A stretch of DNA of 64,000 bases. Origin: Botryobacter ruber. Lineage in GTDB: Bacteria; Bacteroidota; Bacteroidia; Cytophagales; Hymenobacteraceae. The position numbers and the translations under genes were made by a program. This document shows, piece by piece, positions 1 to 64,000 of the stretch. Location: NCBI RefSeq assembly GCF_003347595.2, contig NZ_QCZK02000022.1, positions 1 to 64,000 of the forward strand, given 5' to 3'. Under the pieces are notes generated by a model that saw only the letters and a list, made by a program, of their open reading frames with translations, searched no databases and was not told the DNA's origin. Position 1 is the stretch's first letter. Each line of letters begins with the position of its first letter.

Positions 1-82
1 GTGTCTCTACGGCCAACTCATCAAGTAACTTGTCGGGCAGGTAATTTAATAACTTCTTTACCCGGATACCTTTTGTGTCCAT
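1..82 (-). CDS. Transposase N-terminus, IS4-like (cut by window edge)
   Basis: An open frame starts with ATG at 82 and runs off the left edge after 27 codons. The peptide starts MDTKGIRVKKLLNYLPDKLL, which resembles the N-terminus of Bacteroidota IS4-type DDE transposases as I remember them. The DDE catalytic residues would lie outside the window, so it cannot be told whether the element is intact. The hairpin at 114-151, just upstream, would fit an element end. Family assignment is from a short stretch only. Confidence 0.45.
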   Translation of the reverse strand, partial: MDTKGIRVKKLLNYLPDKLLDELAVET

Positions 83-113
83 AGCAGTAACTAATTGATA
101 ACTATAGAATATA

Positions 114-151
114 CGGCAGGTTTCGGACAACAATGTTTCCAAAACCTGCCG
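114..151. other. Hairpin upstream of the transposase start
   Basis: CGGCAGGTTT at 114-123 is the exact inverse of AAACCTGCCG at 142-151, with an 18-nt loop. It lies between the transposase and the DsbA-like gene. It may be part of the insertion-sequence end or a block against read-through. No T-run follows on either strand. Confidence 0.45.
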
Positions 152-193
152 GGTTTATGTACTAAAGCTGATGGATGATAAGGCAAAGCACGT

Positions 194-201
194 ACCTTTG
201 C
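194..201 (+). promoter_or_regulatory. Bacteroidota -7 box (TAccTTTG)
   Basis: TACCTTTG matches the TAnnTTTG -7 element of the Bacteroidota primary sigma factor and lies 24 nt before the ATG at 226. No clear TTTG -33 element sits 19-21 nt upstream, so support comes from the -7 box and its position. Confidence 0.5.
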
Positions 202-225
202 AGTCGATAAGACCTGAAAAAACAA

Positions 226-885
226 ATGGAAGATTTAAATCTTTGGGAGAAACCACAACTGGTGTACGTACTGGACCCGATGTGCTCGTGGTGCTACGGA
301 TTTGCGCCGGTACTGAAGCGGGTGCTGGAAGAATATAAAGACAAGGTGGAAGTGAAATTCGTAATGGGCGGCCTGCGCCCCGGCACCACGGCTGTGATGG
401 ACGACGAAGCTAAAACCACCATGCAGCAGCACTGGCAGGACGTGGAGACCGTGACAGGGCAACCGTTCGATTATAGCTTTTTCGACCGCGAAGCCTTTGT
501 ATACGACACAGCTCCTGCCAGTCGCGCCGTGGTAACCATGCGCTACGTGCAGCCGGAAGCAGAGCTGGCGATGGCCGAAGAGCTGCAGCAGGCTTTCTAC
601 GCCAAAAATCAGGACATCACATCACCTGCAGTACTGGCCACCATTGCTTCTGCTGTTTTCGGAATAGAGGAAGAGGCGTTTCTGGAGAAATATAATTCAG
701 AAGAAATGGAGGAAAAAACAAAGCAGGATTTCCTGATTGCACGCCACCTGCAGGCCACGGCTTTCCCAAGCCTGTACCTGCTCAACGCCGATAAAGTGTA
801 CCTGTTATTCAGAGGCTACCGTATGTACGAAGCCGTGAAAGCCAGAATAGAAGAAGCGATTTACATGCTCAACCATCCGCAGTAG
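226..885 (+). CDS. DsbA-family thioredoxin-fold protein (FrnE/SpxH-like)
   Basis: A 219-residue protein with a CSWC dithiol motif at residues 20-23, directly after the first beta strand (QLVYVLDPMCSWCYGF). A helical insertion follows, then a cis-Pro region near TAFPSLYLL in the last quarter. This is the layout of DsbA-like oxidoreductases of the FrnE/SpxH group, which act on protein disulfides or serve as ClpXP adaptors. No signal peptide is visible, so it is probably cytoplasmic. It stands alone behind its own -7 box. Family call is firm; the specific role is unknown. Confidence 0.8.
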   Translation: MEDLNLWEKPQLVYVLDPMCSWCYGFAPVLKRVLEEYKDKVEVKFVMGGLRPGTTAVMDDEAKTTMQQHWQDVETVTGQPFDYSFFDREAFVYDTAPASRAVVTMRYVQPEAELAMAEELQQAFYAKNQDITSPAVLATIASAVFGIEEEAFLEKYNSEEMEEKTKQDFLIARHLQATAFPSLYLLNADKVYLLFRGYRMYEAVKARIEEAIYMLNHPQ

Positions 886-910
886 AGCAGTAGGTTTAAC
901 CCGCACCAGA

Positions 911-1056
911 CCTCGCAGCGTCTTCAAGACCTGCGAGCGTCTTGTCCGCTACAAAGCAGCAGAGGCAATGGTGGCTGCTGCAGCAAAGTGAAATGCGTTA
1001 AAAATGCCATAGTAGCTGCCAGCGAAACGCTCGCAGGTCTTGAAGACGCTGCGAGG
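911..1056. repeat. 29-bp perfect inverted repeat around a REP-like element
   Basis: Positions 911-939 are the exact reverse complement of 1028-1056. Each arm is itself near-palindromic (CTCGCAG ... CTGCGAG around GTCTTCAAGAC) and can fold alone. The roughly 90 bp between the arms hold one copy of the dispersed G/C-skewed repeat. The structure lies between two genes that converge on it. It looks like a small non-autonomous element or a convergent-gene terminator. Confidence 0.75.
956..987 (+). repeat. Dispersed REP-like repeat, single copy
   Basis: Reads GCAGCAGAGGCAATGGTGGC followed by TGCTGCAGCAAA. It matches the consensus core GCAGWGGCWATGGTGGC found at about 17 intergenic sites in the window. 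It sits in the loop of the 911-1056 inverted repeat. Confidence 0.7.
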
Positions 1057-1067
1057 TTTTTGCAAAG

Positions 1068-1805
1068 TCAGGCTTTTGCCGACAGCACCTGCCCAAGCGG
1101 GTCTGCCCCATGCCAGGTGCCTTCGCTGGCGACGGGAGCGAAGCGGGCGAAAAGTTCTTCGGAATACCAGTTTTCCAGGCGGGTTCGTTTGATCACCTCC
1201 TGGTGCGAACGCTGGCGGTAAGCGTACGCCTTCATCGCCTCCACCGACTCCCACACACTGAACGTTGCCTGCCGCACCAAGGGAAGCTCGCCTAATCCGA
1301 TGGAACAAAGCAATCCTTCGGCCTGGTCGAGAGCTTTGGTAGTTTGGAGGCCGAAGCGCAGGAAGCCGGGTAGCGCCAGCCAGTTCACGCTGGCACGTGT
1401 CAGCACAGCCACGGGTCCGACTGCGGGTGGTGCAGCCAGAACGGGCTCGAAAGGCGTTTTCTTATCCCAATAGCCGTGTGACTGCAGCGGGTACATGCGC
1501 AGTGTCCAGGTTTCATAGGTGTGCTGCCGGTACGTCTGCATCAGCTCCGAATCGTACAGAAAAGCGTTTGCTGCTGCTTCGCTTTCCCAGGTGCACAGCA
1601 GGCCATAGCGCCCGAAGTCCGGCAAAATGCTGAAGGCTTTCCCTTTCCCGCTGCCCATCAGTTTGTAGAACAGCAGGCCGGGCACCTGGTTCAGGAGGGG
1701 CGGGGAAGTTCCCATCTGCGCCAATCCCCACCGCATATGTCCCTTCCTGATGCCGAAGAGGGTGAGGGTGGTTAAGCGGGCAGCGTTTGGTTCTGGTGTT
1801 TGCAA
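1068..1805 (-). CDS. Spheroidene monooxygenase (CrtA)-like protein
   Basis: The protein contains LLNQVPGLLFYKLMGSGKG, LCTWESEAAANAFLYDS, PVAVLTRASV and a C-terminal RTRLENWYSEELFARF, a pattern I recognise from CrtA-like proteins. CrtA itself inserts keto groups into carotenoids. The frame is open from ATG 1871, but that start lies inside the terminator of the upstream gene (1823-1860). TTG at 1805 is therefore preferred (245 residues), and a later start at LTTLTLF cannot be excluded. No other carotenoid gene is nearby, so the substrate is unknown. Confidence 0.65.
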   Translation of the reverse strand: MQTPEPNAARLTTLTLFGIRKGHMRWGLAQMGTSPPLLNQVPGLLFYKLMGSGKGKAFSILPDFGRYGLLCTWESEAAANAFLYDSELMQTYRQHTYETWTLRMYPLQSHGYWDKKTPFEPVLAAPPAVGPVAVLTRASVNWLALPGFLRFGLQTTKALDQAEGLLCSIGLGELPLVRQATFSVWESVEAMKAYAYRQRSHQEVIKRTRLENWYSEELFARFAPVASEGTWHGADPLGQVLSAKA

Positions 1806-1822
1806 GGGTTTAGATCTGGTTT

Positions 1823-1860
1823 CACAAAAACACCTGCCCGGCTTTGAGGCAGGCAGGTGT
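1823..1860 (-). terminator. Rho-independent terminator of the PNPOx-fold gene
   Basis: On the minus strand ACACCTGCC (1860-1852) pairs with GGCAGGTGT (1838-1830), followed by TTTTTGTG at 1830-1823. It lies 24 nt past the stop of the gene at 1884-2384 and helps to place the start of the next gene downstream of it. Confidence 0.75.
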
Positions 1861-1883
1861 GATAGCAGCAAATATAGCAGGTG

Positions 1884-2384
1884 CTACAAATTTATTTTCC
1901 TGTTATCGCCGGGTTCGTAGCGCTCGCCTGTTACAACGGCTTTGGCTACGCCGATCAGGTGTACGACGGCACTGTTGGGCGAATCCCAGTACTCGGCATG
2001 GTCGATGGTTACTTTAATCAGGCCGATGTTGGGATCATCTTTTCCTTCCGGGAACCAGGCTTTCAGGGCAGGATTCCAGAGTTCGTCTATCTTAGCTTTG
2101 TCGCGGGATAGGGTGGCCCTTCCGGAAACCGACACATACAGGTTATCGCCTGGTTTGGCATAGCTCAGGTTTACATGCGAATCCTGTTTCAGTTCCTGCG
2201 ATTTGGCGGAGTCGTAGCCGGTAAAAAACCACAGCACGCCATCGTCTTTTGTTTCCATGGTGCGCATGGGCCTGCTGCGGAGCATACCGTCGGGTTCCTG
2301 CGTGGTCATCATGGCAATATCAATGTCTTTAATTTTATCTGTCAGCTTGCGCAGATTTTCTTGGGTATTCTGATCGTTATTCAT
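1884..2384 (-). CDS. Pyridoxamine 5'-phosphate oxidase-fold protein (general stress protein 26-like)
   Basis: A 166-residue protein with the split-barrel FMN-binding pattern of the PNPOx family: IAMMTTQEPDGMLRSRPM, DGVLWFFTGYDSAKSQEL, VNLSYAKPGDNLYVSVSG and a late YWDSP motif. This subgroup is usually called general stress protein 26 and is thought to bind flavin; it is not the vitamin B6 biosynthetic enzyme. The frame is open to 2474, but that extension is Arg/Thr-rich and unlike the family. ATG at 2384, 30 codons later, is the likely start. It ends in a good terminator. Confidence 0.8.
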   Translation of the reverse strand: MNNDQNTQENLRKLTDKIKDIDIAMMTTQEPDGMLRSRPMRTMETKDDGVLWFFTGYDSAKSQELKQDSHVNLSYAKPGDNLYVSVSGRATLSRDKAKIDELWNPALKAWFPEGKDDPNIGLIKVTIDHAEYWDSPNSAVVHLIGVAKAVVTGERYEPGDNRKINL

Positions 2385-2519
2385 AGCTTTCTGGTTTCTG
2401 TTTGTCAGTTTAGTACGCGTGCCTCTGCAAAGGGTTGGAACCGCAGGCGCACCGTGTCTTCCGCTTTTTAACAAATAATGCCGTATCTTGTTTAGGAATA
2501 CAGCTTAAACTATAATCGT

Positions 2520-3104
2520 TTGAATTACCTGGCACACATATTTTTATCCGGCGATGACGAGGAACTGCTGTTGGGCAATTTCATGGCCGATGCTGTAAAA
2601 GGCAAACAGGCAGCCCGTTATCCGGAAGGTATCACCAAAGGCATCCGGCTGCACCGCCTCATCGACACCTACACCGATACCCACCCGGTGGTGCATGAGA
2701 CGAAAGCGCGCCTGCGCCAGCGGTTCCGCAAATACGCCCCCGTGGTGGCCGACATGTACTTCGACCACTTCCTGGCCAGCCGGTTCAGTACCTATTCTCC
2801 TGAGCCGCTCGTCGAGTACACGCAGCGCGTGTACCAGCTCATCCACAGCAATTTTGAGCTACTGCCTCCCCGCATCCAGCACCTGTTCACGTACATGATG
2901 CGCCAGAACTGGCTCCTGTCTTACGCCGAAGTAGCTGGCATTGCCCGAGCCCTGGAAGGCATGAGCCGCCGCACCAGCTTCGCCTCCGGCATGGAACACG
3001 CCGCCGAAGAACTGCAGGAGAACTACGACTACTACGCCCACGACTTTACCGTCTTTTTCCCGGAGCTGATGGCGTATGTGGCGGAAGTGAAGGAGGGTTT
3101 GTAG
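2520..3104 (+). CDS. acpH: ACP phosphodiesterase (DUF479 family)
   Basis: A 194-residue protein starting MNYLAHIFLSGDDEELLLGN, with GIRLHRLIDTYTDTHP and VVADMYFDHFLA, the His/Asp-rich helices of the AcpH family. E. coli AcpH removes the 4'-phosphopantetheine group from acyl carrier protein. Length fits the family. The start is TTG at 2520; there is no in-frame ATG nearby and the N-terminus matches the family there. It is divergent from the PNPOx-fold gene. Family call is firm; activity is inferred. Confidence 0.82.
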   Translation: MNYLAHIFLSGDDEELLLGNFMADAVKGKQAARYPEGITKGIRLHRLIDTYTDTHPVVHETKARLRQRFRKYAPVVADMYFDHFLASRFSTYSPEPLVEYTQRVYQLIHSNFELLPPRIQHLFTYMMRQNWLLSYAEVAGIARALEGMSRRTSFASGMEHAAEELQENYDYYAHDFTVFFPELMAYVAEVKEGL

Positions 3105-3136
3105 GAGGAGAGGGTGTGGTGGGTGGTGCAGAGAAG
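3103..3136 (+). repeat. Degenerate REP-like repeat at the acpH stop
   Basis: AGGAGGAGAGGGTGTGGTGG followed by GTGGTGCAGAGAA is a worn copy of the dispersed repeat and begins at the acpH stop codon. The 265 bp from here to the next gene otherwise show only the -7 box at 3325. Confidence 0.4.
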
Positions 3137-3324
3137 ATTTTGGTGATGTGGAGGGCGAAATGTAATATTATGAATTTTACTGATTGATTTGGATAGATAG
3201 TATCTTATTGAAAGGCGGTAGAAGCAGCTATAAAGTGTCGAGTAGTTAACCCTTTGTTTGAGCTGATTCTGATCATAGTAATGAATTGTACGTTATGGTA
3301 CCGCCCCCTACAAATAAATTTTCC

Positions 3325-3332
3325 TAAATTTG
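3325..3332 (+). promoter_or_regulatory. -7 box (TAaaTTTG) for the restriction-modification pair
   Basis: TAAATTTG lies 37 nt before the ATG at 3370. The phylum-type -7 box suggests the island can be transcribed by the host sigma factor. No good -33 element is seen. Confidence 0.45.
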
Positions 3333-3369
3333 TCCACTAACTGGTTAAATCAAAAAGTTTAATTAAAAA

Positions 3370-3855
3370 ATGGACGTCTTTAGAACGATAGAAGTGAGAA
3401 TTGCCGAGAAACATGGCGCAATCGCTAAGGGAACAAGAAAATCAATAGGTGATTTCCTACTAAATGATGATATTAAACGCCCTGTAAATGTAAAAAGCAA
3501 CAACTTAGATAAAAATAATTATTCTCCAAATATCATTTCTGCTAAACGCTTAATTAAATGGTTAAAACAAGAAGGGAATGAGCTATTCTTTATTTTTGTC
3601 GATTACAAATTAACTGAAAACGGTCCTAAAATTTTTAGAGATTCTGGGTTGATTCCAGTACATAATTTAAGTTGGAATTGCTTAACCATTGAAGCTCAAG
3701 GTTGGGGGGTTATTCAAATGTGCAAACCTTTAGAGGTGGATATGAATCAAGATATAAAAGGATTCTTACGGGGTATGAAGAACGCTTATGAAACTTATAT
3801 GCGTAAAGAAGCAAGAAAAGTAGAAATAATAAAAGAAATGATAAAAGATTTCTAA
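3370..3855 (+). CDS. Putative type II restriction endonuclease (PD-(D/E)XK-like)
   Basis: A 161-residue protein in an AT-rich stretch, 106 bp before an adenine methyltransferase on the same strand. Residues 33-42 read DDIKRPVNVK, with a hydrophobic strand ending in N40-V41-K42, followed by SPNIISAKRLIKWL (52-65) and FFIFVDYK (73-80). The NVK-then-PNIIS-helix pattern recalls HincII-type nucleases from memory, where the strand ends in DVK; here Asn stands in the usual acidic position. It is short, but PvuII-sized enzymes exist. Assignment depends on the neighbour and on the motif; the recognition site is unknown. Confidence 0.55.
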   Translation: MDVFRTIEVRIAEKHGAIAKGTRKSIGDFLLNDDIKRPVNVKSNNLDKNNYSPNIISAKRLIKWLKQEGNELFFIFVDYKLTENGPKIFRDSGLIPVHNLSWNCLTIEAQGWGVIQMCKPLEVDMNQDIKGFLRGMKNAYETYMRKEARKVEIIKEMIKDF

Positions 3856-3961
3856 ATTTGAATAATGCATAGTTGCTTTCATTGCTTTGAATAGTATCAC
3901 AATATCGTATGGTTAATAAGCTAAACTTCCAAGTTGACAGTAAATACATAAAAAAACAAAT

Positions 3962-5731
3962 ATGAAAATATTCGACGCATATATTTCCCCTGCCACTCTG
4001 GGATTTTTTCAGCAAAATCTTTCTTCTGAAACATCTTTGGAAGTTGCAAATACTTTAGTGCATTCTATATCAGGTATTCAATTCTTTTTTGAAAGGACTA
4101 CAGATCTTGAGGAGTTTCAAAAGAATCTTTCTGAATTATATAATTTTGTGGAAGAGCCTGATAGAGCCGAGTATGGCGATTTTCAGACAAGTTTAGATTT
4201 AGCAATTGCAGTAACTAATTATTTATCGAAACACGTTGATGAACCAGATGTAGTGATTGAACCGACATGCGGAAAAGGAAACTTTATTCTAGCTGCCATT
4301 AAAACATTTAAATCTATAAACAAGGTTTATGGAATTGAAATTTACAGACCATACGTTTGGGAAGCGAAATTTTCAATTATTGACTTTTTTCTTGCAACTC
4401 CTCATGCTAATAAGCCTGATATATGTATCTACCATAACAACGTGTTTGATTTTAATTTTAATGCAATTGCCTCTGAAATTTCAACACAAAACATTTTAGT
4501 AATTGGTAATCCGCCTTGGGTTACAAATTCAATGCTTGGGAGTTTAAACTCCTCTAATCTTCCTGTAAAGTCAAACTTTAAGAAACACAATGGTTTGGAT
4601 GCTATTACAGGTAAAGGCAACTTTGACATAGCAGAATATATAACAATGATGATGCTTGATACCTTTCAAAATAAAAATGGTACTATTGCATTGCTCGTGA
4701 AAAGTTCAGTTATTAAAAATATCATTTTTGATCAGAAAAAGAATAAGTACTATATTGGTGATATAGAAAAGCACTGTATCGACAGTAGAAAAGAGTTTAA
4801 TGTATCAGTAGATGCAGCATTGTTTTTTTGTCGATTGAATGTTCCCCCATCCTTCAATTGCCATGAATTTGACTTTTACAATAATTTAGAATCACATTTA
4901 TGCTTTGGTTGGGTTGAAGAAAAGTTTGTTTCTAACATTAAAACTTATGTTCATTCAAAACATATTGACGGTAATTGCCCATTTGAATGGCGGCAAGGAT
5001 TAAAACATGACTGTTCTGCTGTTATGGAGTTAGACAAAGTAAACAATCATTACATAAATGCATTAAATGAAGAATGGGAGCTAGAATGTGACTTAGTATA
5101 TGGTATCCTTAAAAGCTCCGACTTAAAAAATACAGTCATTAAAGCACCAAGAAAATACACAATTGTTACCCAAAGAAAAGTAGGGCAAGACACTTCATAC
5201 ATTAGAAGCAGTTTTCCTAAGACATATCAATATTTAGTTAATCACCAAGATTCGTTTAATGCTCGAAAATCAAGCATTTATAAAAACAAACCTTCATTTT
5301 CGATCTTTGGCATTGGTGACTATTCATTTAAGCCATTTAAAGTTGTTATTTCTGGTTTATACAAGACATTTCACTTTACATTAGTCTTACCAGAAAATCA
5401 AAAACCTCTTATGCTTGACGATACCTGCTATATGCTTGGCTTTGATAATCTTGACTATGCTCTTTACTCTCTAATTCTGTTAAATTCTCAGACTACAAAG
5501 GAACTACTTCAATCTATAACATTTTCAGACGCAAAAAGAACGTTTACAAAAGATATACTTATGCGTATTGACCTATTTAAGTTGAGTAAACAAATGAGCC
5601 TAAGCGAAGTAATTCAAGAAATTGAATCCTTTAATATGCGGTATTCATTAAATTCTACAGCTAACAATTGGCATTCATTCGTTGACCTATTAAGACCTGT
5701 ACAAAGTGGGCAAATAGCAATGTTTGTCTAA
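3962..5731 (+). CDS. N6-adenine DNA methyltransferase
   Basis: A 589-residue protein with SAM-binding motif I at residues 98-108 (VIEPTCGKGNF) and catalytic motif IV NPPW at 183-186. These identify an amino-methyltransferase acting on adenine N6. The conserved tract SNLPVKSNF...DAITGKGNFDIAEY follows. The C-terminal half is probably the target-recognition region. Base composition is strikingly AT-rich relative to the neighbours, which points to horizontal acquisition. With the preceding short ORF it forms a likely type II restriction-modification pair. The methyltransferase call is firm; its partner is inferred. Confidence 0.88.
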   Translation: MKIFDAYISPATLGFFQQNLSSETSLEVANTLVHSISGIQFFFERTTDLEEFQKNLSELYNFVEEPDRAEYGDFQTSLDLAIAVTNYLSKHVDEPDVVIEPTCGKGNFILAAIKTFKSINKVYGIEIYRPYVWEAKFSIIDFFLATPHANKPDICIYHNNVFDFNFNAIASEISTQNILVIGNPPWVTNSMLGSLNSSNLPVKSNFKKHNGLDAITGKGNFDIAEYITMMMLDTFQNKNGTIALLVKSSVIKNIIFDQKKNKYYIGDIEKHCIDSRKEFNVSVDAALFFCRLNVPPSFNCHEFDFYNNLESHLCFGWVEEKFVSNIKTYVHSKHIDGNCPFEWRQGLKHDCSAVMELDKVNNHYINALNEEWELECDLVYGILKSSDLKNTVIKAPRKYTIVTQRKVGQDTSYIRSSFPKTYQYLVNHQDSFNARKSSIYKNKPSFSIFGIGDYSFKPFKVVISGLYKTFHFTLVLPENQKPLMLDDTCYMLGFDNLDYALYSLILLNSQTTKELLQSITFSDAKRTFTKDILMRIDLFKLSKQMSLSEVIQEIESFNMRYSLNSTANNWHSFVDLLRPVQSGQIAMFV

Positions 5732-5744
5732 CTTGACAAACATT
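5719..5744 (+). terminator. Hairpin over the methyltransferase stop
   Basis: AATGTTTGTC (5719-5728) pairs perfectly with GACAAACATT (5735-5744) around a 6-nt loop that holds the stop codon. The following sequence is AT-rich (TATAATATTTGATTT), so it may end the transcript. Confidence 0.5.
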
Positions 5745-5886
5745 TATAATATTTGATTTCTGCTAGAGTATCTAACGAATAACAACTGAACTTCAGTAAT
5801 TTTGTTAATCATTATTGCTAAATTTAGACCAATAGAATATGATCTTCTAAATCTGCAGAATACCGATAAGTTTTTATTTTCGATAG

Positions 5887-6015
5887 AAAAATTTGACACA
5901 TTCTCGTAGGCTACAAACACTTAAGAAAAATGGAATAGTAGAAGACTTTGTAAAAGAACTTGATATCAAAATAAAGCAGTCAGGAAAACAGCTTGAAATG
6001 GCTGCTTTTGTCTGA
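5887..6015 (+). pseudogene. Possible gene remnant at the island's right edge
   Basis: An open frame from just after a TAG (5884-5886) to TGA at 6013-6015 has no ATG start and encodes a protein-like peptide, RRLQTLKKNGIVEDFVKEL then DIKIKQSGKQLEMAAFV. TTG at 5893 could start it. It is AT-rich like the island. I do not recognise it; it may be the tail of a gene cut when the island inserted, or chance. The rest of 5745-6036 shows nothing. Confidence 0.22.
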
Positions 6016-6036
6016 TCAAACAGTAACTAAACCCAC

Positions 6037-6069
6037 AAAAAAAAGGAGCAGCCACTGCGACTACTCCTT
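6037..6069 (-). terminator. Terminator of the SlyD-like FKBP gene
   Basis: On the minus strand AAGGAGTAG (6069-6061) pairs with CTGCTCCTT (6051-6043) with one mismatch, followed by a run of eight T (6044-6037). It is 21 nt past the stop at 6090. Confidence 0.85.
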
Positions 6070-6089
6070 CTGTTCTCAACCAAAAAATC

Positions 6090-6605
6090 TTAGTGATGAT
6101 GGTGGCCGCCTTCGCCGTGAACGTGGCCGTGGGCGATTTCTTCGCGGGTGGCTTCGCGAACATTTTCTACTTTGCCATCAAAGAAAAGCTCTTTGCCGGC
6201 CAGCGGATGATTAAAGTCCATACGTACGGTTTCTTCTCCAACGCTTACCACGCGGCCCTGTAGCTGGTTGCCTTCGCTGTCGGCCATCGGAATAAAGTTG
6301 CCTTCTTCCAGCATATTGTCAGGCACTTTGCCGTCTATTTCAAATACGTTTTTTGGCAGTTCAACCAGCGCGTTCACGTCGAACTCGCCATAGCCATTTT
6401 CAGAGTCAAGGGAGAAACTGAATGTTTCACCGGTGCTTAGCCCTTCCAGGTTATCTTCAAACTGCTCCGGCAGTCCACTCGATCCGTACAGAATGACCAT
6501 GGGCTGCTCCTTCGTAGCTGCCTCTATGAGTTGTGGCTCCCCGTTTTCATCTTTAATCCGAAGCTCATACGAGAGCGTTACTACTTTGTCTTTTTCAATC
6601 TTCAT
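6090..6605 (-). CDS. FKBP-type peptidyl-prolyl isomerase, SlyD-like
   Basis: A 171-residue protein with the two-part SlyD layout: an FKBP half (VVTLSYELRIKDENGE, PEQFEDNLEGLSTGETFSF, NPLAGKxL-like NHPLAGKELFFDGKV) split by an inserted flap domain at about residues 75-125. It ends in a His-rich tail (HGHVHGEGGHHHH), which in SlyD binds nickel and other metals. It probably acts as a cytoplasmic prolyl isomerase and chaperone. Single gene with its own terminator. Confidence 0.88.
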   Translation of the reverse strand: MKIEKDKVVTLSYELRIKDENGEPQLIEAATKEQPMVILYGSSGLPEQFEDNLEGLSTGETFSFSLDSENGYGEFDVNALVELPKNVFEIDGKVPDNMLEEGNFIPMADSEGNQLQGRVVSVGEETVRMDFNHPLAGKELFFDGKVENVREATREEIAHGHVHGEGGHHHH

Positions 6606-6754
6606 GTTTACTGTATTATTGGTAAGCCCATCTAAGGTAAAAACTTTAACCTAAGAAGCATAGCTTTTTTTTATTTCTTCTGAATTTTCCCGCATTAGCT
6701 GCCTTACAATTGTTCTTTTGTGTCTGGTGCAGTTCCGGTAGTACATGGTACATG

Positions 6755-6828
6755 CAAAAGCGCCTTTATTTGGGGCAGCTACCCCGGAAGGTCAGGGCAT
6801 GTGCTGGCTGTACTCCCAGGCGCTTTTG
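6755..6828 (-). terminator. Long inverted repeat spanning the helicase stop codon
   Basis: CAAAAGCGCCT (6755-6765) is the exact inverse of AGGCGCTTTTG (6818-6828). The 52 nt between them hold a nested GGGG/CCCC hairpin (6772-6785) and the helicase stop at 6792-6794. Read on the minus strand the outer stem ends GGCGCTTTTG. It may work as an unusual terminator whose 5' arm is coding sequence. Confidence 0.45.
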
Positions 6829-8732
6829 TAGGCCCCAATAGATTCGGCATACGCAATAAGTTCGGCAAAAAACGTGTGCTGTGCCAGCGTACTGCTGTCG
6901 CCTACGATCACCAGCTTTTTCTTGGCGCGTGTCATGCCCACGTTCATACGGCGGATATCGTTCAGGAAACCAATTTCGCCTTTTTCGTTGCTGCGCACCA
7001 TGCTCATGTAGATGATGTCGCGCTCCTGCCCCTGGAAACTGTCTACGGTTCCCACCGACAGCTGCCGCCGGGTGCGTAGTTCGTGCAGCAGCGGCATGTG
7101 CTCTACCTTGTCTTCGAGGTAGTTGATCTGGGCCCTGTAGGGTGCAATCACGCCGATACGTAGCGGGATGTTTTCCTCGGAAGGGGAAAAATACCGCAGG
7201 GTGTGCTCCAGGTGGTTGAGCAGCAGGTCGGCCTCTTCGGGGTTAGCGGAACTTTGCGCCTCCGCCATTTCCGCCTCGTTGAAGCCACAACCGGCCGTAT
7301 CGATAAATTCAATCGCCAGGCCTGCCGGGAAGTGGGGGTGGTACTGGTTCAGGTCCGATTCCCGCACGCTCTCGTGTGCCTCCAGCTCGCCTTTGTAAAA
7401 CTGCCGGTTCGAAAATTCCATGATGTGGTGGTGCATGCGGTACTGCGTTTTCAGCATCACCGACACCTCCGGCTGCCGCTCGATGCACTTTTCGAACAAG
7501 GTAATGCTCAGGCCGCCTTTTTCCGCCTCAAACGACTTTACGGTAGGAGGGAGCTGGTAATGGTCGCCCGCCAGCACCACCCGGTTGGCACGCGATATCG
7601 GAATCCAGCAGGCCGGCTCCAGGGCCTGTGCCGCCTCGTCGATAAAAACGGTGTCGTAGGTGAGGTGGCGGATGGCTTTGTTGGAGGCGCCTACCAGCGT
7701 ACAGGTGATCACCTGCACGTTTTCAAGCAGGTCGTCGGTAATGTAATGCTCTACCTGGTCGGCCTGCTCGAGCAGGCGGTGGCTTTCGTTGCGGAACAGC
7801 TGACGTTGTGCCCGCTCTTCGTGGCCGAATTTGCGCTTGAACTGCGAGGCCATGCGCTTGTATTCCTCCGCCGCCTTCCGGAACTCCTTCAGGTCTTTGT
7901 AGGCGCGGTGATTCATTACCTGCGCATCCAGCGTGTGCTCCAGCAGCACATCCGATACCCGCGACGGGTTACCGATCCGGATCACGTTTACGCCTTCGTT
8001 GGCCAGCTTTTCGGTGAGCAGGTCTACGGCCGTGTTGGATGGGGCCGTTACCAGCAGCCGCTTCTGGGTTTTGAGTGTGTACAGGATGGCCTGCACCAGC
8101 GTAGTGGTTTTGCCGGTACCGGGAGGTCCGTGAATGATGGCTACATCTTCGGCCTGCACAATCTTCCGGACCGCTTCGTTCTGCGAAGGATTCAGCGCAG
8201 GAATTTCTGCTACCGGCTCATCGGTAAAGGAAGGGGCTTTGATGCCGAGCAGGATGTCGCGCAGGTCTGCCAGGCGGGTTTTATAGGCCTCCATGGTTTT
8301 CCGCAAGCCGATTTCCATTTCGCGGTAGCTCATCTCGTCAAAGGTCAGGTCGATGCCCAGTTTGCCGCCATCCACCCAGCCCGGGAGATCTTCCTTGTTC
8401 GTGGCCAGCAGCACCTTGTTGCGCTTCAGCCCCACAATCACACCCTGCAAGCTGTTGCGCTCGCCCGTGTTGGAGAACAGGGCAGCTGCTTTCCCTGTCT
8501 GGAAAAGGTGCAGTTCGTCGCGGCCTGAGGTTCGCTCCAGCTCCACCACCACCTTGTTGCCAAACCCGATTTCCTCTTTCGTGATCACGACCGGGTACCA
8601 GCAGAAACCCATCGCTTTTCGTTCGGCAATCGTGCTTTTCAGGCTCTTGATTTTATATTGCTGGCGGTCTTCTTCCTGTTCAATTTTAAGCAGTTCCTGA
8701 ACCTGCTTCAGTTCTTCAAAAATATCTGTCAT
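6792..8732 (-). CDS. Superfamily 1 DNA/RNA helicase (IGHMBP2/UPF1-like)
   Basis: A 646-residue helicase. Walker A GPPGTGKT is at 202-209, motif II DEAA at 365-368, motif III GDHYQLPP near 389-396, motif V/VI VDSFQGQERD at 563-572 and GMTRAKKKL at 599-607. The N-terminal 180 residues form the beta-barrel and stalk seen in SMUBP2-like proteins. Such enzymes unwind DNA or RNA 5'-3'; the bacterial role is not well defined. It is probably transcribed alone between two hairpins. Confidence 0.88.
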   Translation of the reverse strand: MTDIFEELKQVQELLKIEQEEDRQQYKIKSLKSTIAERKAMGFCWYPVVITKEEIGFGNKVVVELERTSGRDELHLFQTGKAAALFSNTGERNSLQGVIVGLKRNKVLLATNKEDLPGWVDGGKLGIDLTFDEMSYREMEIGLRKTMEAYKTRLADLRDILLGIKAPSFTDEPVAEIPALNPSQNEAVRKIVQAEDVAIIHGPPGTGKTTTLVQAILYTLKTQKRLLVTAPSNTAVDLLTEKLANEGVNVIRIGNPSRVSDVLLEHTLDAQVMNHRAYKDLKEFRKAAEEYKRMASQFKRKFGHEERAQRQLFRNESHRLLEQADQVEHYITDDLLENVQVITCTLVGASNKAIRHLTYDTVFIDEAAQALEPACWIPISRANRVVLAGDHYQLPPTVKSFEAEKGGLSITLFEKCIERQPEVSVMLKTQYRMHHHIMEFSNRQFYKGELEAHESVRESDLNQYHPHFPAGLAIEFIDTAGCGFNEAEMAEAQSSANPEEADLLLNHLEHTLRYFSPSEENIPLRIGVIAPYRAQINYLEDKVEHMPLLHELRTRRQLSVGTVDSFQGQERDIIYMSMVRSNEKGEIGFLNDIRRMNVGMTRAKKKLVIVGDSSTLAQHTFFAELIAYAESIGAYKSAWEYSQHMP

Positions 8733-8742
8733 ATAGCAAAAG

Positions 8743-8771
8743 AAAGGCTGGGGTATGTACGCCAGCCCTTT
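8743..8771 (-). terminator. Hairpin before the helicase start
   Basis: GGCTGG (8746-8751) pairs with CCAGCC (8762-8767). On the minus strand TTTCTTTT follows; on the plus strand CTTTTTT follows. It probably ends the transcript of the coiled-coil gene upstream (8905-9498, minus), only 11 nt before the helicase start codon. Confidence 0.55.
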
Positions 8772-8904
8772 TTTATCGTCGTTTGTTCTGATTTTGTTTT
8801 TATACAGGTGCTACTTATTTCCGGCACCATCCTTAAGAACAAAAATTGTTGGTATTTTGCTCCCTTTGCTGCAGAAAATGAGGGATTTGTAAATTAAGGT
8901 AGCC

Positions 8905-9498
8905 TTACCTGGCTCTCTTCCTGCCTTTGGCCTGGGCCCTGTTCAGCCGCAGCTGCGCCAGGATGGCATAGGCAAACAAAATAAAAGCCACTACGGCCAG
9001 GATGGCGATGATCCGGTCTTTGCCATAGCGGCGGTCTTTGGAGGCCTCCAGTTCCATTTCCAGGTCTTTGATGGTGCGTTCCCGTTTTTTCAGCTGCACC
9101 TGCACCGTTTTTACCTGGCTCTGCAGCTCGGCAATGCGGTTGTCTATCTGGCGCTGGTCGGCCAGCACCTGGCTGCCGCTTCGCTGGATCTCAACGGTGT
9201 TCTCGGCTACTTTTTTGATGCTGGCCTCGTTAATGGCAGCTACCAGCCTGGAGTCGTGGTTAATTATTTTTTTTAGTGTTTCTATTATGTTAAGCAAATC
9301 CTTCTTCGATTTTTTCCCCCAGAAGTTGCTGTTCTGCTGGTTGTAAAACTGGTATTCCAGCACCAGCTGCTCCCGTTCGTTCATCAGGGCATTTATTTTG
9401 TCTTCCTGCTGTTTTGTCTTTTCCTGTGACTGTTCCTGCGCCTGTGCGCCCGCAATCCACACAAAAAGCAGGGCCAACACCAATAGTTTCTTCTTCAT
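8905..9498 (-). CDS. Secreted/membrane coiled-coil protein of unknown function
   Basis: A 197-residue protein with an N-terminal signal peptide (MKKKLLVLALLFVWIAGAQAQ), a Gln/Lys/Glu-rich coiled coil over about residues 25-150, and one C-terminal membrane helix (IIAILAVVAFILFAYAILAQL), ending in basic residues (KGRKRAR). This suggests a periplasmic rod anchored in the inner membrane. The frame is open to 9549, but ATG 9498 starts the signal peptide. I do not recognise a family. Confidence 0.7.
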   Translation of the reverse strand: MKKKLLVLALLFVWIAGAQAQEQSQEKTKQQEDKINALMNEREQLVLEYQFYNQQNSNFWGKKSKKDLLNIIETLKKIINHDSRLVAAINEASIKKVAENTVEIQRSGSQVLADQRQIDNRIAELQSQVKTVQVQLKKRERTIKDLEMELEASKDRRYGKDRIIAILAVVAFILFAYAILAQLRLNRAQAKGRKRAR

Positions 9499-9583
9499 CT
9501 CTTTCACAATAAGTATAATACAATTACAAATATGGTCAACCTTGGGCAAATGCTCCTAATTTTTTTGTGTTTCCGGTAAAAAG

Positions 9584-9619
9584 GGAGCAGCAGTGGGCGT
9601 GGTGGCAGGTGCAGCAAAG
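9584..9619 (+). repeat. Dispersed REP-like repeat, single copy
   Basis: GGAGCAGCAGTGGGCGTGGT then GGCAGGTGCAGCAAAG. It lies between the divergent coiled-coil gene and thyA. Confidence 0.6.
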
Positions 9620-9689
9620 TTTTGTAGCCTTGCACGAAAATTTTATGGTTTGTGTGCGGCAGCAAAGCCATAAAGTTCGGGATAATTCT

Positions 9690-9697
9690 TAATTTTG
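9690..9697 (+). promoter_or_regulatory. -7 box (TAatTTTG) for thyA
   Basis: TAATTTTG lies 30 nt before ATG 9728. It overlaps the more upstream possible start of the frame (9695), which supports the internal ATG as the true start. Confidence 0.5.
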
Positions 9698-9727
9698 AGG
9701 TTCCATCTACACAACTACCAGACCCTT

Positions 9728-10522
9728 ATGAAACAATACTTAGACCTGATGCGCCATGTCCTTGAAAACGGGGTGAAAAAAGAGGATAGAACAGGTACCG
9801 GTACCCTCAGTGTTTTTGGCTACCAGATGCGGTTCGACCTGCAGAAAGGTTTCCCGCTGGTAACAACCAAAAAGGCGCATCTGCGGTCTATCGTACATGA
9901 GTTGCTGTGGTTCCTGAAGGGCGACACCAATATCCAGTATCTAAAGGACAACAACGTAACCATCTGGGACGAGTGGGCCGATGAGAACGGGGACCTGGGG
10001 CCGGTATACGGATCGCAGTGGCGCAACTGGCCAACACCGGACGGACGGCACATCGACCAGATTTCGCAGGTAGTGCAGCAGCTCAAAAACAACCCCGACT
10101 CCAGGCGCATTATCGTGAGTGCCTGGAACGTGGCGGAAATAGACAACATGAAACTGCCGCCCTGCCATGCTTTTTTCCAGTTTTATGTAGCCGAAGGCAA
10201 GCTGTCGTGCCAGCTCTACCAGCGTTCTGCCGATGTGTTCCTGGGCGTGCCTTTTAACATTGCCTCGTATGCACTGCTGGTACTGATGATGGCGCAGGTA
10301 ACCGGGCTGCAGCCGGGCGAGTTTATCTGGACCGGCGGCGATACACACCTGTACCTCAACCACCTGGAGCAGGCAAAGCTGCAGCTTTCCCGTGAACCAC
10401 ATGCTTTGCCTACGATGATCCTGAACCCGGATGTAAAAGATATCTTCGACTTTAAATACGAAGACTTCAGGCTGGAAAATTATCAATCGTATCCGTCTAT
10501 CAAGGCGCCTGTGGCTGTTTAA
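9728..10522 (+). CDS. thyA: Thymidylate synthase
   Basis: A 264-residue protein, the same length as E. coli ThyA, when started at ATG 9728. It converts dUMP to dTMP with methylene-tetrahydrofolate. Conserved pieces are visible: [34 protein letters not shown], the catalytic Cys in [12 protein letters not shown], and [22 protein letters not shown]. The C-terminus KAPVAV fits the family. A dihydrofolate reductase gene often follows thyA, but here a GT87-type membrane protein follows after 38 bp. Confidence 0.97.
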
Positions 10523-10560
10523 TTATCCATAGCATACAGACCGGAATTTATTAATACCTG

Positions 10561-11772
10561 ATGAAAAAGGCACTGCTTAAGTTTACAGCCAATTACAAGT
10601 TTTTATTTTTCATTTACCTCGTCTTAGCCTTTTTTGCAACGGCACAGTCCTATTTCAGGTCTGCCGAGCTAAGTCCGGAAACCGGTTACACGTACACCAA
10701 GTACAACAATTACATTATTTTTAAGCAGTCTTTTTTTCATTTAATCCAGAACAAGGATATCTACATCCTGTACCTGCCCGAGCACTGGGATCTCTACAAG
10801 TACAGCCCTACGTTCTCGCTACTGTTTGGCGTGCTGGCAGTGCAGCATGATTTTGTGGGGCTCCTGTTCTGGAATATCATCAATGCGCTGTTCGTGTTCT
10901 TTGCCCTGAAATACCTTCCCAAACTGGATGACAAAGCAAAAATGCTGATGATCCTGACGGTAGTGGTGGAGTTGCTGGGCTCGATGCAGAATGAGCAGAG
11001 CAACGGCATTACGGCCGGGCTCATTATCCTGGCCTTTTGTTTCCTGGAGCGGCAGAAGTACCTCTGGGCTACGCTCTGCGTGGTTTTCGGACTGTACCTT
11101 AAAATCTTCGGGATTGTCGCGCTTGCCCTTTTCATCTTTTACCCTAAAAAATGGAAACTGGCTTCGTACACGGCCCTGTGGTCGGTGGTGCTGTTGGTGC
11201 TGCCACTGCTGGTGGTGGATGCGGGGCAGCTCGTGTTCCTGTACAAGAGCTGGTGGAACATGCTCACCCACGACCACGACATCTCGTACGGCTTCTCGGT
11301 GATGGGCTGGCTGTACACCTGGTTCGGGCTGGACTTACCCAAAACAGGGGTTGTACTGGCGGGAGCAGTGCTGTTTTGTGTGCCGCTTATCCGTTTCAGG
11401 CTCTACCAGGATTTTACGTTCCGCATCCTGCTGCTGGCTTCCATCCTGTTGTGGGTGATCATTTTTAACCACAAGGCAGAGTCGCCTACTTTTATTGTGG
11501 CCATGTGCGGTGTAGCGATCTGGTTCTTCTCGCAGGAGAAGAAAAAGGAAAATATGGTGCTTTTCTTCCTTGCCATCCTGATTACCTCTTTCTCGCCATC
11601 CGACATTTTCCCGAGGTTTGTGCGGGAGCAGTATTTTGTGCCCTACGTGGTGAAAGCGGTGCCGTGCATCCTGATCTGGTTCAAGCTGGTGTATGAAATG
11701 ACCTTCCGGAAGTATGCACCGCTTGCTGAAGCCGACAAGCCGGCCGAACTGGCAACCCACCGCTCGCGTTAA
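10561..11772 (+). CDS. GT87-like polytopic membrane protein (DUF2029)
   Basis: A 403-residue protein with about ten hydrophobic segments (FLFFIYLVLAFFATA, VGLLFWNIINALFVFFAL, VVELLGSMQNEQSNGITAGLI and others) and the motif QNEQSNGITAGLIILA, typical of the GT87 group of polyprenyl-phosphate-dependent mannosyltransferases. Such enzymes add sugars outside the inner membrane. It lies 38 bp after thyA and may be co-transcribed with it. The sugar and acceptor cannot be read from the sequence. Confidence 0.7.
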   Translation: MKKALLKFTANYKFLFFIYLVLAFFATAQSYFRSAELSPETGYTYTKYNNYIIFKQSFFHLIQNKDIYILYLPEHWDLYKYSPTFSLLFGVLAVQHDFVGLLFWNIINALFVFFALKYLPKLDDKAKMLMILTVVVELLGSMQNEQSNGITAGLIILAFCFLERQKYLWATLCVVFGLYLKIFGIVALALFIFYPKKWKLASYTALWSVVLLVLPLLVVDAGQLVFLYKSWWNMLTHDHDISYGFSVMGWLYTWFGLDLPKTGVVLAGAVLFCVPLIRFRLYQDFTFRILLLASILLWVIIFNHKAESPTFIVAMCGVAIWFFSQEKKKENMVLFFLAILITSFSPSDIFPRFVREQYFVPYVVKAVPCILIWFKLVYEMTFRKYAPLAEADKPAELATHRSR

Positions 11773-11829
11773 CTTTTGCTGCGTATTAGCTGTATGGTAA
11801 AAGATAAAACCATTTAAGCTGATGCGATT

Positions 11830-12591
11830 ATGAAGTTCAAAGCCATTGTTACCGCTCTTTTTTGCTTTGTTGTGCTGCAAGCCATGGCACAACAGCCTGC
11901 ACCTGATAAAGTTCAGACGAAGAAAGGCGATCTGGTCATAAGGCCTGTTTTGCATAGTTCCATGGTCTTAAGCTGGGATAACAAAACCATTTACGTGGAC
12001 CCGCATGGCGGTGCAACCGGTTTTGCCGGTATAGCTGCCCCCGACCTGATCCTGCTCACCGACATTCACGGCGACCACCTGGACCTGAAGACGCTGGATG
12101 CGCTCCAAACAGGTAAGGCTACCATTGTTGCACCGCAGGCAGTGGCCGACAAGCTTCCGGAGAAGTACAAGCAGAAGCTGGTGGTGCTGCAGAACGGGAA
12201 AAGCACCACCCAACTTGGAATCCCGATCAAAGCCATTCCCATGTACAACCTGCCGGAAACAGCTGATGCCATGCACCCCAAAGGCAGGGGCAACGGCTAT
12301 GTACTGGACTTGGCAGGTACAAAAGTGTACATCTCCGGCGATACGGAAGACATTCCGGAAATGCGCTCTTTAAAAGATATTGCTGTTGCCTTTGTGAGTA
12401 TGAACCTGCCCTATACCATGCCTGTGGAGCAGGCAGCCAAAGGAGTACTTGCCTTTAAACCAAAAATCGTTTACCCGTACCACTACCGCGGAAAGGACGG
12501 CTTTTCGGATGTAGAAAAGTTTAAGCAGCTGGTACAGGCAAAAAACAAAAATATCGAGGTAAGGCTGCGCGACTGGTATCCGGAAAAGTAA
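11830..12591 (+). CDS. Secreted metallo-beta-lactamase-fold hydrolase
   Basis: A 253-residue protein with a signal peptide (MKFKAIVTALFCFVVLQAMA). The metal motif reads T-D78-I-H80-G-D82-H83, so the first His of the canonical HxHxDH is Asp. Later ligands are likely in GNGYVLDLAGTKVYISGDTED (Asp of SGDTED) and YPYHYRG. The layout resembles the UlaG/UPF0173 type. It is exported, probably to the periplasm. Substrate unknown. Confidence 0.75.
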   Translation: MKFKAIVTALFCFVVLQAMAQQPAPDKVQTKKGDLVIRPVLHSSMVLSWDNKTIYVDPHGGATGFAGIAAPDLILLTDIHGDHLDLKTLDALQTGKATIVAPQAVADKLPEKYKQKLVVLQNGKSTTQLGIPIKAIPMYNLPETADAMHPKGRGNGYVLDLAGTKVYISGDTEDIPEMRSLKDIAVAFVSMNLPYTMPVEQAAKGVLAFKPKIVYPYHYRGKDGFSDVEKFKQLVQAKNKNIEVRLRDWYPEK

Positions 12592-12756
12592 TACCAGATA
12601 CTATTTACTCAGTTCCACAAAACTATTTCTCTTTTGTCATCCCTGTAGGGGATCTTGTGGGCGGACTGCAGTCAAGCTAGCTACTGGAGGTCGTGTAATG
12701 GAAGATTATTTTTACTATTTAGTAAAGGTAGGATCCCTGGATACGTTTGAGGTTGG

Positions 12757-12850
12757 GGCAGGAGCAGCGGCAATGGTGACAGTAGCAGCAGAAAAAAAGT
12801 ACCTGTTTTTATTCACTGCCACAGCCACCATTGCCTTACCACCTGCTCAA
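12757..12850. repeat. Paired REP-like repeat (head-to-head)
   Basis: The left half at 12757-12797 (GGCAGGAGCAGCGGCAATGG and following) and the inverted right half at 12815-12850 (CACAGCCACCATTGCCTTAC) can fold into an imperfect hairpin. It sits between the convergent MBL-fold and DUF389 genes. The rest of the 300-bp gap holds no gene. Confidence 0.65.
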
Positions 12851-12891
12851 AAAAGCACTATTTGTAAAAGAGATTTGCTGCACCGGCTTTT

Positions 12892-14772
12892 TCACCGGCG
12901 TAAGCTCACCGCCACTTCGAGTTCCACATCGCGCCCTACTTCAGAGGCAATGGCTCTTTTTACCATATCAATATCTTTGACGCTGAGCGGAGAGCGGGAC
13001 ACGAGTTGTACGTTCAGTACCAGCGGGTCGCCGCCGTGCAGCACTGCCACCCGCCGGATTCGTATCGCGCCTACTTTGTAGTTGTTGAGGGAGCGTACAA
13101 TGTGGTGGTCGCGTACCATTTTGGTGAAGCCGAAGCCCAGCGGCAGACTCACCAGCGCTACCGTTACCAGTGTTAAAATCAATCCTTTTTTTGCCAGGTG
13201 AAACGGACTGAAGCCGAGCAGCATGAACGTAAACGCTGCCGCCAGTACAATGCCCGTGAGGTTGGTAAGGAAAAGCAGCAGCGCGCCGGTAAAGATATTC
13301 CAGTCGCCCCAGCCAATGCCGATGCCCGACACAGCCAGGGGCGGCACCAGCGCTACGGCAATGGCCACGCCTGCCAGCGTTTTGGCCACCTCTTCGCGGG
13401 CATGCGCGTACGCACCGGCTATTCCCGACACAATGGCTACTCCCAGGTCGAGCAGGTTCGGACTGATCCTGCCGCTGATTTCGTTGTTGACGGCCTGCAG
13501 GGGCGTTATGACGGTAACCAGAATGGCAGCCAGGTAACTTAGCAGCAGTCCCAGCCCAATGGTCCGGAGGCTTCCCCAGAACAGCTGCCTGTCCTGCCGC
13601 AACACACCCATGGCCAGCGAGATAATGGGCGCCATCAGCGGCGCCAGGATCATAGCCCCGATAATGACCGGTGATGAATTTAAAAACAAACCCAGGGTCG
13701 CCAGCAGCGTGGAGAGCATCATCAGGGTTAAAAAGGGTGTGCTGGCCTGCGTGTTTTCGCGGAGTACTTTAAACAGTTCCTTGAAATCCTGGGTGGAGGC
13801 GTGGTAGATAAGCGAAAGGGGCTTGCCCACGATCTCCTGCAGGTAAGCTTCGCCTCTCGGGAGTGCTTTTATCCTGTACCGGTCTTTTGTGCCTGCATCT
13901 TCGGTATCGGTTTTCAGGTGCCTGCCGGGCAGGAGCAGCAGCTTTTCGGGGCTCACGCACAACTCTATTTCCCGGGCACTCAGGAGTGCATTGTCCAGCG
14001 AAAAATCCATGGGCGTGGGGCTGCTGATGGTGACAGCGCCCGCCTTAATATGCCCGACAAAGGACGGCAGCTTCCCGTTTTTCTTAAAAACAGAATCTGC
14101 GGCAAACCGAAGCAGCTGCATAATGCTGCGGGGCGCCAGCACCAGGCAGTGCATCCGGCCATCGTTGATGTATGAGTTTTTGATGAGCTTGCGCGATAGC
14201 AGGGCGCTTTTACCATGCAGCACCGCCACAATGCCAATGGCTGCGGTTTTGAGCGGCGGCTTGCCCTCGGTGTTAAGGGTAAAGGCCCTCGGGATAAGGG
14301 CTTTGGACTGCACCAGTACATTCTTAAACTTCTCCCATCCCGAAAGAAACCCTTTTTTTGCCATGCTCCCCGCCATCAGGCTCAGGCTGTTGCCGATCAC
14401 CACTTTGTTGAATACTGGTTTCCCGTTGCATAGCAGCAGGTCCGCCGCTATGCCTGCTTCGGCACTTAAAATATCTTCTATGGCATCTGCCAGGCTGTCG
14501 GCTATCCCGAAACCCAGCCGGGCTTCCAGCAGGTCGGGGTGCGGCAGAATGCCCAGGGCCCATTTTTTGTGCTTGGTGCCGGCCACAATTTCTGCCAGTG
14601 TCTCATCGCTAACATAAGTCACGACGGCGCTTTCGGCCACTACATTTTTACACGCAGGGTCGTCCTGCCGGAACGGTACTAACTTCTCCACCCGGTTTTC
14701 GAATGCCGGTACTATCTTTTCCTGAACTGTCTGCTCTTCCTTTGTATCGTAAATCAGGGTAAATTTCGTCAT
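12892..14772 (-). CDS. DAGK-like / DUF389 fusion membrane protein
   Basis: A 626-residue protein. The N-terminal 300 residues look like a lipid-kinase (DAGK/LCB5) domain (LPHPDLLEARLGFGIA, KPVFNKVVIGNSLSLMAGS, SPTPMDFSLDNALLSAREIELCV). The C-terminal half is a DUF389 membrane domain (LMMLSTLLATLGLFLNSSPVIIGAMILAPLMAPI, ISPNLLDLGVAIVSGIAGAYAH, VAIAVALVPPLAVSGIGIGWG). I recall this combination as the TIGR00341 type, of unknown function. ATG 14772 is preferred over 14814, which adds only charged residues; GGGAG precedes it. Confidence 0.75.
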   Translation of the reverse strand: MTKFTLIYDTKEEQTVQEKIVPAFENRVEKLVPFRQDDPACKNVVAESAVVTYVSDETLAEIVAGTKHKKWALGILPHPDLLEARLGFGIADSLADAIEDILSAEAGIAADLLLCNGKPVFNKVVIGNSLSLMAGSMAKKGFLSGWEKFKNVLVQSKALIPRAFTLNTEGKPPLKTAAIGIVAVLHGKSALLSRKLIKNSYINDGRMHCLVLAPRSIMQLLRFAADSVFKKNGKLPSFVGHIKAGAVTISSPTPMDFSLDNALLSAREIELCVSPEKLLLLPGRHLKTDTEDAGTKDRYRIKALPRGEAYLQEIVGKPLSLIYHASTQDFKELFKVLRENTQASTPFLTLMMLSTLLATLGLFLNSSPVIIGAMILAPLMAPIISLAMGVLRQDRQLFWGSLRTIGLGLLLSYLAAILVTVITPLQAVNNEISGRISPNLLDLGVAIVSGIAGAYAHAREEVAKTLAGVAIAVALVPPLAVSGIGIGWGDWNIFTGALLLFLTNLTGIVLAAAFTFMLLGFSPFHLAKKGLILTLVTVALVSLPLGFGFTKMVRDHHIVRSLNNYKVGAIRIRRVAVLHGGDPLVLNVQLVSRSPLSVKDIDMVKRAIASEVGRDVELEVAVSLRR

Positions 14773-14888
14773 GTGTAGCTCCCTCTCTTCTTTTCCTCCT
14801 GCTGTTACGGGCAAAGTGGAATTTGGGTGAGGGAAAAAGGGGGGCGGGGGAAAATAATTATTGCCCAGGGAAAACAGCTACCACTTAA

Positions 14889-14923
14889 CAGGAGCAGAGG
14901 CAATGGTGGCAGGAGCAGTAAGG
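14889..14923 (+). repeat. Dispersed REP-like repeat, single copy
   Basis: AGGAGCAGAGGCAATGGTGG then CAGGAGCAGTAAGG, close to consensus. It lies between the ribF stop (minus) and the DUF389 start (minus), so it is in the 3' region of the ftsX-ribF run. Confidence 0.75.
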
Positions 14924-14982
14924 TTTTGAGAAGCGATATTTGTGAAAACGAACAGTAGGAAGCCGGCAGCAGGGCCAAACTT

Positions 14983-15912
14983 CTACAAATCCAGCAACCG
15001 CTTCGTCGCTTCCTTATCTTTAGCTAGCTGGGCTTTCAGCGCCTCCAGCCCCTCAAATTTCTTTTCCTCGCGCAGCTGCTCTACAAAGGCTACGGTTACA
15101 GGCTGGCCGTAGATATCCTGGCTGAAGTCCAGCAGGTGCACTTCCAGGGTGAGGCGGGTGCCGTCGACGGTGGGGCGGGTGCCGATGTTCATCATACCCG
15201 GGTGCTTTTCCTGGCCTACGGTTACCCACACCGCATATACGCCGTTGGCCGGGATGAGCTTGTGAGGCTCCGGGAGGGCCAGGTTGGCGGTCGGGAAGCC
15301 GATGGTGCGGCCCAGCTGCTGCCCCTGTTCAATGGTGGAGGTGAGGGTGTAGTACCTGCCCAGGTAGCTGGTGGCCGTGGGAATATCGCCTGACTCCAGC
15401 GCTTTCCTGATTTTAGTGGAGCTTACAGCTACATCGTCTATATCCTGGCGTGGTATTTCCTCTATCTCAAAACCGTACTGCTGCGAGCGGGCTTTCAGGT
15501 TTTCGAAGCTGCCTTCGCGGTTTTTGCCGAAGCGGTGGTCGTAGCCAATAATCAGGATTTTGGTGTTGATCGCTTTGATCAGTACATCCGTAATAAAGCT
15601 GCGCGAGCTCATGCGCGAGAACTTACGGGTGAAGGGGATGATGAGCAGGTAATCGATGCCAAATGCCTCCAGCGCTTTTATGCGTTCGTCGATGGTGGAG
15701 AGCAGTTTGAGCTCGTTGTCTTCGGGGAAGAGTACCAGGCGGGGATGGGGCCAGTAGGTGATTACCACCGAATGACTGCCGGTCTGCCGGGCGCGTTCCA
15801 CCAGCCGTGTCAGAATTTTCTGGTGGCCCACATGCACCCCATCAAACGTGCCGCTGGTAACAACGGCATGCTGTAGCTTCGGGAAAGCGGCAATATCATT
15901 GATTACTTCCAT
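14983..15912 (-). CDS. ribF: Bifunctional riboflavin kinase / FAD synthetase
   Basis: A 309-residue protein. The N-terminal nucleotidyl-transferase half has TSGTFDGVHVGHQKIL (residues about 19-34) and IIGYDHRFGKNREG. The C-terminal riboflavin kinase half has GRTIGFPTANLALP and NGVYAVWV. It makes FMN and then FAD from riboflavin. Its start overlaps the truB end by 17 bp, so the two are translationally linked. Last gene of the ftsX-DUF3098-uppP-truB-ribF run. Confidence 0.95.
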   Translation of the reverse strand: MEVINDIAAFPKLQHAVVTSGTFDGVHVGHQKILTRLVERARQTGSHSVVITYWPHPRLVLFPEDNELKLLSTIDERIKALEAFGIDYLLIIPFTRKFSRMSSRSFITDVLIKAINTKILIIGYDHRFGKNREGSFENLKARSQQYGFEIEEIPRQDIDDVAVSSTKIRKALESGDIPTATSYLGRYYTLTSTIEQGQQLGRTIGFPTANLALPEPHKLIPANGVYAVWVTVGQEKHPGMMNIGTRPTVDGTRLTLEVHLLDFSQDIYGQPVTVAFVEQLREEKKFEGLEALKAQLAKDKEATKRLLDL

Positions 15913-16591
15913 CCGCTGCTAACTGCTCTCTTCTTATTTGCTGAATGTCTTCGATGGTCAGGGCATCTTCCAGTTTATAATCGCCGATACGCGTACGCAC
16001 CAGCGCCGAAAGGTGCGCGCCTACACCAAGTTTCTGACCTAGATCGTGGGCCAGGCTGCGGATGTAGGTGCCTTTGCTGCAGATAACTTTAAAGTGAACC
16101 ACAGCTCCTTCCACCGCTGATATTTCAAAGGTTTTGATCGTTACAGGGCGGGCTTTTATTTCAGCGGTCTTACCTTTTCGCGCCAGCGCATAGGCTCTTT
16201 TGCCGTCTATCATCACAGCTGAGTACAGCGGCGGCACCTGCTCGATGGTGCCTTCAAAACTTGCGGCAGCATTTCTGATGTCCTCCGGTGTCAGGTGGCT
16301 GATGTCTTTTGCTTCGGATACTTCTGTTTCCAGGTCGTAGGAGGGGGTGGTCTGGCCGAGGGTGATGGTGCCGGTGTATTCCTTCTCCTGCGCCTGTATC
16401 TCGTCTATCCGCTTGGTAAACTTGCCGGTGCACAGGATCAGCAGACCAGAGGCGAGGGGGTCGAGGGTGCCGGCATGGCCTATCTTTTTTACGCGCAGGA
16501 TGTTCCGCACCTTTTTCACCACATCAAACGAGGTCCAGGTGAGGGGTTTGTCTATGAGTAATATTTCTCCTGCTTCAAAATCGTATGCCAT
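15896..16591 (-). CDS. truB: tRNA pseudouridine(55) synthase TruB
   Basis: A 231-residue protein with GEILLIDKPLTWTSFDVVKKV and the catalytic-Asp motif GHAGTLDPLASGLL (Asp at about 43). RAYALARKG and CSKGTYIRSLAHDLG follow. It makes pseudouridine 55 in the T-loop of tRNAs. The C-terminal PUA-like extension of E. coli TruB is absent, which is usual for this phylum. It starts 2 bp after the uppP stop. Confidence 0.95.
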   Translation of the reverse strand: MAYDFEAGEILLIDKPLTWTSFDVVKKVRNILRVKKIGHAGTLDPLASGLLILCTGKFTKRIDEIQAQEKEYTGTITLGQTTPSYDLETEVSEAKDISHLTPEDIRNAAASFEGTIEQVPPLYSAVMIDGKRAYALARKGKTAEIKARPVTIKTFEISAVEGAVVHFKVICSKGTYIRSLAHDLGQKLGVGAHLSALVRTRIGDYKLEDALTIEDIQQIRREQLAADGSNQ

Positions 16592-16593
16592 AC

Positions 16594-17427
16594 TTATATT
16601 TTAAGGTCAACGCCAATAGCCAGCAACACCAGGATGGCTATTCCCAAACCGATCCGGTAGTACCCGAACACTTTAAACCCATACTTCGTGAGTATGTTGA
16701 TAAACGTTTTAATGGCAAACATGGCTACCACAAAGGCCACGGCATTGCCGATAAGCAACAGATTTAAATCGTCGCGGTGAATAACTTCGAAGCTGTTCGA
16801 AATTTTTTCTAAGTCCAGCTTGATGACATCGGAAAGCTCCAGGCCGAGCAGATCTTTGATCAGTTTATAAGTAGCAGCAGCCAGCATGGTAGGCACCGCC
16901 AGGAAAAACGAAAACTCGGCAGCTGTTTTACGGTCCACGCCCATCGAAAGTCCCCCGATAATAGAGGCCGCCGAACGCGAAACGCCCGGAATCATGGCCA
17001 GGCACTGGAAAAAGCCAATTGCCAGCGCATTTTTGTACGTGATAAACTGCTGGTTAGCATTGTTAAACCACCGGTCCACGAACAGGAGTACGAAGCCTCC
17101 CAGCACCAGCATCACCGCCGTAATGGTTACGCTTTCCAGCATCGCATCGATGATGTCGTTCAGCGCGAAACCAATGACGGCTGCCGGTAAAAAAGCGATA
17201 AACAGTTTTTTGTACAGGTCGAAACCGGCAATAAACCGCCGCCAGTACAGCGCCACCACCGACAGGATAGCCCCGAACTGAATATTCACTTCAAAAATCT
17301 TGGTGATCGGAAGCTCGTTTATCCCCAGCAAACTCGACATGATGATCATGTGACCGGTAGAGGAAACAGGCAGAAATTCGGTAAGACCTTCTACAATGGC
17401 TAAGATGATAGCCTGCCAGACACTCAT
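16594..17427 (-). CDS. uppP: Undecaprenyl-diphosphatase
   Basis: A 277-residue polytopic inner-membrane protein of the BacA/UppP family. The two active-site motifs are clear: [17 protein letters not shown] near residues 13-29 and [19 protein letters not shown] in the middle. It recycles undecaprenyl pyrophosphate to the monophosphate carrier for peptidoglycan and other envelope polymers. It abuts the DUF3098 gene with no spacer. Confidence 0.95.
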
Positions 17428-17643
17428 TTATTCGTGGGTTTTGTCAGTAATCAGGATGGCGAACAACTCGATCACAAAGCCTGCTATCACCACCAGCGGG
17501 CCGAGGGTGATGCCCAGGAAGCCCAGGCCATAGGGTTCTGTATCGAGTGTCATGATAAAAAATCCGAGTGCCAGCACGGCGATGCCGGCCAACATCAGGA
17601 TGTAGTTTTTTCTGCCAAAGGCCAGTCTGGGTTTATTTTCCAT
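17428..17643 (-). CDS. DUF3098 small membrane protein
   Basis: A 71-residue protein with two membrane helices (ILMLAGIAVLALGFFIMT and LGITLGPLVVIAGFVIELFAIL) linked by LDTEPYGLGF. The family DUF3098 occurs in Bacteroidota between ftsX and uppP. The constant position suggests a role in cell-division or envelope assembly, but none is established. It starts 2 bp after ftsX. Confidence 0.85.
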   Translation of the reverse strand: MENKPRLAFGRKNYILMLAGIAVLALGFFIMTLDTEPYGLGFLGITLGPLVVIAGFVIELFAILITDKTHE

Positions 17644-17645
17644 TT

Positions 17646-18545
17646 TTAGTATAGTTCATCTAACGACATGCGGAGGTACTTGCGCACGGCCCTGTAGGAG
17701 CTGAGGAAGCCGATAATGCAGCCAATTACAACCAGGGCAATCATCAGGATATAGGTCTGCTCCTCGTCCTGCAGCAACTTTAGCTCTTCTACTTGATGGT
17801 ACGCGTACTGCGTGAGCAGGAACAGGAAAACGGAAGCAATAATGCCGCTCATAATGCCCTGCCAGGCTGCCCGGTTCAGGAACGGGCGCTGAATAAAATA
17901 AGAAGTAGCGCCCACCAGCTGCATGCTCCGGATCAGGAACCGCTGTGAGAATAGCGCCAGTTTAATGGTGTTGTTGATCAGGATGATCACCACCACCAGC
18001 ATGATAACGGTGAAGAGCAGCAGCACAATGCTGGCTTTTTTCATGTTGCTGTTGATGGATTCTATCAGGCTGGCCACGTACTGCACTTCAAATACGCCGC
18101 TCGTTTTTTCCAGGTCTGTTCTGATATTGGCGAGCTGCAGCGAGTCGGAATGGTCCGCATCAATTTGCAGCACGTAAGCATCGCGCAGCGGATTTTCGCC
18201 CAGGAAGGTCAGAAAGTCTTCGCCGCTTTCGTTCAGAAAAGCCTTTGCACCTTCCTCTTTTGATATGAAGCGCACCTGCGGCGTCTCATGCTTCTGCGCC
18301 ACATAAGGTTTCGCAGCAAAGGTCTTTTCCAGTTTTGCCAGCTGCGCCTCCGTCAGGTCGCGGTCCAGGTACACCTGCATCTCGATGCCCTCTTTTACAA
18401 TGTCGGAGAGCTTGCCCGCATAAATCAGCAGCAATCCGAAGAGACCGATCACAAAAAGGGCTAGCGTAATGCTGAATACCACCATGGTATGCGGGTAACT
18501 ACCAAGCTTTTTCTTCTTTACCGATTTGATTTTCTGGTTTGCCAT
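17646..18545 (-). CDS. ftsX: Cell division protein FtsX
   Basis: A 299-residue permease-like protein with a basic N-terminus (MANQKIKSVKKKKLG), a first helix (VFSITLALFVIGLFGLLLI), a periplasmic domain (residues about 45-165) and three C-terminal helices (IVLLLFTVIMLVVVIILIN and others). FtsX pairs with the ATPase FtsE to activate cell-wall hydrolases at division. No ftsE is adjacent, as is common in this phylum. First gene of a five-gene run with its own -7 box. Confidence 0.92.
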   Translation of the reverse strand: MANQKIKSVKKKKLGSYPHTMVVFSITLALFVIGLFGLLLIYAGKLSDIVKEGIEMQVYLDRDLTEAQLAKLEKTFAAKPYVAQKHETPQVRFISKEEGAKAFLNESGEDFLTFLGENPLRDAYVLQIDADHSDSLQLANIRTDLEKTSGVFEVQYVASLIESINSNMKKASIVLLLFTVIMLVVVIILINNTIKLALFSQRFLIRSMQLVGATSYFIQRPFLNRAAWQGIMSGIIASVFLFLLTQYAYHQVEELKLLQDEEQTYILMIALVVIGCIIGFLSSYRAVRKYLRMSLDELY

Positions 18546-18561
18546 AGCTCATGCTTCCGCA

Positions 18562-18569
18562 CAAAAATA
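18562..18569 (-). promoter_or_regulatory. -7 box (TAttTTTG) for the ftsX run
   Basis: On the minus strand TATTTTTG lies 16 nt before the ftsX ATG, giving a 5' leader of only about 10 nt. TTCTG at about the -33 position is a weak match to TTTG. Confidence 0.5.
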
Positions 18570-18660
18570 GAAATATTATTTTAATAAGCAGAAGCGTTTT
18601 GCCAGATAAGCGAAAAGGAGGGTTTGTTTTAGCGCATGTCGTCCTACAGGCTCCGTTTTA

Positions 18661-18695
18661 TGCTGCTGCACCAGCCACCACAGCCTCTGCTGCTC
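18661..18695 (-). repeat. Dispersed REP-like repeat, single copy (inverted)
   Basis: TGCTGCTGCACCAGCCACCA then CAGCCTCTGCTGCTC, the inverse of the consensus. It lies between the tamB stop and the ftsX promoter. Confidence 0.7.
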
Positions 18696-18720
18696 ATCCG
18701 GGGAGCTATCGTTGAGGCAG

Positions 18721-21700
18721 CTACAGGTTCAGGCGCGGATCGGAGTCGAGGATGATGGGTTCCTCCTCCTGTTGTTTCCGCAGCTGGCTGCGCGAAGGCT
18801 TGTTTCGCCTGAAGAGCTCGTGCAGCGTATCGAAGCGTTTGGTGTGCAGTAAGCTGATGCTCTGGCTCGTATTCACCCTGTCGTTGAACACACTCGGGTT
18901 GGTGTTGTACTCCAGCCTTGCCCGTAGCTCGCCGCTTTTGGTAATGTAATACTCCACAGACCAGTCGCCTTGGTAGGCGTTGCGGTTGTTGCGGCCGGTG
19001 GCGGTGGTGTTGCCGGTGCCGGTTACAATACCCGACTGGCCGGTTACGCGTAGCCGGCCCTCGAACAGGTTATAGCTCAGGCGCACCTGCAGGTTGGTGA
19101 GCGCCTCCTGGTTTACGCCGCCTAGCCCGATATCGATCTGGAGGTTACTGTCGATGCTGTTAAAGAAGGAGCTCAGCTGGCTGGATAGCAGACTGCCCAG
19201 ACTTCCTCCCACGGCGGCAGACCCGGCATCCATGGTGGCAAAGGAGCCCGGCGGAGCCAGCCGCTGCAGCACCAGCAGACTGAATACCTGCCGGTTCAGT
19301 TCGTTTTCATCGTTCCGGACGGAGCTGAGAATCGGGTACAGCAGCGGCTGCACATCCTGGGGCAGCTCGTCAAAATTCAAACCGAGCTTGATCTCCGGTG
19401 TCAGGATTGGGCCGGTCAGGGCGATGGTCGCGGTTACCGGGTAGCGGCCCTGGATCTGGTTTCCGCCTGTTCCAAGTGAAAGATCGGAGAAGGAGGTGAG
19501 CTGGGTGTAGGTGGCATTGATGCGCATGGTGCCGGCCAGCGGGTCGCCGTTCCAGGAGATGGTGCCGCCGGGCGTAACCTTGAACTCCCGCGTTACCAGC
19601 CCCTCCAGCAGATTCAGGTTATAAGCACCGTTGGAAATCTCGAAGTTGCCGTACATGTTAAAATCACCGCGCGTATCGATCGTCATCCGGATCTGCCCGT
19701 GCCCGGAACCCCGGATCACGTCACCTGTCTGGCGGTCGATGATAATCTCGAAATAAGCTTCATCGGTCACATCGAGGTTAAAATTCATGGCAATGCCCGA
19801 AAGGTCCACGCGTGGTTCCTCTACTTTCACGGCAACGGCGGTCGTGTCTGCTGCATTGCGGTTCACGAATTTAATAAAGTCTTTGCGGGCCAGTTCCGTC
19901 TGGTTGTCTAGGGGTACTACGATGCGGGTGTTCTCGTTGCTGCGGGCATTCACGTTTATCTGCAGATCGTCTACGGGACCTCTGACGCTGGCGCTTCCGG
20001 TGGCAAAGGCCGTGCCGTAGTAGAGTTCGTTCTGGGAGCTGGTCGTATTGAGCACCATCATGTTCCGGAAACGGGCTTCCAGGTCCAGTTTCATGTTACT
20101 GAAGCCATCGTGTGTGATGCCTCCGGTCAGGTTGCCGGTGTTGCCGAAAAGATCGGTGAGCCGGGAATTACGGAAGCTGATGCTGTTGGCGCCAAAGTAC
20201 ACCCTGTCGTTAAACCGGTAGGTAACCCCCAGGTAATCGAACCGGAACTGGCCGCTGTTGACCATAACCGAACCAGTGAGTACGGGTGCCGAGAGGCGCC
20301 CCAGTATCCGCAGGCGGCCTTCCATGGTGCCCTCCATGCGCGAAAGGATCGGCTTGAGCAGGGGCTCCACAATTTTGAGCTGCGTATCCACCATCACCGC
20401 GAGTAAATCCAGTTGCTCTTCCACTTCTTTGGGCTGGTAATTGCCGGTTACGGTAAGCACTTTTTTCCCAGCCCTGTTGATGCCCACATCCACGGCCAGC
20501 TGCTGTTGGGCATTGAGCCAATTCGAGCGGCCCCTGACATTCCCGATCAGCACGTCATCGAAATACAGGGAATCGATGCGCATATCGGTATTGAAGATCA
20601 TGTCTTTGTAAACATCCTGGACTACTACTTCGGCATGCAGGGTGCCGCTGATCTGCTGGGTGAGCAGGGGGTTGAGGTTGCGCAGGTCAAAATTCCGGAC
20701 ATTAACCAGCAGCCTGCCTTCCGGGTCGTCTGAAATGACGCCCTGCGCCGTGAACACCTGCTGTGCATTGGTAAGCGCAAAATTGATGAATTCTATGCGT
20801 TGGCCGCCTTCGCTAATCAGCACGGTATTACCGGGTGTAAACGCCCAAGGGTTTTCGTGCAGCGTAATGTTGGATTTGTCGAACACCACCTGCACCTGGT
20901 TCTCCAGGAAATTGATGTCGCCGGTAATGCTGGCGCGGTGGTTCTGGGCGGGCTGGGAGATGCTCGTGGAAAAGTCGATGGTTCGTTCGTTCCAGATGCC
21001 TTCCACGTAAAAGTTTTCGGTTTCGCCGGTAGAAGGAAGTAACTGCTTTTGCGAAGTGAAAAGAGCACTCGCCAGCACATCGGGACTTTGCTGGTACTTG
21101 GAGGAATTGATCTCGACGTTATTCTGGTACAGCGTGATCTTGTCATACCAGATGGTGTCGATCTGTGCAAACAAATCAAAAATGACGGTATTGCCATGGC
21201 GGAAAGAGCCTTCTACTTCGGAAGAGTCTGAAATGCTCAGGTTTGGTACGACCATGTGCAGCAGCGGGTTCACCTGCTTCAGGTAAATGTCATACTTCAG
21301 GCTGTAATCCTGCTGGCCTGTAATCCGTTTTCGCCGGTAATAGGCTTCTGTGGCGGCATCGATACTTTCGAAGTTCAGCTTGTACTCCTTTACCAGCTGG
21401 CTCACATCCTTAAACAGCACTGAGTATTTAAAGTCGCCGCTCGCGCTCAGCGTCAGCAGGTCCGACAGCAGGTTCAGGCTGCGCGTGCCTCCGGTAATCT
21501 GCGACTCTACCAGCACGGAGTCCATCACCAGCGTGTCGCCGTTGTATTGAATGGTGGCGTTGTTGAACAGGGCTGTCCCGGCAAAATCATCAAACTTCAG
21601 TCCTTTAAAATTGAGATCAGCATCGGCATGGATAACTAATGGCTTTTGCGACAGGCCCAGCCCCTGCAGGTTTACCCGTTGCAGGTCGGCTGCCAGGTTA

Positions 21701-23286
21701 AAGGCTTCCGTGCCTTTGCCGAAGCTGACGTCACCATTGCCGCTGAACACCAGGTTCGGGTCGTTGATGGCAAGTTTCCCTGAAAACAATTCGCGGCTCA
21801 GGGTGCCGTCTACTTTGATATTCCGGTAGTTGTAGTCGAGCACGTGGAGCTGCCCGATGGTGGCGTCCAGGTTCAGGCGGGCAGTCTGCAGCGAAAAACC
21901 AGAGCCCGAAACGCGGCCTTCCATGGAGATGGTCTTTACGTAATCGGAGTTGCCGATCAGGCGGCCCAGGTGAAAGCTGTTGGTTTTGAGGTAGCCCTTG
22001 TACGATGATTTGCGCGCTTCGTCCTCCAGCTTCAGGTTGATGTCGGATGTCAGGTTGCCGAGTGCGGTGTTGAAGGTTCCGTTTGCCACAAAGTCGTCGT
22101 AAAAACCCAGGAAGCGGCCCTGCAGCGTTACGGTTCCGAGCCGTTCGGCTACTTCGTAAATATTGTCGGGCAGGAATTGCCGGATGTCGTCGGCGTTGAT
22201 GGTAGATTCCCGCAGGCGTATGTTGGCAAAGGTTTCTTTTGCATTGGGCAGGCCGTCGGCACTGAAATTGCCCACAATGTGGGTGTTCTGACCGTACCGC
22301 ACATCTACATCACGGGCTGTAAAATTTTTTACCTTGCCTTTCAGTTCGGCTGAGCTGACAAACAGGTTCTCGTCGTACTCGCGGAGCTGCGGCGCAAAAA
22401 CAGCGATATCGTTGGAATAAACCAGCGAGTTCTCCAGGTCGGCGGTTACCGTTACGCTGTCTATAAAAGAGGTGAAGTCGTGGAAGCGGCTGTAGTCGAA
22501 GCGGACGTAGTGCTGCAGGTTGCTTTTGTTTACTTTCAGGTCCAGCTCATCGAATTCCCAGAAGGTGGAGGCGTAGGTAATGAGGCCGTCGAGGTTGTGC
22601 AGCCGTGTGTCAGAGCGGGCTTCGCGGGCGCGTAGGTCCGTTACGCGCGCCTGCAAGGTATCTTCTATGGTGATTTCAGAGAATTTTCCCGACAGGTTAT
22701 CAATGGTCAGGTGGAAATAATCCATGCCAAAATCAGTTGGCGGACGGTTAAAGTTGTCGTAAGTAAAGCGCCCGTCCTTGATCACAAGGGCGTCTATCGA
22801 GAAATCGAAGGGCTGCGAAGGTTTGGTCGTGTCTTTTACGATCAGTTCGCTGAGCGAACGGATGAAGGTACTCAGGTTGAGGGTGTCGGAGCCGGCGTAC
22901 TGCACCAGGTTGGCGCGTGGCTCCTGCAGTACGAGAGTGCCAATGCTGAGCGTGTTCGGATGAAAAATAGAGAAAGCGCTGATGTCCGCTTCAATTCGGC
23001 CCACATAGAACATCTCCTTATCTTTGTAATCCAGCACGCGCACCTGCTCCAGTATCACATTGCTGAAGAATTCAATGTCGACGCTGCCAACCGTAACCTC
23101 GTGGTCGATGGTCCTGGAAAGGTAATCGGCTGCTTTTTGGGCCACTTTTGTCTGTACGCCAGGCTGCTGAATGGCCACATAAGCTATTCCGAAGAGCAAA
23201 ATAAGGAGCAAGACCAGCCCCAAAGCTATTTTTAGAATAGCTTTTCCTATAACTTTGACGTAATTTACTGACTGTTCTTTTTCCAA
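18721..23286 (-). CDS. tamB: Translocation/assembly module protein TamB (DUF490)
   Basis: A 1521-residue protein with an N-terminal membrane anchor (ILKIALGLVLLLILLFGIAYVAI) and a very long, beta-rich repeat body. The C-terminal DUF490 part is seen in GQIRMTIDTRGDFNMYGNFEISNGAYNL and GRLRVTGQSGIVTGTG. TamB-like proteins bridge the periplasm and are involved in outer-membrane protein assembly or lipid transfer. The start is TTG at 23286; no in-frame ATG exists. It is divergent from tsaD, only 3 bp away. Confidence 0.9.
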   Translation of the reverse strand: MEKEQSVNYVKVIGKAILKIALGLVLLLILLFGIAYVAIQQPGVQTKVAQKAADYLSRTIDHEVTVGSVDIEFFSNVILEQVRVLDYKDKEMFYVGRIEADISAFSIFHPNTLSIGTLVLQEPRANLVQYAGSDTLNLSTFIRSLSELIVKDTTKPSQPFDFSIDALVIKDGRFTYDNFNRPPTDFGMDYFHLTIDNLSGKFSEITIEDTLQARVTDLRAREARSDTRLHNLDGLITYASTFWEFDELDLKVNKSNLQHYVRFDYSRFHDFTSFIDSVTVTADLENSLVYSNDIAVFAPQLREYDENLFVSSAELKGKVKNFTARDVDVRYGQNTHIVGNFSADGLPNAKETFANIRLRESTINADDIRQFLPDNIYEVAERLGTVTLQGRFLGFYDDFVANGTFNTALGNLTSDINLKLEDEARKSSYKGYLKTNSFHLGRLIGNSDYVKTISMEGRVSGSGFSLQTARLNLDATIGQLHVLDYNYRNIKVDGTLSRELFSGKLAINDPNLVFSGNGDVSFGKGTEAFNLAADLQRVNLQGLGLSQKPLVIHADADLNFKGLKFDDFAGTALFNNATIQYNGDTLVMDSVLVESQITGGTRSLNLLSDLLTLSASGDFKYSVLFKDVSQLVKEYKLNFESIDAATEAYYRRKRITGQQDYSLKYDIYLKQVNPLLHMVVPNLSISDSSEVEGSFRHGNTVIFDLFAQIDTIWYDKITLYQNNVEINSSKYQQSPDVLASALFTSQKQLLPSTGETENFYVEGIWNERTIDFSTSISQPAQNHRASITGDINFLENQVQVVFDKSNITLHENPWAFTPGNTVLISEGGQRIEFINFALTNAQQVFTAQGVISDDPEGRLLVNVRNFDLRNLNPLLTQQISGTLHAEVVVQDVYKDMIFNTDMRIDSLYFDDVLIGNVRGRSNWLNAQQQLAVDVGINRAGKKVLTVTGNYQPKEVEEQLDLLAVMVDTQLKIVEPLLKPILSRMEGTMEGRLRILGRLSAPVLTGSVMVNSGQFRFDYLGVTYRFNDRVYFGANSISFRNSRLTDLFGNTGNLTGGITHDGFSNMKLDLEARFRNMMVLNTTSSQNELYYGTAFATGSASVRGPVDDLQINVNARSNENTRIVVPLDNQTELARKDFIKFVNRNAADTTAVAVKVEEPRVDLSGIAMNFNLDVTDEAYFEIIIDRQTGDVIRGSGHGQIRMTIDTRGDFNMYGNFEISNGAYNLNLLEGLVTREFKVTPGGTISWNGDPLAGTMRINATYTQLTSFSDLSLGTGGNQIQGRYPVTATIALTGPILTPEIKLGLNFDELPQDVQPLLYPILSSVRNDENELNRQVFSLLVLQRLAPPGSFATMDAGSAAVGGSLGSLLSSQLSSFFNSIDSNLQIDIGLGGVNQEALTNLQVRLSYNLFEGRLRVTGQSGIVTGTGNTTATGRNNRNAYQGDWSVEYYITKSGELRARLEYNTNPSVFNDRVNTSQSISLLHTKRFDTLHELFRRNKPSRSQLRKQQEEEPIILDSDPRLNL
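23250..23257 (+). promoter_or_regulatory. -7 box (TAacTTTG) for tsaD inside tamB
   Basis: TAACTTTG lies 33 nt before the tsaD ATG and inside the first codons of tamB on the other strand. It is the best phylum-type promoter for tsaD, as the gap between the two genes is 3 bp. Confidence 0.5.
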
Positions 23287-23289
23287 AAG

Positions 23290-24297
23290 ATGACTGAACC
23301 TACGATTTTAGCAATCGAATCTTCCTGCGACGAAACCTCTGCTGCTGTTATACGGGGCGCAAAGATTTTGTCTAACATAGTTGCCACACAGGCGGTACAC
23401 GAACAATACGGGGGTGTTGTGCCGGAACTGGCCTCGCGGGCGCACCAGCAGAACATTATTCCCGTTGTAACGCAGGCGCTGTTGGCTGCAAATGTAACAA
23501 AAACTGAGCTAAATGCGGTAGCTTTTACACGCGGTCCCGGCCTGTTAGGCGCTTTATTAGTAGGCTGTTCTTTTGCCAAATCCTTTGCCCTCGGGCTGAA
23601 TATCCCGCTGATAGAAGTAAACCACATGCAGGCCCACATCCTGGCTCACTTTATCGACGAGCCAAGGCCTGACTTTCCGTTCCTCTGCCTGACCGTGAGC
23701 GGCGGCCACACCCAGCTAGTGCTCGTTAAAAGCCACCTCGACATGGAAATTATCGGCCAGACCACCGACGATGCCGTGGGCGAAGCCTTCGACAAAACAG
23801 CCAAAATGCTGGGGCTGCCTTATCCCGGCGGACCGATGCTCGACAAAGCAGCTGCAGCAGGTAACCCAAAGGCGTTTCAGTTCCCGGTGAGCAACATGCC
23901 CGGCTACGACTTTTCCTTCAGCGGCATTAAAACTTCCGTACTCTATTTCCTTAAAGATCAAACGAAGCAGCACCCCGATTTCGTACAGGAAAATATGGCC
24001 GATATTTGCGCCAGCGTACAGCACACGCTCATCAAAACACTGCTCAAAAAGCTGGTACAGGCCTCCAAGGACCTGGGAATTAAGGATGTGGCGATAGCAG
24101 GAGGGGTGTCTGCTAACTCCGGTCTGCGGAAAACGCTGCAGGAGTATGCCAAAAAGCACAACTGGAACGTTTTTATACCAGCCTTCCAGTACTGCACCGA
24201 CAACGCCGCCATGATTGCCATGGCGGCACATTACCAGTACCTGGCAGGCGATTTCTCAGACCAGTACGCCAGTCCGGACCCGCGGCTGAAGTTCTGA
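23290..24297 (+). CDS. tsaD: tRNA N6-adenosine threonylcarbamoyltransferase TsaD
   Basis: A 335-residue protein with the ASKHA signature: ILAIESSCDETSAAVI at the N-terminus, the metal-binding NHMQAHILAHF near residue 110, LTVSGGHTQLVLV, the DDAVGEAFDKTAKMLGLPYPGGP tract and GGVSANSGLR. TsaD transfers the threonylcarbamoyl group to A37 of ANN-decoding tRNAs, with TsaB and TsaE encoded elsewhere. The arrangement opposite tamB is common in Bacteroidota. Confidence 0.96.
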   Translation: MTEPTILAIESSCDETSAAVIRGAKILSNIVATQAVHEQYGGVVPELASRAHQQNIIPVVTQALLAANVTKTELNAVAFTRGPGLLGALLVGCSFAKSFALGLNIPLIEVNHMQAHILAHFIDEPRPDFPFLCLTVSGGHTQLVLVKSHLDMEIIGQTTDDAVGEAFDKTAKMLGLPYPGGPMLDKAAAAGNPKAFQFPVSNMPGYDFSFSGIKTSVLYFLKDQTKQHPDFVQENMADICASVQHTLIKTLLKKLVQASKDLGIKDVAIAGGVSANSGLRKTLQEYAKKHNWNVFIPAFQYCTDNAAMIAMAAHYQYLAGDFSDQYASPDPRLKF

Positions 24298-24355
24298 TAA
24301 TTTTTCCGGCTTTCACGTATGATGCAAGCTGAGAGACATTTGAAAAAGAAGCACT

Positions 24356-24754
24356 ATGAAAGAAAATATTTTTAAACCAGGCGATACGAAAGTCTACCGG
24401 AAGCATGTGACGGAGGAAGATTTTGCCCGTTTCGGCGATGCCCTGGTCCACCCGGTTTGCTCTACCTTTGCGTTGGCGCAGGCGGCGGAGTGGGCAGGCA
24501 GGCTGTTTTTGCTTGAACTAATTGACGAAGACGAAGAAGGAATCGGGCAGTTTCTGCACATCGACCATAAAAGCCCCGCTTTCGAGGGCGAGGAACTGGT
24601 GGTGGTATCCACCCTGAAACAACACGAAGACAACACCGTTATTTGCCGTTTCGAAGCCCATGTAGTAGAACGACTGGTGGCGGAGGGCGAGACGGGGCAG
24701 AAAATTTTCAAAAAAGAAGAACTATTGCAGATTTTAGATCAAGCAAACTATTAA
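24356..24754 (+). CDS. Hotdog-fold thioesterase (FlK-like)
   Basis: A 132-residue protein with the hotdog pattern of acyl-CoA thioesterases: VTEEDFARFGDALVHPVCSTFALAQAAEWAGRLFL (helix), then GQFLHIDHKSPAFEGEELVVVSTL (strands), then a C-terminal FEAHVVERLVAEGETGQKIF. It resembles FlK-type thioesterases, though the substrate is unknown. Its stop codon abuts the smpB ATG, so the two are likely co-transcribed. Confidence 0.72.
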   Translation: MKENIFKPGDTKVYRKHVTEEDFARFGDALVHPVCSTFALAQAAEWAGRLFLLELIDEDEEGIGQFLHIDHKSPAFEGEELVVVSTLKQHEDNTVICRFEAHVVERLVAEGETGQKIFKKEELLQILDQANY

Positions 24755-25222
24755 ATGGCGAAAGAAAAAGACAGGATAAAGAAGCACGTCAACATCGTGA
24801 ACCGGAAGGCGTCGTTCGAGTACCAGTTCCTGGAAAAATACGTGGCGGGCGTGATGCTGAAAGGCACCGAGATTAAATCGATTCGCGAAGGCAAGGTGAA
24901 CATGCAGGACGGGTATTGTGTTTTCCAAAACGGCGAACTGTGGCTGCACAACATGCACATTGCTACCTACACCGAAGGCACCCACTACAACCACGAGCCC
25001 ATGCGCACGCGCAAACTGCTGCTCAATAAAAAGGAGCTGCGAAAACTGGAGCGTGGAGCAGAGGAGCAGGGCGTCACCATCATCCCGATCCGGGTGTTCA
25101 TCAGCGACCGTGGTTTTGCCAAAGTAGAAGTAGCCCTGGCCCGCGGCAAAAAACTCTTCGACAAACGCGAAGACATCAAAGCCCGCGACGTGAAACGGGA
25201 AATGGACCGCAGCGGATATTAG
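24755..25222 (+). CDS. smpB: SsrA-binding protein SmpB
   Basis: A 155-residue protein with the family hallmarks NIVNRKASFEYQFLEKYVAGVMLKGTEIKSIREGKVNMQDGYC and YNHEPMRTRKLLLNKKEL, and a basic C-terminal tail KLFDKREDIKARDVKREMDR. SmpB brings tmRNA to stalled ribosomes for trans-translation. No tmRNA gene is seen in the window. Confidence 0.97.
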   Translation: MAKEKDRIKKHVNIVNRKASFEYQFLEKYVAGVMLKGTEIKSIREGKVNMQDGYCVFQNGELWLHNMHIATYTEGTHYNHEPMRTRKLLLNKKELRKLERGAEEQGVTIIPIRVFISDRGFAKVEVALARGKKLFDKREDIKARDVKREMDRSGY

Positions 25223-25497
25223 GAGTTTGGGAGTTTGGGAGTTAGAGAGTTTAGGAGGTAGAAAGGTAGAAAGGTAGAAAGGTAGGGGTTGAAGATATTC
25301 AATCCTGTAGCAGAGAGGTAGAGAGGTTAAGGGTATGGCTGTAGAGACGCGGTGCCCGCGTCTCCTGCACGAACCACGGACAAATCCAATCAATCCTGTT
25401 ATTCCTTAAATCTTCTTAATCGTGTTCAGACAACCCCAATCCTGAAAATCCTAAAATTCCGTAAATCCTGATTCAGACAAAAAATCCCGGTACAGAC
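25222..25497 (+). repeat. Composite dispersed element, copy 1
   Basis: Ordered modules: GAGTTTGGGAGTTTGGGAG tracts; three GTAGAAAG repeats (25258-25285); a near-palindrome GGGGTTGAAGATATTCAATC; the hairpin GAGACGCGGTGCCCGCGTCTC (25343-25364); GAACCACGGACAAATCC; and alternating TTCAGACAA / AATCCTGAAAATCC units. The same modules in the same order occur inverted at 39850-40140. It begins right after the smpB stop and contains no gene. Confidence 0.85.
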
Positions 25498-25500
25498 AAC

Positions 25501-25592
25501 AGCAGTGGCTATGGTGGCAGGAGCAGAAACCTTTTTAGGATGAAAATGAAGTGAAATTACTTTGCTGCTCCTGCCACCATAGCCACAGCTCC
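25501..25592. repeat. Paired REP-like repeat (head-to-head)
   Basis: The left arm at 25501-25529 (AGCAGTGGCTATGGTGGCAG, GAGCAGAAA) and the inverted right arm at 25562-25592 form a stem of about 27 bp with two or three mismatches around a 33-nt loop. It directly precedes the coiled-coil gene at 25616. Confidence 0.8.
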
Positions 25593-25615
25593 TGCGTTTT
25601 ACTTAAATAGACCTC

Positions 25616-26692
25616 ATGACGAAAAACGATACTCAAAAGCAGGGCCTGGTCCCGCAGATAAAGAAGGAGAAGGATGCGCTCAGCAAGCTGCAGAAGCAGT
25701 TTAACACTAAAATAAACCGCATCAATAAACTGAAAGCCACTATCGCTGAAAATGAGGCAGTGATAGCTGAACTGCGCAAAAAGGTGCAGGAAGAGCTGGT
25801 GCCGCTGAGTAAGGAGCTGACGGAAGGGCGTATCGCCTTCGTAAATCTGCTGGACAAGGCCTACGAAGGCTCATTTTTCAGGAAAAGGGAGAAGGAGAAG
25901 CTGGCAATGCTGATTGAAGATCTGTCTTTTAGCCTGATCGAAGACGAGGGCCGTGAGGAACTGATCCCGTTGCACGACAAGTACGCTGCCTTCAGCCACG
26001 CCGAGGTAGTGGAGCAGGCAGAGGAGGAGGCCAAAGAGCAGGCGCAGGATTTGTTCCAGGATTTCTTTGGGCTGGACATTGACCTGGATAACTTCGACGA
26101 CCTGGAAGGGCTACAGGAACAACTGCGGCAGCAGATGGAGGCGCAGGAACAGGCCCGGCAGCAGCAGAAGGCCAAACGCAAAAAAACAAAAGCGCAGGAA
26201 GCGAAAGAGGAGGCCCTGAAAACCGAGATGAGCAACATTGCCAAAGCCAGCCGCCGCATCTACACCGACCTGGCCAAAATGCTTCACCCGGACCGGGAAC
26301 AGGACCAGGAGCAGCGGGCCTGGAAAGAGGAGGTGATGAAAAAAGTAACCGCCGCCTATACCCAGAACGATTTCTTTGAATTGCTCCGCCTGCAGATGGA
26401 GTTTATGCAGGAAAAAGGCGATGCCCTGCACGAACTGCCCGAACAGCAGCTGAAGTACTACCTCAAGCTGCTCAACGAGCAACTGAAAGAGCTGGAGTTT
26501 GAGCGGGAGAAACTCAACTTCGGTCCCGACGGCACACTGCTTTTTCAGTTCGGCGGCACGCCAAAGCTACGGGAGCAGCGGTTTAAGGCCGAGAAGACAA
26601 AGCTAAAGCAGCATATCAAACGGATGCGCGACGACCTGAAACATTTTGCCGAGCCTGAAAACCTGCGCTATTTCCTGAAATCTGTGCGGTAG
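25616..26692 (+). CDS. Coiled-coil protein with a J-domain-like segment
   Basis: A 358-residue, highly charged protein. Residues about 10-70 and 125-205 are coiled coil rich in Gln, Lys and Glu. A J-domain-like stretch follows (IYTDLAKMLHPDREQDQ...EEVMKKVTAAYTQNDFFELLRL), with the HPD triad at 224-226 between two helices. An HPD loop is what DnaJ proteins use to stimulate Hsp70. The segment lies in the C-terminal half, not at the N-terminus. No signal peptide. A role as Hsp70 co-chaperone is inferred; I know no name for it. Confidence 0.65.
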   Translation: MTKNDTQKQGLVPQIKKEKDALSKLQKQFNTKINRINKLKATIAENEAVIAELRKKVQEELVPLSKELTEGRIAFVNLLDKAYEGSFFRKREKEKLAMLIEDLSFSLIEDEGREELIPLHDKYAAFSHAEVVEQAEEEAKEQAQDLFQDFFGLDIDLDNFDDLEGLQEQLRQQMEAQEQARQQQKAKRKKTKAQEAKEEALKTEMSNIAKASRRIYTDLAKMLHPDREQDQEQRAWKEEVMKKVTAAYTQNDFFELLRLQMEFMQEKGDALHELPEQQLKYYLKLLNEQLKELEFEREKLNFGPDGTLLFQFGGTPKLREQRFKAEKTKLKQHIKRMRDDLKHFAEPENLRYFLKSVR

Positions 26693-26745
26693 CTGGTTCA
26701 GTAACCGAAAGTAAATCAAAAACATAACAAAAGAGGGAGATATAG

Positions 26746-26753
26746 TACATTTG
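26746..26753 (+). promoter_or_regulatory. -7 box (TAcaTTTG) for the NlpC/P60 gene
   Basis: TACATTTG lies 29 nt before ATG 26783. No -33 match is evident. Confidence 0.45.
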
Positions 26754-26782
26754 TTGAAAAATCTTCCTAAATTGATAGTAAA

Positions 26783-27562
26783 ATGGTGGAGTACGGAATT
26801 TGCATGCTCAGCGTGGTGCCGATGCGCGCCCAAGCCTCTGACCGGGCTGAACAGGTAACGCAATTGCTGTTTGGCGAGTGTTACGAGGTGTTGCAGGCCC
26901 AGGGAAACTGGCTGCAGGTGGAGCTGGCATCGGACCACTACCGGGGCTGGATGGATATAAAGCAGCATACGCCGGTAGCGACGGAATATTACGAGCGCTG
27001 GTGCAACACCCGGCACCCCCGGGCGCTGGACCTGGTGCAGTTTATTGCCACACCCGATTCCCGTTACCCGGTCGGGATAGGCAGTTACCTGCCCTTTTAT
27101 GACGGCACAAACCTGCATATCGATGGCAACCTGTACGGGTATGACGGGCAGGCATCCGGCGTAACAGGCACTGCAGACGGGGCAGCACTGGTGCAAGTGG
27201 CAGGCCTTTTCATAAAGGCGCCGTACCAGTGGGGCGGCAAGTCGGTTTTCGGGATCGACTGTTCCGGATTTGTGCAGCAGGTATTCGGCATGTGTGGCAT
27301 ACAATTGCCGCGCGATGCGTATCAGCAGGCCGAGGTAGGGGAGGAGGTGCATTTTGCTACCCAGACCCAGGCCGGCGACCTGGCTTTCTTCTCGAACGCC
27401 GAGGGGCGCATTGTGCATGTGGGGCTCCTGCTGGGGCAACAGCAGATCATGCATGCTCATGGCGAGGTCCGCATCGATACGTTGGACCACAACGGCATTT
27501 ATAACAGCAGCCGCAAAAAGTACTCGCACCAGCTTCGGATTATAAAGCGTATTGTTTCATAA
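26783..27562 (+). CDS. NlpC/P60 (C40) peptidase with SH3-like N-terminus
   Basis: A 259-residue protein. The first half has SH3b-like strands (RAEQVTQLLFGECYEVLQAQGNWLQVELASDHYRGWM). The second half is an NlpC/P60 domain with catalytic Cys160 in GIDCSGFV, His212 in RIVHVGLLLG and a third His near 224-226 (IMHAHGEV). It should cleave gamma-D-Glu-diamino acid bonds in cell-wall peptides. No signal peptide is visible, so it may act in the cytoplasm on recycled muropeptides. Confidence 0.85.
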   Translation: MVEYGICMLSVVPMRAQASDRAEQVTQLLFGECYEVLQAQGNWLQVELASDHYRGWMDIKQHTPVATEYYERWCNTRHPRALDLVQFIATPDSRYPVGIGSYLPFYDGTNLHIDGNLYGYDGQASGVTGTADGAALVQVAGLFIKAPYQWGGKSVFGIDCSGFVQQVFGMCGIQLPRDAYQQAEVGEEVHFATQTQAGDLAFFSNAEGRIVHVGLLLGQQQIMHAHGEVRIDTLDHNGIYNSSRKKYSHQLRIIKRIVS

Positions 27563-27616
27563 CCAGCTTCGCCATGCCGGTGTGCTGTCGGAGTGGCAAA
27601 AAAAGCAGCTATAGCC

Positions 27617-28111
27617 ATGAGAGAAAAAGTACTTATTCTGAACCAGGATTACAGTGCTATCGCGGTATGCACTGTGCAGAAAGCCTTTGTGCTGGTGTAC
27701 CTGGATAAAGCGGAACTTGTGTCTAAAGCAAATGGCTCCCTGTTGCACACTGTCAGCAAAGCGTATCCTGTTCCTTCGGTTATCAGGCTGCAGCGCTACG
27801 TGCGGGTGCCGTACTACGGCATTTCCATGAGCCGCCACAACGTGCTGCGCCGCGACAACTTCACCTGCCAGTACTGCGGCACCGGCAAAAACCTCACCCT
27901 CGACCACGTGATGCCCCGCTCCCGTGGCGGCGAAACCAGCTGGTACAACCTGGTGGCAGCCTGCATGCGCTGCAACACCCGCAAAGGCGACCGAACCCCC
28001 GAAGAAGCCGGCCTCAAACTCCTCCGGAAACCCCGGCGCCCCTCGCTCCACTCGTTCCTGCAACAGCACCTCAACGCCGATAACGAAGACTGGCAACTGT
28101 ACCTGCATTAG
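27617..28111 (+). CDS. HNH endonuclease family protein
   Basis: A 164-residue protein with a C-terminal HNH fold: CQYCG...LTLDHVMPRSRGGETSWYNLVAACMRCNTRKGDR. Two CxxC pairs bind zinc and the LDHVMPRSRGG His is the catalytic candidate. The N-terminal part (VLILNQDYSAIAVCTVQKAFVLVYLDKAEL) is typical of a widespread chromosomal family, not of homing enzymes. ATG 27617 is preferred to 27593 because the family starts there. The role is unknown. Confidence 0.82.
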   Translation: MREKVLILNQDYSAIAVCTVQKAFVLVYLDKAELVSKANGSLLHTVSKAYPVPSVIRLQRYVRVPYYGISMSRHNVLRRDNFTCQYCGTGKNLTLDHVMPRSRGGETSWYNLVAACMRCNTRKGDRTPEEAGLKLLRKPRRPSLHSFLQQHLNADNEDWQLYLH

Positions 28112-28333
28112 TAGGGGTATCCTTTACGGGTACCCAATCGTTGATGATCACCCGTATTCAAGCATTTCAACAAGATTCATTTTTCGCACCTTCACGGGTA
28201 CCCAATCGTTGATGAACACCCATCATTTAACTAAAATAAATTTCGCCTGCTGCATATAAAAAAAATGCTGCATGTAAGAATGGAACTTTCCACCTCCTCC
28301 ATAACGATTGGGTACCCGTAAAGGGCACCCCTA
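28111..28333. repeat. MITE-like element with 32-bp terminal inverted repeats
   Basis: The left end (GTAGGGGTATCCTTTACGGG then TACCCAATCGTT, 28111-28142) is matched by the inverted right end at 28302-28333 with about two mismatches. An internal direct copy of ACGGGTACCCAATCGTTGAT begins at 28195. About 220 bp long, no coding potential, in the gap between the HNH gene and rpsA. Confidence 0.75.
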
Positions 28334-28404
28334 CAACTTCTAAAATCACGCCCGCCTGATAACAAATACCTTGTAACTAATAATTAAATACCAGGAAAAT
28401 TTCT

Positions 28405-28412
28405 TATCTTTG
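28405..28412 (+). promoter_or_regulatory. -7 box (TAtcTTTG) for rpsA
   Basis: TATCTTTG lies 114 nt before the rpsA ATG. This gives a leader of about 100 nt (28419-28518), in keeping with post-transcriptional control of S1. The leader holds two short complementary segments (GCTGCTGT/AGCAGCAG). Confidence 0.5.
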
Positions 28413-28518
28413 CGCCTTCATTCGGGTGAATGGCGCTGCTGTAAAAAGCAGTGAATGTAAAACTAAACCAAACCGGCCTATTGCTCTACGCCGGTGGCTT
28501 CAACAGAGCAGCAGTACT

Positions 28519-30414
28519 ATGAGTAATTCTCCAGATAATTTTGATTGGGACAAATTTGAATCCCAGGGTTTCGGCGGCGGCTACAGCAAAGCAGAGAAAG
28601 CCGAAATGGAAAAAATGTATGACGACACCCTGACTACCGTACAGGAGCAGGAGGTTGTTACCGGAACTGTTGTAGGTATCACCGACCGTGACGTGATCCT
28701 GAACATCGGTTTCAAATCTGATGGCCTGGTGCCGGTTTCAGAATTCAGGGACCTGCCTGACCTGAAAGTAGGCGACGAGGTTGAAGTATTTATCGAAGAC
28801 CAGGAAGATCCGAACGGTCAGCTTATCTTGTCCCGCAAGAAAGCGAAAATCGTTAGCGCCTGGGCTAAGATCTACGATGCGCTTGAGAACGACAAAGTTC
28901 TGGAGGGTGTTGTTAAGCGTAGAACAAAAGGTGGTCTTATCATCGACATCCACGGTGTAGAAGCCTTCTTGCCAGGTTCACAAATCGACGTGAAGCCAAT
29001 CCGCGACTTCGACGTGTTTGTAGGCAAGAAAATGGAAGTGAAAGTGGTGAAAATCAATGCCGCTTTCGACAACGTGGTTGTATCGCACAAAGTACTTATC
29101 GAGAAAGACCTCGAGCAGCAGCGTGCCGCCATCCTGAACAACCTCGAAAAAGGTCAGGTACTGGAAGGCGTTATCAAGAACATGACAAACTTCGGTGTGT
29201 TCATCGACCTTGGTGGCGTAGACGGCCTGTTGCACATTACAGATATTTCATGGGGACGTATCAACCACCCGGAAGAAGTATTGCAGCTTGACCAGAAAGT
29301 GAACGTGGTAGTGCTTGACTTCGACGACGACAAGAAGCGTATCTCCCTGGGTATGAAGCAGCTTACGCCGCACCCATGGGATGCCCTGCCTGCCGACATC
29401 GAAGTTGGTTCTAAAGTAAAAGGTAAGATTGTAAACGTGGCTGATTACGGTGCATTCCTGGAAATCATGCCTGGCGTTGAAGGTCTGATCCACGTTTCTG
29501 AAATGAGCTGGTCGCAGCACCTGCGCAACCCGCAGGACTTCATCAAGCAAGGCGACGAGGTAGAAGCAGTAGTGCTGACACTGGACCGCGATGAGCGTAA
29601 AATGTCGCTGGGCATTAAGCAGCTGACCGAAGATCCATGGACGAAGCAGGATGTACTGACGAAATACGCTGTAGGCACCAAGCACACAGGTATCGTTCGT
29701 AACCTGACAAACTTCGGCCTGTTCCTGGAACTGGAAGAAGGCGTTGACGGCCTGGTACACGTTTCTGACCTGAGCTGGACCAAAAAAATCAAGCATCCTT
29801 CTGAGTTCGTGAAAGTTGGCGACAACCTGGACGTAGTGGTGCTGGAGCTGGATGTTCCTAACAGAAGATTAGCCCTTGGCCATAAGCAACTGGAAGAAAA
29901 CCCTTGGGATACGTTTGAGTCTGTATTCAACGTAGGTTCTGTACACAAAGCTACTGTACTGGAGAAATCTGACAGAGGCGCTGTACTGGAACTGCCTTAC
30001 GGCATCGAAGGTTTTGCATTCCCGAAAGGACTTGCCAAAGAAGACGGTTCTACGGTAGAAGCCGGCGAAAGCTTAGACTTCAAAGTAGTGGAATTCTCTA
30101 AAGAAGACCGTAAAATCATTCTTTCGCATGCTGCCACTTACGGCGAAGCTGAAAATGCCCGTATAGCGAAAGCTACGAAGAAAGCCCAGCCGGCTGCCCC
30201 TGCTGCACAAAAAGAAGCCAAAGCGCCTAAAGTGCAGAAAGAAGCTGAGAAGTCTACACTGGGTGACCTGGATGCCCTCTCTGCCCTGAAAGAGCAGATG
30301 ATGGAAAACGAGAAAGAAGCCGGTGTGAAGAAACTGGAAGCTGCTGCTGCTAAAAAAGCACAGGAGTCTGAAGGTGCTGAAGGCGAAGCTTCTGAAGAAG
30401 AAGATAAAGCTTAA
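28519..30414 (+). CDS. rpsA: 30S ribosomal protein S1
   Basis: A 631-residue protein made of S1 RNA-binding domains, for example GVIKNMTNFGVFIDLGGVDGLLHITDISW, GKIVNVADYGAFLEIMPGVEGLIHVSEMSW and GIVRNLTNFGLFLELEEGVDGLVHVSDLSW. S1 binds mRNA on the small subunit. The N-terminus is acidic (MSNSPDNFDWDKFESQGFGG) and the C-terminus is a long Ala/Glu/Lys tail. The frame is open to 28426, but ATG 28519 is at the family start. It ends in a strong terminator. Confidence 0.96.
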   Translation: MSNSPDNFDWDKFESQGFGGGYSKAEKAEMEKMYDDTLTTVQEQEVVTGTVVGITDRDVILNIGFKSDGLVPVSEFRDLPDLKVGDEVEVFIEDQEDPNGQLILSRKKAKIVSAWAKIYDALENDKVLEGVVKRRTKGGLIIDIHGVEAFLPGSQIDVKPIRDFDVFVGKKMEVKVVKINAAFDNVVVSHKVLIEKDLEQQRAAILNNLEKGQVLEGVIKNMTNFGVFIDLGGVDGLLHITDISWGRINHPEEVLQLDQKVNVVVLDFDDDKKRISLGMKQLTPHPWDALPADIEVGSKVKGKIVNVADYGAFLEIMPGVEGLIHVSEMSWSQHLRNPQDFIKQGDEVEAVVLTLDRDERKMSLGIKQLTEDPWTKQDVLTKYAVGTKHTGIVRNLTNFGLFLELEEGVDGLVHVSDLSWTKKIKHPSEFVKVGDNLDVVVLELDVPNRRLALGHKQLEENPWDTFESVFNVGSVHKATVLEKSDRGAVLELPYGIEGFAFPKGLAKEDGSTVEAGESLDFKVVEFSKEDRKIILSHAATYGEAENARIAKATKKAQPAAPAAQKEAKAPKVQKEAEKSTLGDLDALSALKEQMMENEKEAGVKKLEAAAAKKAQESEGAEGEASEEEDKA

Positions 30415-30434
30415 GTTAAGCCGATTCTATAAGG

Positions 30435-30466
30435 AAAAGCCCCGGGTAAATCCGGGGCTTTTTTTG
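30435..30466 (+). terminator. Rho-independent terminator of rpsA
   Basis: AAGCCCCGG pairs with CCGGGGCTT around a short loop, followed by seven T. It lies about 20 nt past the rpsA stop. Confidence 0.92.
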
Positions 30467-30529
30467 TGCGGTACCGCTTGCAACTTCATAAGCCGCAGCC
30501 ACCGTAAGCGTTTTTTGTTGCTGTTTTGT

Positions 30530-30564
30530 TCTGCTGCACCTGTCACCAGAGCCACTGCTCCCCG
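30530..30564 (-). repeat. Dispersed REP-like repeat (inverted) in a 450-bp gap
   Basis: CTGCTGCACCTGTCACCAGA then GCCACTGCTCC, inverse orientation. It lies between rpsA and the small membrane protein gene at 30864. The remaining 300 bp of this gap are AT-rich and show no gene or clear promoter. Confidence 0.55.
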
Positions 30565-30863
30565 GAAAAGGGGGGATATTTTCTACTTTGCGACCTCAGC
30601 ACCATCTCCTGCCTTACCCCAGTAACCGGAACAGGAAGCCGTGTTTAGTTTTTCTGATGATGCGATATGAAAATTTTTATAAAATCGAAATTGGGTGAAC
30701 TATTAAGGAGATTAATAAATTAATAAATCAGGCAAAGTCGATAAGCCGATAAAAACGACTGTCCGTACTGGTTTTCGTAATTAATTTTAGTGCAAAATGC
30801 TGTACAATCCTGTTTCTGGTTTGTTGTCCTGTTGCTGCTGCTAGTTAAAACTTAATTGTTCCG

Positions 30864-31109
30864 ATGTTAGAAATATTGAATTTTGTTGCCCTGTCCGGAG
30901 TTTTCAATTTTTTCTTTTTCTGGTATGCTTCTACCAAAAAGAAAACAAAACCCGACCCTGTCAAATCACTGGTGCTTTCGTTCGTGTTTTCTATTCCGCT
31001 TAGTTTCCTGATTATCGGCATTTATACAACCATGCTGATTTATGCTTACCAGATGGGTTACAATGAAGAGGCCATGTGGGAACTGATGGAGCAGGAAGAG
31101 CTGCAGTAG
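30864..31109 (+). CDS. Small membrane protein of unknown function
   Basis: An 81-residue protein with two hydrophobic segments (ILNFVALSGVFNFFFFWYA and LVLSFVFSIPLSFLIIGIYTTMLIYAYQ) around a basic linker (STKKKTKPDPVKS), and an acidic tail (EEAMWELMEQEELQ). The pattern of charges suggests both ends outside and the linker inside. I do not recognise a family. The coding frame is clean and isolated. Confidence 0.5.
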   Translation: MLEILNFVALSGVFNFFFFWYASTKKKTKPDPVKSLVLSFVFSIPLSFLIIGIYTTMLIYAYQMGYNEEAMWELMEQEELQ

Positions 31110-31165
31110 CAGGAACTACTGATAAAGCATCGCCCCGGCATTGGTCAACGGGTCGGGGATAAGCA

Positions 31166-31200
31166 CAAAAAAGCCTGCAGCTTTTCAGGTCTGCAGGCTT
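31166..31200 (-). terminator. Terminator of the EF-hand gene
   Basis: AAGCCTGCAG (31171-31180) pairs perfectly with CTGCAGGCTT (31191-31200). On the minus strand six T follow. It sits between two convergent genes and may also slow plus-strand transcripts (TTTCTGTGTTT). Confidence 0.85.
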
Positions 31201-31220
31201 TCTGTGTTTATGGTAGCGTG

Positions 31221-31346
31221 CTATTTTCCTGTTGTAGTGCCGGTAGTTGTTCCAGTAGTAGTACCCATGGTTGTGCCAGTAGTTGTTCCAGTAGTTGTAC
31301 CCATGGTCGTGCCGGTAGTGGTGCCCGTGGTAGTACCCATTCCGGT
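31221..31346. repeat. Coding minisatellite, period 36 bp
   Basis: About three copies of a 36-bp unit made of 12-bp sub-units encode GTTTGTTTGTTM at the C-terminus of the EF-hand lipoprotein. Copies differ at third positions, so the array is not brand new. Copy number may vary between strains. Confidence 0.7.
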
Positions 31347-31907
31347 GCCATAGTACCTGTTGTACCTGGTGTTGTACTCGTCCGTTGTAATTTTATTGTC
31401 ACGGTCGGTGTCCCAGGTGCTGAATACTCCTTCAGAATATTCCCGCTCATCCAGCTTCTTGTCGCTGTTTTTATCCCAGGTACTGAAGTTGTTATTTTTA
31501 GCTGCCCCGGTGCGGAATTCTTTTTTATCCAGCTTTTTGTCTTTATTCGTATCCCAGTCGGCCCAGTTCTGGTTTGTCATGCCGTAGTCTCTGGTAGCAG
31601 TACTCCATTCTTCTTCCTCCAGTATATCGTCATCATTCACATCCCAGGTACCGTAGTAGCTTTCGTAGTATTCATCTTCGTCAAGGAAGTTATCATCATT
31701 TGCATCCCATCCGCCAAAACGACCGCTTTCCGTAAACGACTGGTTAAAACGCTCGGTGTCCCAGTCAGTTTCCATCTCGGTTTCTTCTTCCATCATGGCT
31801 GTTTCGTCCATTGTGTCGGTTTCTTCAACTCTTTCTGTACCATCGCCACAGGCTACCAGGCCGGTTACCAGGAAAGTGCACAAACCAATGGTCAAATACT
31901 TTCTCAT
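31221..31907 (-). CDS. EF-hand lipoprotein with Gly/Thr repeat tail
   Basis: A 228-residue protein. A lipobox (LVTGLVAC, Cys at residue 20) marks export and lipid anchoring. After an acidic Met/Glu/Thr stretch come five EF-hand loops: DANDDNFLDEDE, DVNDDDILEEEE, DTNKDKKLDKKE, DKNSDKKLDERE and DTDRDNKITTDE. They keep positions 1, 3, 5 and 12 but lack the usual Gly at 6. The C-terminus is a 12-residue repeat (GTTTGTTTGTTM). The frame is open to 31928, but ATG 31907 gives a normal signal peptide. Calcium binding is inferred. Confidence 0.82.
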   Translation of the reverse strand: MRKYLTIGLCTFLVTGLVACGDGTERVEETDTMDETAMMEEETEMETDWDTERFNQSFTESGRFGGWDANDDNFLDEDEYYESYYGTWDVNDDDILEEEEWSTATRDYGMTNQNWADWDTNKDKKLDKKEFRTGAAKNNNFSTWDKNSDKKLDEREYSEGVFSTWDTDRDNKITTDEYNTRYNRYYGTGMGTTTGTTTGTTMGTTTGTTTGTTMGTTTGTTTGTTTGK

Positions 31908-32046
31908 GTTTAATACCTTTTTTTTCATAGTTTTTTAGTTTTTGTTTGACATTGAAAAGTATACGTTTATACTTTTTTAAAGATTTAATGAACATTAAAA
32001 GCCGGGGCTGGTTTGCGCTGCAGCGTATCGGGGGATGTCATTTTTT

Positions 32047-32080
32047 ATTGCTGCTCCTGCCACCACAGTCTCTGCTCCTG
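32047..32080 (-). repeat. Dispersed REP-like repeat, single copy (inverted)
   Basis: ATTGCTGCTCCTGCCACCAC then AGTCTCTGCTCCTG. It lies upstream of the EF-hand gene and just past the terminator of the 80-residue protein gene. Confidence 0.65.
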
Positions 32081-32090
32081 TTAGAATGCA

Positions 32091-32122
32091 AAAGAGAGGA
32101 AAGCCGAAACCTGCCTCTCTTT
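32091..32122 (-). terminator. Terminator of the 80-residue protein gene
   Basis: On the minus strand AAAGAGAGG pairs with CCTCTCTTT around a 14-nt loop, with TTTTGC after it. Confidence 0.75.
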
Positions 32123-32147
32123 CTTATAATTCCAAAAAATATCCGGG

Positions 32148-32390
32148 TTAACGGCTTCCGGCACTGCTGCCCATATCCTGGCCGCCATCTTCCACACTGG
32201 TGCTTCCCTTGCGGCCTCCGGGTGGTGGCGTCGTCTGGGTGGGCTTAATGCCTCCCACTTTACCGGCACGTGCTTTTTCTTCGCTTACGTGCTGGCCTTT
32301 TACGGGGTGAATATTAGGAGCTTTGTTTCCTTCATTCATATTTTTGCCTTTGTTGCCGTTACCTGGCTGATCTTTTTTATCCTTGTTCAT
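32148..32390 (-). CDS. Small hydrophilic protein of unknown function
   Basis: An 80-residue protein without hydrophobic segments, rich in Gly, Lys, Asn and Pro (MNKDKKDQPGNGNKGKNMNE, KARAGKVGGIKPTQTTPPPGG). It looks disordered. The SEEKARAGKVGG segment weakly recalls stress-induced KGG-type proteins, but the match is too short to rely on. It lies 32 bp downstream of the Tyr/Arg-rich gene on the same strand and may be in one transcript with it. Confidence 0.55.
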   Translation of the reverse strand: MNKDKKDQPGNGNKGKNMNEGNKAPNIHPVKGQHVSEEKARAGKVGGIKPTQTTPPPGGRKGSTSVEDGGQDMGSSAGSR

Positions 32391-32422
32391 CGCTTAACTA
32401 TTTTTAGTTTGTAAACTGATTT

Positions 32423-33085
32423 TTAATAACGCCTTCGGTCCTCATTCAGGTCATGCATTCTGTAGTACGAAGGGTTTCTGCCCTGGTGCCGCCTGTGCCT
32501 GATTTCCTGTTCATGGCGAACCTCGCCGGTTAAAGGGTTGTACCTTCTGTCATAATCCGGGTTTGAAACCCAGTCGCCATCATAGCCATAACTTAAGGAG
32601 CCGGCCATGTTGCCTGTGTTTTCACCTTCGATGTGCGGGTAATGGTCCGGACCGTAATCGTTGTAGAAATTGCTGCTGCCCCAGTTATCCCGGTGGTCCA
32701 GGTAATCTCTCCAGCCCGGAGTGTCCGGCTCCTCCCATTCTCCCCGGTATGCATTGCCATAGCGGTCTCCCGGGTATTCATTCCTGTACTGCCGGCCCTG
32801 GCTTGCGGTGTAAGGCCCGCCGGTGTCGCGCCTGTTTCTTTCGGCTGCAGGCGCTTGCCGCCGCTCGTCCGGATGCGATGCTCCCCCAAAACCATAGTAA
32901 GTAGATACGTTGCGGTGATCGCTGCTGATGTCGAAGCGGTAGGCGCCGCGGTAGGTATCCGGATCTTGTGGGGGCATATTTTCGTAACGCTGTTTTTCGT
33001 AGCGCTGACGGTCATAATCCAGGCGCCGTTGGTACCGGTTATCCAAGTCGTCGCGGCGGTTCCTGTTGTCCCAATTGTTTTCCAT
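32423..33085 (-). CDS. Tyr/Arg-rich disordered protein 1
   Basis: A 220-residue protein with no Cys, almost no Lys and no hydrophobic stretch. By my count it has about 34 Arg and 24 Tyr, with much Asp, Asn and Gly. It starts MENNWDNRNRRDDLDNRYQR, has a middle TYYGFGGASHPDERR and ends HDLNEDRRRY. It has no signal peptide. Two similar proteins lie divergently at 33273 and 34047. The composition is that of sticker-and-spacer proteins that condense or bind RNA; this is inference. Family unknown to me. Confidence 0.65.
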   Translation of the reverse strand: MENNWDNRNRRDDLDNRYQRRLDYDRQRYEKQRYENMPPQDPDTYRGAYRFDISSDHRNVSTYYGFGGASHPDERRQAPAAERNRRDTGGPYTASQGRQYRNEYPGDRYGNAYRGEWEEPDTPGWRDYLDHRDNWGSSNFYNDYGPDHYPHIEGENTGNMAGSLSYGYDGDWVSNPDYDRRYNPLTGEVRHEQEIRHRRHQGRNPSYYRMHDLNEDRRRY

Positions 33086-33272
33086 AGTTATATGTCTTTT
33101 AGTTAACTTTCTTGTTCACGAGAAGCTTGTTTATTCTCTTTTTAACGTGCATTCGCTTATGAGGTTTACTTTGCGGCGGTACCGCCCATTTCATCAGCGG
33201 CTATCTTAACACTACTGCTCCTACAACGTAGAAAAGGTATTTGTATAAACTTAATACCTTAATTAATCAGCT

Positions 33273-33968
33273 ATGAGACGTAACAGAGATGATTTCCGAA
33301 ACGAAAACGACCCGTACAGAAACCAGGAGCCGCAGTGGCTGCACGAGCAAAGGCATGGCCATTCTGACCGGGGCCACTATACCCTTGATTCACATTTTAA
33401 CATGGGCTACGGCGAAGGCGCCGACAACAACTACGGCGACCAGCGCTCCTTTAATATGAATGCCGACCAGGGCTATATGTCTCCGCAAGGACGCTTCCAG
33501 CCGGGGGGCGCGCCCTACAGTGGCGAAGATTTTACCCGTAACCGGAACATCAGCCGCGACAATCCCTATGGCATGAGTTATACCCGGCACGACGGCTACA
33601 ACTCCGGACGCCACTACGATGCCAGGGCCGATTACAGCAACCATGATTACGATAACCTGCGCCACAACAGGAGCCATGCTCCTTACAGCGGCATGGCCGA
33701 CGAACGCTTCGGGCATGAAATTCACCGCGGCGACAGGAATGAGCCCTACATGGGCCATTCTTCCATTGGCGATTACGAATCGTACCGCCGTTATGAGATG
33801 GGCAACCGGGCTTATGACAACGACTATAGCGGTGGCTTTGCCGGCCGGAACCATACCGAAGGCAGAAGCCATTTTGGCGAAGACAGCTATTACAGCAACC
33901 TGGATATGTGGAACGACCAGAACAGAAGCCGCTTCGGCAGAAACACGAATAAACGAAAAACACGTTAA
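33273..33968 (+). CDS. Tyr/Arg-rich disordered protein 2
   Basis: A 231-residue hydrophilic protein, again without Cys or membrane segments. It starts MRRNRDDFRNENDPYRNQEP and contains HFNMGYGEGADNNYGDQRSF, DNPYGMSYTRHDGYNSGRHY and many single Tyr flanked by Arg, Asp, Asn or Gly. The RNRDDF and MGY-N-N-Y pieces recur in the protein at 34047. It is divergent from protein 1 across a 187-bp gap and ends in a strong terminator. Function unknown. Confidence 0.65.
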   Translation: MRRNRDDFRNENDPYRNQEPQWLHEQRHGHSDRGHYTLDSHFNMGYGEGADNNYGDQRSFNMNADQGYMSPQGRFQPGGAPYSGEDFTRNRNISRDNPYGMSYTRHDGYNSGRHYDARADYSNHDYDNLRHNRSHAPYSGMADERFGHEIHRGDRNEPYMGHSSIGDYESYRRYEMGNRAYDNDYSGGFAGRNHTEGRSHFGEDSYYSNLDMWNDQNRSRFGRNTNKRKTR

Positions 33969-33984
33969 GCAAAACATTCACCTG

Positions 33985-34023
33985 GGCAGGGGCTGCAGCC
34001 TGGCGCTTGCAGCCCCTGCCTTT
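33985..34023 (+). terminator. Strong terminator after Tyr/Arg-rich protein 2
   Basis: GGCAGGGGCTGCA (33985-33997) pairs perfectly with TGCAGCCCCTGCC (34008-34020), a 13-bp stem, followed by TTTAAATT. It separates the genes at 33273 and 34047, which are only 78 bp apart. Confidence 0.85.
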
Positions 34024-34046
34024 AAATTAACTTAACCGATAAGACT

Positions 34047-34619
34047 ATGAGAAATACAAGCGATAAACAATACCCCAGGCGATATGGCCAGTACAGCCGG
34101 AACTACGACAGCAAGCACCACCGCAACCAGAATGAAATGGGACAGTGGCACCGCAACCGGGATGAATTTATCCGGGGAGATGCAGAGGGCTACGTGGAAC
34201 CGCACTTCCGGAGCGAAGAGTATGACAGGAAGCCAACCGGCAACTATAGCCGGGAAGACTATTACAACGCCATGTACGACATCTCGAACTACGACACCAT
34301 TCCGCGCGAAGAGAATTACGGCGTTGTAGCCGGCGGCAGAGAAGGCTATGGCGATAAGATCAGGCATTTTCCGTTGGAAGGTGATCCGTACCGGGAAGAG
34401 CGAAGCCACCTGAGGTACAGCATGGGCTACAACCCGAACTACGACAACCCCGAAGAAGGCGATGCTTACCGAAACTTCGACAGCCGCGGCAACCACGGCT
34501 ACCGCCACGATTCCTCCTACGGCAACAGCAACGAGTTCCGGGACTTTAGCAATGACAGGTACGGCGAGTCTTACGACCGAAGCGCCCGTGGTTACCAGGA
34601 TCGGGAGGATTTCCGTTAA
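34047..34619 (+). CDS. Tyr/Arg-rich disordered protein 3
   Basis: A 190-residue protein of the same kind as the two before: MRNTSDKQYPRRYGQYSRNY, QWHRNRDEFIRGD, LRYSMGYNPNYDNPEEGDAY and a C-terminus GYQDREDFR. No Cys, no signal peptide, no hydrophobic segment. The shared RNRD(D/E)F and MGY tracts suggest that proteins 2 and 3 arose by duplication. It has its own very long terminator hairpin. Function unknown. Confidence 0.65.
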   Translation: MRNTSDKQYPRRYGQYSRNYDSKHHRNQNEMGQWHRNRDEFIRGDAEGYVEPHFRSEEYDRKPTGNYSREDYYNAMYDISNYDTIPREENYGVVAGGREGYGDKIRHFPLEGDPYREERSHLRYSMGYNPNYDNPEEGDAYRNFDSRGNHGYRHDSSYGNSNEFRDFSNDRYGESYDRSARGYQDREDFR

Positions 34620-34628
34620 CCGGAGCCT

Positions 34629-34712
34629 ATTGCCTGAATCAGGAGCAACAGGATAAGACATATTAAACCACAATATCGTCTGTCATCCTGCTCCTGATTC
34701 AGGCAATTTTTT
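34629..34712 (+). terminator. Long terminator hairpin after Tyr/Arg-rich protein 3
   Basis: ATTGCCTGAATCAGGAGCA at 34629-34647 pairs with its inverse ending at 34707, extended by AGGAT/ATCCT with a 3-nt bulge, to a stem of about 23 bp. Six T follow at 34707-34712. The stem is far longer than a normal terminator. Confidence 0.85.
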
Positions 34713-34745
34713 CTGCACCCACTGCCACCATATCCTCTGCTGCAC
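34711..34745 (-). repeat. Dispersed REP-like repeat, single copy (inverted)
   Basis: TTCTGCACCCACTGCCACCA then TATCCTCTGCTGCAC. It directly follows the T-run of the terminator at 34629-34712. Confidence 0.6.
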
Positions 34746-34805
34746 ATTCTCCTTAGCTTTCGGTTTCAGTTTTTGATCCTCTTTTTAAAAAAAGTGGGAA
34801 CAAAC

Positions 34806-34845
34806 ATTGCATCTTACAAAACTATGACGTATGTTTACGACATAC
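34806..34845 (+). promoter_or_regulatory. arsR promoter and likely ArsR operator
   Basis: ATTG at 34806-34809 (-33) and TATGTTTA at 34830-34837 (-7, one mismatch to TAnnTTTG) are 20 nt apart, which is the usual spacing. The inverted repeat GTATGT-TTACG-ACATAC at 34829-34845 covers the -7 box and lies 12 nt before the arsR ATG. ArsR binding there would block transcription until arsenite is present. Confidence 0.6.
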
Positions 34846-34856
34846 TTTAAAACAGC

Positions 34857-35189
34857 ATGACATTTACCAAAGCAACCGAATTTGATGCAACGCAGCAGGA
34901 GATAGCCCGGCTGGCCAAAGTGCTGTCGCATCCGGCACGGGTCGCGATTTTGCAGCACCTGGCCAAAACGCAAAGCTGCATCTCGGGCGACATAGCCCAG
35001 GAACTGCCCTTAAGCCGGACCACCGTGTCGCAGCATCTGCAAGAGCTGAAAGCCGCAGGTCTGATAAAAGGAGAGATTGACGGCCTGACCGTCTGCTATT
35101 GCATCGATACCGAGCAGTTTGGCAAGGCGAAGGCATTGCTCGAAACTTTTTTCTCCGGCATATCATTCGCCTGCAACTGTGATTGTTAA
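34857..35189 (+). CDS. arsR: ArsR-family arsenic-responsive repressor
   Basis: A 110-residue winged-helix repressor: LAKVLSHPARVAILQHLAKTQSCISGDIAQELPLSRTTVSQHLQELKAAGLIKGEIDGL covers the DNA-binding helices and wing. Cysteines at TQSCIS and at the C-terminal end (SFACNCDC) could form the arsenite site; the classical CVC site on the recognition helix is absent. It heads the arsR-arsI-phosphoesterase-acr3 operon and probably represses itself through the operator before it. Confidence 0.9.
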   Translation: MTFTKATEFDATQQEIARLAKVLSHPARVAILQHLAKTQSCISGDIAQELPLSRTTVSQHLQELKAAGLIKGEIDGLTVCYCIDTEQFGKAKALLETFFSGISFACNCDC

Positions 35190-35221
35190 ATATAACTTTA
35201 AACTATTAACAAAATAAAACT

Positions 35222-35749
35222 ATGAACACTACCTTATTTCCTCGTATGCATGTGAGTCTGTATGTGGCAGATATTACTGCAACAGCCTCATTTTACACAG
35301 CCTTTTTCGGACAGGAGCCGCAGAAAGTAAAGCCGGGCTACGCCAAGTTTGTGCTGGAGCGCCCGTCGCTCATTATTTCGTTTGTGGAGAACAAAGAGCG
35401 GGTACAGCAGCATTTCGGCCATCTGGGTTTCCAGGTAGAGACGCTGGAAGAGCTGAATGCCTATCTTAAAAAGGCCAAAGAAAACGGGCTCGAAATCCGG
35501 GAAGAAATGGGCACCAACTGCTGCTACGCCTACCAGGACAAGTTTTGGGTAAACGATCCGGATGGGGTGCAGTGGGAGGTATACTACTTCCACGACGATG
35601 CCGAATTCAACGATCCGCATTACCAGACACAGGAAGCCGGCGCCTGCTGCATGCCGGAAGCGGTAGAAAAACCAACAGTACAACTCACCGACATCAGCTT
35701 TGTAGCCCAGGAAGACGCCTGCTGCACACCCGGCAGCGGTTGCTGTTGA
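35222..35749 (+). CDS. arsI: ArsI/CadI-type VOC-fold protein (C-As lyase-like)
   Basis: A 175-residue VOC (glyoxalase-fold) protein. HVSLYVADITATASFYTAFFG starts the fold; the NCCYAYQDKFWVNDPDGVQWEVYYF tract matches ArsI, with the Cys pair that binds organoarsenicals and the metal-binding Glu (WEVY). ArsI cleaves the carbon-arsenic bond of trivalent methyl and aromatic arsenicals using Fe(II) and O2. The Cys-rich tail (GACCMPE, DACCTPGSGCC) could collect thiophilic metals. Second gene of the ars operon. Confidence 0.85.
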   Translation: MNTTLFPRMHVSLYVADITATASFYTAFFGQEPQKVKPGYAKFVLERPSLIISFVENKERVQQHFGHLGFQVETLEELNAYLKKAKENGLEIREEMGTNCCYAYQDKFWVNDPDGVQWEVYYFHDDAEFNDPHYQTQEAGACCMPEAVEKPTVQLTDISFVAQEDACCTPGSGCC

Positions 35750-35775
35750 TTTTAACCTGACACGGAACAGATAAC

Positions 35776-36549
35776 ATGAAGATTGCTTTTTTCAGCGATA
35801 TACACGCTAACCTGCCGGCACTGGAGCAAGTGCTGGCAGACATTGAACAGCAGCAGCCCGACATGCTCTTTTGCCTGGGCGACCTGGTGGGGTATAACAT
35901 CTGGCCCAACGAGGTAGTGGAAACCATCCGGCAACACCGCATTCCCACGCTGGCCGGCAACTACGACGAAGGCGTTGGCCTGAACAGCAACGATTGCGGT
36001 TGTGCCTATAAATCGGATGAAGATAAAGCCCGTGGCGATAAGTCTATTGCCTTTACCAACGAGCTTATCACCGCCGAAAACCGGGCTTACCTGCGCATGC
36101 TGCCCAAACAAATGCGGCTGACTTTTAGCTCGGAACAGGAAAAACTAAACTTGCTGATGGTGCACGGTAGTCCGCGCAAAATTAACGAATACCTCTTTGA
36201 GGACAGACCTGAGAAAAGCCTCCTGCGCCTGATGGAAGAAGCTGCAGCAGACATTATGCTGTTCGGGCACACCCATAAGCCCTACCACCGCCTGCTGCCT
36301 TACGAGGCAGAGGGGCAAACCAGGTACAGGCATGCCATTAACCTGGGCTCTGTAGGAAAACCAAAAGACGGCGACCCCCGTGCCTGTTACGTGCTCCTGA
36401 CGCTGAACGATGATGCCACCGTTACCAGTCCGGATAGCATACAGGTTGAATTTGTGCGGGTGCCCTATGATATAGAAAAGGCAGCCCGGGCAGTAGAAGA
36501 AAGTGAACTGCCCAATCCGTTTGCAGAGATGCTGCGACTGGCTTATTAG
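35776..36549 (+). CDS. Metallophosphoesterase of the ars operon
   Basis: A 257-residue calcineurin-like phosphoesterase with all metal motifs: [12 protein letters not shown] (DxH), [11 protein letters not shown] (GDxxG), AGNYDEG (GNxD), VHGSPRKI and [10 protein letters not shown] (GHTH). Length and order match the YfcE/single-domain type. It lies between arsI and acr3, 26 bp from each, in one run. What it cleaves in arsenic resistance is not known to me. The insert [18 protein letters not shown] carries a Cys pair. Confidence 0.82.
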
Positions 36550-36575
36550 AACATTTTAGCATCAACAGAACAAAC

Positions 36576-37652
36576 ATGCGCCCCTGCAACCCAACTGTAA
36601 ACCGGAAACGCCTGTCGTTCCTGGACAGTTACCTGACGCTCTGGATTTTTGTAGCCATGGCAATCGGAGTCGGAATCGGCTATTTGCTGCCGGGTACCGA
36701 GAAATTCATCAACTCTTTCCAGGCGGGAACCACCAACCTGCCCATCGCCATCGGCCTGATCCTGATGATGTATCCGCCCCTGGCAAAAGTAAAGTACGAG
36801 CAGCTCGGCAAAGTTTTCCGGGATCTGAAAGTGCTTACGGTGTCGCTGGTGCTGAACTGGATAATTGGGCCGGTGCTGATGTTCCTGCTCGCCATCCTCT
36901 TCCTGCGCGACCACCCGGAGTATATGGTAGGCCTGATCATGATCGGCCTGGCCCGCTGTATTGCCATGGTCATTGCCTGGAACGAACTGGCAGAGGGCGA
37001 CAGGGAATATGCAGCCGGTCTGGTGGCTTTTAACAGCATTTTCCAGGTGCTGTTCTACAGCGTGTTTGCCTGGCTGTTCATCACGGTGCTGCCGCCTTAC
37101 TTTGGCGTTGACAGTTCTGTAATCGACATTAGTATGGGTGACATTGCCGAAAGTGTGCTGCTGTACCTGGGCGTGCCCTTTGCGGCAGGTTTCCTGTCGC
37201 GTTTGTTCCTGCGCAAAGCAAAGGGGGAGGAGTGGTACCAGCAGAAGTTCCTTCCCGCCATCAGCCCAGTTACACTTGTCGCGTTGCTCTTTACCATTGT
37301 GGTGATGTTCAGCCTGAAAGGGAACATGATGGTGCAGATACCTTTCGATGTGCTGCTGATCGCGCTGCCGCTCGTTATTTACTTTGCGGTGATGTTTATG
37401 GTGAGTTTTGTAGCAGGCAAAGTGATGGGCGCCGACTATTCGCAGAACGCCGCTATTTCTTTTACAGCGGCCGGAAACAACTTCGAACTGGCCATTGCCG
37501 TGGCGATCGGGGTATTCGGGCTGGAGTCGGGGCAGGCATTTGCAGGCGTGGTGGGGCCGCTCGTGGAAGTGCCGGCACTGATCCTGCTGGTAAACGTGGC
37601 CTTCTGGCTGCGGCGCAGGTTTTATCCTTCCGAAGAGAAAGTAGTAGGTTAA
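36576..37652 (+). CDS. acr3: Arsenite efflux transporter, ACR3 family
   Basis: A 358-residue protein with ten hydrophobic segments. The ACR3 signature is clear: [64 protein letters not shown] (with the essential Cys) and [21 protein letters not shown]. It exports arsenite across the inner membrane. No arsenate reductase (arsC) or methylase (arsM) is adjacent. Its stop is 10 bp from the stop of the convergent lipoprotein gene. Confidence 0.95.
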
Positions 37653-37662
37653 GAACGCCTGG

Positions 37663-38556
37663 TTAACGCGCCGAAGACTCAAACGCAGCTACTTTTTTGT
37701 AGAGCTTGCCTCTGTCGGCTTCGGAAGAAAGGAAAAGGGCTGTGCGGGAGCGGTTTGGTTGAGCAGATAACTCTGCGATAAGATCGGGTATGCCATCGCG
37801 GTCTATGTCGCCGGCCCAGTGCAGGACGTAGACGGAACCCGCCAGTTGCTCGTCCTGCGCCAGTACCTGTTCCAGCCTTTTGCCCTTCCTGGTACCTGAA
37901 ACTTTCCAGCCATAGTTGCTGTAGGCATAGGCGCTGCTATCAACCTGCATGCTGTCGCCAAAGGCCTGTATATGGTACTGCCTGTTTTTAAACGAGAGCA
38001 CAATTTCTTCGCCGGGCCGGATGATGTTTTTCGCAAATGCAGCCGTGTCTATGGTGGCGGCTTTGTAGCCAGGTAAGCCGGTAATAAACAACATGACGTT
38101 TGGCTCGTGTCCCGTTACTTCTCTGCCCGAGATTACTTTTTGGCCTGTGGCAGCCGCTGTCCGGGCATCAGCGACGGGGTCAAAAGCAGGTTTTACATCC
38201 AGGGTGGTCGGGCGAAGTTCGTAGCTGCCTTGCATGTCGAACAGCCCCAGCCACTGTTTCTTTTCCGCCCCCTGCCAAATCTCCTCTTTATGAAACACGC
38301 CCTCCAGCAGAATCTTTATTTTTGCAGCCGGTTCAGGCGTAAGCCCTGTCGTATCTACCGCATAGCTTTGCAAAGCAACCGAGTCCGGGATAATGTTTTC
38401 TGTTGCTGCCTCCTTTTCTTCTGCAGCAGAATCCATGGTTTCGGTGAGTAGCTCATGATCGGTAACGGGTTGCTCCGGGGTATCGGGCGCGGTATTGCAG
38501 CCAGGCAGGTAACAGAGCAGTAGCAGGAACAGGCAAAGTAAACGCAGGTTAGGCAT
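37663..38556 (-). CDS. Lipoprotein with a VCBS-like calcium motif
   Basis: A 297-residue protein with a lipobox (LLLCYLPGC, Cys at 20) and an acidic linker rich in Glu and Thr. A C-terminal DIDRDGIPDLIAEL motif, of the FG-GAP/VCBS repeat type, may bind calcium. No other family can be named. It is probably anchored in the outer or inner membrane and faces the periplasm. It lies downstream of dapA, separated by a terminator. Confidence 0.65.
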   Translation of the reverse strand: MPNLRLLCLFLLLLCYLPGCNTAPDTPEQPVTDHELLTETMDSAAEEKEAATENIIPDSVALQSYAVDTTGLTPEPAAKIKILLEGVFHKEEIWQGAEKKQWLGLFDMQGSYELRPTTLDVKPAFDPVADARTAAATGQKVISGREVTGHEPNVMLFITGLPGYKAATIDTAAFAKNIIRPGEEIVLSFKNRQYHIQAFGDSMQVDSSAYAYSNYGWKVSGTRKGKRLEQVLAQDEQLAGSVYVLHWAGDIDRDGIPDLIAELSAQPNRSRTALFLSSEADRGKLYKKVAAFESSAR

Positions 38557-38600
38557 AGGCGTGGCTAATTCGGACAGAGCAGGTCTGGTACTGAAATATC

Positions 38601-38636
38601 AAAATAAAAGCCAGACGTGCACTACATCTGGCTTTT
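38601..38636 (-). terminator. Rho-independent terminator of dapA
   Basis: On the minus strand AAAAGCCAGA pairs with TCTGGCTTTT around an 11-nt loop, running into TTTTATTTTG. It lies 12 nt past the dapA stop. Confidence 0.88.
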
Positions 38637-38647
38637 ACGCAGGATAA

Positions 38648-39517
38648 TTATAATAGCTTACTAATGCGGTCTTTTAACGAAGCAGAGGCTTCTACGAGTG
38701 GCAGGCGGACAACTGCAGAACAAACCCCCAGCTGCTCCAGCACCGCTTTTACCCCAACCGGGTTACTTTCTTCGTACATCAGCGGGTTAATGTCCACAAA
38801 ATCGTAGAGCAGCCGCGAAGCTTCCGCAAAATTGCAGTCAAGGCCAAACTGGATCATTTTGCTGAACCTTTCAGGGAAAGCGTTGGCCAGTACCGAAATC
38901 ACTCCCGTAGCTCCAAACGACATCATGGGCAGGGTCAGGATATCGTCGCCGCTGATGAGCAGGAAGTCGGCAGGTTTGCGTTTGGCAATCTGCATGCATT
39001 GCTCCATGTTGCCCGATGCTTCTTTAATGCCAATGATATTATCATGGGCAGACAGCCGGAGCGTGGTGTCGGCGGTGATGTTGCTGCCGGTGCGACCGGG
39101 TACATTGTAGAGCAGCACCGGAACCGGCGATGCATCGGCTACATGCAGGTAGTGCTGGTATATCCCCTGTTGCGATGGCCTGTTGTAGTAGGGACTTACC
39201 GAAAGCAGGGCCGAAATACCCTCCAGGTTGGTGGCAGCAATGGTTTCGGTTACATGATAGGTGTGGTTCCCACCGATGCCGTACACCAGCGGCACACGGC
39301 CCTGTACATGTTTTTTAATAAAGTCTAAAATTTCTGCTTTTTCGGCAGAAGTCGTTGTAACAGATTCGGCAGTCGTGCCATTGATTACCAGGTAATTAAC
39401 TCCCCCTTTTATTACAAAATCAAGAAGCTTTCGCAGCCCGTCGTAGTCTACTGCAAAATCCTTTGTAAAAGGTGTTACCAGGGCAACACCGGTACCTCTT
39501 AAAATATCTTGTATCAT
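38648..39517 (-). CDS. dapA: 4-hydroxy-tetrahydrodipicolinate synthase
   Basis: A 289-residue TIM-barrel protein of the DapA family: GTGVALVTPFTKDFAVDYDGL, INGTTAESVTTTSAEK, SVSPYYNRPSQQGIYQHY (with the catalytic Tyr), LYNVPGRTGSNI and IIGIKEASGNMEQ (Lys of the Schiff base in GIKEASG). It condenses pyruvate with aspartate semialdehyde in the lysine and diaminopimelate route. Single gene with its own terminator. Confidence 0.95.
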   Translation of the reverse strand: MIQDILRGTGVALVTPFTKDFAVDYDGLRKLLDFVIKGGVNYLVINGTTAESVTTTSAEKAEILDFIKKHVQGRVPLVYGIGGNHTYHVTETIAATNLEGISALLSVSPYYNRPSQQGIYQHYLHVADASPVPVLLYNVPGRTGSNITADTTLRLSAHDNIIGIKEASGNMEQCMQIAKRKPADFLLISGDDILTLPMMSFGATGVISVLANAFPERFSKMIQFGLDCNFAEASRLLYDFVDINPLMYEESNPVGVKAVLEQLGVCSAVVRLPLVEASASLKDRISKLL

Positions 39518-39629
39518 ATCAAAACGCTACATCAGGACATGTGCCCTGCAAAGCTGCAAGATTATCTTTTTTTACCTTAAAAAAAACAGCTAATTACTAA
39601 ATGGTTAAATTGTTGTTTGCCTTACCTGC

Positions 39630-39727
39630 TCAGCAGCGGCTGTGGTGGGGGGTACAGCAGTTTTTCAGCCCCCATTTTTTAGCCCTAAACCCTTCTGCAC
39701 CAGCCACCACAGCCGCTGCTCCTGCCT
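39630..39727. repeat. Paired REP-like repeat (head-to-head)
   Basis: The left arm at 39630-39660 (CAGCAGCGGCTGTGGTGGGG, GGTACAGCA) and the inverted right arm at 39697-39727 (CACCAGCCACCACAGCCGCT, GCTCCTGCC) can form a stem of about 27 bp with few mismatches. It is the first of three repeats filling the 625-bp gap between dapA and the response-regulator gene. Confidence 0.8.
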
Positions 39728-39730
39728 GAA

Positions 39731-39840
39731 CCGTTGATGGTAGGATGAAATGATGTTTGTGATTTTGACCGTTGATGGTAATGATGAAATGATTTTTGTG
39801 ATTTTATGTTTGTCTGAACCTTTGATTTACGGTGATTAAA
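39731..39840. repeat. Dispersed ACCGTTGATGGTA module, two tandem copies
   Basis: ACCGTTGATGGTAGGATGAA and ACCGTTGATGGTAATGATGA occur about 38 bp apart, each followed by ATGAT-TTTGTGATTTT. An inverted copy of the module lies at about 62720-62750. It leads into the composite element. Confidence 0.6.
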
Positions 39841-39849
39841 ATGATTCCT

Positions 39850-40140
39850 ATGATTTTTTATTTGTCTGAACCAGGATTTACAGAATTTTAGAATTTTCAG
39901 GATTAGATTTGTTTGATCACGATTAAGAAGGTTTAAGAAATAACAGGATGGAATTTGTCTGTGGTTCGTACAGGAGACGCGAGCACCGCGTCTCTACAGA
40001 TCATGATACCCAACCTTTCTACCTCTCTGTAACAGGGTTGAAGATGTTCAACCCCTACAAAATTCCAACCTCTCTACCTCCTAAACTTTCTACCTTTCTA
40101 ACTTTCTAACTCCCAAACTTTCTAACTCCCAAACTCCCAA
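39850..40140 (-). repeat. Composite dispersed element, copy 2 (inverted)
   Basis: Read on the minus strand it has the same modules in the same order as 25222-25497: GGGAGTTTGGGAGTTAG tracts, GTAGAAAG units, GGGGTTGAACATCTTCAACC (here a better palindrome), GAGACGCGGTGCTCGCGTCTC, GAACCACAGACAAATTCC, CCTTCTTAATCGTG and AATCCTGAAAATTCTAAAAT. By eye the two copies are about 80% alike. It ends 3 bp before the response-regulator stop. Confidence 0.85.
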
Positions 40141-40142
40141 CC

Positions 40143-40880
40143 TCACTGAATATTATTCTCCTCCACCCACTTCAGGAACTGGTCTTTGTAGACTTCGCCT
40201 ATCGGGATTTCCTTGTTGCCGATGCGGATGCGGCTTTTTTCGATGCTGTCTATTTTCTGGAGCGCCACGATAAAGGAACGGTGCACACGCAGGAACTTGG
40301 ATGGGGGCAGTTTTTCCATCATTTTGTTCATCGAGAGCAGCGTGATGATCTTCTGATCTTTTGTCTGGATGATCACATAATCCTTCAGGCCCTCCACCCA
40401 CATGATGTCTTTAAAATCGACCCGGATGGTTTTGTAGTCTGCTTTTACGAACATGAACTCCTGCTCCGGAGCCGCCTGCTGCACCCGTACAGGGGTTTCG
40501 GGCACCTGCTTTACATGGTTATGCTGCAGCCGTTCCTGTGCCTTGTTCACGGCTTTAAAAAAGCGGTCGAAGGGGATGGGCTTGAGCAGGTAATCGACGG
40601 CATCCTGGTTAAAACCCTCCAGGGCGTAGTTGGGGTAAGCCGTCGTGAAAATGATGAGGGGCGGGTGCCGCAGGATGTTCAGCAGCTGAATACCCGTGAG
40701 CTCCGGCATTTCGATATCCAGGAACATGAGGTCTATCTGTTCTTCCTGCAGCACCTGCATGGCTTCGGTGGCACTGGAACAGGTTTTTACCAGTGTCAGG
40801 AAAGGCAGCTTTTTGGTGTAGCTTTCCAGTATATCGAGGGCAAGTGGTTCATCGTCAACGGCTAGGCAGCGGATCGTCAT
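40143..40880 (-). CDS. LytTR-family response regulator
   Basis: A 245-residue protein. The receiver domain has the acidic pair D9-D10 (AVDDEP), the phospho-acceptor D55 (LMFLDIEMPE) and the KP motif (LLKPIPFDRF). The C-terminal half is a LytTR DNA-binding domain (FMFVKADYKTIRVDFKDIMWVEGLKDYVII, KFLRVHRSFIVAL). ATG 40880 is preferred to 40946, which would extend into the kinase gene. It follows the kinase by 4 bp. Confidence 0.92.
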   Translation of the reverse strand: MTIRCLAVDDEPLALDILESYTKKLPFLTLVKTCSSATEAMQVLQEEQIDLMFLDIEMPELTGIQLLNILRHPPLIIFTTAYPNYALEGFNQDAVDYLLKPIPFDRFFKAVNKAQERLQHNHVKQVPETPVRVQQAAPEQEFMFVKADYKTIRVDFKDIMWVEGLKDYVIIQTKDQKIITLLSMNKMMEKLPPSKFLRVHRSFIVALQKIDSIEKSRIRIGNKEIPIGEVYKDQFLKWVEENNIQ

Positions 40881-40884
40881 CGTT

Positions 40885-41937
40885 TCAGGATTTAGGTTGG
40901 AAGTATAGTTTAAGCGTGGCGTAAAAAATACCTTCTTTTTCTTCAAAGGTAAGTTCGTGGCGGTTCGGGTACAGCATCTTCAGGCGTTGTTTCAGGTTTT
41001 CCAGTCCGATGCCGCCGAACCCTTTTTTCTTGTGCGAACTGGTGTTGTTGATGGTGCTGAAGGTCAGGCTCTTGTCGTTCACCACCAGGTTGATGGATAT
41101 TCCGACCTCGTTTTTGCTGACCAGGCCATGCTTAAAGGCATTTTCCACCAGCGTCATCATCATCATGGGGGCAATTATTTTTCCGGTCATGTCGCCCTGA
41201 ATGTCGAATTTGATGCTGGCCTGTTCCCGCAGGCGCAGCTTCTGCAGGTCGATGAAGTTATGGATGTGCTCCACCTCTTTCTGCAGGCTTACCAGCGTAT
41301 CGTTGCTTTCGTAAAGCATGTAGCGCATCAGCAGCGAAAGCTTCATGATGGCATCGGGCGTTTCGGGCGACTGCTTGTAAGCCAGCGAGTAAATATTGTT
41401 GAGCGTGTTAAACAGGAAGTGCGGGTTCACCTGCGACTTGAGGTAAGCCAGTTCCGCCGTCAGCTTTTGTTTCTCCAGTTCCTTGTTGCGGCTTTCGTTC
41501 CGGATATAGTTGCCGGTTACTTTCAGGGCGGAGCTGATGAATACATTGATCAGGCCGCCCAACAGGTACTGCAGCAGCAACTCCGATGAGTAAACGCTTT
41601 GCATGTTGGGGTTAAAGTCGCCGAACACGAAGTAATCGAGCGGCGGCCGGATGAGGGAGATAAACAGCAGCGTGGCCAGCATGTAGCCAATGTACTGCAG
41701 TATCCGGTTGCGGGCCAGGAATTTAGGTATCAGCACATACCAGTTTACATAAAAGATGATGATGTTGAACAACAGCCCGATCATCACATCGAGCCCCCTG
41801 AAAAAAGTAAGATTGCCGCTGCTGTGGAGGTAGTAAAAGAAAAACGCAGCCACCACCAGCCAGCACAGCACATGGAAAGCGATGTGGTAGCGCTTCTTCA
41901 GGGGGATGACAGGCAGTGCAAACGACAAGGTGCTCAA
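40885..41937 (-). CDS. LytS/YehU-type sensor histidine kinase
   Basis: A 350-residue protein with four hydrophobic segments in the first 140 residues (HIAFHVLCWLVVAAFFFYYLH and others), then the PF06580-type kinase core: LKSQVNPHFLFNTLNNIYSLAY with phospho-acceptor His173, and an ATPase lid with FGGIGLENLKQRLKMLY. It should phosphorylate the LytTR regulator downstream. The external signal cannot be read; there is no large periplasmic domain. Confidence 0.92.
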   Translation of the reverse strand: MSTLSFALPVIPLKKRYHIAFHVLCWLVVAAFFFYYLHSSGNLTFFRGLDVMIGLLFNIIIFYVNWYVLIPKFLARNRILQYIGYMLATLLFISLIRPPLDYFVFGDFNPNMQSVYSSELLLQYLLGGLINVFISSALKVTGNYIRNESRNKELEKQKLTAELAYLKSQVNPHFLFNTLNNIYSLAYKQSPETPDAIMKLSLLMRYMLYESNDTLVSLQKEVEHIHNFIDLQKLRLREQASIKFDIQGDMTGKIIAPMMMMTLVENAFKHGLVSKNEVGISINLVVNDKSLTFSTINNTSSHKKKGFGGIGLENLKQRLKMLYPNRHELTFEEKEGIFYATLKLYFQPKS

Positions 41938-41984
41938 GACAGGTTAAGTGTTCAGGTAAAACAGGTAAAAAGCTTTGCTTTAAT

Positions 41985-41992
41985 CAAAGATA
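41985..41992 (-). promoter_or_regulatory. -7 box (TAtcTTTG) for the kinase-regulator pair
   Basis: On the minus strand TATCTTTG lies 47 nt before the kinase start. Confidence 0.45.
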
Positions 41993-42114
41993 AGCAAAGT
42001 ACTGCATTTAAGAAACAGCTGTTCCGGTGCTCTCTACAAACAGGCTTTTTCTGGCGATAAAGCACTGGTATGGCCATACAAACCCTGTTTTTGGTTCGTG
42101 ATGCACCTCCCGGA

Positions 42115-42154
42115 AGTGCACTGCTGCTGCCACCACACCCTTTGCTGCTGCTGG
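42115..42154 (-). repeat. Dispersed REP-like repeat (inverted) in a 500-bp gap
   Basis: AGTGCACTGCTGCTGCCACC then ACACCCTTTGCTGCTGCTGG. The gap 41938-42438 otherwise holds the kinase promoter and, near its end, the hairpin at 42400-42431; no gene is seen. Confidence 0.55.
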
Positions 42155-42399
42155 AAAATAACTTACCTCTGATTTGTCGGATTTAGGGTTTGAAAAACAA
42201 GGGTGATGGGGATGAAATAAAGCTTTTTCTGCAGGAGCCTGTGTTGTTTTGTAAGGGAGTTTGGGAAAAAAATGAGAAATTTGTAAAAAGTGTCGTAAAT
42301 TTCAGGCACGAATAATTATAACAGGTTCAGTTGCTTTCCGCTGAAAACCGTATAAGGAATAACGATAGAGTTTGTTGTTTTATTAAGATAGAGTAGTTT

Positions 42400-42431
42400 A
42401 GAGCCAGCTGTTTTACAGACTGGCTCTTTTG
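42400..42431 (+). terminator. Hairpin with T-run in plus direction
   Basis: AGAGCCAG (42400-42407) pairs with CTGGCTCT (42420-42427), with an inner CTGTTTTACAG stem. TTTT follows on the plus strand only. It lies 8 bp past the ligA stop (minus), where no T-run follows, so its natural direction does not fit ligA. It may end an unseen plus-strand transcript from 42160-42400. Confidence 0.4.
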
Positions 42432-42438
42432 ATGTATA

Positions 42439-45103
<2,665 letters not shown>

Positions 45104-45187
45104 GTGCGGACGGTGGTTGATCAGTATATCAAATGTAGCAAAATAGCCGTTGTTGTGTTGAATTTATTTATTCAAAGCTAAGTCAAA

Positions 45188-45284
45188 GGAGCAGTGGCTC
45201 TGGTGGCAGGAGCTGCAGTATTTTTTTGTTTCAGAAAGCTGGTTTTTTGTTCTGCACCCACAGCCACCATTGCCACTGCTCCTG
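45188..45284. repeat. Paired REP-like repeat (head-to-head)
   Basis: The left arm at 45188-45219 (GGAGCAGTGGCTCTGGTGGC, AGGAGCTGCAGT) and the inverted right arm at 45254-45284 (CACCCACAGCCACCATTGCC, ACTGCTCCTG) flank a T-rich loop. It lies between the YceI-like gene and the DUF4920 gene (both minus) and may end the former. Confidence 0.78.
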
Positions 45285-45356
45285 TAAAAAGATACATTCT
45301 ATGGGTAGTTTATATTAAATAAGTACAATCCTGAGTTACATGTTCCGGTTTGGTAG

Positions 45357-45920
45357 CTACGGTTTCAGGGGTACCCAGTGGGCGTTGCGGATGGTGAAAA
45401 TAAGCCTGCCGGTCAGCACCGGGAGGTATTTGGCCGGCACCGTAACCTCGTAATCGGGCAGCAGCAGGTCGAAAGTGGTGCTGAAAAGTACCCAGCGTGC
45501 ATCCGGCGTAAAGGTAACCGGGATGGTCATCTCGATTGGTACTCCCTGGAAGTAAATAATGGCTGCCCGTTTGCCGGCCTGCGGAGCTGCGCTTCCGGCA
45601 CGTATGTTCTGGTCCGGGGCGTCAATCTCTATAAGAACTTCTGGATATTTTGCCGTAAAAAATATATCTTGAGGTATAACTAGCGGACTGAAATTGTTAG
45701 CAGGTAAAAGGGTAGTTACATCCAGGATACACTCCATCTTTTTGGTTTTCTCGTTGTAGCGTACCAGCAGTTGGTTGGAGGAATATTCGTACATGCCCGA
45801 TGTACTCTCTATTGCGAGCAGCATGGTGTTTCCGCTTGTGAAAGAGGCCTGGGTCTGGGCATTCGTTTTCAGGTACAGGCACAGCAGCAGAAAACAACAT
45901 ACGGTAAAAATCCTAATCAT
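45357..45920 (-). CDS. Secreted protein, possibly YceI-like
   Basis: A 187-residue protein with a signal peptide (MIRIFTVCCFLLLCLYLKTNAQ). The body is beta-rich, and the final VLFSTTFDLLLPDYEVTVPAKYLPVLTGRLIFTIRNAHW recalls the end of YceI-type lipocalin-like proteins (FDLxLxDYxIxVP). The match is short. The frame is open to 46001, but ATG 45920 starts the signal peptide. Otherwise unrecognised. Confidence 0.55.
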   Translation of the reverse strand: MIRIFTVCCFLLLCLYLKTNAQTQASFTSGNTMLLAIESTSGMYEYSSNQLLVRYNEKTKKMECILDVTTLLPANNFSPLVIPQDIFFTAKYPEVLIEIDAPDQNIRAGSAAPQAGKRAAIIYFQGVPIEMTIPVTFTPDARWVLFSTTFDLLLPDYEVTVPAKYLPVLTGRLIFTIRNAHWVPLKP

Positions 45921-46163
45921 GAGTTGCGTCTGTTTTGTTCTGCTTTTACTAACGCGAATCCTGAAATTACGGCTGTAATTTAAGCCTGAAACGTTCATCA
46001 AAGCTCCTTTGAGTGGTGTTGGAAGCCAGTTTGACAGCAGAACAGGGCTTTAAAAATTTAATAGAATAAATAGAAAACTATCAGAACGCACATTAGGTAT
46101 AAATAAATAAATCGGAAAAAGTTTTTCATTAAAATAGCTGGTCAGGCCGGCCAGGAGGTTCCA

Positions 46164-46790
46164 ATGGATCAGGAGAGAAAAAATAAAGTACATTTCAAGC
46201 AACTATCAGCATTCAGGCAAATCGATAAAATGCACCCTGTCCGGATGTTGCTCTACCTGAGTATGCTCGGGATAGGGATCTTGTTTTTTATTCTTGTCGT
46301 TGCTTTTTTCAGGACGGGTGGCTTTCACCTGGAAAGTTTTCAGATGCCCAAGCTCTTCAGCGTCAGTACGCTGCTTTTGCTTTTCAGCAGCTTTACCCTG
46401 AACCGGGTGCCCCGCTTTTACCGGAAGGACAAACTGAAAAAGATGGCCCGTTACCTGGGCTTCACGCTGGCATTTGGGGTTTCGTTTGTCATAGCGCAGT
46501 TTATTGGCTGGAACGAGATCTCGGCTTCGGGCGTGAGTTTTACCGGCAAGGCCTCCGGCACCTACCTGTACCTGATTACGGCCCTGCACATTGTACACCT
46601 GCTGGGCGGTTTGATTTTTCTCTCGTACCTGTTCTTCAAAACCCTGCATGTAAATGCTGACGGCGTCAGAAGCCTCATTTTTATCCGTGATCCGTATCGT
46701 ATCCTGCAACTCACCATGCTGAACAGCTACTGGAATTTTATGGGCTTTCTGTGGCTCGGGCTTTACCTCGTTTTCCTGTTCCTGGTTTAA
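46164..46790 (+). CDS. Heme-copper oxidase subunit III-like protein
   Basis: A 208-residue protein with five hydrophobic segments. FVIAQFIGWNEISASGV, GTYLYLITALHIVHLLGGLIFLSYL and NSYWNFMGFLWLGLYLVFLFL match the family pattern of cytochrome oxidase subunit III, in which the last motif is normally WHFVDxVW; here it is WNFMGFLW. No other oxidase subunit is adjacent. It may be an orphan relative or belong to an oxidase elsewhere. Its stop is 6 bp from the convergent gene's stop. Confidence 0.75.
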   Translation: MDQERKNKVHFKQLSAFRQIDKMHPVRMLLYLSMLGIGILFFILVVAFFRTGGFHLESFQMPKLFSVSTLLLLFSSFTLNRVPRFYRKDKLKKMARYLGFTLAFGVSFVIAQFIGWNEISASGVSFTGKASGTYLYLITALHIVHLLGGLIFLSYLFFKTLHVNADGVRSLIFIRDPYRILQLTMLNSYWNFMGFLWLGLYLVFLFLV

Positions 46791-46796
46791 ACCGGC

Positions 46797-49319
46797 TTAA
46801 TGTACAATGGTTACGGTGCCTTTAAAAACAGTGGTGGAATAATCAATCAGGTAATAATAGGCGCCTGCATTTACATTCCTGCCATCCCATCGGAATTTGC
46901 TGTCGGTGCTGCTGTATACTTCTTTTCCCCAGCGGTTGTAAACGGTTATCCGTTCAAAAGTACCTTTGCAGGTGGTTTGGGGGAGTGTGGGCATTTCAAA
47001 ATAGTCATTCAGCCCGTCGCCATTCGGCGTGAAAATGTTGGCCGGGATAAAATTTTGGGTATCCGGTACTTTTATCCTGAACTCCAGCGTCAGTTTCTGA
47101 TCGGGAGAGGGAACACAGGCTGTTTCCTGCAGCACGAAATCAACGCGAACCACACCCTGTTCTGCAGCCTCGCAATTTGCTACCCAGCTAAACAAGCCTT
47201 CGGCATTTCCTGCGCCGCCCGTTGCTTCGAATTTCATGCCGTAACTTTTCAGGTTAAACCCCTGGCCGGCTGCTGCCAGCAGCAACTGGTGCAGGTCAAT
47301 TTCATCCTTGCCAAATATTTTTGCTTCAAAGGCCTCGTGCAGGTCCAGTTCAAACACCAGTTCCTGCTGGTCGGTGGAGATAACCGGGGGCGTGTTTGGG
47401 AAGGCAACATTGAATTCCAGGGTCAGTTTCTGGTCGGCAGACGGTACACAGGCTGATTCTTTGAGCAAAAAATCGACGCGTATGGTTCCCTGTTGGGCAG
47501 CTGCGCAGTTTGCCACCCATTTAAAAGTGCCTTCAGCACTTCCTGCGCCACCTGTTGCCTCGAAGGTCATACCATAGTCGGCGAGGTTAAAGCCCTGTCC
47601 GGCAGCTGCAAGTAGCAGCTCGTGCAGGTCGATGTCGTTTCCAAACACCCTGGCTTCGAAAGGCTGATCGATGGCCAGGTCGAAACGCAGCACCTGCTGG
47701 TCGGTGGAAATAACCGGCGCGTTGTTGGTATACAAGGTGCGAATATCTACTACTTCGGTTGTGGTTTTGGTTTTGCCGCAGACTTCGGAGGTAACGGTAA
47801 ATTCTATTTTATAGGAACTATTCTGAAGGGCCTGGCAGTCGATGGGCCATGAAAAGCTGGAGGTAAGCGGCCCGACGCCGGTTTTATTCTCAAACGTAAT
47901 CTGCTGGCTGCCCAGTTCAAAACCCACTCCTCGGGCCGTAATGGAAATAATGTCGCCGTCAGTATCTGTTCCTATCACATTAAAATTGAGGACATCGCCT
48001 TCCTGCACCGAAAAAAGCCTGTCGGGTGTGGAGAGGGTGATGGCTGGTGGCGCATCGGGTACCGGTTCAATCATAAACCGCAGCCGAAGCGTATCCAGCT
48101 TTGGCTGGCTGCACCCGTTGTCGGTGGCGATCAGGTCCATTTCATAGATTCTACCTTCCGTATCAAAGCATTCGTCAAAACAAAGCGAGGCGGTAAGGGT
48201 GTCATTGGCGGTACCGGTATTGATGGTGCCGGAGGTAACGCCGCTGAGCGTAAAGTTATTATTGGAGAAATTTACCGGTCGTGTTTTAAGCGTTATCCGG
48301 GTAGAGGGGTCCGGATCGGTAAACTTGACTTCGATGCACCTTTCTCCGGTCGGGCTGATCTGCAGGACCTCTCCGGGGGCATAAAAGCCGGATTTTCCTT
48401 TCTCGAGTGCCTTTACAACCGGTTTCACGTTTGGCTTGCAGTCGCTCCTGACCATCAGCTGGAAATCGCGCCGCACTTCTCCGATTTTCTCACCGTTCCG
48501 GAATTCCTGGCATCGTATTCCAAATACAAACAAACCGGCACGCGATGGCCTGACCGTAAGCCTACCCGTGTTCGGATGTATGGTAAGGGAGGGGGAACCC
48601 ATCACCTGGTTTGCCTGGCTGTATCCCGGAATCCAGCTAATTTGGGCATAAGGCGCCTTGGAAGGAGCCGGAGCAGGGTTTAACCTGGTGCTGGACCCGT
48701 TGAGGGGTGTTACCAGGTCGTACACCAGGGAGTCCCCGTTCGGGTCGGTTCCGCTGAAATCGTAATAAAAAAGTTCGTTTAAGCAGGCATAATCACTTAG
48801 TGGCGGAAACAGGATGGGAGAGGAGTTGCGAAATTCCTGCCCGTTTTTTACGACCGGTGGAAACTCCATGTAAAAGGCCTGTCCGGCGCCTCCCGGGTCG
48901 ACAATGTTTGTGATGGTACCATTACGGCAACAGCGCTCCCACACAACGTAATAGCCTGCGGGGTGGTCGTACAAAGCGGGAGGAAGCAGCAGGTTGTCGT
49001 AATAGGTTAATTTAGAAGTACGAAGCACACCTGGTTTGGCACAGGCAATATCGGTATAAAGCACTTCCGCTTCAGTCTGAAGGGGCAGCACCCGTGTGGT
49101 AATATACGTGTTTGTGCCTTTCTCGTAAATACCTACCATAATTGTTTCGTCCCGTGCCCCCGGATCGCCGTGTACCAGGTCAAAGTACAGGTTAAGCGAT
49201 AACCTGTATGTGTTTCCGGAAACATAGCGCAGCTCAAACTCTCCACCTACAATGTGCGTGGCAAGCGCCTGAAAAGCAAAAGACAGCAACAGGAGAAAGA
49301 GTAAACTAAATTTTTTCAT
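46797..49319 (-). CDS. Secreted adhesin-like protein with gliding-motility (T9SS type B) C-terminus
   Basis: An 840-residue protein with a signal peptide (MKKFSLLFLLLLSFAFQALA) and an N-terminal THIVGGEFELRYVSG domain typical of this group. PKD/cadherin-like modules follow. Two near-identical modules of about 105 residues (NxPVISTDQQxLxF ... LLLAAAGQGFNL ... MxFEATGGAGxAEGxFxWVANC ... ACVPSxDQKLTLEF) stand near the end, with a more distant third before them. The last 85 residues (FIPANIFTPNGDGLNDYFEM ... YNRWGKEVYSS) are the type IX secretion sorting domain. It is likely exported to the surface. Start ATG 49319. Confidence 0.85.
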   Translation of the reverse strand: MKKFSLLFLLLLSFAFQALATHIVGGEFELRYVSGNTYRLSLNLYFDLVHGDPGARDETIMVGIYEKGTNTYITTRVLPLQTEAEVLYTDIACAKPGVLRTSKLTYYDNLLLPPALYDHPAGYYVVWERCCRNGTITNIVDPGGAGQAFYMEFPPVVKNGQEFRNSSPILFPPLSDYACLNELFYYDFSGTDPNGDSLVYDLVTPLNGSSTRLNPAPAPSKAPYAQISWIPGYSQANQVMGSPSLTIHPNTGRLTVRPSRAGLFVFGIRCQEFRNGEKIGEVRRDFQLMVRSDCKPNVKPVVKALEKGKSGFYAPGEVLQISPTGERCIEVKFTDPDPSTRITLKTRPVNFSNNNFTLSGVTSGTINTGTANDTLTASLCFDECFDTEGRIYEMDLIATDNGCSQPKLDTLRLRFMIEPVPDAPPAITLSTPDRLFSVQEGDVLNFNVIGTDTDGDIISITARGVGFELGSQQITFENKTGVGPLTSSFSWPIDCQALQNSSYKIEFTVTSEVCGKTKTTTEVVDIRTLYTNNAPVISTDQQVLRFDLAIDQPFEARVFGNDIDLHELLLAAAGQGFNLADYGMTFEATGGAGSAEGTFKWVANCAAAQQGTIRVDFLLKESACVPSADQKLTLEFNVAFPNTPPVISTDQQELVFELDLHEAFEAKIFGKDEIDLHQLLLAAAGQGFNLKSYGMKFEATGGAGNAEGLFSWVANCEAAEQGVVRVDFVLQETACVPSPDQKLTLEFRIKVPDTQNFIPANIFTPNGDGLNDYFEMPTLPQTTCKGTFERITVYNRWGKEVYSSTDSKFRWDGRNVNAGAYYYLIDYSTTVFKGTVTIVH

Positions 49320-49804
49320 ATAAGTTGAACGCACAATACAACTGTTGGTTTATTAAATTGAGCCTAAAATAATGAAATTTGACAGCCAATAACAGAAATT
49401 AGTCGTTTTAAAATCCGGAAGGGCGAGCGGTTTAAATTTTATGATGGCTATGGGTAATTTAGAAAAAATAAGGTAATATTCAGCTAAAGTTGCAGCACCT
49501 AATTTCCTGGAATACGTAATCACAATTCTTTATCGGTATAAACACTGTTAAACAGAGGGAGTTATGGCAGACAGCCATTGTTACGGGGGCTGATGGTGGA
49601 AAGAAAACTGGTGTGACAAAACTCAACCATAATTTATTTTATACGTTATACGGCTTCAGTGCGATTTCTATAACCAGTACAGTAAACGACATGCCGTTTC
49701 CTGTTGTACGTAAGAACTGGCCTATTTATGTAAAGTTACCGGGGCTGAGCGTTTCATGAGCGCCTGCACAAGTACATATCTCTAATTTTACCTTTTATTG
49801 AACC
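49320..49804. other. 485-bp intergenic region between divergent genes
   Basis: AT-rich sequence with no ORF, repeat or strong hairpin. It must hold the promoters of the surface-protein gene (minus) and the GreA-like gene (plus). The nearest -7-like box for the latter is TACCTTTT at about 49790, one mismatch to TAnnTTTG. Confidence 0.5.
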
Positions 49805-50266
49805 ATGCTTGTACAAGAACTTGAACTTAAGAAAAAGCTGTTGCAGGAGTGTGTCAGGGTACTGAATCTGCAAATAAAAGCTGCAAAAGATGCCATGGAC
49901 GAGGCACAGGAAAGTGCGAACGAGCACCAGGGAGCCATCGAAGATAAATTTGAGTCGTTCCGGGAGGCCTGTCATATCCAGCGGGATATGTATGCCCGGC
50001 AACTCGACGAACTGATGACCACCATGGCCAACCTCCGGCGGATAAATGCCACCAAGCAGAATCATGAAGTAACCTTAGGTTCTGTTGTTTTGACAGAACT
50101 ACAAAATTACTTTATCGGCGTAAGCCTTGGCGAGATAAAAGTGGAAGGAGATTCCTTCTATGCCATTTCGGGCATGTCGCCCATTTACAAAGCAATGGCC
50201 GGTAAAACAACAGGAGATACGTTTGTGTTCAGGGATAAAGCGTATAAAATTTTGCAGGTTTTTTAA
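49805..50266 (+). CDS. GreA/GreB-like protein
   Basis: A 153-residue protein. The first 75 residues form a coiled coil (LELKKKLLQECVRVLNLQIKAAKDAMDEAQESANEHQ ... EACHIQRDMYARQLDEL). The rest is FKBP-like strands (EVTLGSVVLTELQNYFIGVSLGEIKVEGDSFYAISGMSPIYKAMAGKTTGDTFVFRDKAYKILQVF). That is the GreA/GreB architecture. The acidic tip is not obvious, so cleavage stimulation is uncertain. I recall such proteins being mislabelled 3-oxoacyl-ACP synthase in databases. It may act in the RNA polymerase secondary channel. Confidence 0.7.
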   Translation: MLVQELELKKKLLQECVRVLNLQIKAAKDAMDEAQESANEHQGAIEDKFESFREACHIQRDMYARQLDELMTTMANLRRINATKQNHEVTLGSVVLTELQNYFIGVSLGEIKVEGDSFYAISGMSPIYKAMAGKTTGDTFVFRDKAYKILQVF

Positions 50267-50347
50267 GTAAAAAAAACTTGTTTTTCAAAAAAATATAACC
50301 TTTTTTTTAAATCAGGAGTTTATAGGATTGTAAAGGGTTATTAATAG

Positions 50348-50376
50348 CAAAGGTCAGCTTCATTAGCTGACCTTTG
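50348..50376. terminator. Bidirectional terminator
   Basis: CAAAGGTCAGCT (50348-50359) pairs perfectly with AGCTGACCTTTG (50365-50376) around a 5-nt loop, between the convergent GreA-like and DUF2147 genes. Confidence 0.85.
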
Positions 50377-50399
50377 TTGTGTAGATAATTCTGCAGGCA

Positions 50400-50831
50400 T
50401 TATTTAATTCTCGTCCAGTTTTGTGACCGTCCCAGCAGCGAAATTCCGATGTAACCTTTCACTTCCAGGCTGTCTTTGCCCGTCATTTTCAGGTAACTGG
50501 AATAGGTCTTACCGCTTTCAGGGTCGTAAATGGTGCCATCATCCCACTTGTTATTGCCCGAATATTCAAATCCTTGTAAGAAAATCAGGCCTTCCAGCGG
50601 CCGGTTGCGCAGTTTCTTGTCCGGGTTGTTATCGTCCATTTTTGGTTTACCGTTACGGTAAGGCTCTTTCAGTTTAACAATTTTGCCACAAAGCTTATCG
50701 CCGCATTTGTAAATTTCAAACCGGGCTTTGCCTTCCTCGTTTGTCCAGACGCCTATAGGAGAAAGAGACTGTGCCCCTGCACTTGCAGCAAACAACATGA
50801 GCAACACGAATATGATCAAATTCTTTTTCAT
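50400..50831 (-). CDS. DUF2147 secreted protein
   Basis: A 143-residue protein with a signal peptide (MKKNLIIFVLLMLFAASAGAQ) and the DUF2147 pattern: PIGVWTNEEGKARFEIYKCGDKLCGKIVKLKEP, then DKKLRNRPLEGLIFLQGFEY, DDGTIYDPESGKTYSSYL and LEVKGYIGISLLGRSQNWTR. The family is a small lipocalin-like beta-barrel, periplasmic, of unknown function. Two Cys (YKCGDKLCG) probably form a disulfide. Confidence 0.9.
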   Translation of the reverse strand: MKKNLIIFVLLMLFAASAGAQSLSPIGVWTNEEGKARFEIYKCGDKLCGKIVKLKEPYRNGKPKMDDNNPDKKLRNRPLEGLIFLQGFEYSGNNKWDDGTIYDPESGKTYSSYLKMTGKDSLEVKGYIGISLLGRSQNWTRIK

Positions 50832-51176
50832 GACATAGTTGTAGTATTATTCGATATCTAATTTAAGAAAAAAATATCAGATTCTAAAAGAAACGGTTTT
50901 GGTGGGTGGTACTCTTCCAAATTAAAGCAATTATCACAGGTGGTTCGTCTGCCGGAAGCGGTTGCGCACTTTATTTGTTTTTTACAAAAGCGCCTGCAGT
51001 GCCCGGGTGTTGTTGGTTTGATCGGCTTGTTAATCAGAAGGTTATGTGCATGGAGGATAATTCGGTTTCTTCAGAACCCATTACGGCGCGAAGAGCCCGG
51101 AAAAATATTCCGGAAATGATTGAAAAAAGGACTTGCAGATATGAACTAATATCCGTTAATTTAACTTAATAATACA

Positions 51177-51480
51177 GTAGCGAGTGCTACGGCTTTGACT
51201 AAAAAGAGCGCCTTGCGAGGTGGTCGGCTTATCAAAGTGCATGTTGGACTAATGAGAAAGGAGGTGCTATGTCTAATCCCGCACAAGTCTTAGTAAGCCC
51301 AGGTAATAGTATTCACGTAAAAGGTGAGTCGGCTTAGTAAGCAGTGTCTGCTGCTTATGCAGTAAATATTGCCTTTGGTCTTCGGATGGTACTCCTGAAC
51401 AACAGGAGGCCGCTTAGTAAGATTAAGTAGGATTCATAAAAAGCCTGATGTACCCATGCGGTATGTCAGGCTTTTGTTTT
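51177..51480 (+). ncRNA. Candidate structured RNA, possibly with a short coding segment
   Basis: No long ORF, but dense local structure. GTAGC-GAGT-GCTAC is at 51177-51190. CTTTGA (51193-51198) pairs with TCAAAG (51232-51237) and encloses CGCCT-TGCG-AGGTG. Further stems are TTCAC/GTGAG (51312-51329), AGCAG-TGT-CTGCT (51339-51351) and CTCCTG-AACAA-CAGGAG (51392-51408). CTTAGTAAG occurs three times (51289, 51333, 51413). The tract ends in a perfect terminator. It does not match tmRNA, RNase P, SRP or 6S RNA as I know them. Start point is a guess. Confidence 0.5.
51269..51337 (+). CDS. 22-codon reading frame with perfect Shine-Dalgarno
   Basis: ATG at 51269 is preceded by AAAGGAGGTG (51257-51266), complementary over 10 nt to the 16S rRNA 3' end. 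The frame reads MSNPAQVLVSPGNSIHVKGE then SA and ends in the tandem stop TAG TAA, which lies in the second CTTAGTAAG copy. Other genes in the window show no such ribosome-binding site. It could be a real small peptide, a decoy for ribosomes or chance within a structured RNA. Confidence 0.35.
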   Translation: MSNPAQVLVSPGNSIHVKGESA

Positions 51481-51483
51481 TTG
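51438..51483. terminator. Bidirectional terminator after the candidate RNA
   Basis: AAAAGCCTGA (51439-51448) pairs perfectly with TCAGGCTTTT (51466-51475). TTTTGTTTTTT follows on the plus strand and TTTTTATG on the minus strand, so it can serve the RNA and the convergent membrane-protein gene. Confidence 0.88.
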
Positions 51484-51858
51484 CTACAGATCGTCTTTGT
51501 AGATGGTGTTGTTGCGCATGCGCCGCTCCCGTATAAAGGTTCCGATGTAAAAAGCCACCGCTATAAAACAGCTTATCCCGATCAGGAGCAGCAGGGTGTT
51601 CTTCATGTTCCAGGAAAAGGTATCGGGGTCGATCCGGAGTATGGTGGTAATGCCCATGAGCAGTGTGAGAGCGGTAACCGTGTTCAGCACAAAGCTGTTG
51701 TGCTTGCGGAGGTGGTACGTGCAGGCCAGCAGCAGAACACCAAAGGCAGGGGCTATAAGTGCAGTGGGCGGGTTGGCTGCGTTTCCGAAATAACCTACCA
51801 GGCCTGCGATGATCAGGACGCAGGCGTTTACTGTGTTTACAATGTACGGATGTACCAT
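51484..51858 (-). CDS. Small four-helix membrane protein
   Basis: A 124-residue protein with four predicted membrane helices: VNACVLIIAGLVGYFG, ALIAPAFGVLLLACTYHL, FVLNTVTALTLLMGITTIL and NTLLLLIGISCFIAVAFYIGTFI, ending in a basic tail (RERRMRNNTIYKDDL). It looks like a short inner-membrane protein of an uncharacterised Bacteroidota type. It stands alone, ending at the bidirectional terminator. Confidence 0.65.
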   Translation of the reverse strand: MVHPYIVNTVNACVLIIAGLVGYFGNAANPPTALIAPAFGVLLLACTYHLRKHNSFVLNTVTALTLLMGITTILRIDPDTFSWNMKNTLLLLIGISCFIAVAFYIGTFIRERRMRNNTIYKDDL

Positions 51859-52068
51859 AAGGCTTACAGGTTAAGGTTTAACCGATTTTTTAACGCTTAC
51901 AGGTAAGCGCCAGGGCGAAGCTTTAGGTTATGTACGTGTAACAGCAAAAGTGTTTATATCATATGATGAAACTATAGCTCAAAAGCTATATGCTGCCGCT
52001 GCACACGGCTGCCTGTGTGGCAGTTCCGGTTTTTAAACTGCCCGCCCGCTGAAGCGGAGCCTGCGCCG

Positions 52069-52100
52069 GCAGCAGAGGCAATGGTGGCAGGAGCAGAAAG
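52069..52100 (+). repeat. Dispersed REP-like repeat in a 280-bp gap
   Basis: GGCAGCAGAGGCAATGGTGG then CAGGAGCAGAAAG, close to consensus, 40 bp past the stop of the C40 peptidase gene (minus). The same gap holds a perfect small hairpin TATAGCT-CAAA-AGCTATA near 51973-51990; nothing else is seen. Confidence 0.75.
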
Positions 52101-52138
52101 GAAAATACAGCTGCTACGGAAATGCTGCACAATGTCAG

Positions 52139-52747
52139 TTAGAGAATTCTTCTGATTTGCAGGAAACGGGTGTTGTAACGGGTGCCCTGTACTTTGCTGA
52201 CTTTAACGCCGCCATTCGAGGAAGAATGCACAAACGAAATGGTATCGCCCGGGGCAGAGATCACAATGCCGACATGGCCCGGATTCCGGACTTCAGGATT
52301 CGTTCCGGTAAAAATTACCAGGTCGCCAGGTTTAGCTTCGTTTTTTGAAACTGCTATACCGTTTTTGGCCTGCAGGTTTGAGGAACGTGAAATATCCACG
52401 CCGAAGGTTTGAAATACGTGTGTGGTAAAGCCGGAGCAATCGAAGCCGCGGGGGGTAATACCGCCATAGCTGTACGGCTTGCCAAGCAGGGTGAGCGCAT
52501 ACGAAACAATTTCCCGTCGCGATACGGCGCCTTGTGCTTGCGGGACGGGTTTAGCGGGTTTTTGGCGTGCAACTACTGCAGGAGCTGGCTGAGCTTCGGG
52601 TGCGGTGTGCAGGGTGTCTTCTGACGCTACAGTAGTGGTGTTAGCAACCATTTCATGTTGTTCCGGTTCCGGGCCCGGAAAAACGAAAGGGAAGAGCAGT
52701 AGCAATAAGAGCAGGGGCGAGTAAATAAGGAGCTTTATTTTTTTCAT
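52139..52747 (-). CDS. Secreted NlpC/P60 (C40) peptidase
   Basis: A 202-residue protein with an N-terminal signal/anchor (KLLIYSPLLLLLLLFPFVFP), a Pro/Ala/Thr-rich linker and a C-terminal NlpC/P60 domain. Catalytic Cys104 is in RGFDCSGFTTHVF, His158 in NPGHVGIVIS and His174 in SFVHSSSNGGV. It probably hydrolyses peptidoglycan stem peptides in the periplasm, unlike the signal-less family member at 26783. Confidence 0.9.
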   Translation of the reverse strand: MKKIKLLIYSPLLLLLLLFPFVFPGPEPEQHEMVANTTTVASEDTLHTAPEAQPAPAVVARQKPAKPVPQAQGAVSRREIVSYALTLLGKPYSYGGITPRGFDCSGFTTHVFQTFGVDISRSSNLQAKNGIAVSKNEAKPGDLVIFTGTNPEVRNPGHVGIVISAPGDTISFVHSSSNGGVKVSKVQGTRYNTRFLQIRRIL

Positions 52748-52808
52748 AAGTATGTCGTGTTGTTGTAGTCGTGCTGCCTGTGTTCAGCAGGCGTTCTTAT
52801 TACAACAT

Positions 52809-52816
52809 CAAAAGTA
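52809..52816 (-). promoter_or_regulatory. -7 box (TActTTTG) for the secreted C40 peptidase
   Basis: On the minus strand TACTTTTG lies 61 nt before the ATG at 52747, which implies a leader of about 55 nt. Confidence 0.42.
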
Positions 52817-52966
52817 CCCCGAAAAGTTTACTCCCTTAATTTATAGCTTTATCGCTATATTTTAGCTGCTTACTAAATTAATTTCTGAAGTGGAACTATT
52901 TAAAGGATGAATGGTATTATAGTGAATGCGCGCCCTTTGCATTTTTTTTAACTTAATAATTTCTTT

Positions 52967-53428
52967 ATGCGACTTTACCATTCCGAAACATTTGATATTT
53001 CTTTTATAGAAGCTCAGAACCTGCTGCACCTGCAATGCCAGGGCGATGTGAGTTCAGATGTGAGTTCAGAGGAATGCAAAGCAGGGTTTTTGCTGGCGGT
53101 GCAAAATGCCCGCAAAAACCAGGTAAAAAACTGGCTGCTCGATTTTAGGCTGGTAGAGCAAATTACCGATGAAACCTTGTCCTGGATTCAGGTGCAGGTG
53201 TTCCCCCAACTGATGGCTTACCTGGGTCCTGCGAATTACCTGGCTTTAGTTGTATCGGAACCCCTATATCAGGCTATGCTGAATGAGTATGGCTATGCCG
53301 GCCTGCAAACGTATAACAGTTTTATCATCCTCAATATTTTTACTGCCCCGGAAACTGCTGTAGCCTGGTTACAAGCCTGTACCGCAGTCAGCAGTGAGCC
53401 ACAGGAGCCCATGCCTTCTGTTAAATGA
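52967..53428 (+). CDS. STAS/SpoIIAA-like protein
   Basis: A 153-residue soluble protein with alternating strands and helices: FDISFIEAQNLLHLQCQGDVSS, EECKAGFLLAVQNARKNQVKNWLLDFRLVEQITDETLSWI and FPQLMAYLGPANYLALVVSEPLYQAML. The LLDFR strand followed by a helix resembles the STAS/SpoIIAA-like fold found in many Cytophagales proteins. No signal peptide. The role is unknown; a phosphorylatable Ser is not obvious. Confidence 0.5.
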   Translation: MRLYHSETFDISFIEAQNLLHLQCQGDVSSDVSSEECKAGFLLAVQNARKNQVKNWLLDFRLVEQITDETLSWIQVQVFPQLMAYLGPANYLALVVSEPLYQAMLNEYGYAGLQTYNSFIILNIFTAPETAVAWLQACTAVSSEPQEPMPSVK

Positions 53429-53514
53429 GCAGCCCAGGCGTGGTACAGATTTTGAAAAGCAGGTTAAAAAGTGTAAAATGCCTGCTTAACCTGATCTAAA
53501 ACCACATCTTAAAA

Positions 53515-55320
53515 ATGCTTAAACAAAAACAGTTTGCTGTTCTTTTCCTGATTGCCTTTCTTTTTTTCTGTAATGTGGCAGCTACCCTGGCTGCTGACTT
53601 ACAGTATTTTCTTTCCATGCCTGAGCCCCATACCCATTACTTTGAGGTGGAAATTGAGCTGTCGGGGGCAAAAAAGAAGCACATCGATTACAAAATGCCG
53701 GTCTGGGCGCCGGGCTCTTATCTTATCCGGGAGTTTGCCAAAAATGTAGAAAGTTTTGATGCGACCAACAAAGCCGGCGAAGCGCTCCGGGCAGAAAAAA
53801 TCAACAAGAACACCTGGCGCGTGTACAGCAACAAAAGCGAAACGGTGCGTGTGCGCTATAAGGTGTATGCCTACGAACTGAGTGTCCGTACCAGCTACCT
53901 CGATGCCTCGCATGGCTATGTAAACGGTACCAGCGTGTTTATGTATCCTGAGGGGTACCAGCACCTGAACGGAACCCTGGAGGTGAAGCCTTACAACGGC
54001 TGGAGCAAAATTTCTACCGGACTGAAAAGCACCGGCCGCTTTACCTACACCTTTCCCGATTATGATATCCTGGCCGATTCGCCACTGGAAATAGGAAACC
54101 ACGAAGTGCTGACTTTTATGGCGGCAGGTGTGCCCCATGAAGTAGCACTTTACGGGCAGGGCAACTTTGAACCCGAGCGCCTGCTTGCTGATATGAAGAA
54201 GGTGGTGGAAGAGGCGGTAAAGATCTTTGGCGAGTTGCCTGTTGACCGCTATGTTTTTATTGTACACAACCTGCTTCGGGGCGGGGGAGGCCTGGAGCAT
54301 TTAAATTCGACAACGCTGCAAACAACCTACAACAGCTACAACACCGAGCGTGGTTATTCGGGCTTTATGGGCTTGGTAGCCCACGAATACTTCCACCTCT
54401 GGAATGTGAAACGGCTGCGTCCGGAACCGCTGGGGCCATTTAACTACGATGCAGAAAATTATACGACGTTGCTGTGGTTTTCGGAAGGCTTCACCAGTTA
54501 CTACGACGACCTCATTACACGCTGGGCCGGCATCATTTCGCCGGAGCGGTACCTGGAAATAGTTGCCGGAAGTATACATGCCGTAGAAAATACGCCCGGT
54601 AACAAAGTGCAGTCGGTGAGCGAAGCCAGTTTCGATGCCTGGATCAAATATTACCGCCCGAATGAGAACTCCAAAAATTCGGAAGTTTCTTATTACACCA
54701 AAGGCAGCATCCTGGCTCAGTTGGTGAATATGGAAATTATGGCTGCCACGAAGGGCGAGAAGAGTTTAGACGATCTGATGCGCTACATGTATGACCGGTA
54801 CTATAAAAAACTGAACCGTGGCTTTACCGAAGAAGAGCTGAAGGAAGCGATTGAAAAGCTGGCCGGTAAAAAAATGGATGACTTTTTCCGCGACTACGTG
54901 CATGGTACCAAAACACCCGACTACAACCGCTATTTTGAAGCTGCCGGCTTGCGGCTGGTTAACCTGAACCAGAACAGCCTGAACATTGACTGGGGAGCCT
55001 CTACCGCCATGGCCGACGGGAAGATGATTGTACGAAGTGTGAACAGGGGCAGCGGCGCCTGGGAAGGAGGCCTTAACGTGAACGATGAAATTGTAGCAAT
55101 AGAAGGCAGGAGAGTAACCGGTGATATCGGGGACCATCTGGCCGGCAGCACCCTGGGCGAGAAAGTAGACGTGCTGGTAAGCCGCGAGGGTGTGCTGCAA
55201 ACCCTGCAAGTGCCCATTCTCCAGGATAAAAGCCTGCGCTATCGCTTCGAGCGCGTGCCAAACCCGACAAAGCTCCAGCAGAAAATCTATAAGAAATGGC
55301 TTCAAACCGAAAGCATGTAA
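53515..55320 (+). CDS. M61-family metallopeptidase with PDZ domain
   Basis: A 601-residue secreted protein. A signal peptide (FAVLFLIAFLFFCNVAATLAA) is followed by a beta-rich N-domain (residues about 28-200). The zinc-peptidase domain has H290-E291-x-x-H294 in VAHEYFHLWNVKRLRP and the downstream Glu in LWFSEGFTSYYDDL. A C-terminal PDZ-like domain (GSGAWEGGLNVNDEIVAIEGRRV) lies at about 505-575. M61 enzymes are glycyl aminopeptidases; the substrate here is unknown. Confidence 0.93.
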   Translation: MLKQKQFAVLFLIAFLFFCNVAATLAADLQYFLSMPEPHTHYFEVEIELSGAKKKHIDYKMPVWAPGSYLIREFAKNVESFDATNKAGEALRAEKINKNTWRVYSNKSETVRVRYKVYAYELSVRTSYLDASHGYVNGTSVFMYPEGYQHLNGTLEVKPYNGWSKISTGLKSTGRFTYTFPDYDILADSPLEIGNHEVLTFMAAGVPHEVALYGQGNFEPERLLADMKKVVEEAVKIFGELPVDRYVFIVHNLLRGGGGLEHLNSTTLQTTYNSYNTERGYSGFMGLVAHEYFHLWNVKRLRPEPLGPFNYDAENYTTLLWFSEGFTSYYDDLITRWAGIISPERYLEIVAGSIHAVENTPGNKVQSVSEASFDAWIKYYRPNENSKNSEVSYYTKGSILAQLVNMEIMAATKGEKSLDDLMRYMYDRYYKKLNRGFTEEELKEAIEKLAGKKMDDFFRDYVHGTKTPDYNRYFEAAGLRLVNLNQNSLNIDWGASTAMADGKMIVRSVNRGSGAWEGGLNVNDEIVAIEGRRVTGDIGDHLAGSTLGEKVDVLVSREGVLQTLQVPILQDKSLRYRFERVPNPTKLQQKIYKKWLQTESM

Positions 55321-55345
55321 GCAAGCGTAAGAGCTTGTGCTGAAA

Positions 55346-55419
55346 CAATGGTGGCAACGGCAGCAAACAAAAACGGGGTTTAATTTACCATTTTTGTTTT
55401 GCTGCCGTTGCCACCATTG
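55346..55419. terminator. REP-derived bidirectional terminator
   Basis: CAATGGTGGCAACGGCAGCA plus AACAAAAA (55346-55373) pairs with its inverse at 55391-55419 with one bulged base, a stem of about 28 bp. The arms contain A-runs and T-runs, so the hairpin carries a T-tract in either direction. It lies between the convergent M61 and gdhA genes and is a paired copy of the dispersed repeat. Confidence 0.82.
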
Positions 55420-55455
55420 CTTTACCTGCTGGTTAACAGGAGTTACTTTCTTCGA

Positions 55456-56880
55456 TCAAGGGAAAATGCCCAGCGCTTCGTAGCTCACCCCGATTTTTTC
55501 GATCGCAGTCAGAAAAGCAGCTGTCCGGAGATCGGGAATTTCTTTGATGTCCATCACATCGCGTATCTCGTGGTAGGCATTGATCATCGTATCTTCCAGC
55601 CCGGAGCGGACCAAACTGATCTCGTCGGACCCCTGAATCAGAAACGACTTTTGCTGTTGGGTCATTTTTTTACCGGTTGATGATTCGATAGCGGATACCA
55701 GTCGCCGGTTGTTGGCTTCTTCTGCACGTTTGCCAATCCGCCCGAACCGTACGTTCGACAGGTTTTTCAGCCATTCAAAATAAGAAACCGTAACACCACC
55801 CGCGTTCAGGTACAAATCGGGCAGGATGATAACTTTGTTCTGCAGCAGAATTTGTTCCGCGTTTCGGGTAATGGGACCGTTGGCACCCTCTGCTATTATT
55901 TTTGCCTTGATGCGCGGCGCATTTTCAGAGGTAATCTGGTTTTCCAGCGCAGCCGGTATCAGGATATCGCATTCCTCTTCGAGTAAGGCAAGCGAGTTCT
56001 CGAAATTTTTGGCGTTCTTAAAGTCCAGGATAGATCCTGTATCCACGCGGTGGTGAAAGGCTTCTTTTACATCGATGCCGTTCGGGTCGAAGATGCCACC
56101 TTCCCGCTCGGCTATCCCGGTAATAATGGCGCCATCCTGCTGGCAGAAAAGGGCGGCATGGTAGCCCACATTACCCAGGCCCTGCACAATTACGTGTTTG
56201 CCTTCCAGTCCTTTTCCTTCCAGGCCTTTGCCCTTGAGCAGTTCCGTATCGCAGAGGCACTCCCGGATGCCGTAGTAAACGCCAAGCCCGGTAGCTTCCG
56301 CCCGGCCTCTGATGCCGCCCTGGCCAACAGGTTTACCCGTTACACAGCCCAGGGCATTGGGCTCTCCGTATTTAAAAGCCTGGTACGTATCTGCAATCCA
56401 GGCCATTTCGCGGCTGCCGGTGCCGTAATCGGGGGCAGGCACATCCACGGTCGGGCCAATCAGGTTACGTTTGATCAGTTCGGTGGCAAATCGCCGGGTT
56501 ACCTGCTCCAGCGTTTTTTTAGAGCTGGTGCGCGGGTTTATTTTCACACCGCCTTTTGCCCCTCCAAACGGAACATCTACCACGGCACATTTAAAGGTCA
56601 TGAGCGTTGCCAGCGCTTTTACCTCATCCTCATCTACCTGTACGCTGTAGCGGATACCCCCCTTAGACGGGAGCTTGTGCTGGCTGTGCTGCACTCTTAT
56701 TCCTTCGTAAACTTCAATTTTGCCATCTATTTCCACCGGAAAAGAAACTTTGTACACACTGTTGCACGCTTTAATCTGTGCTAAAATTCCCGGGTCTAAT
56801 CTGGAAAAGCTGGCTGCATAATCGTAAAACTGGTGGACACTGTTTAAGAATTTTGTTCCTTCGTCCTGATGGTTTGCCAT
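55456..56880 (-). CDS. gdhA: Glutamate dehydrogenase family (Glu/Leu/Phe/Val dehydrogenase)
   Basis: A 474-residue enzyme. The N-domain has GGIRYSVQVDEDEVKALATLMTFKCAVVDVPFGGAKGG with the catalytic Lys, and VDVPAPDYGTGSREMAWI. The Rossmann half has VIVQGLGNVGYHAALF and a late PDLYLNAGGVTVSYFEWLKN. It interconverts glutamate and 2-oxoglutarate with ammonia. A tandem GKGLE-GKGLE-GK insert stands just before the Rossmann strand. ATG 56880 is used; the frame is open 41 codons further but unlike the family. Confidence 0.93.
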   Translation of the reverse strand: MANHQDEGTKFLNSVHQFYDYAASFSRLDPGILAQIKACNSVYKVSFPVEIDGKIEVYEGIRVQHSQHKLPSKGGIRYSVQVDEDEVKALATLMTFKCAVVDVPFGGAKGGVKINPRTSSKKTLEQVTRRFATELIKRNLIGPTVDVPAPDYGTGSREMAWIADTYQAFKYGEPNALGCVTGKPVGQGGIRGRAEATGLGVYYGIRECLCDTELLKGKGLEGKGLEGKHVIVQGLGNVGYHAALFCQQDGAIITGIAEREGGIFDPNGIDVKEAFHHRVDTGSILDFKNAKNFENSLALLEEECDILIPAALENQITSENAPRIKAKIIAEGANGPITRNAEQILLQNKVIILPDLYLNAGGVTVSYFEWLKNLSNVRFGRIGKRAEEANNRRLVSAIESSTGKKMTQQQKSFLIQGSDEISLVRSGLEDTMINAYHEIRDVMDIKEIPDLRTAAFLTAIEKIGVSYEALGIFP

Positions 56881-57078
56881 AAATGATAGGTTTCGTTTGA
56901 GTTTGCTGATTTTAGAACGGTTACAAAAAGCTTTTGTTTTGCTCCGGACACAAAAGTCCCGTTTACCTGGTTGCCTGGTTCCAGGTGAAGCTACTGCATA
57001 CATCTACTGTTTTTGAGCAGAATGGTTCCGGGGATACCACAGAGGTTAGTTCAAGGTCGGGCGTTTTTTTCTCAAAAA

Positions 57079-57117
57079 GCAGGAGCAGAGGCTATGGTGG
57101 CAGGGGCAGCAGAAAAA
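57079..57117 (+). repeat. Dispersed REP-like repeat, single copy
   Basis: GCAGGAGCAGAGGCTATGGT then GGCAGGGGCAGCAGAAAAA, one of the best copies. It begins 42 bp past the ruvC stop on its downstream side. Confidence 0.75.
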
Positions 57118-57120
57118 AAT

Positions 57121-57693
57121 TTATTTCCCGACCATCCGGTCAGGGTTTTCCGTCAGAAAACTCTTCCACGATTTGGCGCCCGACTTGGCGTTGTTGCCTT
57201 TCTGGTAGTGGTGGCAGAGCGCTACGGCTAAGGCATCGGTGGCATCGTAGAGTTTGGGCGCCGGCTCTATCTTCAGGATCTGGGTCAGCATGCTGGCTAC
57301 CTGCTCTTTAGAGGCATTCCCGTTTCCGGTTACCGACTGCTTTACCTTTTTGGGCGCATACTCCACATAGGGGATGTCGCGCGAAAGGGCGGCGGCAATG
57401 GCTACTCCCTGCGCCCGCCCCAGTTTCAGCATAGACTGCACGTTGGTTCCGTAAAAAGGCGATTCGATGGCTAGTTCGTCGGGCAGGTACTCGGTGATGA
57501 GCTGCATCGTCCGGTCAAATATTTTCTTTAACTTGACGGCATGATTGGCATAGCTTTTCAGGTGAATAACGCCGTACTGAATAACTTTTACTTTGGAACC
57601 GGTCACTTCGATCAGTCCATAGCCCATCACATTCGTACCGGGGTCTATGCCTAAAATAAGCTTGTTGGAAATAAGGGCGGGGGTGGAAATCAT
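57121..57693 (-). CDS. ruvC: Holliday junction resolvase RuvC
   Basis: A 190-residue protein with all four acidic catalytic positions in their motifs: LILGIDPGTNVMGYG (first Asp), LAIESPFYGTNVQSMLKLGRAQG (Glu), and KLYDATDALAVALCHHY (two Asp). It cuts Holliday junctions made in recombination. ATG 57693 is chosen; two upstream ATGs would place the start past the -7 box and overlap the divergent gene. Confidence 0.96.
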   Translation of the reverse strand: MISTPALISNKLILGIDPGTNVMGYGLIEVTGSKVKVIQYGVIHLKSYANHAVKLKKIFDRTMQLITEYLPDELAIESPFYGTNVQSMLKLGRAQGVAIAAALSRDIPYVEYAPKKVKQSVTGNGNASKEQVASMLTQILKIEPAPKLYDATDALAVALCHHYQKGNNAKSGAKSWKSFLTENPDRMVGK

Positions 57694-57699
57694 AGCCTG

Positions 57700-57707
57700 C
57701 AAATTTA
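57700..57707 (-). promoter_or_regulatory. -7 box (TAaaTTTG) for ruvC
   Basis: On the minus strand TAAATTTG ends 7 nt before the chosen ruvC ATG. The transcript would be leaderless or nearly so. It lies in the 22-bp gap to the divergent membrane-protein gene. Confidence 0.45.
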
Positions 57708-57715
57708 GACAATTA

Positions 57716-58705
57716 ATGAACATTGTTTCAAAGAGAAGGTTCCTTTTATATCTGGGCAAGGCGCTGGTGGTGCTCCTTACGTTGCATTTTCTGTACCAGA
57801 CGGTCTTTACCGCTCCCGATACCTTCCTGACCTGGCGCCTGATTCTGCAGCACGCTCTGCAAAGCCCGCTGCGCTTCCTGGTGGTGCTTACAGCGCTCCT
57901 GATTCCGGTAAACTGGGGCTTTGAGGCGCGTAAATGGCAGCTGCTGGGCAGAAAAATAGAGCCTTTATCGTTCTGGCGGGCTTACCGCGCCGTGATGGTG
58001 GGGCTGACGCTGGGTTTTATCACACCCAACCGCCTCGGTGATTATGCCGGCCGGCTGCTGGAGCTGCGGAGCCGGCAGCGCCTGGATGCCATCGGGGCTA
58101 TTTTCATTGGCCGCTTCTGCCAGCTGGTGGCAACGGTGGTGATAGGCACATTCGGACTGCTGTATTTTTTATCGCGTTTTTACTGGCATGACTACCCGGG
58201 CGTTTGCCTGAGCTTAACCTTTCTGTTGCTGTTACTGAACATTGCCATTTTGCTGCTGATGTACAATGCACGGGCGCTGGTAGCACTGGTGGCAGCGGTT
58301 GGTCCGCTGCGGAAGCTGGTGCGGTATGTAGCCGTGATGCGCAGCTACTCTTCGGCTGAAATTACGCGCCTGCTGTGGCTCTCGCTGTGGCGCTACCTGG
58401 TGTTCCTGTTCCAGTTTGTGCTGCTGTTAAAGCTGTTCCGCGTGGAGCTGTCGGCGGTGGAGTACCTGAGTGGTGTGTCGGGTGCTTTTTTCCTGAAGTC
58501 GGTAGTGCCTTCTGTTACCATCCTCTCTGACCTGGGGGTGCGTGAGCTTTCGTCGATGTACCTCTTCGGGCTGCTGGGGCAGGAGCGCTTGCAGGTGCTG
58601 AGTGCGAGCCTGAGCCTCTGGCTGCTCAACATTGCCGTGCCCAGCGCGCTGGGAATTATTTTCGTGCTGCGGCTGCGGTTCTTCCGGAAAGGGGGCGAAG
58701 CTTGA
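57716..58705 (+). CDS. Flippase-like lysylphosphatidylglycerol synthase TM family protein
   Basis: A 329-residue polytopic protein. Motifs of the UPF0104/AglD-type membrane domain are visible: LLIPVNWGFEARKWQLLG, RAYRAVMVGLTLGFITPNRLGDYAGR and LKSVVPSVTILSDLGVRELSSMYLFG. Such proteins are linked to lipid flipping or polyprenyl-sugar transport. ATG 57716 is chosen because the upstream start at 57647 would run through ruvC. It overlaps the GT2 gene by 4 bp, so the two likely work together on an envelope glycan. Confidence 0.8.
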   Translation: MNIVSKRRFLLYLGKALVVLLTLHFLYQTVFTAPDTFLTWRLILQHALQSPLRFLVVLTALLIPVNWGFEARKWQLLGRKIEPLSFWRAYRAVMVGLTLGFITPNRLGDYAGRLLELRSRQRLDAIGAIFIGRFCQLVATVVIGTFGLLYFLSRFYWHDYPGVCLSLTFLLLLLNIAILLLMYNARALVALVAAVGPLRKLVRYVAVMRSYSSAEITRLLWLSLWRYLVFLFQFVLLLKLFRVELSAVEYLSGVSGAFFLKSVVPSVTILSDLGVRELSSMYLFGLLGQERLQVLSASLSLWLLNIAVPSALGIIFVLRLRFFRKGGEA

Positions 58706-59835
58706 TTCTACTGCTCCTGCTTTCGTTGCTGGCGTACGGCTACATCATTCTGCAGCGCTGGGTCGCCTGGCGCAACATGCCGGATGTTGTCCTTCCACCG
58801 GCATACGAGCCCCGTACCTTGCTGTCCGTTATCATCCCGGTGCGCAACGAAGGCGCACATATCAGCCACCTTCTTCACGATCTGGAACAGCAACAGTACC
58901 CGCACCACCTGTTCGAGGTGCTGGTGGTAGACGATCATTCCGACGACACCACAACTGCCCAGGTAGAGGATTTTATCGAAAACAGCCCGCTGCAGCTGCG
59001 CCTGGTCAGGCTGTCGGCGTACCAGGGACTGATGCAGAAAAAGGCTGCCGTGAAAAAAGGGGTGGAGCTGGCAAAAGGAGAGCTGTTGGTGCTGACCGAT
59101 GGCGACTGCCGTGTGCAGCCCGAATGGCTGGCGCTGTACGATTACCTGTATGTTTCCCAAAAGCCCCTGTTCATCAGTGGTCCTGTCTGTTTCGATCATA
59201 CCGAAACACTTTTCGAGCGCATGCAGCTGGTGGAATTTGCTTCGCTTATCGGGATTGGCGCAGCCTCTATCGGGCTGGGAAAGCCGAACATGTGCAACGG
59301 CGCCAACCTCGCCTACACCCGCCAGGCATTTGAAGCGGTAGGAGGTTTTGCCGGGAACGAGGGCATTGCTTCGGGCGACGATGAGTTCCTGCTGCACAAA
59401 ATCAACCGCCGGTTCCCGGGCAGGATTGCCTTCCTGAAAAACGAAAAAGCTGCGGTTTATACTTCAGCCCGCAAAACGGTCGTTAGTTTTCTGGCGCAGC
59501 GGGTGCGGTGGGCCAGCAAATGGAAAGCATACCAGGAGTGGCATGTAAAACTGGTGGCGCTAAGCGTTTTTACGGTTAATCTGTTATTACTACTGATTAT
59601 TCCTATGGGGCTGACCGGCAAAATACCGTTTTACATATTTCTGGGGGCTTATTTTATTAAATTTGGGATAGATTTTATATTTTTAGAGCGTATACTCCTT
59701 TTTTTTGGGAAACGAAAGTACCTTTTTTACATGCTTCCGCTGCAGCTGGTGTATGTACCCTATGTGCTGATTACCGGCATAACAGGCCTGTTTGGCCGCT
59801 ATAGCTGGAAAGGACGAAAAATCCGGAACCTATGA
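58702..59835 (+). CDS. Family 2 glycosyltransferase, membrane-anchored
   Basis: A 377-residue protein with an N-terminal membrane helix, the GT-A core (LLSVIIPVRNEGAHISHLLHDLEQQ; LVVDDHSDD; LTDGDCRVQP with the DxD-like site) and a C-terminal QRVRWASKW (QxxRW) motif, as in processive GT2 enzymes. Three C-terminal helices follow. It starts with TTG in a TTGA overlap with the flippase gene and ends in an ATGA overlap with the next gene. The sugar donor is unknown. Confidence 0.88.
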   Translation: MILLLLLSLLAYGYIILQRWVAWRNMPDVVLPPAYEPRTLLSVIIPVRNEGAHISHLLHDLEQQQYPHHLFEVLVVDDHSDDTTTAQVEDFIENSPLQLRLVRLSAYQGLMQKKAAVKKGVELAKGELLVLTDGDCRVQPEWLALYDYLYVSQKPLFISGPVCFDHTETLFERMQLVEFASLIGIGAASIGLGKPNMCNGANLAYTRQAFEAVGGFAGNEGIASGDDEFLLHKINRRFPGRIAFLKNEKAAVYTSARKTVVSFLAQRVRWASKWKAYQEWHVKLVALSVFTVNLLLLLIIPMGLTGKIPFYIFLGAYFIKFGIDFIFLERILLFFGKRKYLFYMLPLQLVYVPYVLITGITGLFGRYSWKGRKIRNL

Positions 59836-60089
59836 CTGAAAACGAATTTGATATACTGGACGAGCTGTATTTTGTAACCTCCTACCGCGACCTCCGCTCC
59901 ACTTTGTCCATGGATGATGAGGAACTTTGCGCGGCCCTGTCGGGGTTGCTGGCGAAAGGCTACATCAAGATTCTGTATCCCGATCCGGATACAGAACACG
60001 AATACAATTCGGCCGAATTCAGTATGAACTGCAGGGATTACTTTTTTCTGGCAACAAAGGCAGGTCTGGTGGTTCATAACTCCGTCTGA
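59832..60089 (+). CDS. Small acidic protein of unknown function
   Basis: An 85-residue soluble protein (MTENEFDILDELYFVTSYRD, LSMDDEELCAALSGLLAKGYIKILYPDPDTEHEY) whose N-terminal half may be a winged-helix-like fold. It overlaps the GT2 stop by 4 bp (ATGA) and the permease start by 1 bp, so it is translated within the same operon. It may be a cytoplasmic partner of either neighbour. Not recognised by name. Confidence 0.65.
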   Translation: MTENEFDILDELYFVTSYRDLRSTLSMDDEELCAALSGLLAKGYIKILYPDPDTEHEYNSAEFSMNCRDYFFLATKAGLVVHNSV

Positions 60090-61270
60090 TGGCAGTACTG
60101 GCAAAGAATCCTGTGCCGTCCAGGCCACCTTCTTACTACATCAGGCAACGTTTACTGCAGAATAAGCCTGCCATGGTTGGGTTGCTGCTTATCCTGCTGT
60201 CGGTGCTGGTGGCGCTGGGAGGGTATGCGCTGATGCCTGACAGTACCCCCAATGCCAACAACGGACTGGTGCAGTTCCAGAAGAAACCGCCCGGCTTTTC
60301 GGCGCAGGTGCTCCGTATACCACGTCCGGTAGAAGCGACTGCCGATGTGAACTTCCTGGAGTTTGTGCTTTCCGGAAAACCGGCCGCCTACGCAGAACTG
60401 CCCATCGAAAGTTACCGGTTTACGCGCGACAGCCTGTATGTGCAGCCCCTGCGCAGCAACAATGCCCTGGCCGACCAGGTGCGCGGGTTTTCGCTGCAGG
60501 AAGTGGTGGCAGAGCCGGGGCAGTACCGCACCCGCGGGCATCTGGTACAGACGATAGAAGAGGAGCAGATCGTGGCGCGCACCTTCTGGCTTGGAACCGA
60601 CAAGGCCGGGCGCGATGTACTGAGCAGGCTGATCCTGGGTACCCGCATCTCGCTGGGAATCGGGTTTGTGGCGGTGCTCATATCGCTGGTAGTAGGAATA
60701 ACCGTCGGGGCGCTGGGTGGTTACTTCGGGGGCTGGGTGGATAAGCTGATGCTGTTCCTGATGACGGTGGTGTGGTCGGTGCCCAGTATTATGCTGGTGA
60801 TCGCCATCAGCCTGGCGCTCGACAGCAAAGGCGTTTGGGTAGCTTTTGTAGCAGTGGGCCTTACCATGTGGGTGGAAGTGGCCCGTGTGGTGCGGGGGCA
60901 GATACTGGGCCTGAAGGAGAAAACGTACATTGAAGCTGCCCGCGTGCTGGGTATAGCGCAACATAGTATCATTTTAAAGCACCTGTTGCCCAATATGATC
61001 GGGCCTTTGATTGTTATCGCCACAGCCAACTTTGCCGCTGCCATTTTAGTAGAAGCCGGTCTTAGTTTTTTAGGCCTGGGTGTGCAGCCGCCGGCACCCT
61101 CGTGGGGGATGATGGTAAACGAAGGTTTTCAGCTGATTGGTGCCAGGGCTGGTCTTTTTTTAGTACTTTTACCAAGTATTTGCATTAGCTTGCTCGTACT
61201 TGCCTTTAACCTGCTGGGTAACGGCTTGCGCGATGCTTACGATCCTAAAATACCAATTTCGAATGCCTGA
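60089..61270 (+). CDS. ABC transporter permease, OppC/DppC-like
   Basis: A 393-residue permease. A first helix (MVGLLLILLSVLVALGGYALM) is followed by an unusually large periplasmic insert (about residues 50-170). The MetI-type core has FWLGTDKAGRDVLSRLILGTRISLGIGFVAVL, the EAA loop (EAARVLGIAQHSIILKHLLPNMIGPLIV) and GLSFLGLGVQPPAPSWGMMVNEG. It would be half of a peptide or nickel importer, but no ATPase, binding protein or second permease is adjacent. Confidence 0.9.
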   Translation: MAVLAKNPVPSRPPSYYIRQRLLQNKPAMVGLLLILLSVLVALGGYALMPDSTPNANNGLVQFQKKPPGFSAQVLRIPRPVEATADVNFLEFVLSGKPAAYAELPIESYRFTRDSLYVQPLRSNNALADQVRGFSLQEVVAEPGQYRTRGHLVQTIEEEQIVARTFWLGTDKAGRDVLSRLILGTRISLGIGFVAVLISLVVGITVGALGGYFGGWVDKLMLFLMTVVWSVPSIMLVIAISLALDSKGVWVAFVAVGLTMWVEVARVVRGQILGLKEKTYIEAARVLGIAQHSIILKHLLPNMIGPLIVIATANFAAAILVEAGLSFLGLGVQPPAPSWGMMVNEGFQLIGARAGLFLVLLPSICISLLVLAFNLLGNGLRDAYDPKIPISNA

Positions 61271-62486
61271 AATCGTCGTACCAACTGTACAGCAGGAACT
61301 TAATCTGAAGAAACTGGAGCTCTCGGCTTTGCTGGAGATCACCCAGGCGATTAATGAGAACCTGCCCGATAGTGCTCTTTATAAAATTTACCGTTTTACG
61401 CTGCTGGCACAACTGCAGATAAAGCGGCTGGTGCTGTTTGTGCACGACGAAGTATGGTCCTGTAAAGTTTGCTTTGGTACCGATGAGGAATTCAGCAGGT
61501 GTGAACTACCCGAAGAAATTCTGTCACTCACGGAAATTACCTACACCTCCAAGCTGCAGGTGCCCCGCAGGTGGCGTGCGTTCGAAAACGTTATTCCGAT
61601 TATGCACAACGGCAAAGTGCTGGCTTTCGTGCTGATCGGTAAAGTGCAGCCGTACTACACCAACCTGGAGGCGCTTAATTTCGTGCAGACGGTCAGTAAC
61701 ATTATGCTGGTGGCTATCCAGAATCACAAGATGGCAAAACAGCGGCTGGCACAGGAATCGATTCGGCGTGAGATTGAAATTGCCCGCGAAGTGCAGAGCA
61801 TGCTTTTCCCGAAGTCGCTGCCAAACGACAAAGATGTTACGATTCATGCAAGTTACATTCCGCATTCTTCCATCGGGGGCGACTATTACGATTTTGTAGA
61901 AATTGACCAGGACCAGTTCCTGTTCTGTGTGGCCGATGTATCGGGGAAAGGGGTGCCGGCATCGCTGCTGATGTCTAACTTCCAGGCCGGGTTGCGTACC
62001 ATCCTGCGGCAGACGTCCGACCTGAACACCGTGGTTGCCGAACTGAATAATCTGATCTACCGGAATGCGATTGCCGAGAAATTCATCACGGCATTCCTGG
62101 CTGTTTATAACCGTAAAACCCGAGAGCTTTGCTACGTTAATGCAGGACATAATTCCCCGATTCTGCTCTACAGGAGTAACGAGCACCGCCTGCTCACCGA
62201 AGGGTGCACCATGCTGGGTGTTTTTGATGTGCTGCCCTTTATGTCGGTTACCCGGATACAGGTACCTGAACACTCGGTGCTGCTCTGTTATACCGATGGC
62301 CTGACGGAAGTGTTTGACGCCGAAGAAGCCGAATATGGCATTGAAGGCACCATCAAGTTTATGCAGAAACACCGCTTCGTCAGCTCCCGCACCTTACACA
62401 TGCAGCTGCTCAGCGAAATAAACCTCTACAACGAAGAAGCCACTTTTAGTGATGATATTACGTTGTTGTCGTGTCGGTTTAAATGA
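61263..62486 (+). CDS. GAF-SpoIIE (PP2C) serine phosphatase
   Basis: A 407-residue protein. An N-terminal GAF-like sensor (LEITQAINENLPDSALYKIYRFTLLAQLQIKRLVLFV) precedes a SpoIIE/RsbU-type PP2C domain: IAREVQSMLFPKSLP, GGDYYDFVEI (metal Asp), FCVADVSGKGVPASLLMSNFQ, NAGHNSPIL and CYTDGLTEVFDAEEAEYG. It likely dephosphorylates an anti-sigma-factor antagonist. ATG 61263 overlaps the permease end by 8 bp. The true start is not upstream at 61200, as that would extend into the permease. Confidence 0.88.
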   Translation: MPEIVVPTVQQELNLKKLELSALLEITQAINENLPDSALYKIYRFTLLAQLQIKRLVLFVHDEVWSCKVCFGTDEEFSRCELPEEILSLTEITYTSKLQVPRRWRAFENVIPIMHNGKVLAFVLIGKVQPYYTNLEALNFVQTVSNIMLVAIQNHKMAKQRLAQESIRREIEIAREVQSMLFPKSLPNDKDVTIHASYIPHSSIGGDYYDFVEIDQDQFLFCVADVSGKGVPASLLMSNFQAGLRTILRQTSDLNTVVAELNNLIYRNAIAEKFITAFLAVYNRKTRELCYVNAGHNSPILLYRSNEHRLLTEGCTMLGVFDVLPFMSVTRIQVPEHSVLLCYTDGLTEVFDAEEAEYGIEGTIKFMQKHRFVSSRTLHMQLLSEINLYNEEATFSDDITLLSCRFK

Positions 62487-62487
62487 T

Positions 62488-62545
62488 TTTAATGTGCTAA
62501 TTTTTTATGTGCCAATAAGTTAATGTGGGAATGGAGGAATGGTAA
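62488..62545. repeat. TTAATGTGCTAAT repeat tract
   Basis: AATGTGCTAATTTTTTATGT, then GCCAATAAGTTAATGTGG: two or three diverged copies of a T(T)AATGTGC unit, just past the SpoIIE-gene stop. The inverted form of the unit occurs at 62761-62803. Confidence 0.6.
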
Positions 62546-62699
62546 TTTGTATCATTGTAAAATAACATGGAATCGAAAAAAGCTTCTTTCTTTTGTTGCA
62601 TGCATTCCTGCTGTTTTCCCACAAGATCCTTTACAGGAAGACAAAAATGGAGTGGCGAATAAGGAAGCACCTAAATCTTCTTTGGTATGATCAAAAGAG

Positions 62700-62803
62700 T
62701 AATATAAAATCACACCCATCCTTTCATCACTACCATCAACGGTTCAGACTATTCACCCATCAGCACATTAACAAATTAGCACATTAACACATCAGCACAT
62801 TCA
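62700..62803. repeat. Inverted copies of two dispersed repeats
   Basis: ACTACCATCAACGGTTCAG (about 62727-62745) is the inverse of the module at 39731-39770. AGCACATTAACAAATTAGCA and ACATTAACACATCAGCACAT at 62762-62801 are the inverse of the tract at 62488. The 319-bp gap between the SpoIIE and deacetylase genes consists mostly of such repeats and holds no gene. Confidence 0.6.
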
Positions 62804-62805
62804 AC

Positions 62806-63441
62806 TTGCTTCGCCTCTACAGAACACCCCACCTGATCCGGAAGCTGATGACTTCTTACACCTGGAACAGACCGCAGGAAGGGAAGAAGCTGTACCTGAC
62901 CTTTGACGACGGACCAATACCGGAGGTAACGCCCTTTGTGCTGGAACAACTGAAGGCGCACCAGGCGAAGGCAACATTTTTCTGTGTGGGCGAGAACCTG
63001 GTACGGCATCAGGAAGTGGCCCAGCAGGTGCTGGCCGACGGGCATGTGCTGGCAAATCACACCCATAATCACCTGCGGGGCTGGGTTACGGAACTGCCTC
63101 GTTACCTCGAAAATGTACAGCTGTGCCAGGCCGAACTCGAAAAACTGCAGCAGCCATTGCAAAGTAAAAAACTGTTCAGGCCGCCACACGGGCGCATCAC
63201 GTTTAAACAGGCAGCAGCCTTACGCGAGACTTATGAACTGGTGATGTGGGACGTACTTACAAACGATTTCGACGCGAGCCTCGGTCCGGAAGCTTGTCTG
63301 CAGAAAGCGCTGAAATATACCCAATCCGGCAGTATCATCGTATTCCACGACAGTTTAAAAGCAAAGCGAAACATGATGTATGCCTTGCCTCGTTTCCTGG
63401 AACATTTTACCACCCGTGGCTTTACCTTCGACACCTTATGA
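62806..63441 (+). CDS. Polysaccharide deacetylase (NodB/CE4 family)
   Basis: A 211-residue protein with the five CE4 motifs: LYLTFDDGPIPEVTP (catalytic Asp), LANHTHNHLRG (metal His), LFRPPHGRI, VMWDVLTNDF and IIVFHDS. It should remove N-acetyl groups from a glycan such as peptidoglycan or an exopolysaccharide. No signal peptide is obvious. The start is TTG at 62806, directly after a repeat tract; the N-terminus (MLRLYRTPHLIRKL) fits relatives. It overlaps the next gene. Confidence 0.9.
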   Translation: MLRLYRTPHLIRKLMTSYTWNRPQEGKKLYLTFDDGPIPEVTPFVLEQLKAHQAKATFFCVGENLVRHQEVAQQVLADGHVLANHTHNHLRGWVTELPRYLENVQLCQAELEKLQQPLQSKKLFRPPHGRITFKQAAALRETYELVMWDVLTNDFDASLGPEACLQKALKYTQSGSIIVFHDSLKAKRNMMYALPRFLEHFTTRGFTFDTL

Positions 63442-64000
63442 TGTTTTCGGTAGCGTACTTTCTGCTTTATTTTTCAGTTTTTCAGGTGCTGGTATTCCTG
63501 CTGGTGTTCAACCGGAAAAAATATGCTGCACAACCCGCAGATATGCCCCGCGTCAGTATCCTGATTGCGGCCCGGAACGAGGAAAAAACAATACGCCGCT
63601 GCCTGCAGGCCATCGAAAAGCTCGACTACCCGAAAGAAAAAATAGAAGTACTCATTGGCGACGATGCCTCTACCGACGCTACCAGGGCAGTAGTCGAAGC
63701 CTTTATCCAGGATAAGCCCAACTATACCTGCATCAGCATCCGCGAAACGATAGGCCTGGCCCGTGGAAAAGCAAACGTGCTGGCGCACCTGGCCAAAAAA
63801 GCAACCACCAACTTCTACTTCTGTACCGACGCCGACATCGCAGTGCCGCCCCAATGGATTAGGACCATGCTGGCACAGGTGCAGGAAAATACGGGTATTG
63901 TAACGGGCGTAACCACCATAACCGGCAAAAGCCTCTTCGCCAGGCTGCAGCAGGTAGACTGGGTTTACGCCCTCGGGCTCATGCAGGTAATTTCCGACAT
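63438..64000 (+). CDS. Family 2 glycosyltransferase (cut by window edge)
   Basis: An open frame starting ATGATG at 63438 overlaps the deacetylase stop by 4 bp and runs off the right edge after about 187 codons. It has an N-terminal membrane helix (VAYFLLYFSVFQVLVFLLVF) and a GT-A core (RVSILIAARNEEKTIRRCLQAIEKLDYP, VLIGDDASTD, FYFCTDADIAVPP). The pairing with a CE4 deacetylase suggests joint synthesis or tailoring of a surface polysaccharide. The C-terminal motifs are not in the window. Confidence 0.88.
   Translation, partial: MMFSVAYFLLYFSVFQVLVFLLVFNRKKYAAQPADMPRVSILIAARNEEKTIRRCLQAIEKLDYPKEKIEVLIGDDASTDATRAVVEAFIQDKPNYTCISIRETIGLARGKANVLAHLAKKATTNFYFCTDADIAVPPQWIRTMLAQVQENTGIVTGVTTITGKSLFARLQQVDWVYALGLMQVISD

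Follow-up and report, generated by a model that had tools for sequence, protein, structure and literature searches.

A dispersed, strand-asymmetric motif in a Bacteroidota genome as a possible species-specific self-mark

Copies of the motif in the window

The window, i.e. the whole stretch of 64,000 nt analysed in this study, contains 23 matches to the core GCAGWGGCWATGGTGGC with at most three mismatches, whereas 100 dinucleotide shuffles gave 0.62 on average. Scoring was performed with a 33-column weight matrix (consensus AGGAGCAGAGGCTGTGGTGGCAGGTGCAGCAAA). At a score of at least 15, the window gave 23 hits, comprising 21 copies at 16 intergenic sites and two weaker matches in genes, as judged from the approximate gene calls of a purpose-written script. 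The hits are as follows.

955..987, +, single intergenic copy, score 49.4
3103..3135, +, copy with a 2-base overlap with a stop codon, score 40.7
9586..9618, +, intergenic copy, score 45.2
12760..12792, +, left arm of a head-to-head pair, score 43.7
12812..12844, -, right arm, paired with 12760, score 30.0
14890..14922, +, copy, score 46.6; folded alone, no better than shuffles (z -0.7)
18662..18694, -, copy, score 49.6
25498..25530, +, left arm of a head-to-head pair, score 44.8
25561..25593, -, right arm, paired with 25498, score 48.0
30530..30562, -, copy, score 41.9; 115 bp past the stop codon of the gene that ends at 30414
32047..32079, -, copy, score 45.7
34712..34744, -, copy, score 32.8
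39629..39661, +, left arm of a head-to-head pair, score 30.2
39691..39723, -, right arm, paired with 39629, score 47.9
42117..42149, -, copy, score 40.2
45187..45219, +, left arm of a head-to-head pair, score 41.5
45251..45283, -, right arm, paired with 45187, score 36.4
52068..52100, +, copy, score 44.4; weak fold when alone (z -2.1)
55335..55367, +, weak copy, left arm of a head-to-head pair, score 26.1
55398..55430, -, right arm, paired with 55335, score 32.6
57081..57113, +, copy, score 50.0
625..657, -, partial match in the gene at 226-885 (+), score 27.2
38396..38428, -, weak match in the gene at 37663-38556 (-), score 21.5

These copies bear out the dispersed family that the preliminary description had reported, and the five head-to-head pairs that it had listed were confirmed at 12760/12812, 25498/25561, 39629/39691, 45187/45251 and 55335/55398. 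Its statement that all copies are intergenic held at the 16 window sites (apart from the overlap at 3103) but not strictly for the genome as a whole. Pairs had also been expected to fold into stems, and long stems were obtained for both of the pairs that were folded, out of the five. No REP-type stem was found when the consensus (z 0.25) or the two single window copies at 14890 and 52068 were folded. The gene ending at 30414 appears to be S1-like, judging from its repeats. A search of the window against Rfam gave no match at gathering scores.

Distribution and helical phasing in the source genome

The 33-letter motif occurs ca. 1,300 times in the source genome, i.e. about once per 4.4 kb. With up to two mismatches, 1,260 matches were found (623 forward, 637 reverse) as against 9 for the reversed pattern; a 29-letter pattern with up to three mismatches gave 1,338 (680/658) as against 0. 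Among the 306 hits with a score of at least 30 in 1.05 Mb, 273 were outside called genes and 33 overlapped one. These genome-wide and gene-overlap counts support the view that the motif represents a strand-asymmetric, very high-copy and mostly intergenic family. Copies were densest between convergent genes (median distance of 76 bp to the nearest 3' end); 42 copies were located between divergent genes. Orientation relative to the nearest gene end was balanced (110 same, 96 opposite), and strand bias was absent, even on a 520-kb contig whose GC skew is mostly of one sign (89/74, p 0.27). On four contigs of the source genome, intergenic copies were spaced more evenly than random intergenic placement predicts (CV 0.52-0.64, null 0.90-1.00, p <=0.008). 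Under a stricter null allowing one cluster per region, p remained below 0.03 on three of the four contigs and was 0.116 on c29. Even spacing was also observed on three contigs of G026, one of the two nearest relatives.

The AT content downstream of 209 single copies oscillated with a period of 10.6 bp and an amplitude of 0.039, compared with a null maximum of 0.018 in 500, the first two AT tracts after the core being ca. 11.5 nt apart. A weaker helical signal was present in the upstream flanks (0.024; null maximum 0.015). Spacings between head-to-head neighbours were phased to 10.4 bp and its multiples (Rayleigh R 0.82 for 29 pairs, reached in none of 2,000 jittered sets), and phasing was not significant for tandem (p 0.08, n=14) or tail-to-tail neighbours (p 0.68, n=7). 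By eye, the neighbour spacings in G026 had no helical pattern. The arms of head-to-head pairs were no more similar than random copies (24.8 vs 24.5 of 33 positions, p 0.29, n=28); the stems, therefore, do not look maintained, and selection for hairpins in these pairs was rejected.

Equal-length replacement in genes and motifs of the relatives

Matches inside genes were searched for with a matrix built from the 273 intergenic copies, excluding the 90 bp nearest to each gene end. In 847 kb of the genes of the source genome, 37 matches were obtained at a score of at least 15 and 28 at a score of at least 20. No match at either score was found in the sampled genes of G026, G068 (the other nearest relative), G006 and G022 (1,143 kb), nor did 20 column-permuted matrices yield any match at a score of 15 in the own genes. 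The in-gene matches are graded in quality, i.e. partial. Alignments with orthologues, available for 17 of 48 sites, contained no motif gap in 39 of 40 cases, and the orthologous DNA at in-gene sites had a mean motif score of -23.2 to -26.5, depending on the class. In PrmC, the own sequence and those of 29 relatives (30 sequences) align gaplessly over a copy of 11 codons with a score of 48.5, which replaces these codons at constant length and keeps almost no residue. Several partial in-gene matches retain the residues of the orthologues where the motif permits. Thus, copies in genes replace sequence at equal length rather than insert. This finding covers in-gene sites only, since intergenic lengths in the source genome and G026 were too noisy for an insertion test. 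Linkage among 15 variable motif positions was only local, so copied haplotypes are not indicated.

The comparison with other species rests on one genome per species. Across 389 further genomes of the order, no genome had more than five hits to the longer pattern (the five being in G026, four of these from contig C14), and in 58 other genomes the 17-letter core gave 0-21 matches vs 0-16 with its reversed control. Another motif, present as two genome-wide dialects, is carried by the two nearest relatives: it had 1,578-1,675 matches in G026, 1,011-1,445 in G068 and none in the source genome, and its consensus differs between G026 and G068 at positions 22 and 27. No common core is evident between the motif of the source genome and that of G026. 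At a score of at least 20, the G026-type motif was nearly absent from genes (2 copies in genes, 324 outside), with no graded in-gene excess. In k-mer counts over 140 kb from each of the two genomes, a AATTATGAATTA word was over-represented in G006, and no motif of comparable strength was found in G022.

G026 and G068 copies at the same place and in the same orientation numbered 25, where the null gave 10.6 on average and at most 19 in 500, and 5 were at the same place in opposite orientation (null 10.5). Copies of the two species co-occurred in 32 of 70 orthologous gaps, where 24.2 were expected within length classes. Copies at matched places were not closer to each other than copies drawn at random across the two species (22.1 vs 22.5 of 32, p 0.82), and modification of each copy in place thus lacks support. 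Between the source genome and G026, copies were associated at the level of gaps (odds ratio 6.2, p 0.0004), an association confounded by gap length, and copies of the two did not clearly match in position or orientation. On G026 contig C14, three 20-kb stretches contained seven source-type copies and one G026-type copy at a score of at least 25, where ca. 21 of the G026 type were expected; this 60-kb sample, from one contig only, was picked because source-type hits were there. At the same score, the other 913 kb covered had 0 source-type and 319 G026-type copies.

Interpretation of the motif

The preliminary description had compared the motif to REP/BIME units and had suggested its spread by a RAYT transposase. 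As in REP/BIME, the units are short, high-copy and mostly extragenic with head-to-head pairs, and the source genome has RAYT genes (three matches above the cut-off, of which one contains an in-frame TGA, plus seven that are weaker). RAYTs have been described as always flanked by two inverted REPs (PMC2817692). The expected flanking by the motif was not found for the two intact RAYTs, which have no copy within 1.5 kb; other, palindromic repeats adjoin all three genes (by eye; one of them was folded). The broken RAYT on contig C46, the one exception, has matches on both sides: a strong copy follows it at 0.65 kb downstream, and two weaker ones (scores 29.4 and 25.0) lie upstream. One copy near a RAYT is not surprising at the copy density of this genome, and the copy nearest to a RAYT-like gene on contig C7 is 2 kb away. 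Since the single unit is non-palindromic and has no REP-type stem, replacement in genes is gapless and linkage is local with no subfamilies, mobilisation by a RAYT is not supported; pair arms resembling each other no more than random copies also argue against it, and we regard it as extremely improbable. That the motif acts as a transcription terminator or 3' UTR element agrees with the density peak between convergent genes and the short distance to 3' ends. The single copies have no terminator stem, and some copies are between divergent genes or within genes. The terminator reading was rejected on the balanced orientation, and a role of this kind is very improbable. Chi and KOPS, which have strand polarity along a replichore, are likewise asymmetric motifs found genome-wide. 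Taking these properties of Chi and KOPS as general background, the window motif differs in having no such polarity, in being much longer and in being mostly intergenic, and this possibility was rejected for the lack of replication-linked polarity.

A less easily dismissed, though still rather unlikely, explanation is that an intracellular protein (a chromosome organiser, a gyrase-like wrapper, or a recombination or replication factor) binds the motif, which selection keeps at each site; a species difference in the specificity of the protein is included in this explanation. Even spacing, phased AT tracts and the 10.4-bp spacings of head-to-head copies fit wrapping or bending of DNA, and the G026 and G068 copies at common places and orientations are also in line with it. 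It requires, however, that more than 1,000 sites track a change in specificity by selection alone and that degraded copies are selected within many unrelated genes; strand polarity of the Chi/KOPS type is absent, and nothing in this explanation specifically predicts the foreign-motif region in G026. It is improbable, in our estimate, that short stretches of sequence are overwritten with the motif by copying, without insertion, e.g. through retron-like single-stranded DNA or template switching. The 11 codons of PrmC replaced with hardly any residue kept agree with overwriting, and the likeness of matched-place copies in G026 and G068, being that of random copies, slightly strengthens it and slightly weakens the uptake reading discussed below. 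The orthologue residues kept in several partial in-gene matches and the absence of long-range linkage speak against overwriting.

The motif resembles a species-specific mark spreading by gradual substitution more than it does a jumping repeat. We see about an even chance that it is a species-specific genomic self-mark working like the USS of Haemophilus or the DUS of Neisseria. A sequence-biased step of DNA acquisition, in the simplest case a putative outer-membrane receptor in natural transformation, would prefer fragments carrying the motif; each mutation improving a site would then be favoured in recombination, and sites would build up by point substitution (molecular drive). The outcome would be high-quality sites between genes and degraded ones in genes, and if the receptor drifted, all sites would follow, giving species dialects. 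We infer DNA uptake as the driving step, the competence of the species and the existence of the receptor. The uptake reading is supported by the copy number, the equal-length replacement and graded matches in genes, the even spacing and the absence of strand bias, and further by the phased AT tracts, the dialects of the relatives at partly shared places and the foreign-motif sample of one contig. It does not predict that neighbouring copies are phased.

As reported for USS, the motif is over-represented and asymmetric without orientation bias, arises by substitution according to a gap test (here applied to copies in genes) and has types specific to subclades (PMC1626085). It also shares a relatively even distribution (PMC7811141), and two AT-rich 3' segments ca. 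12 nt apart follow its core on one side, as the AT segments of USS are centred 12 apart (PMC1626085). In contrast to USS, which PMC1626085 places at ca. 1 per kb (a density given for DUS as well) with 65% of those of H. influenzae in coding sequence, the motif is sparser, far rarer in genes, located in another phylum and built on a core of ca. 33 bp rather than 9, and the nearest relatives have an unrelated-looking core. Its length and strength (42.9 bits) also count against the uptake reading, as does the near absence of the G026-type motif from genes. Perfect copies did not outnumber one-mismatch copies, as they would in uptake sequences (65 vs 90 with the 29-letter pattern in the source genome, 47 vs 90 in G026, 6 vs 22 in G068), a loose comparison since the patterns are longer than the USS core. 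Genome-wide DUS dialects are reported among related Neisseriaceae species, with the CTG and A positions common to them (PMC3630211), and elements are recognisable there by an atypical DUS pattern (PMC7371117). The dialects resemble this situation, and the C14 sample with its atypical motif pattern may do so, although the source and G026 motifs have no evident shared core. Of the machinery, ComEC was detected in all five genomes by a search that also matches E. coli. The T2SSE/pilus ATPase family, the only pilus family searched and a point of difference from the type IV pilus machinery of USS/DUS systems, had no match over the cut-off in any of the five. Riemerella is described as competent without pilus homologues (PMC8459023). 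Among the literature matches listed, no uptake-sequence system of such a kind is described in Bacteroidota.

It is conceivable, if somewhat short of probable, that Bacteroidota have their own independent system of DNA self-recognition with a new receptor, and that one Pontibacter clade swapped its motif wholesale, more than 1,000 sites being rewritten by molecular drive into species barcodes so that foreign DNA can be read by its dialect. If true, an independent case in this phylum, in which close relatives have several dialects, would mean that genome-wide drive recurs, and the change of motif at more than 1,000 sites would be a natural experiment. It would also point to a new DNA receptor in a phylum known for competence without pilus homologues, and the motif dialects would provide a simple readout of recent gene transfer. 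Even without uptake, a motif that has more than 1,000 dispersed sites, differs genome-wide in consensus among close relatives and enters coding sequence by substitution calls for a mechanism.

Copy number and occurrence of the motif

The 33-column asymmetric motif of Botryobacter ruber had been described from the window as a dispersed, intergenic repeat family, and this was confirmed. The weight matrix located 21 copies at 16 between-gene sites of the window, five of which were head-to-head pairs as first described, and 2 weaker matches inside genes; the core motif with up to 3 mismatches matched 23 times against 0.62 expected. Across the genome, which comprises 5.84 Mb on 62 contigs and has the window as positions 1-64000 of contig C15, 1,260 matches with up to 2 mismatches were found as compared to 9 for the reversed pattern, and a 29-letter pattern with up to 3 mismatches gave 1,338 matches as compared to 0 for the reversed control. 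Strand bias was not seen, the counts being balanced on the four contigs tested. Intergenic copies on four contigs were spaced more evenly than under random placement, and three of these contigs stayed significant when the null was tightened to a single cluster in each region (c29 did not, P = 0.116).

In the best-matching segments listed, the protein encoded at window 28426-30414 shares 87-91% identity with proteins from named Pontibacter species, and on this basis the genus was taken to be Pontibacter. Members of this genus live in the environment and are not known to be pathogens. A 17-letter core gave 0-21 matches in 58 other genomes, including 36 from Pontibacter, and the reversed control 0-16, with several genomes somewhat over their own control (e.g. 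21 vs 4 in G020). When the longer, 29-letter pattern was searched in 389 other genomes of the order, the maximum was 5 matches, in G026, one of the two nearest relatives, 4 of them on its contig C14. Since each of the 389 genomes held at most five matches, the high copy number is restricted to B. ruber among the genomes searched.

Other repeats were also seen in the window:
910-940 and 1027-1057: perfect 31-bp inverted repeat ACCTCGCAGCGTCTTCAAGACCTGCGAGCGT, which encloses the motif copy at 955 and resembles a hairpin-type REP
25214-25484 and 39858-40161: composite repeat that includes short GAGTTTGGGAG-type units, present twice in inverted orientation and in one case directly upstream of a motif pair
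28111-28334: GGGTACCCAATCGTTGATGA amid direct and inverted repeats
31210-31350: tandem array with a period of 12 bp

Elsewhere, in positions 1000001-1140000 of contig C1 of the related genome G006, the word AATTATGAATTA was over-represented (11 copies in 140 kb), possibly as a tandem repeat.

RAYT genes and folding of the motif

The preliminary description had read the motif as a REP element that may be spread by a RAYT transposase. This reading was rejected on the basis of folding, the flanks of RAYT genes and the arms of the pairs. Folding of single units revealed no REP-type stem in the consensus (z 0.25) or in two copies from the window, which folded weakly (z -0.7 and -2.1), in contrast to a hairpin repeat adjoining a B. 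ruber RAYT, which folded fully. The arms of the head-to-head pairs were no more alike than random copies. Ten RAYT matches were found in the genome, 3 of them over the cut-off, and the flanks of these three, read by eye, carry other, palindromic repeats. The RAYT genes were located as follows, one of them with an in-frame TGA:
L031, 1780-2420: RAYT gene
L032, 1780-2090: RAYT gene
L033, 1150-1400: RAYT gene

Each of these adjoins its own palindromic repeats, such as GGCGCGAGCTTGCAGCTCGTGCC, and several RAYT/REP pairs occur within one Bacteroidota genome.

As for a link between the motif and RAYTs, a single observation spoke in its favour: a broken RAYT on contig C46 is followed by a strong copy (score 50.6), ca. 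0.65 kb beyond the 3' end of the gene, with two weaker matches upstream (29.4 and 25.0). Against it, the motif was not found within 1.5 kb of the 2 intact RAYTs, and the copy near the broken gene is not surprising because the genome holds a copy per 4.4 kb. The nearest motif copy to a RAYT-like gene on contig C7 was ca. 2 kb away, and the nearest copies of the G026-type motif to two RAYT-like genes of G026 were 1.9-2.9 kb away.

Copies inside genes and in the nearest relatives

The prmC gene of B. ruber contains an in-frame copy (score 48.5) encoding LSAAATTATAP, and the alignment of its product with 29 orthologues (the 30 loci excised, out of 50 genomes that had a match) was gapless across the motif. 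Of 48 matches (score at least 15) located 90 bp or more from gene ends, orthologous sequence was available for 17, and 39 of the resulting 40 alignments had no gap in the motif. This test covers in-gene copies; intergenic copies are the majority, and there the relatives have diverged too far for such a comparison and carry many other repeats. A similar test is reported in PMC1626085 to have shown a non-insertion origin for the USS of Haemophilus. Orthologous DNA at the in-gene sites had mean scores of -23.2 to -26.5 by class, and since the B. ruber scores were selected to be high, match counts are the fair control. With a matrix built solely from 273 intergenic copies, B. ruber genes (847 kb) gave 60, 52, 37, 28, 15 and 11 matches at scores of 8, 10, 15, 20, 25 and 30, G026 genes (687 kb) gave 1, 1, 0, 0, 0 and 0, and the genes of G068, G006 and G022 (456 kb combined) gave 1 at 8 and 0 at 10 or more; 20 column-permuted matrices gave 0 matches at scores of at least 15 in B. 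ruber genes. Scores outside genes were not graded in this way, as 285 of the 319 matches with a score of at least 10 (earlier matrix) reached at least 30. Several in-gene motif peptides retain residues of their orthologues, and PrmC retains hardly any. Linkage among 15 variable motif positions was confined to neighbours (11 of 105 pairs with z > 4, all within 5 positions), and this local linkage argues against copied subfamilies. In our judgement it is well supported, independently of any role in DNA uptake, that the motif enters genes by substitution and not by insertion.

The two nearest relatives, G026 and G068, are each 87% identical to B. ruber over the S1-like gene ending at 30414 and carry motifs of their own, AATTATTCTAATGAAAATGGCCCTCCGGAGGC and AATTATTCTAATGAAAATGGCCTTCCGAAGGT, respectively. 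One pattern for this G026-type motif matched 1,578 times in G026 and 1,011 times in G068 (1,675 and 1,445 with a looser pattern), was absent from B. ruber and, among 47 other Pontibacter genomes, matched only G031, once. Three G026 contigs showed even spacing likewise under the random-placement null. Of 70 orthologous gaps, 32 had copies in both genomes, 7 in G068 alone, 9 in G026 alone and 22 in neither; 24.2 shared gaps were expected within gap-length classes, and 32 was reached by none of 5,000 shuffles. Same-orientation pairs within 40 bp of equal anchor distance numbered 25, where 500 random placements gave 10.6 on average and at most 19, and opposite-orientation pairs numbered 5 vs 10.5 expected. 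The flanks of matched pairs were more alike than random upstream (mean score 19.6 vs 8.2, sd 9.8) and slightly so downstream (10.3 vs 6.6, sd 6.3). Taken singly, 1 of the 25 pairs exceeded the 99th percentile upstream and 2 did so downstream. The motif letters at matched pairs did not agree better than those of copies paired at random across the two species (22.1 vs 22.5 of 32). Hence place and orientation were conserved more than chance would give, and the letters of the motif turned over, either by change in place or by renewal. At position 27, G068 had A where G026 had G in 24 of the 25 matched pairs, and at position 22, G068 had T where G026 had C in 19 of the 25; random cross-species pairs differed likewise (0.88 and 0.84), so the dialect is genome-wide. 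Several G068 copies have a further word, TCAAGGGT, ca. 20 bp downstream, where G026 has a CTG-rich run.

Three 20-kb stretches (L166, L167 and L168) of G026 contig C14 (128 kb), chosen because they held B. ruber-type matches, contained 7 B. ruber-type copies and 1 G026-type copy at scores of at least 25, as compared to 0 and 319 in the other 913 kb examined. Pfam matches were obtained for 9 of 10 C14 proteins examined (of 22 listed), mostly to carbohydrate-active domains, the others being a TonB-receptor plug and an ABC transporter. These observations fit a region of carbohydrate-use genes that may have been received from a lineage bearing the window's motif. In Neisseriaceae, transferred elements were found via atypical DUS distributions, as described in PMC7371117.

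Biased DNA uptake as a proposed mechanism and a chromosomal protein as its rival

Biased DNA uptake followed by recombination would exert a molecular drive on motif sites, and modelling described in PMC7811141 has sites accumulating by such drive without a fitness role. Good sites in free sequence and degraded sites in coding sequence are what drive against coding constraint predicts. With 4 of 308 copies in G026 overlapping genes, the G026-type motif is all but missing from coding sequence and is for this reason a poorer fit to the model. ComEC was found in all 5 genomes examined, which is not diagnostic, and no pilus ATPase match exceeded the family cut-off in 5 genomes. As PMC8459023 reports, Riemerella, another member of this phylum, lacks pilus homologues and is nonetheless competent, for which it requires ComEC, DprA, ComF, RecA and proteins with no assigned function; a lack of pili thus does not defeat the uptake proposal.

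Downstream of 209 single copies, the AT fraction was 0.71-0.87 at +2 to +6, 0.40 at +10 and +11, 0.66-0.70 at +14 to +16, 0.45 at +21 and 0.61-0.65 at +24 to +26, and from +8 to +48 it oscillated with a period of 10.6 bp (amplitude 0.039, null maximum 0.018). The upstream signal was weaker (0.024 at 10.1 bp, null maximum 0.015). For Hin-type USS, PMC1626085 describes an AT segment centred 12 positions on. Spacings of 29 head-to-head neighbours clustered at multiples of 10.4 bp (R 0.82; 0 of 2,000 jittered sets), and phasing was not significant for tandem (n = 14) or tail-to-tail (n = 7) neighbours. We have no explanation for the head-to-head helical spacing from uptake alone. The main rival, a chromosomal protein with selected sites, explains this phasing at least as well, but it does not readily account for how over 1,000 sites changed or for the degraded in-gene copies, and we regard it as rather unlikely. 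Drive by biased uptake and recombination would account for most of the observations, and the sites would need no fitness role. We consider the chances about even that the motif represents a new uptake-sequence-like system, with DNA uptake as the putative driving step.
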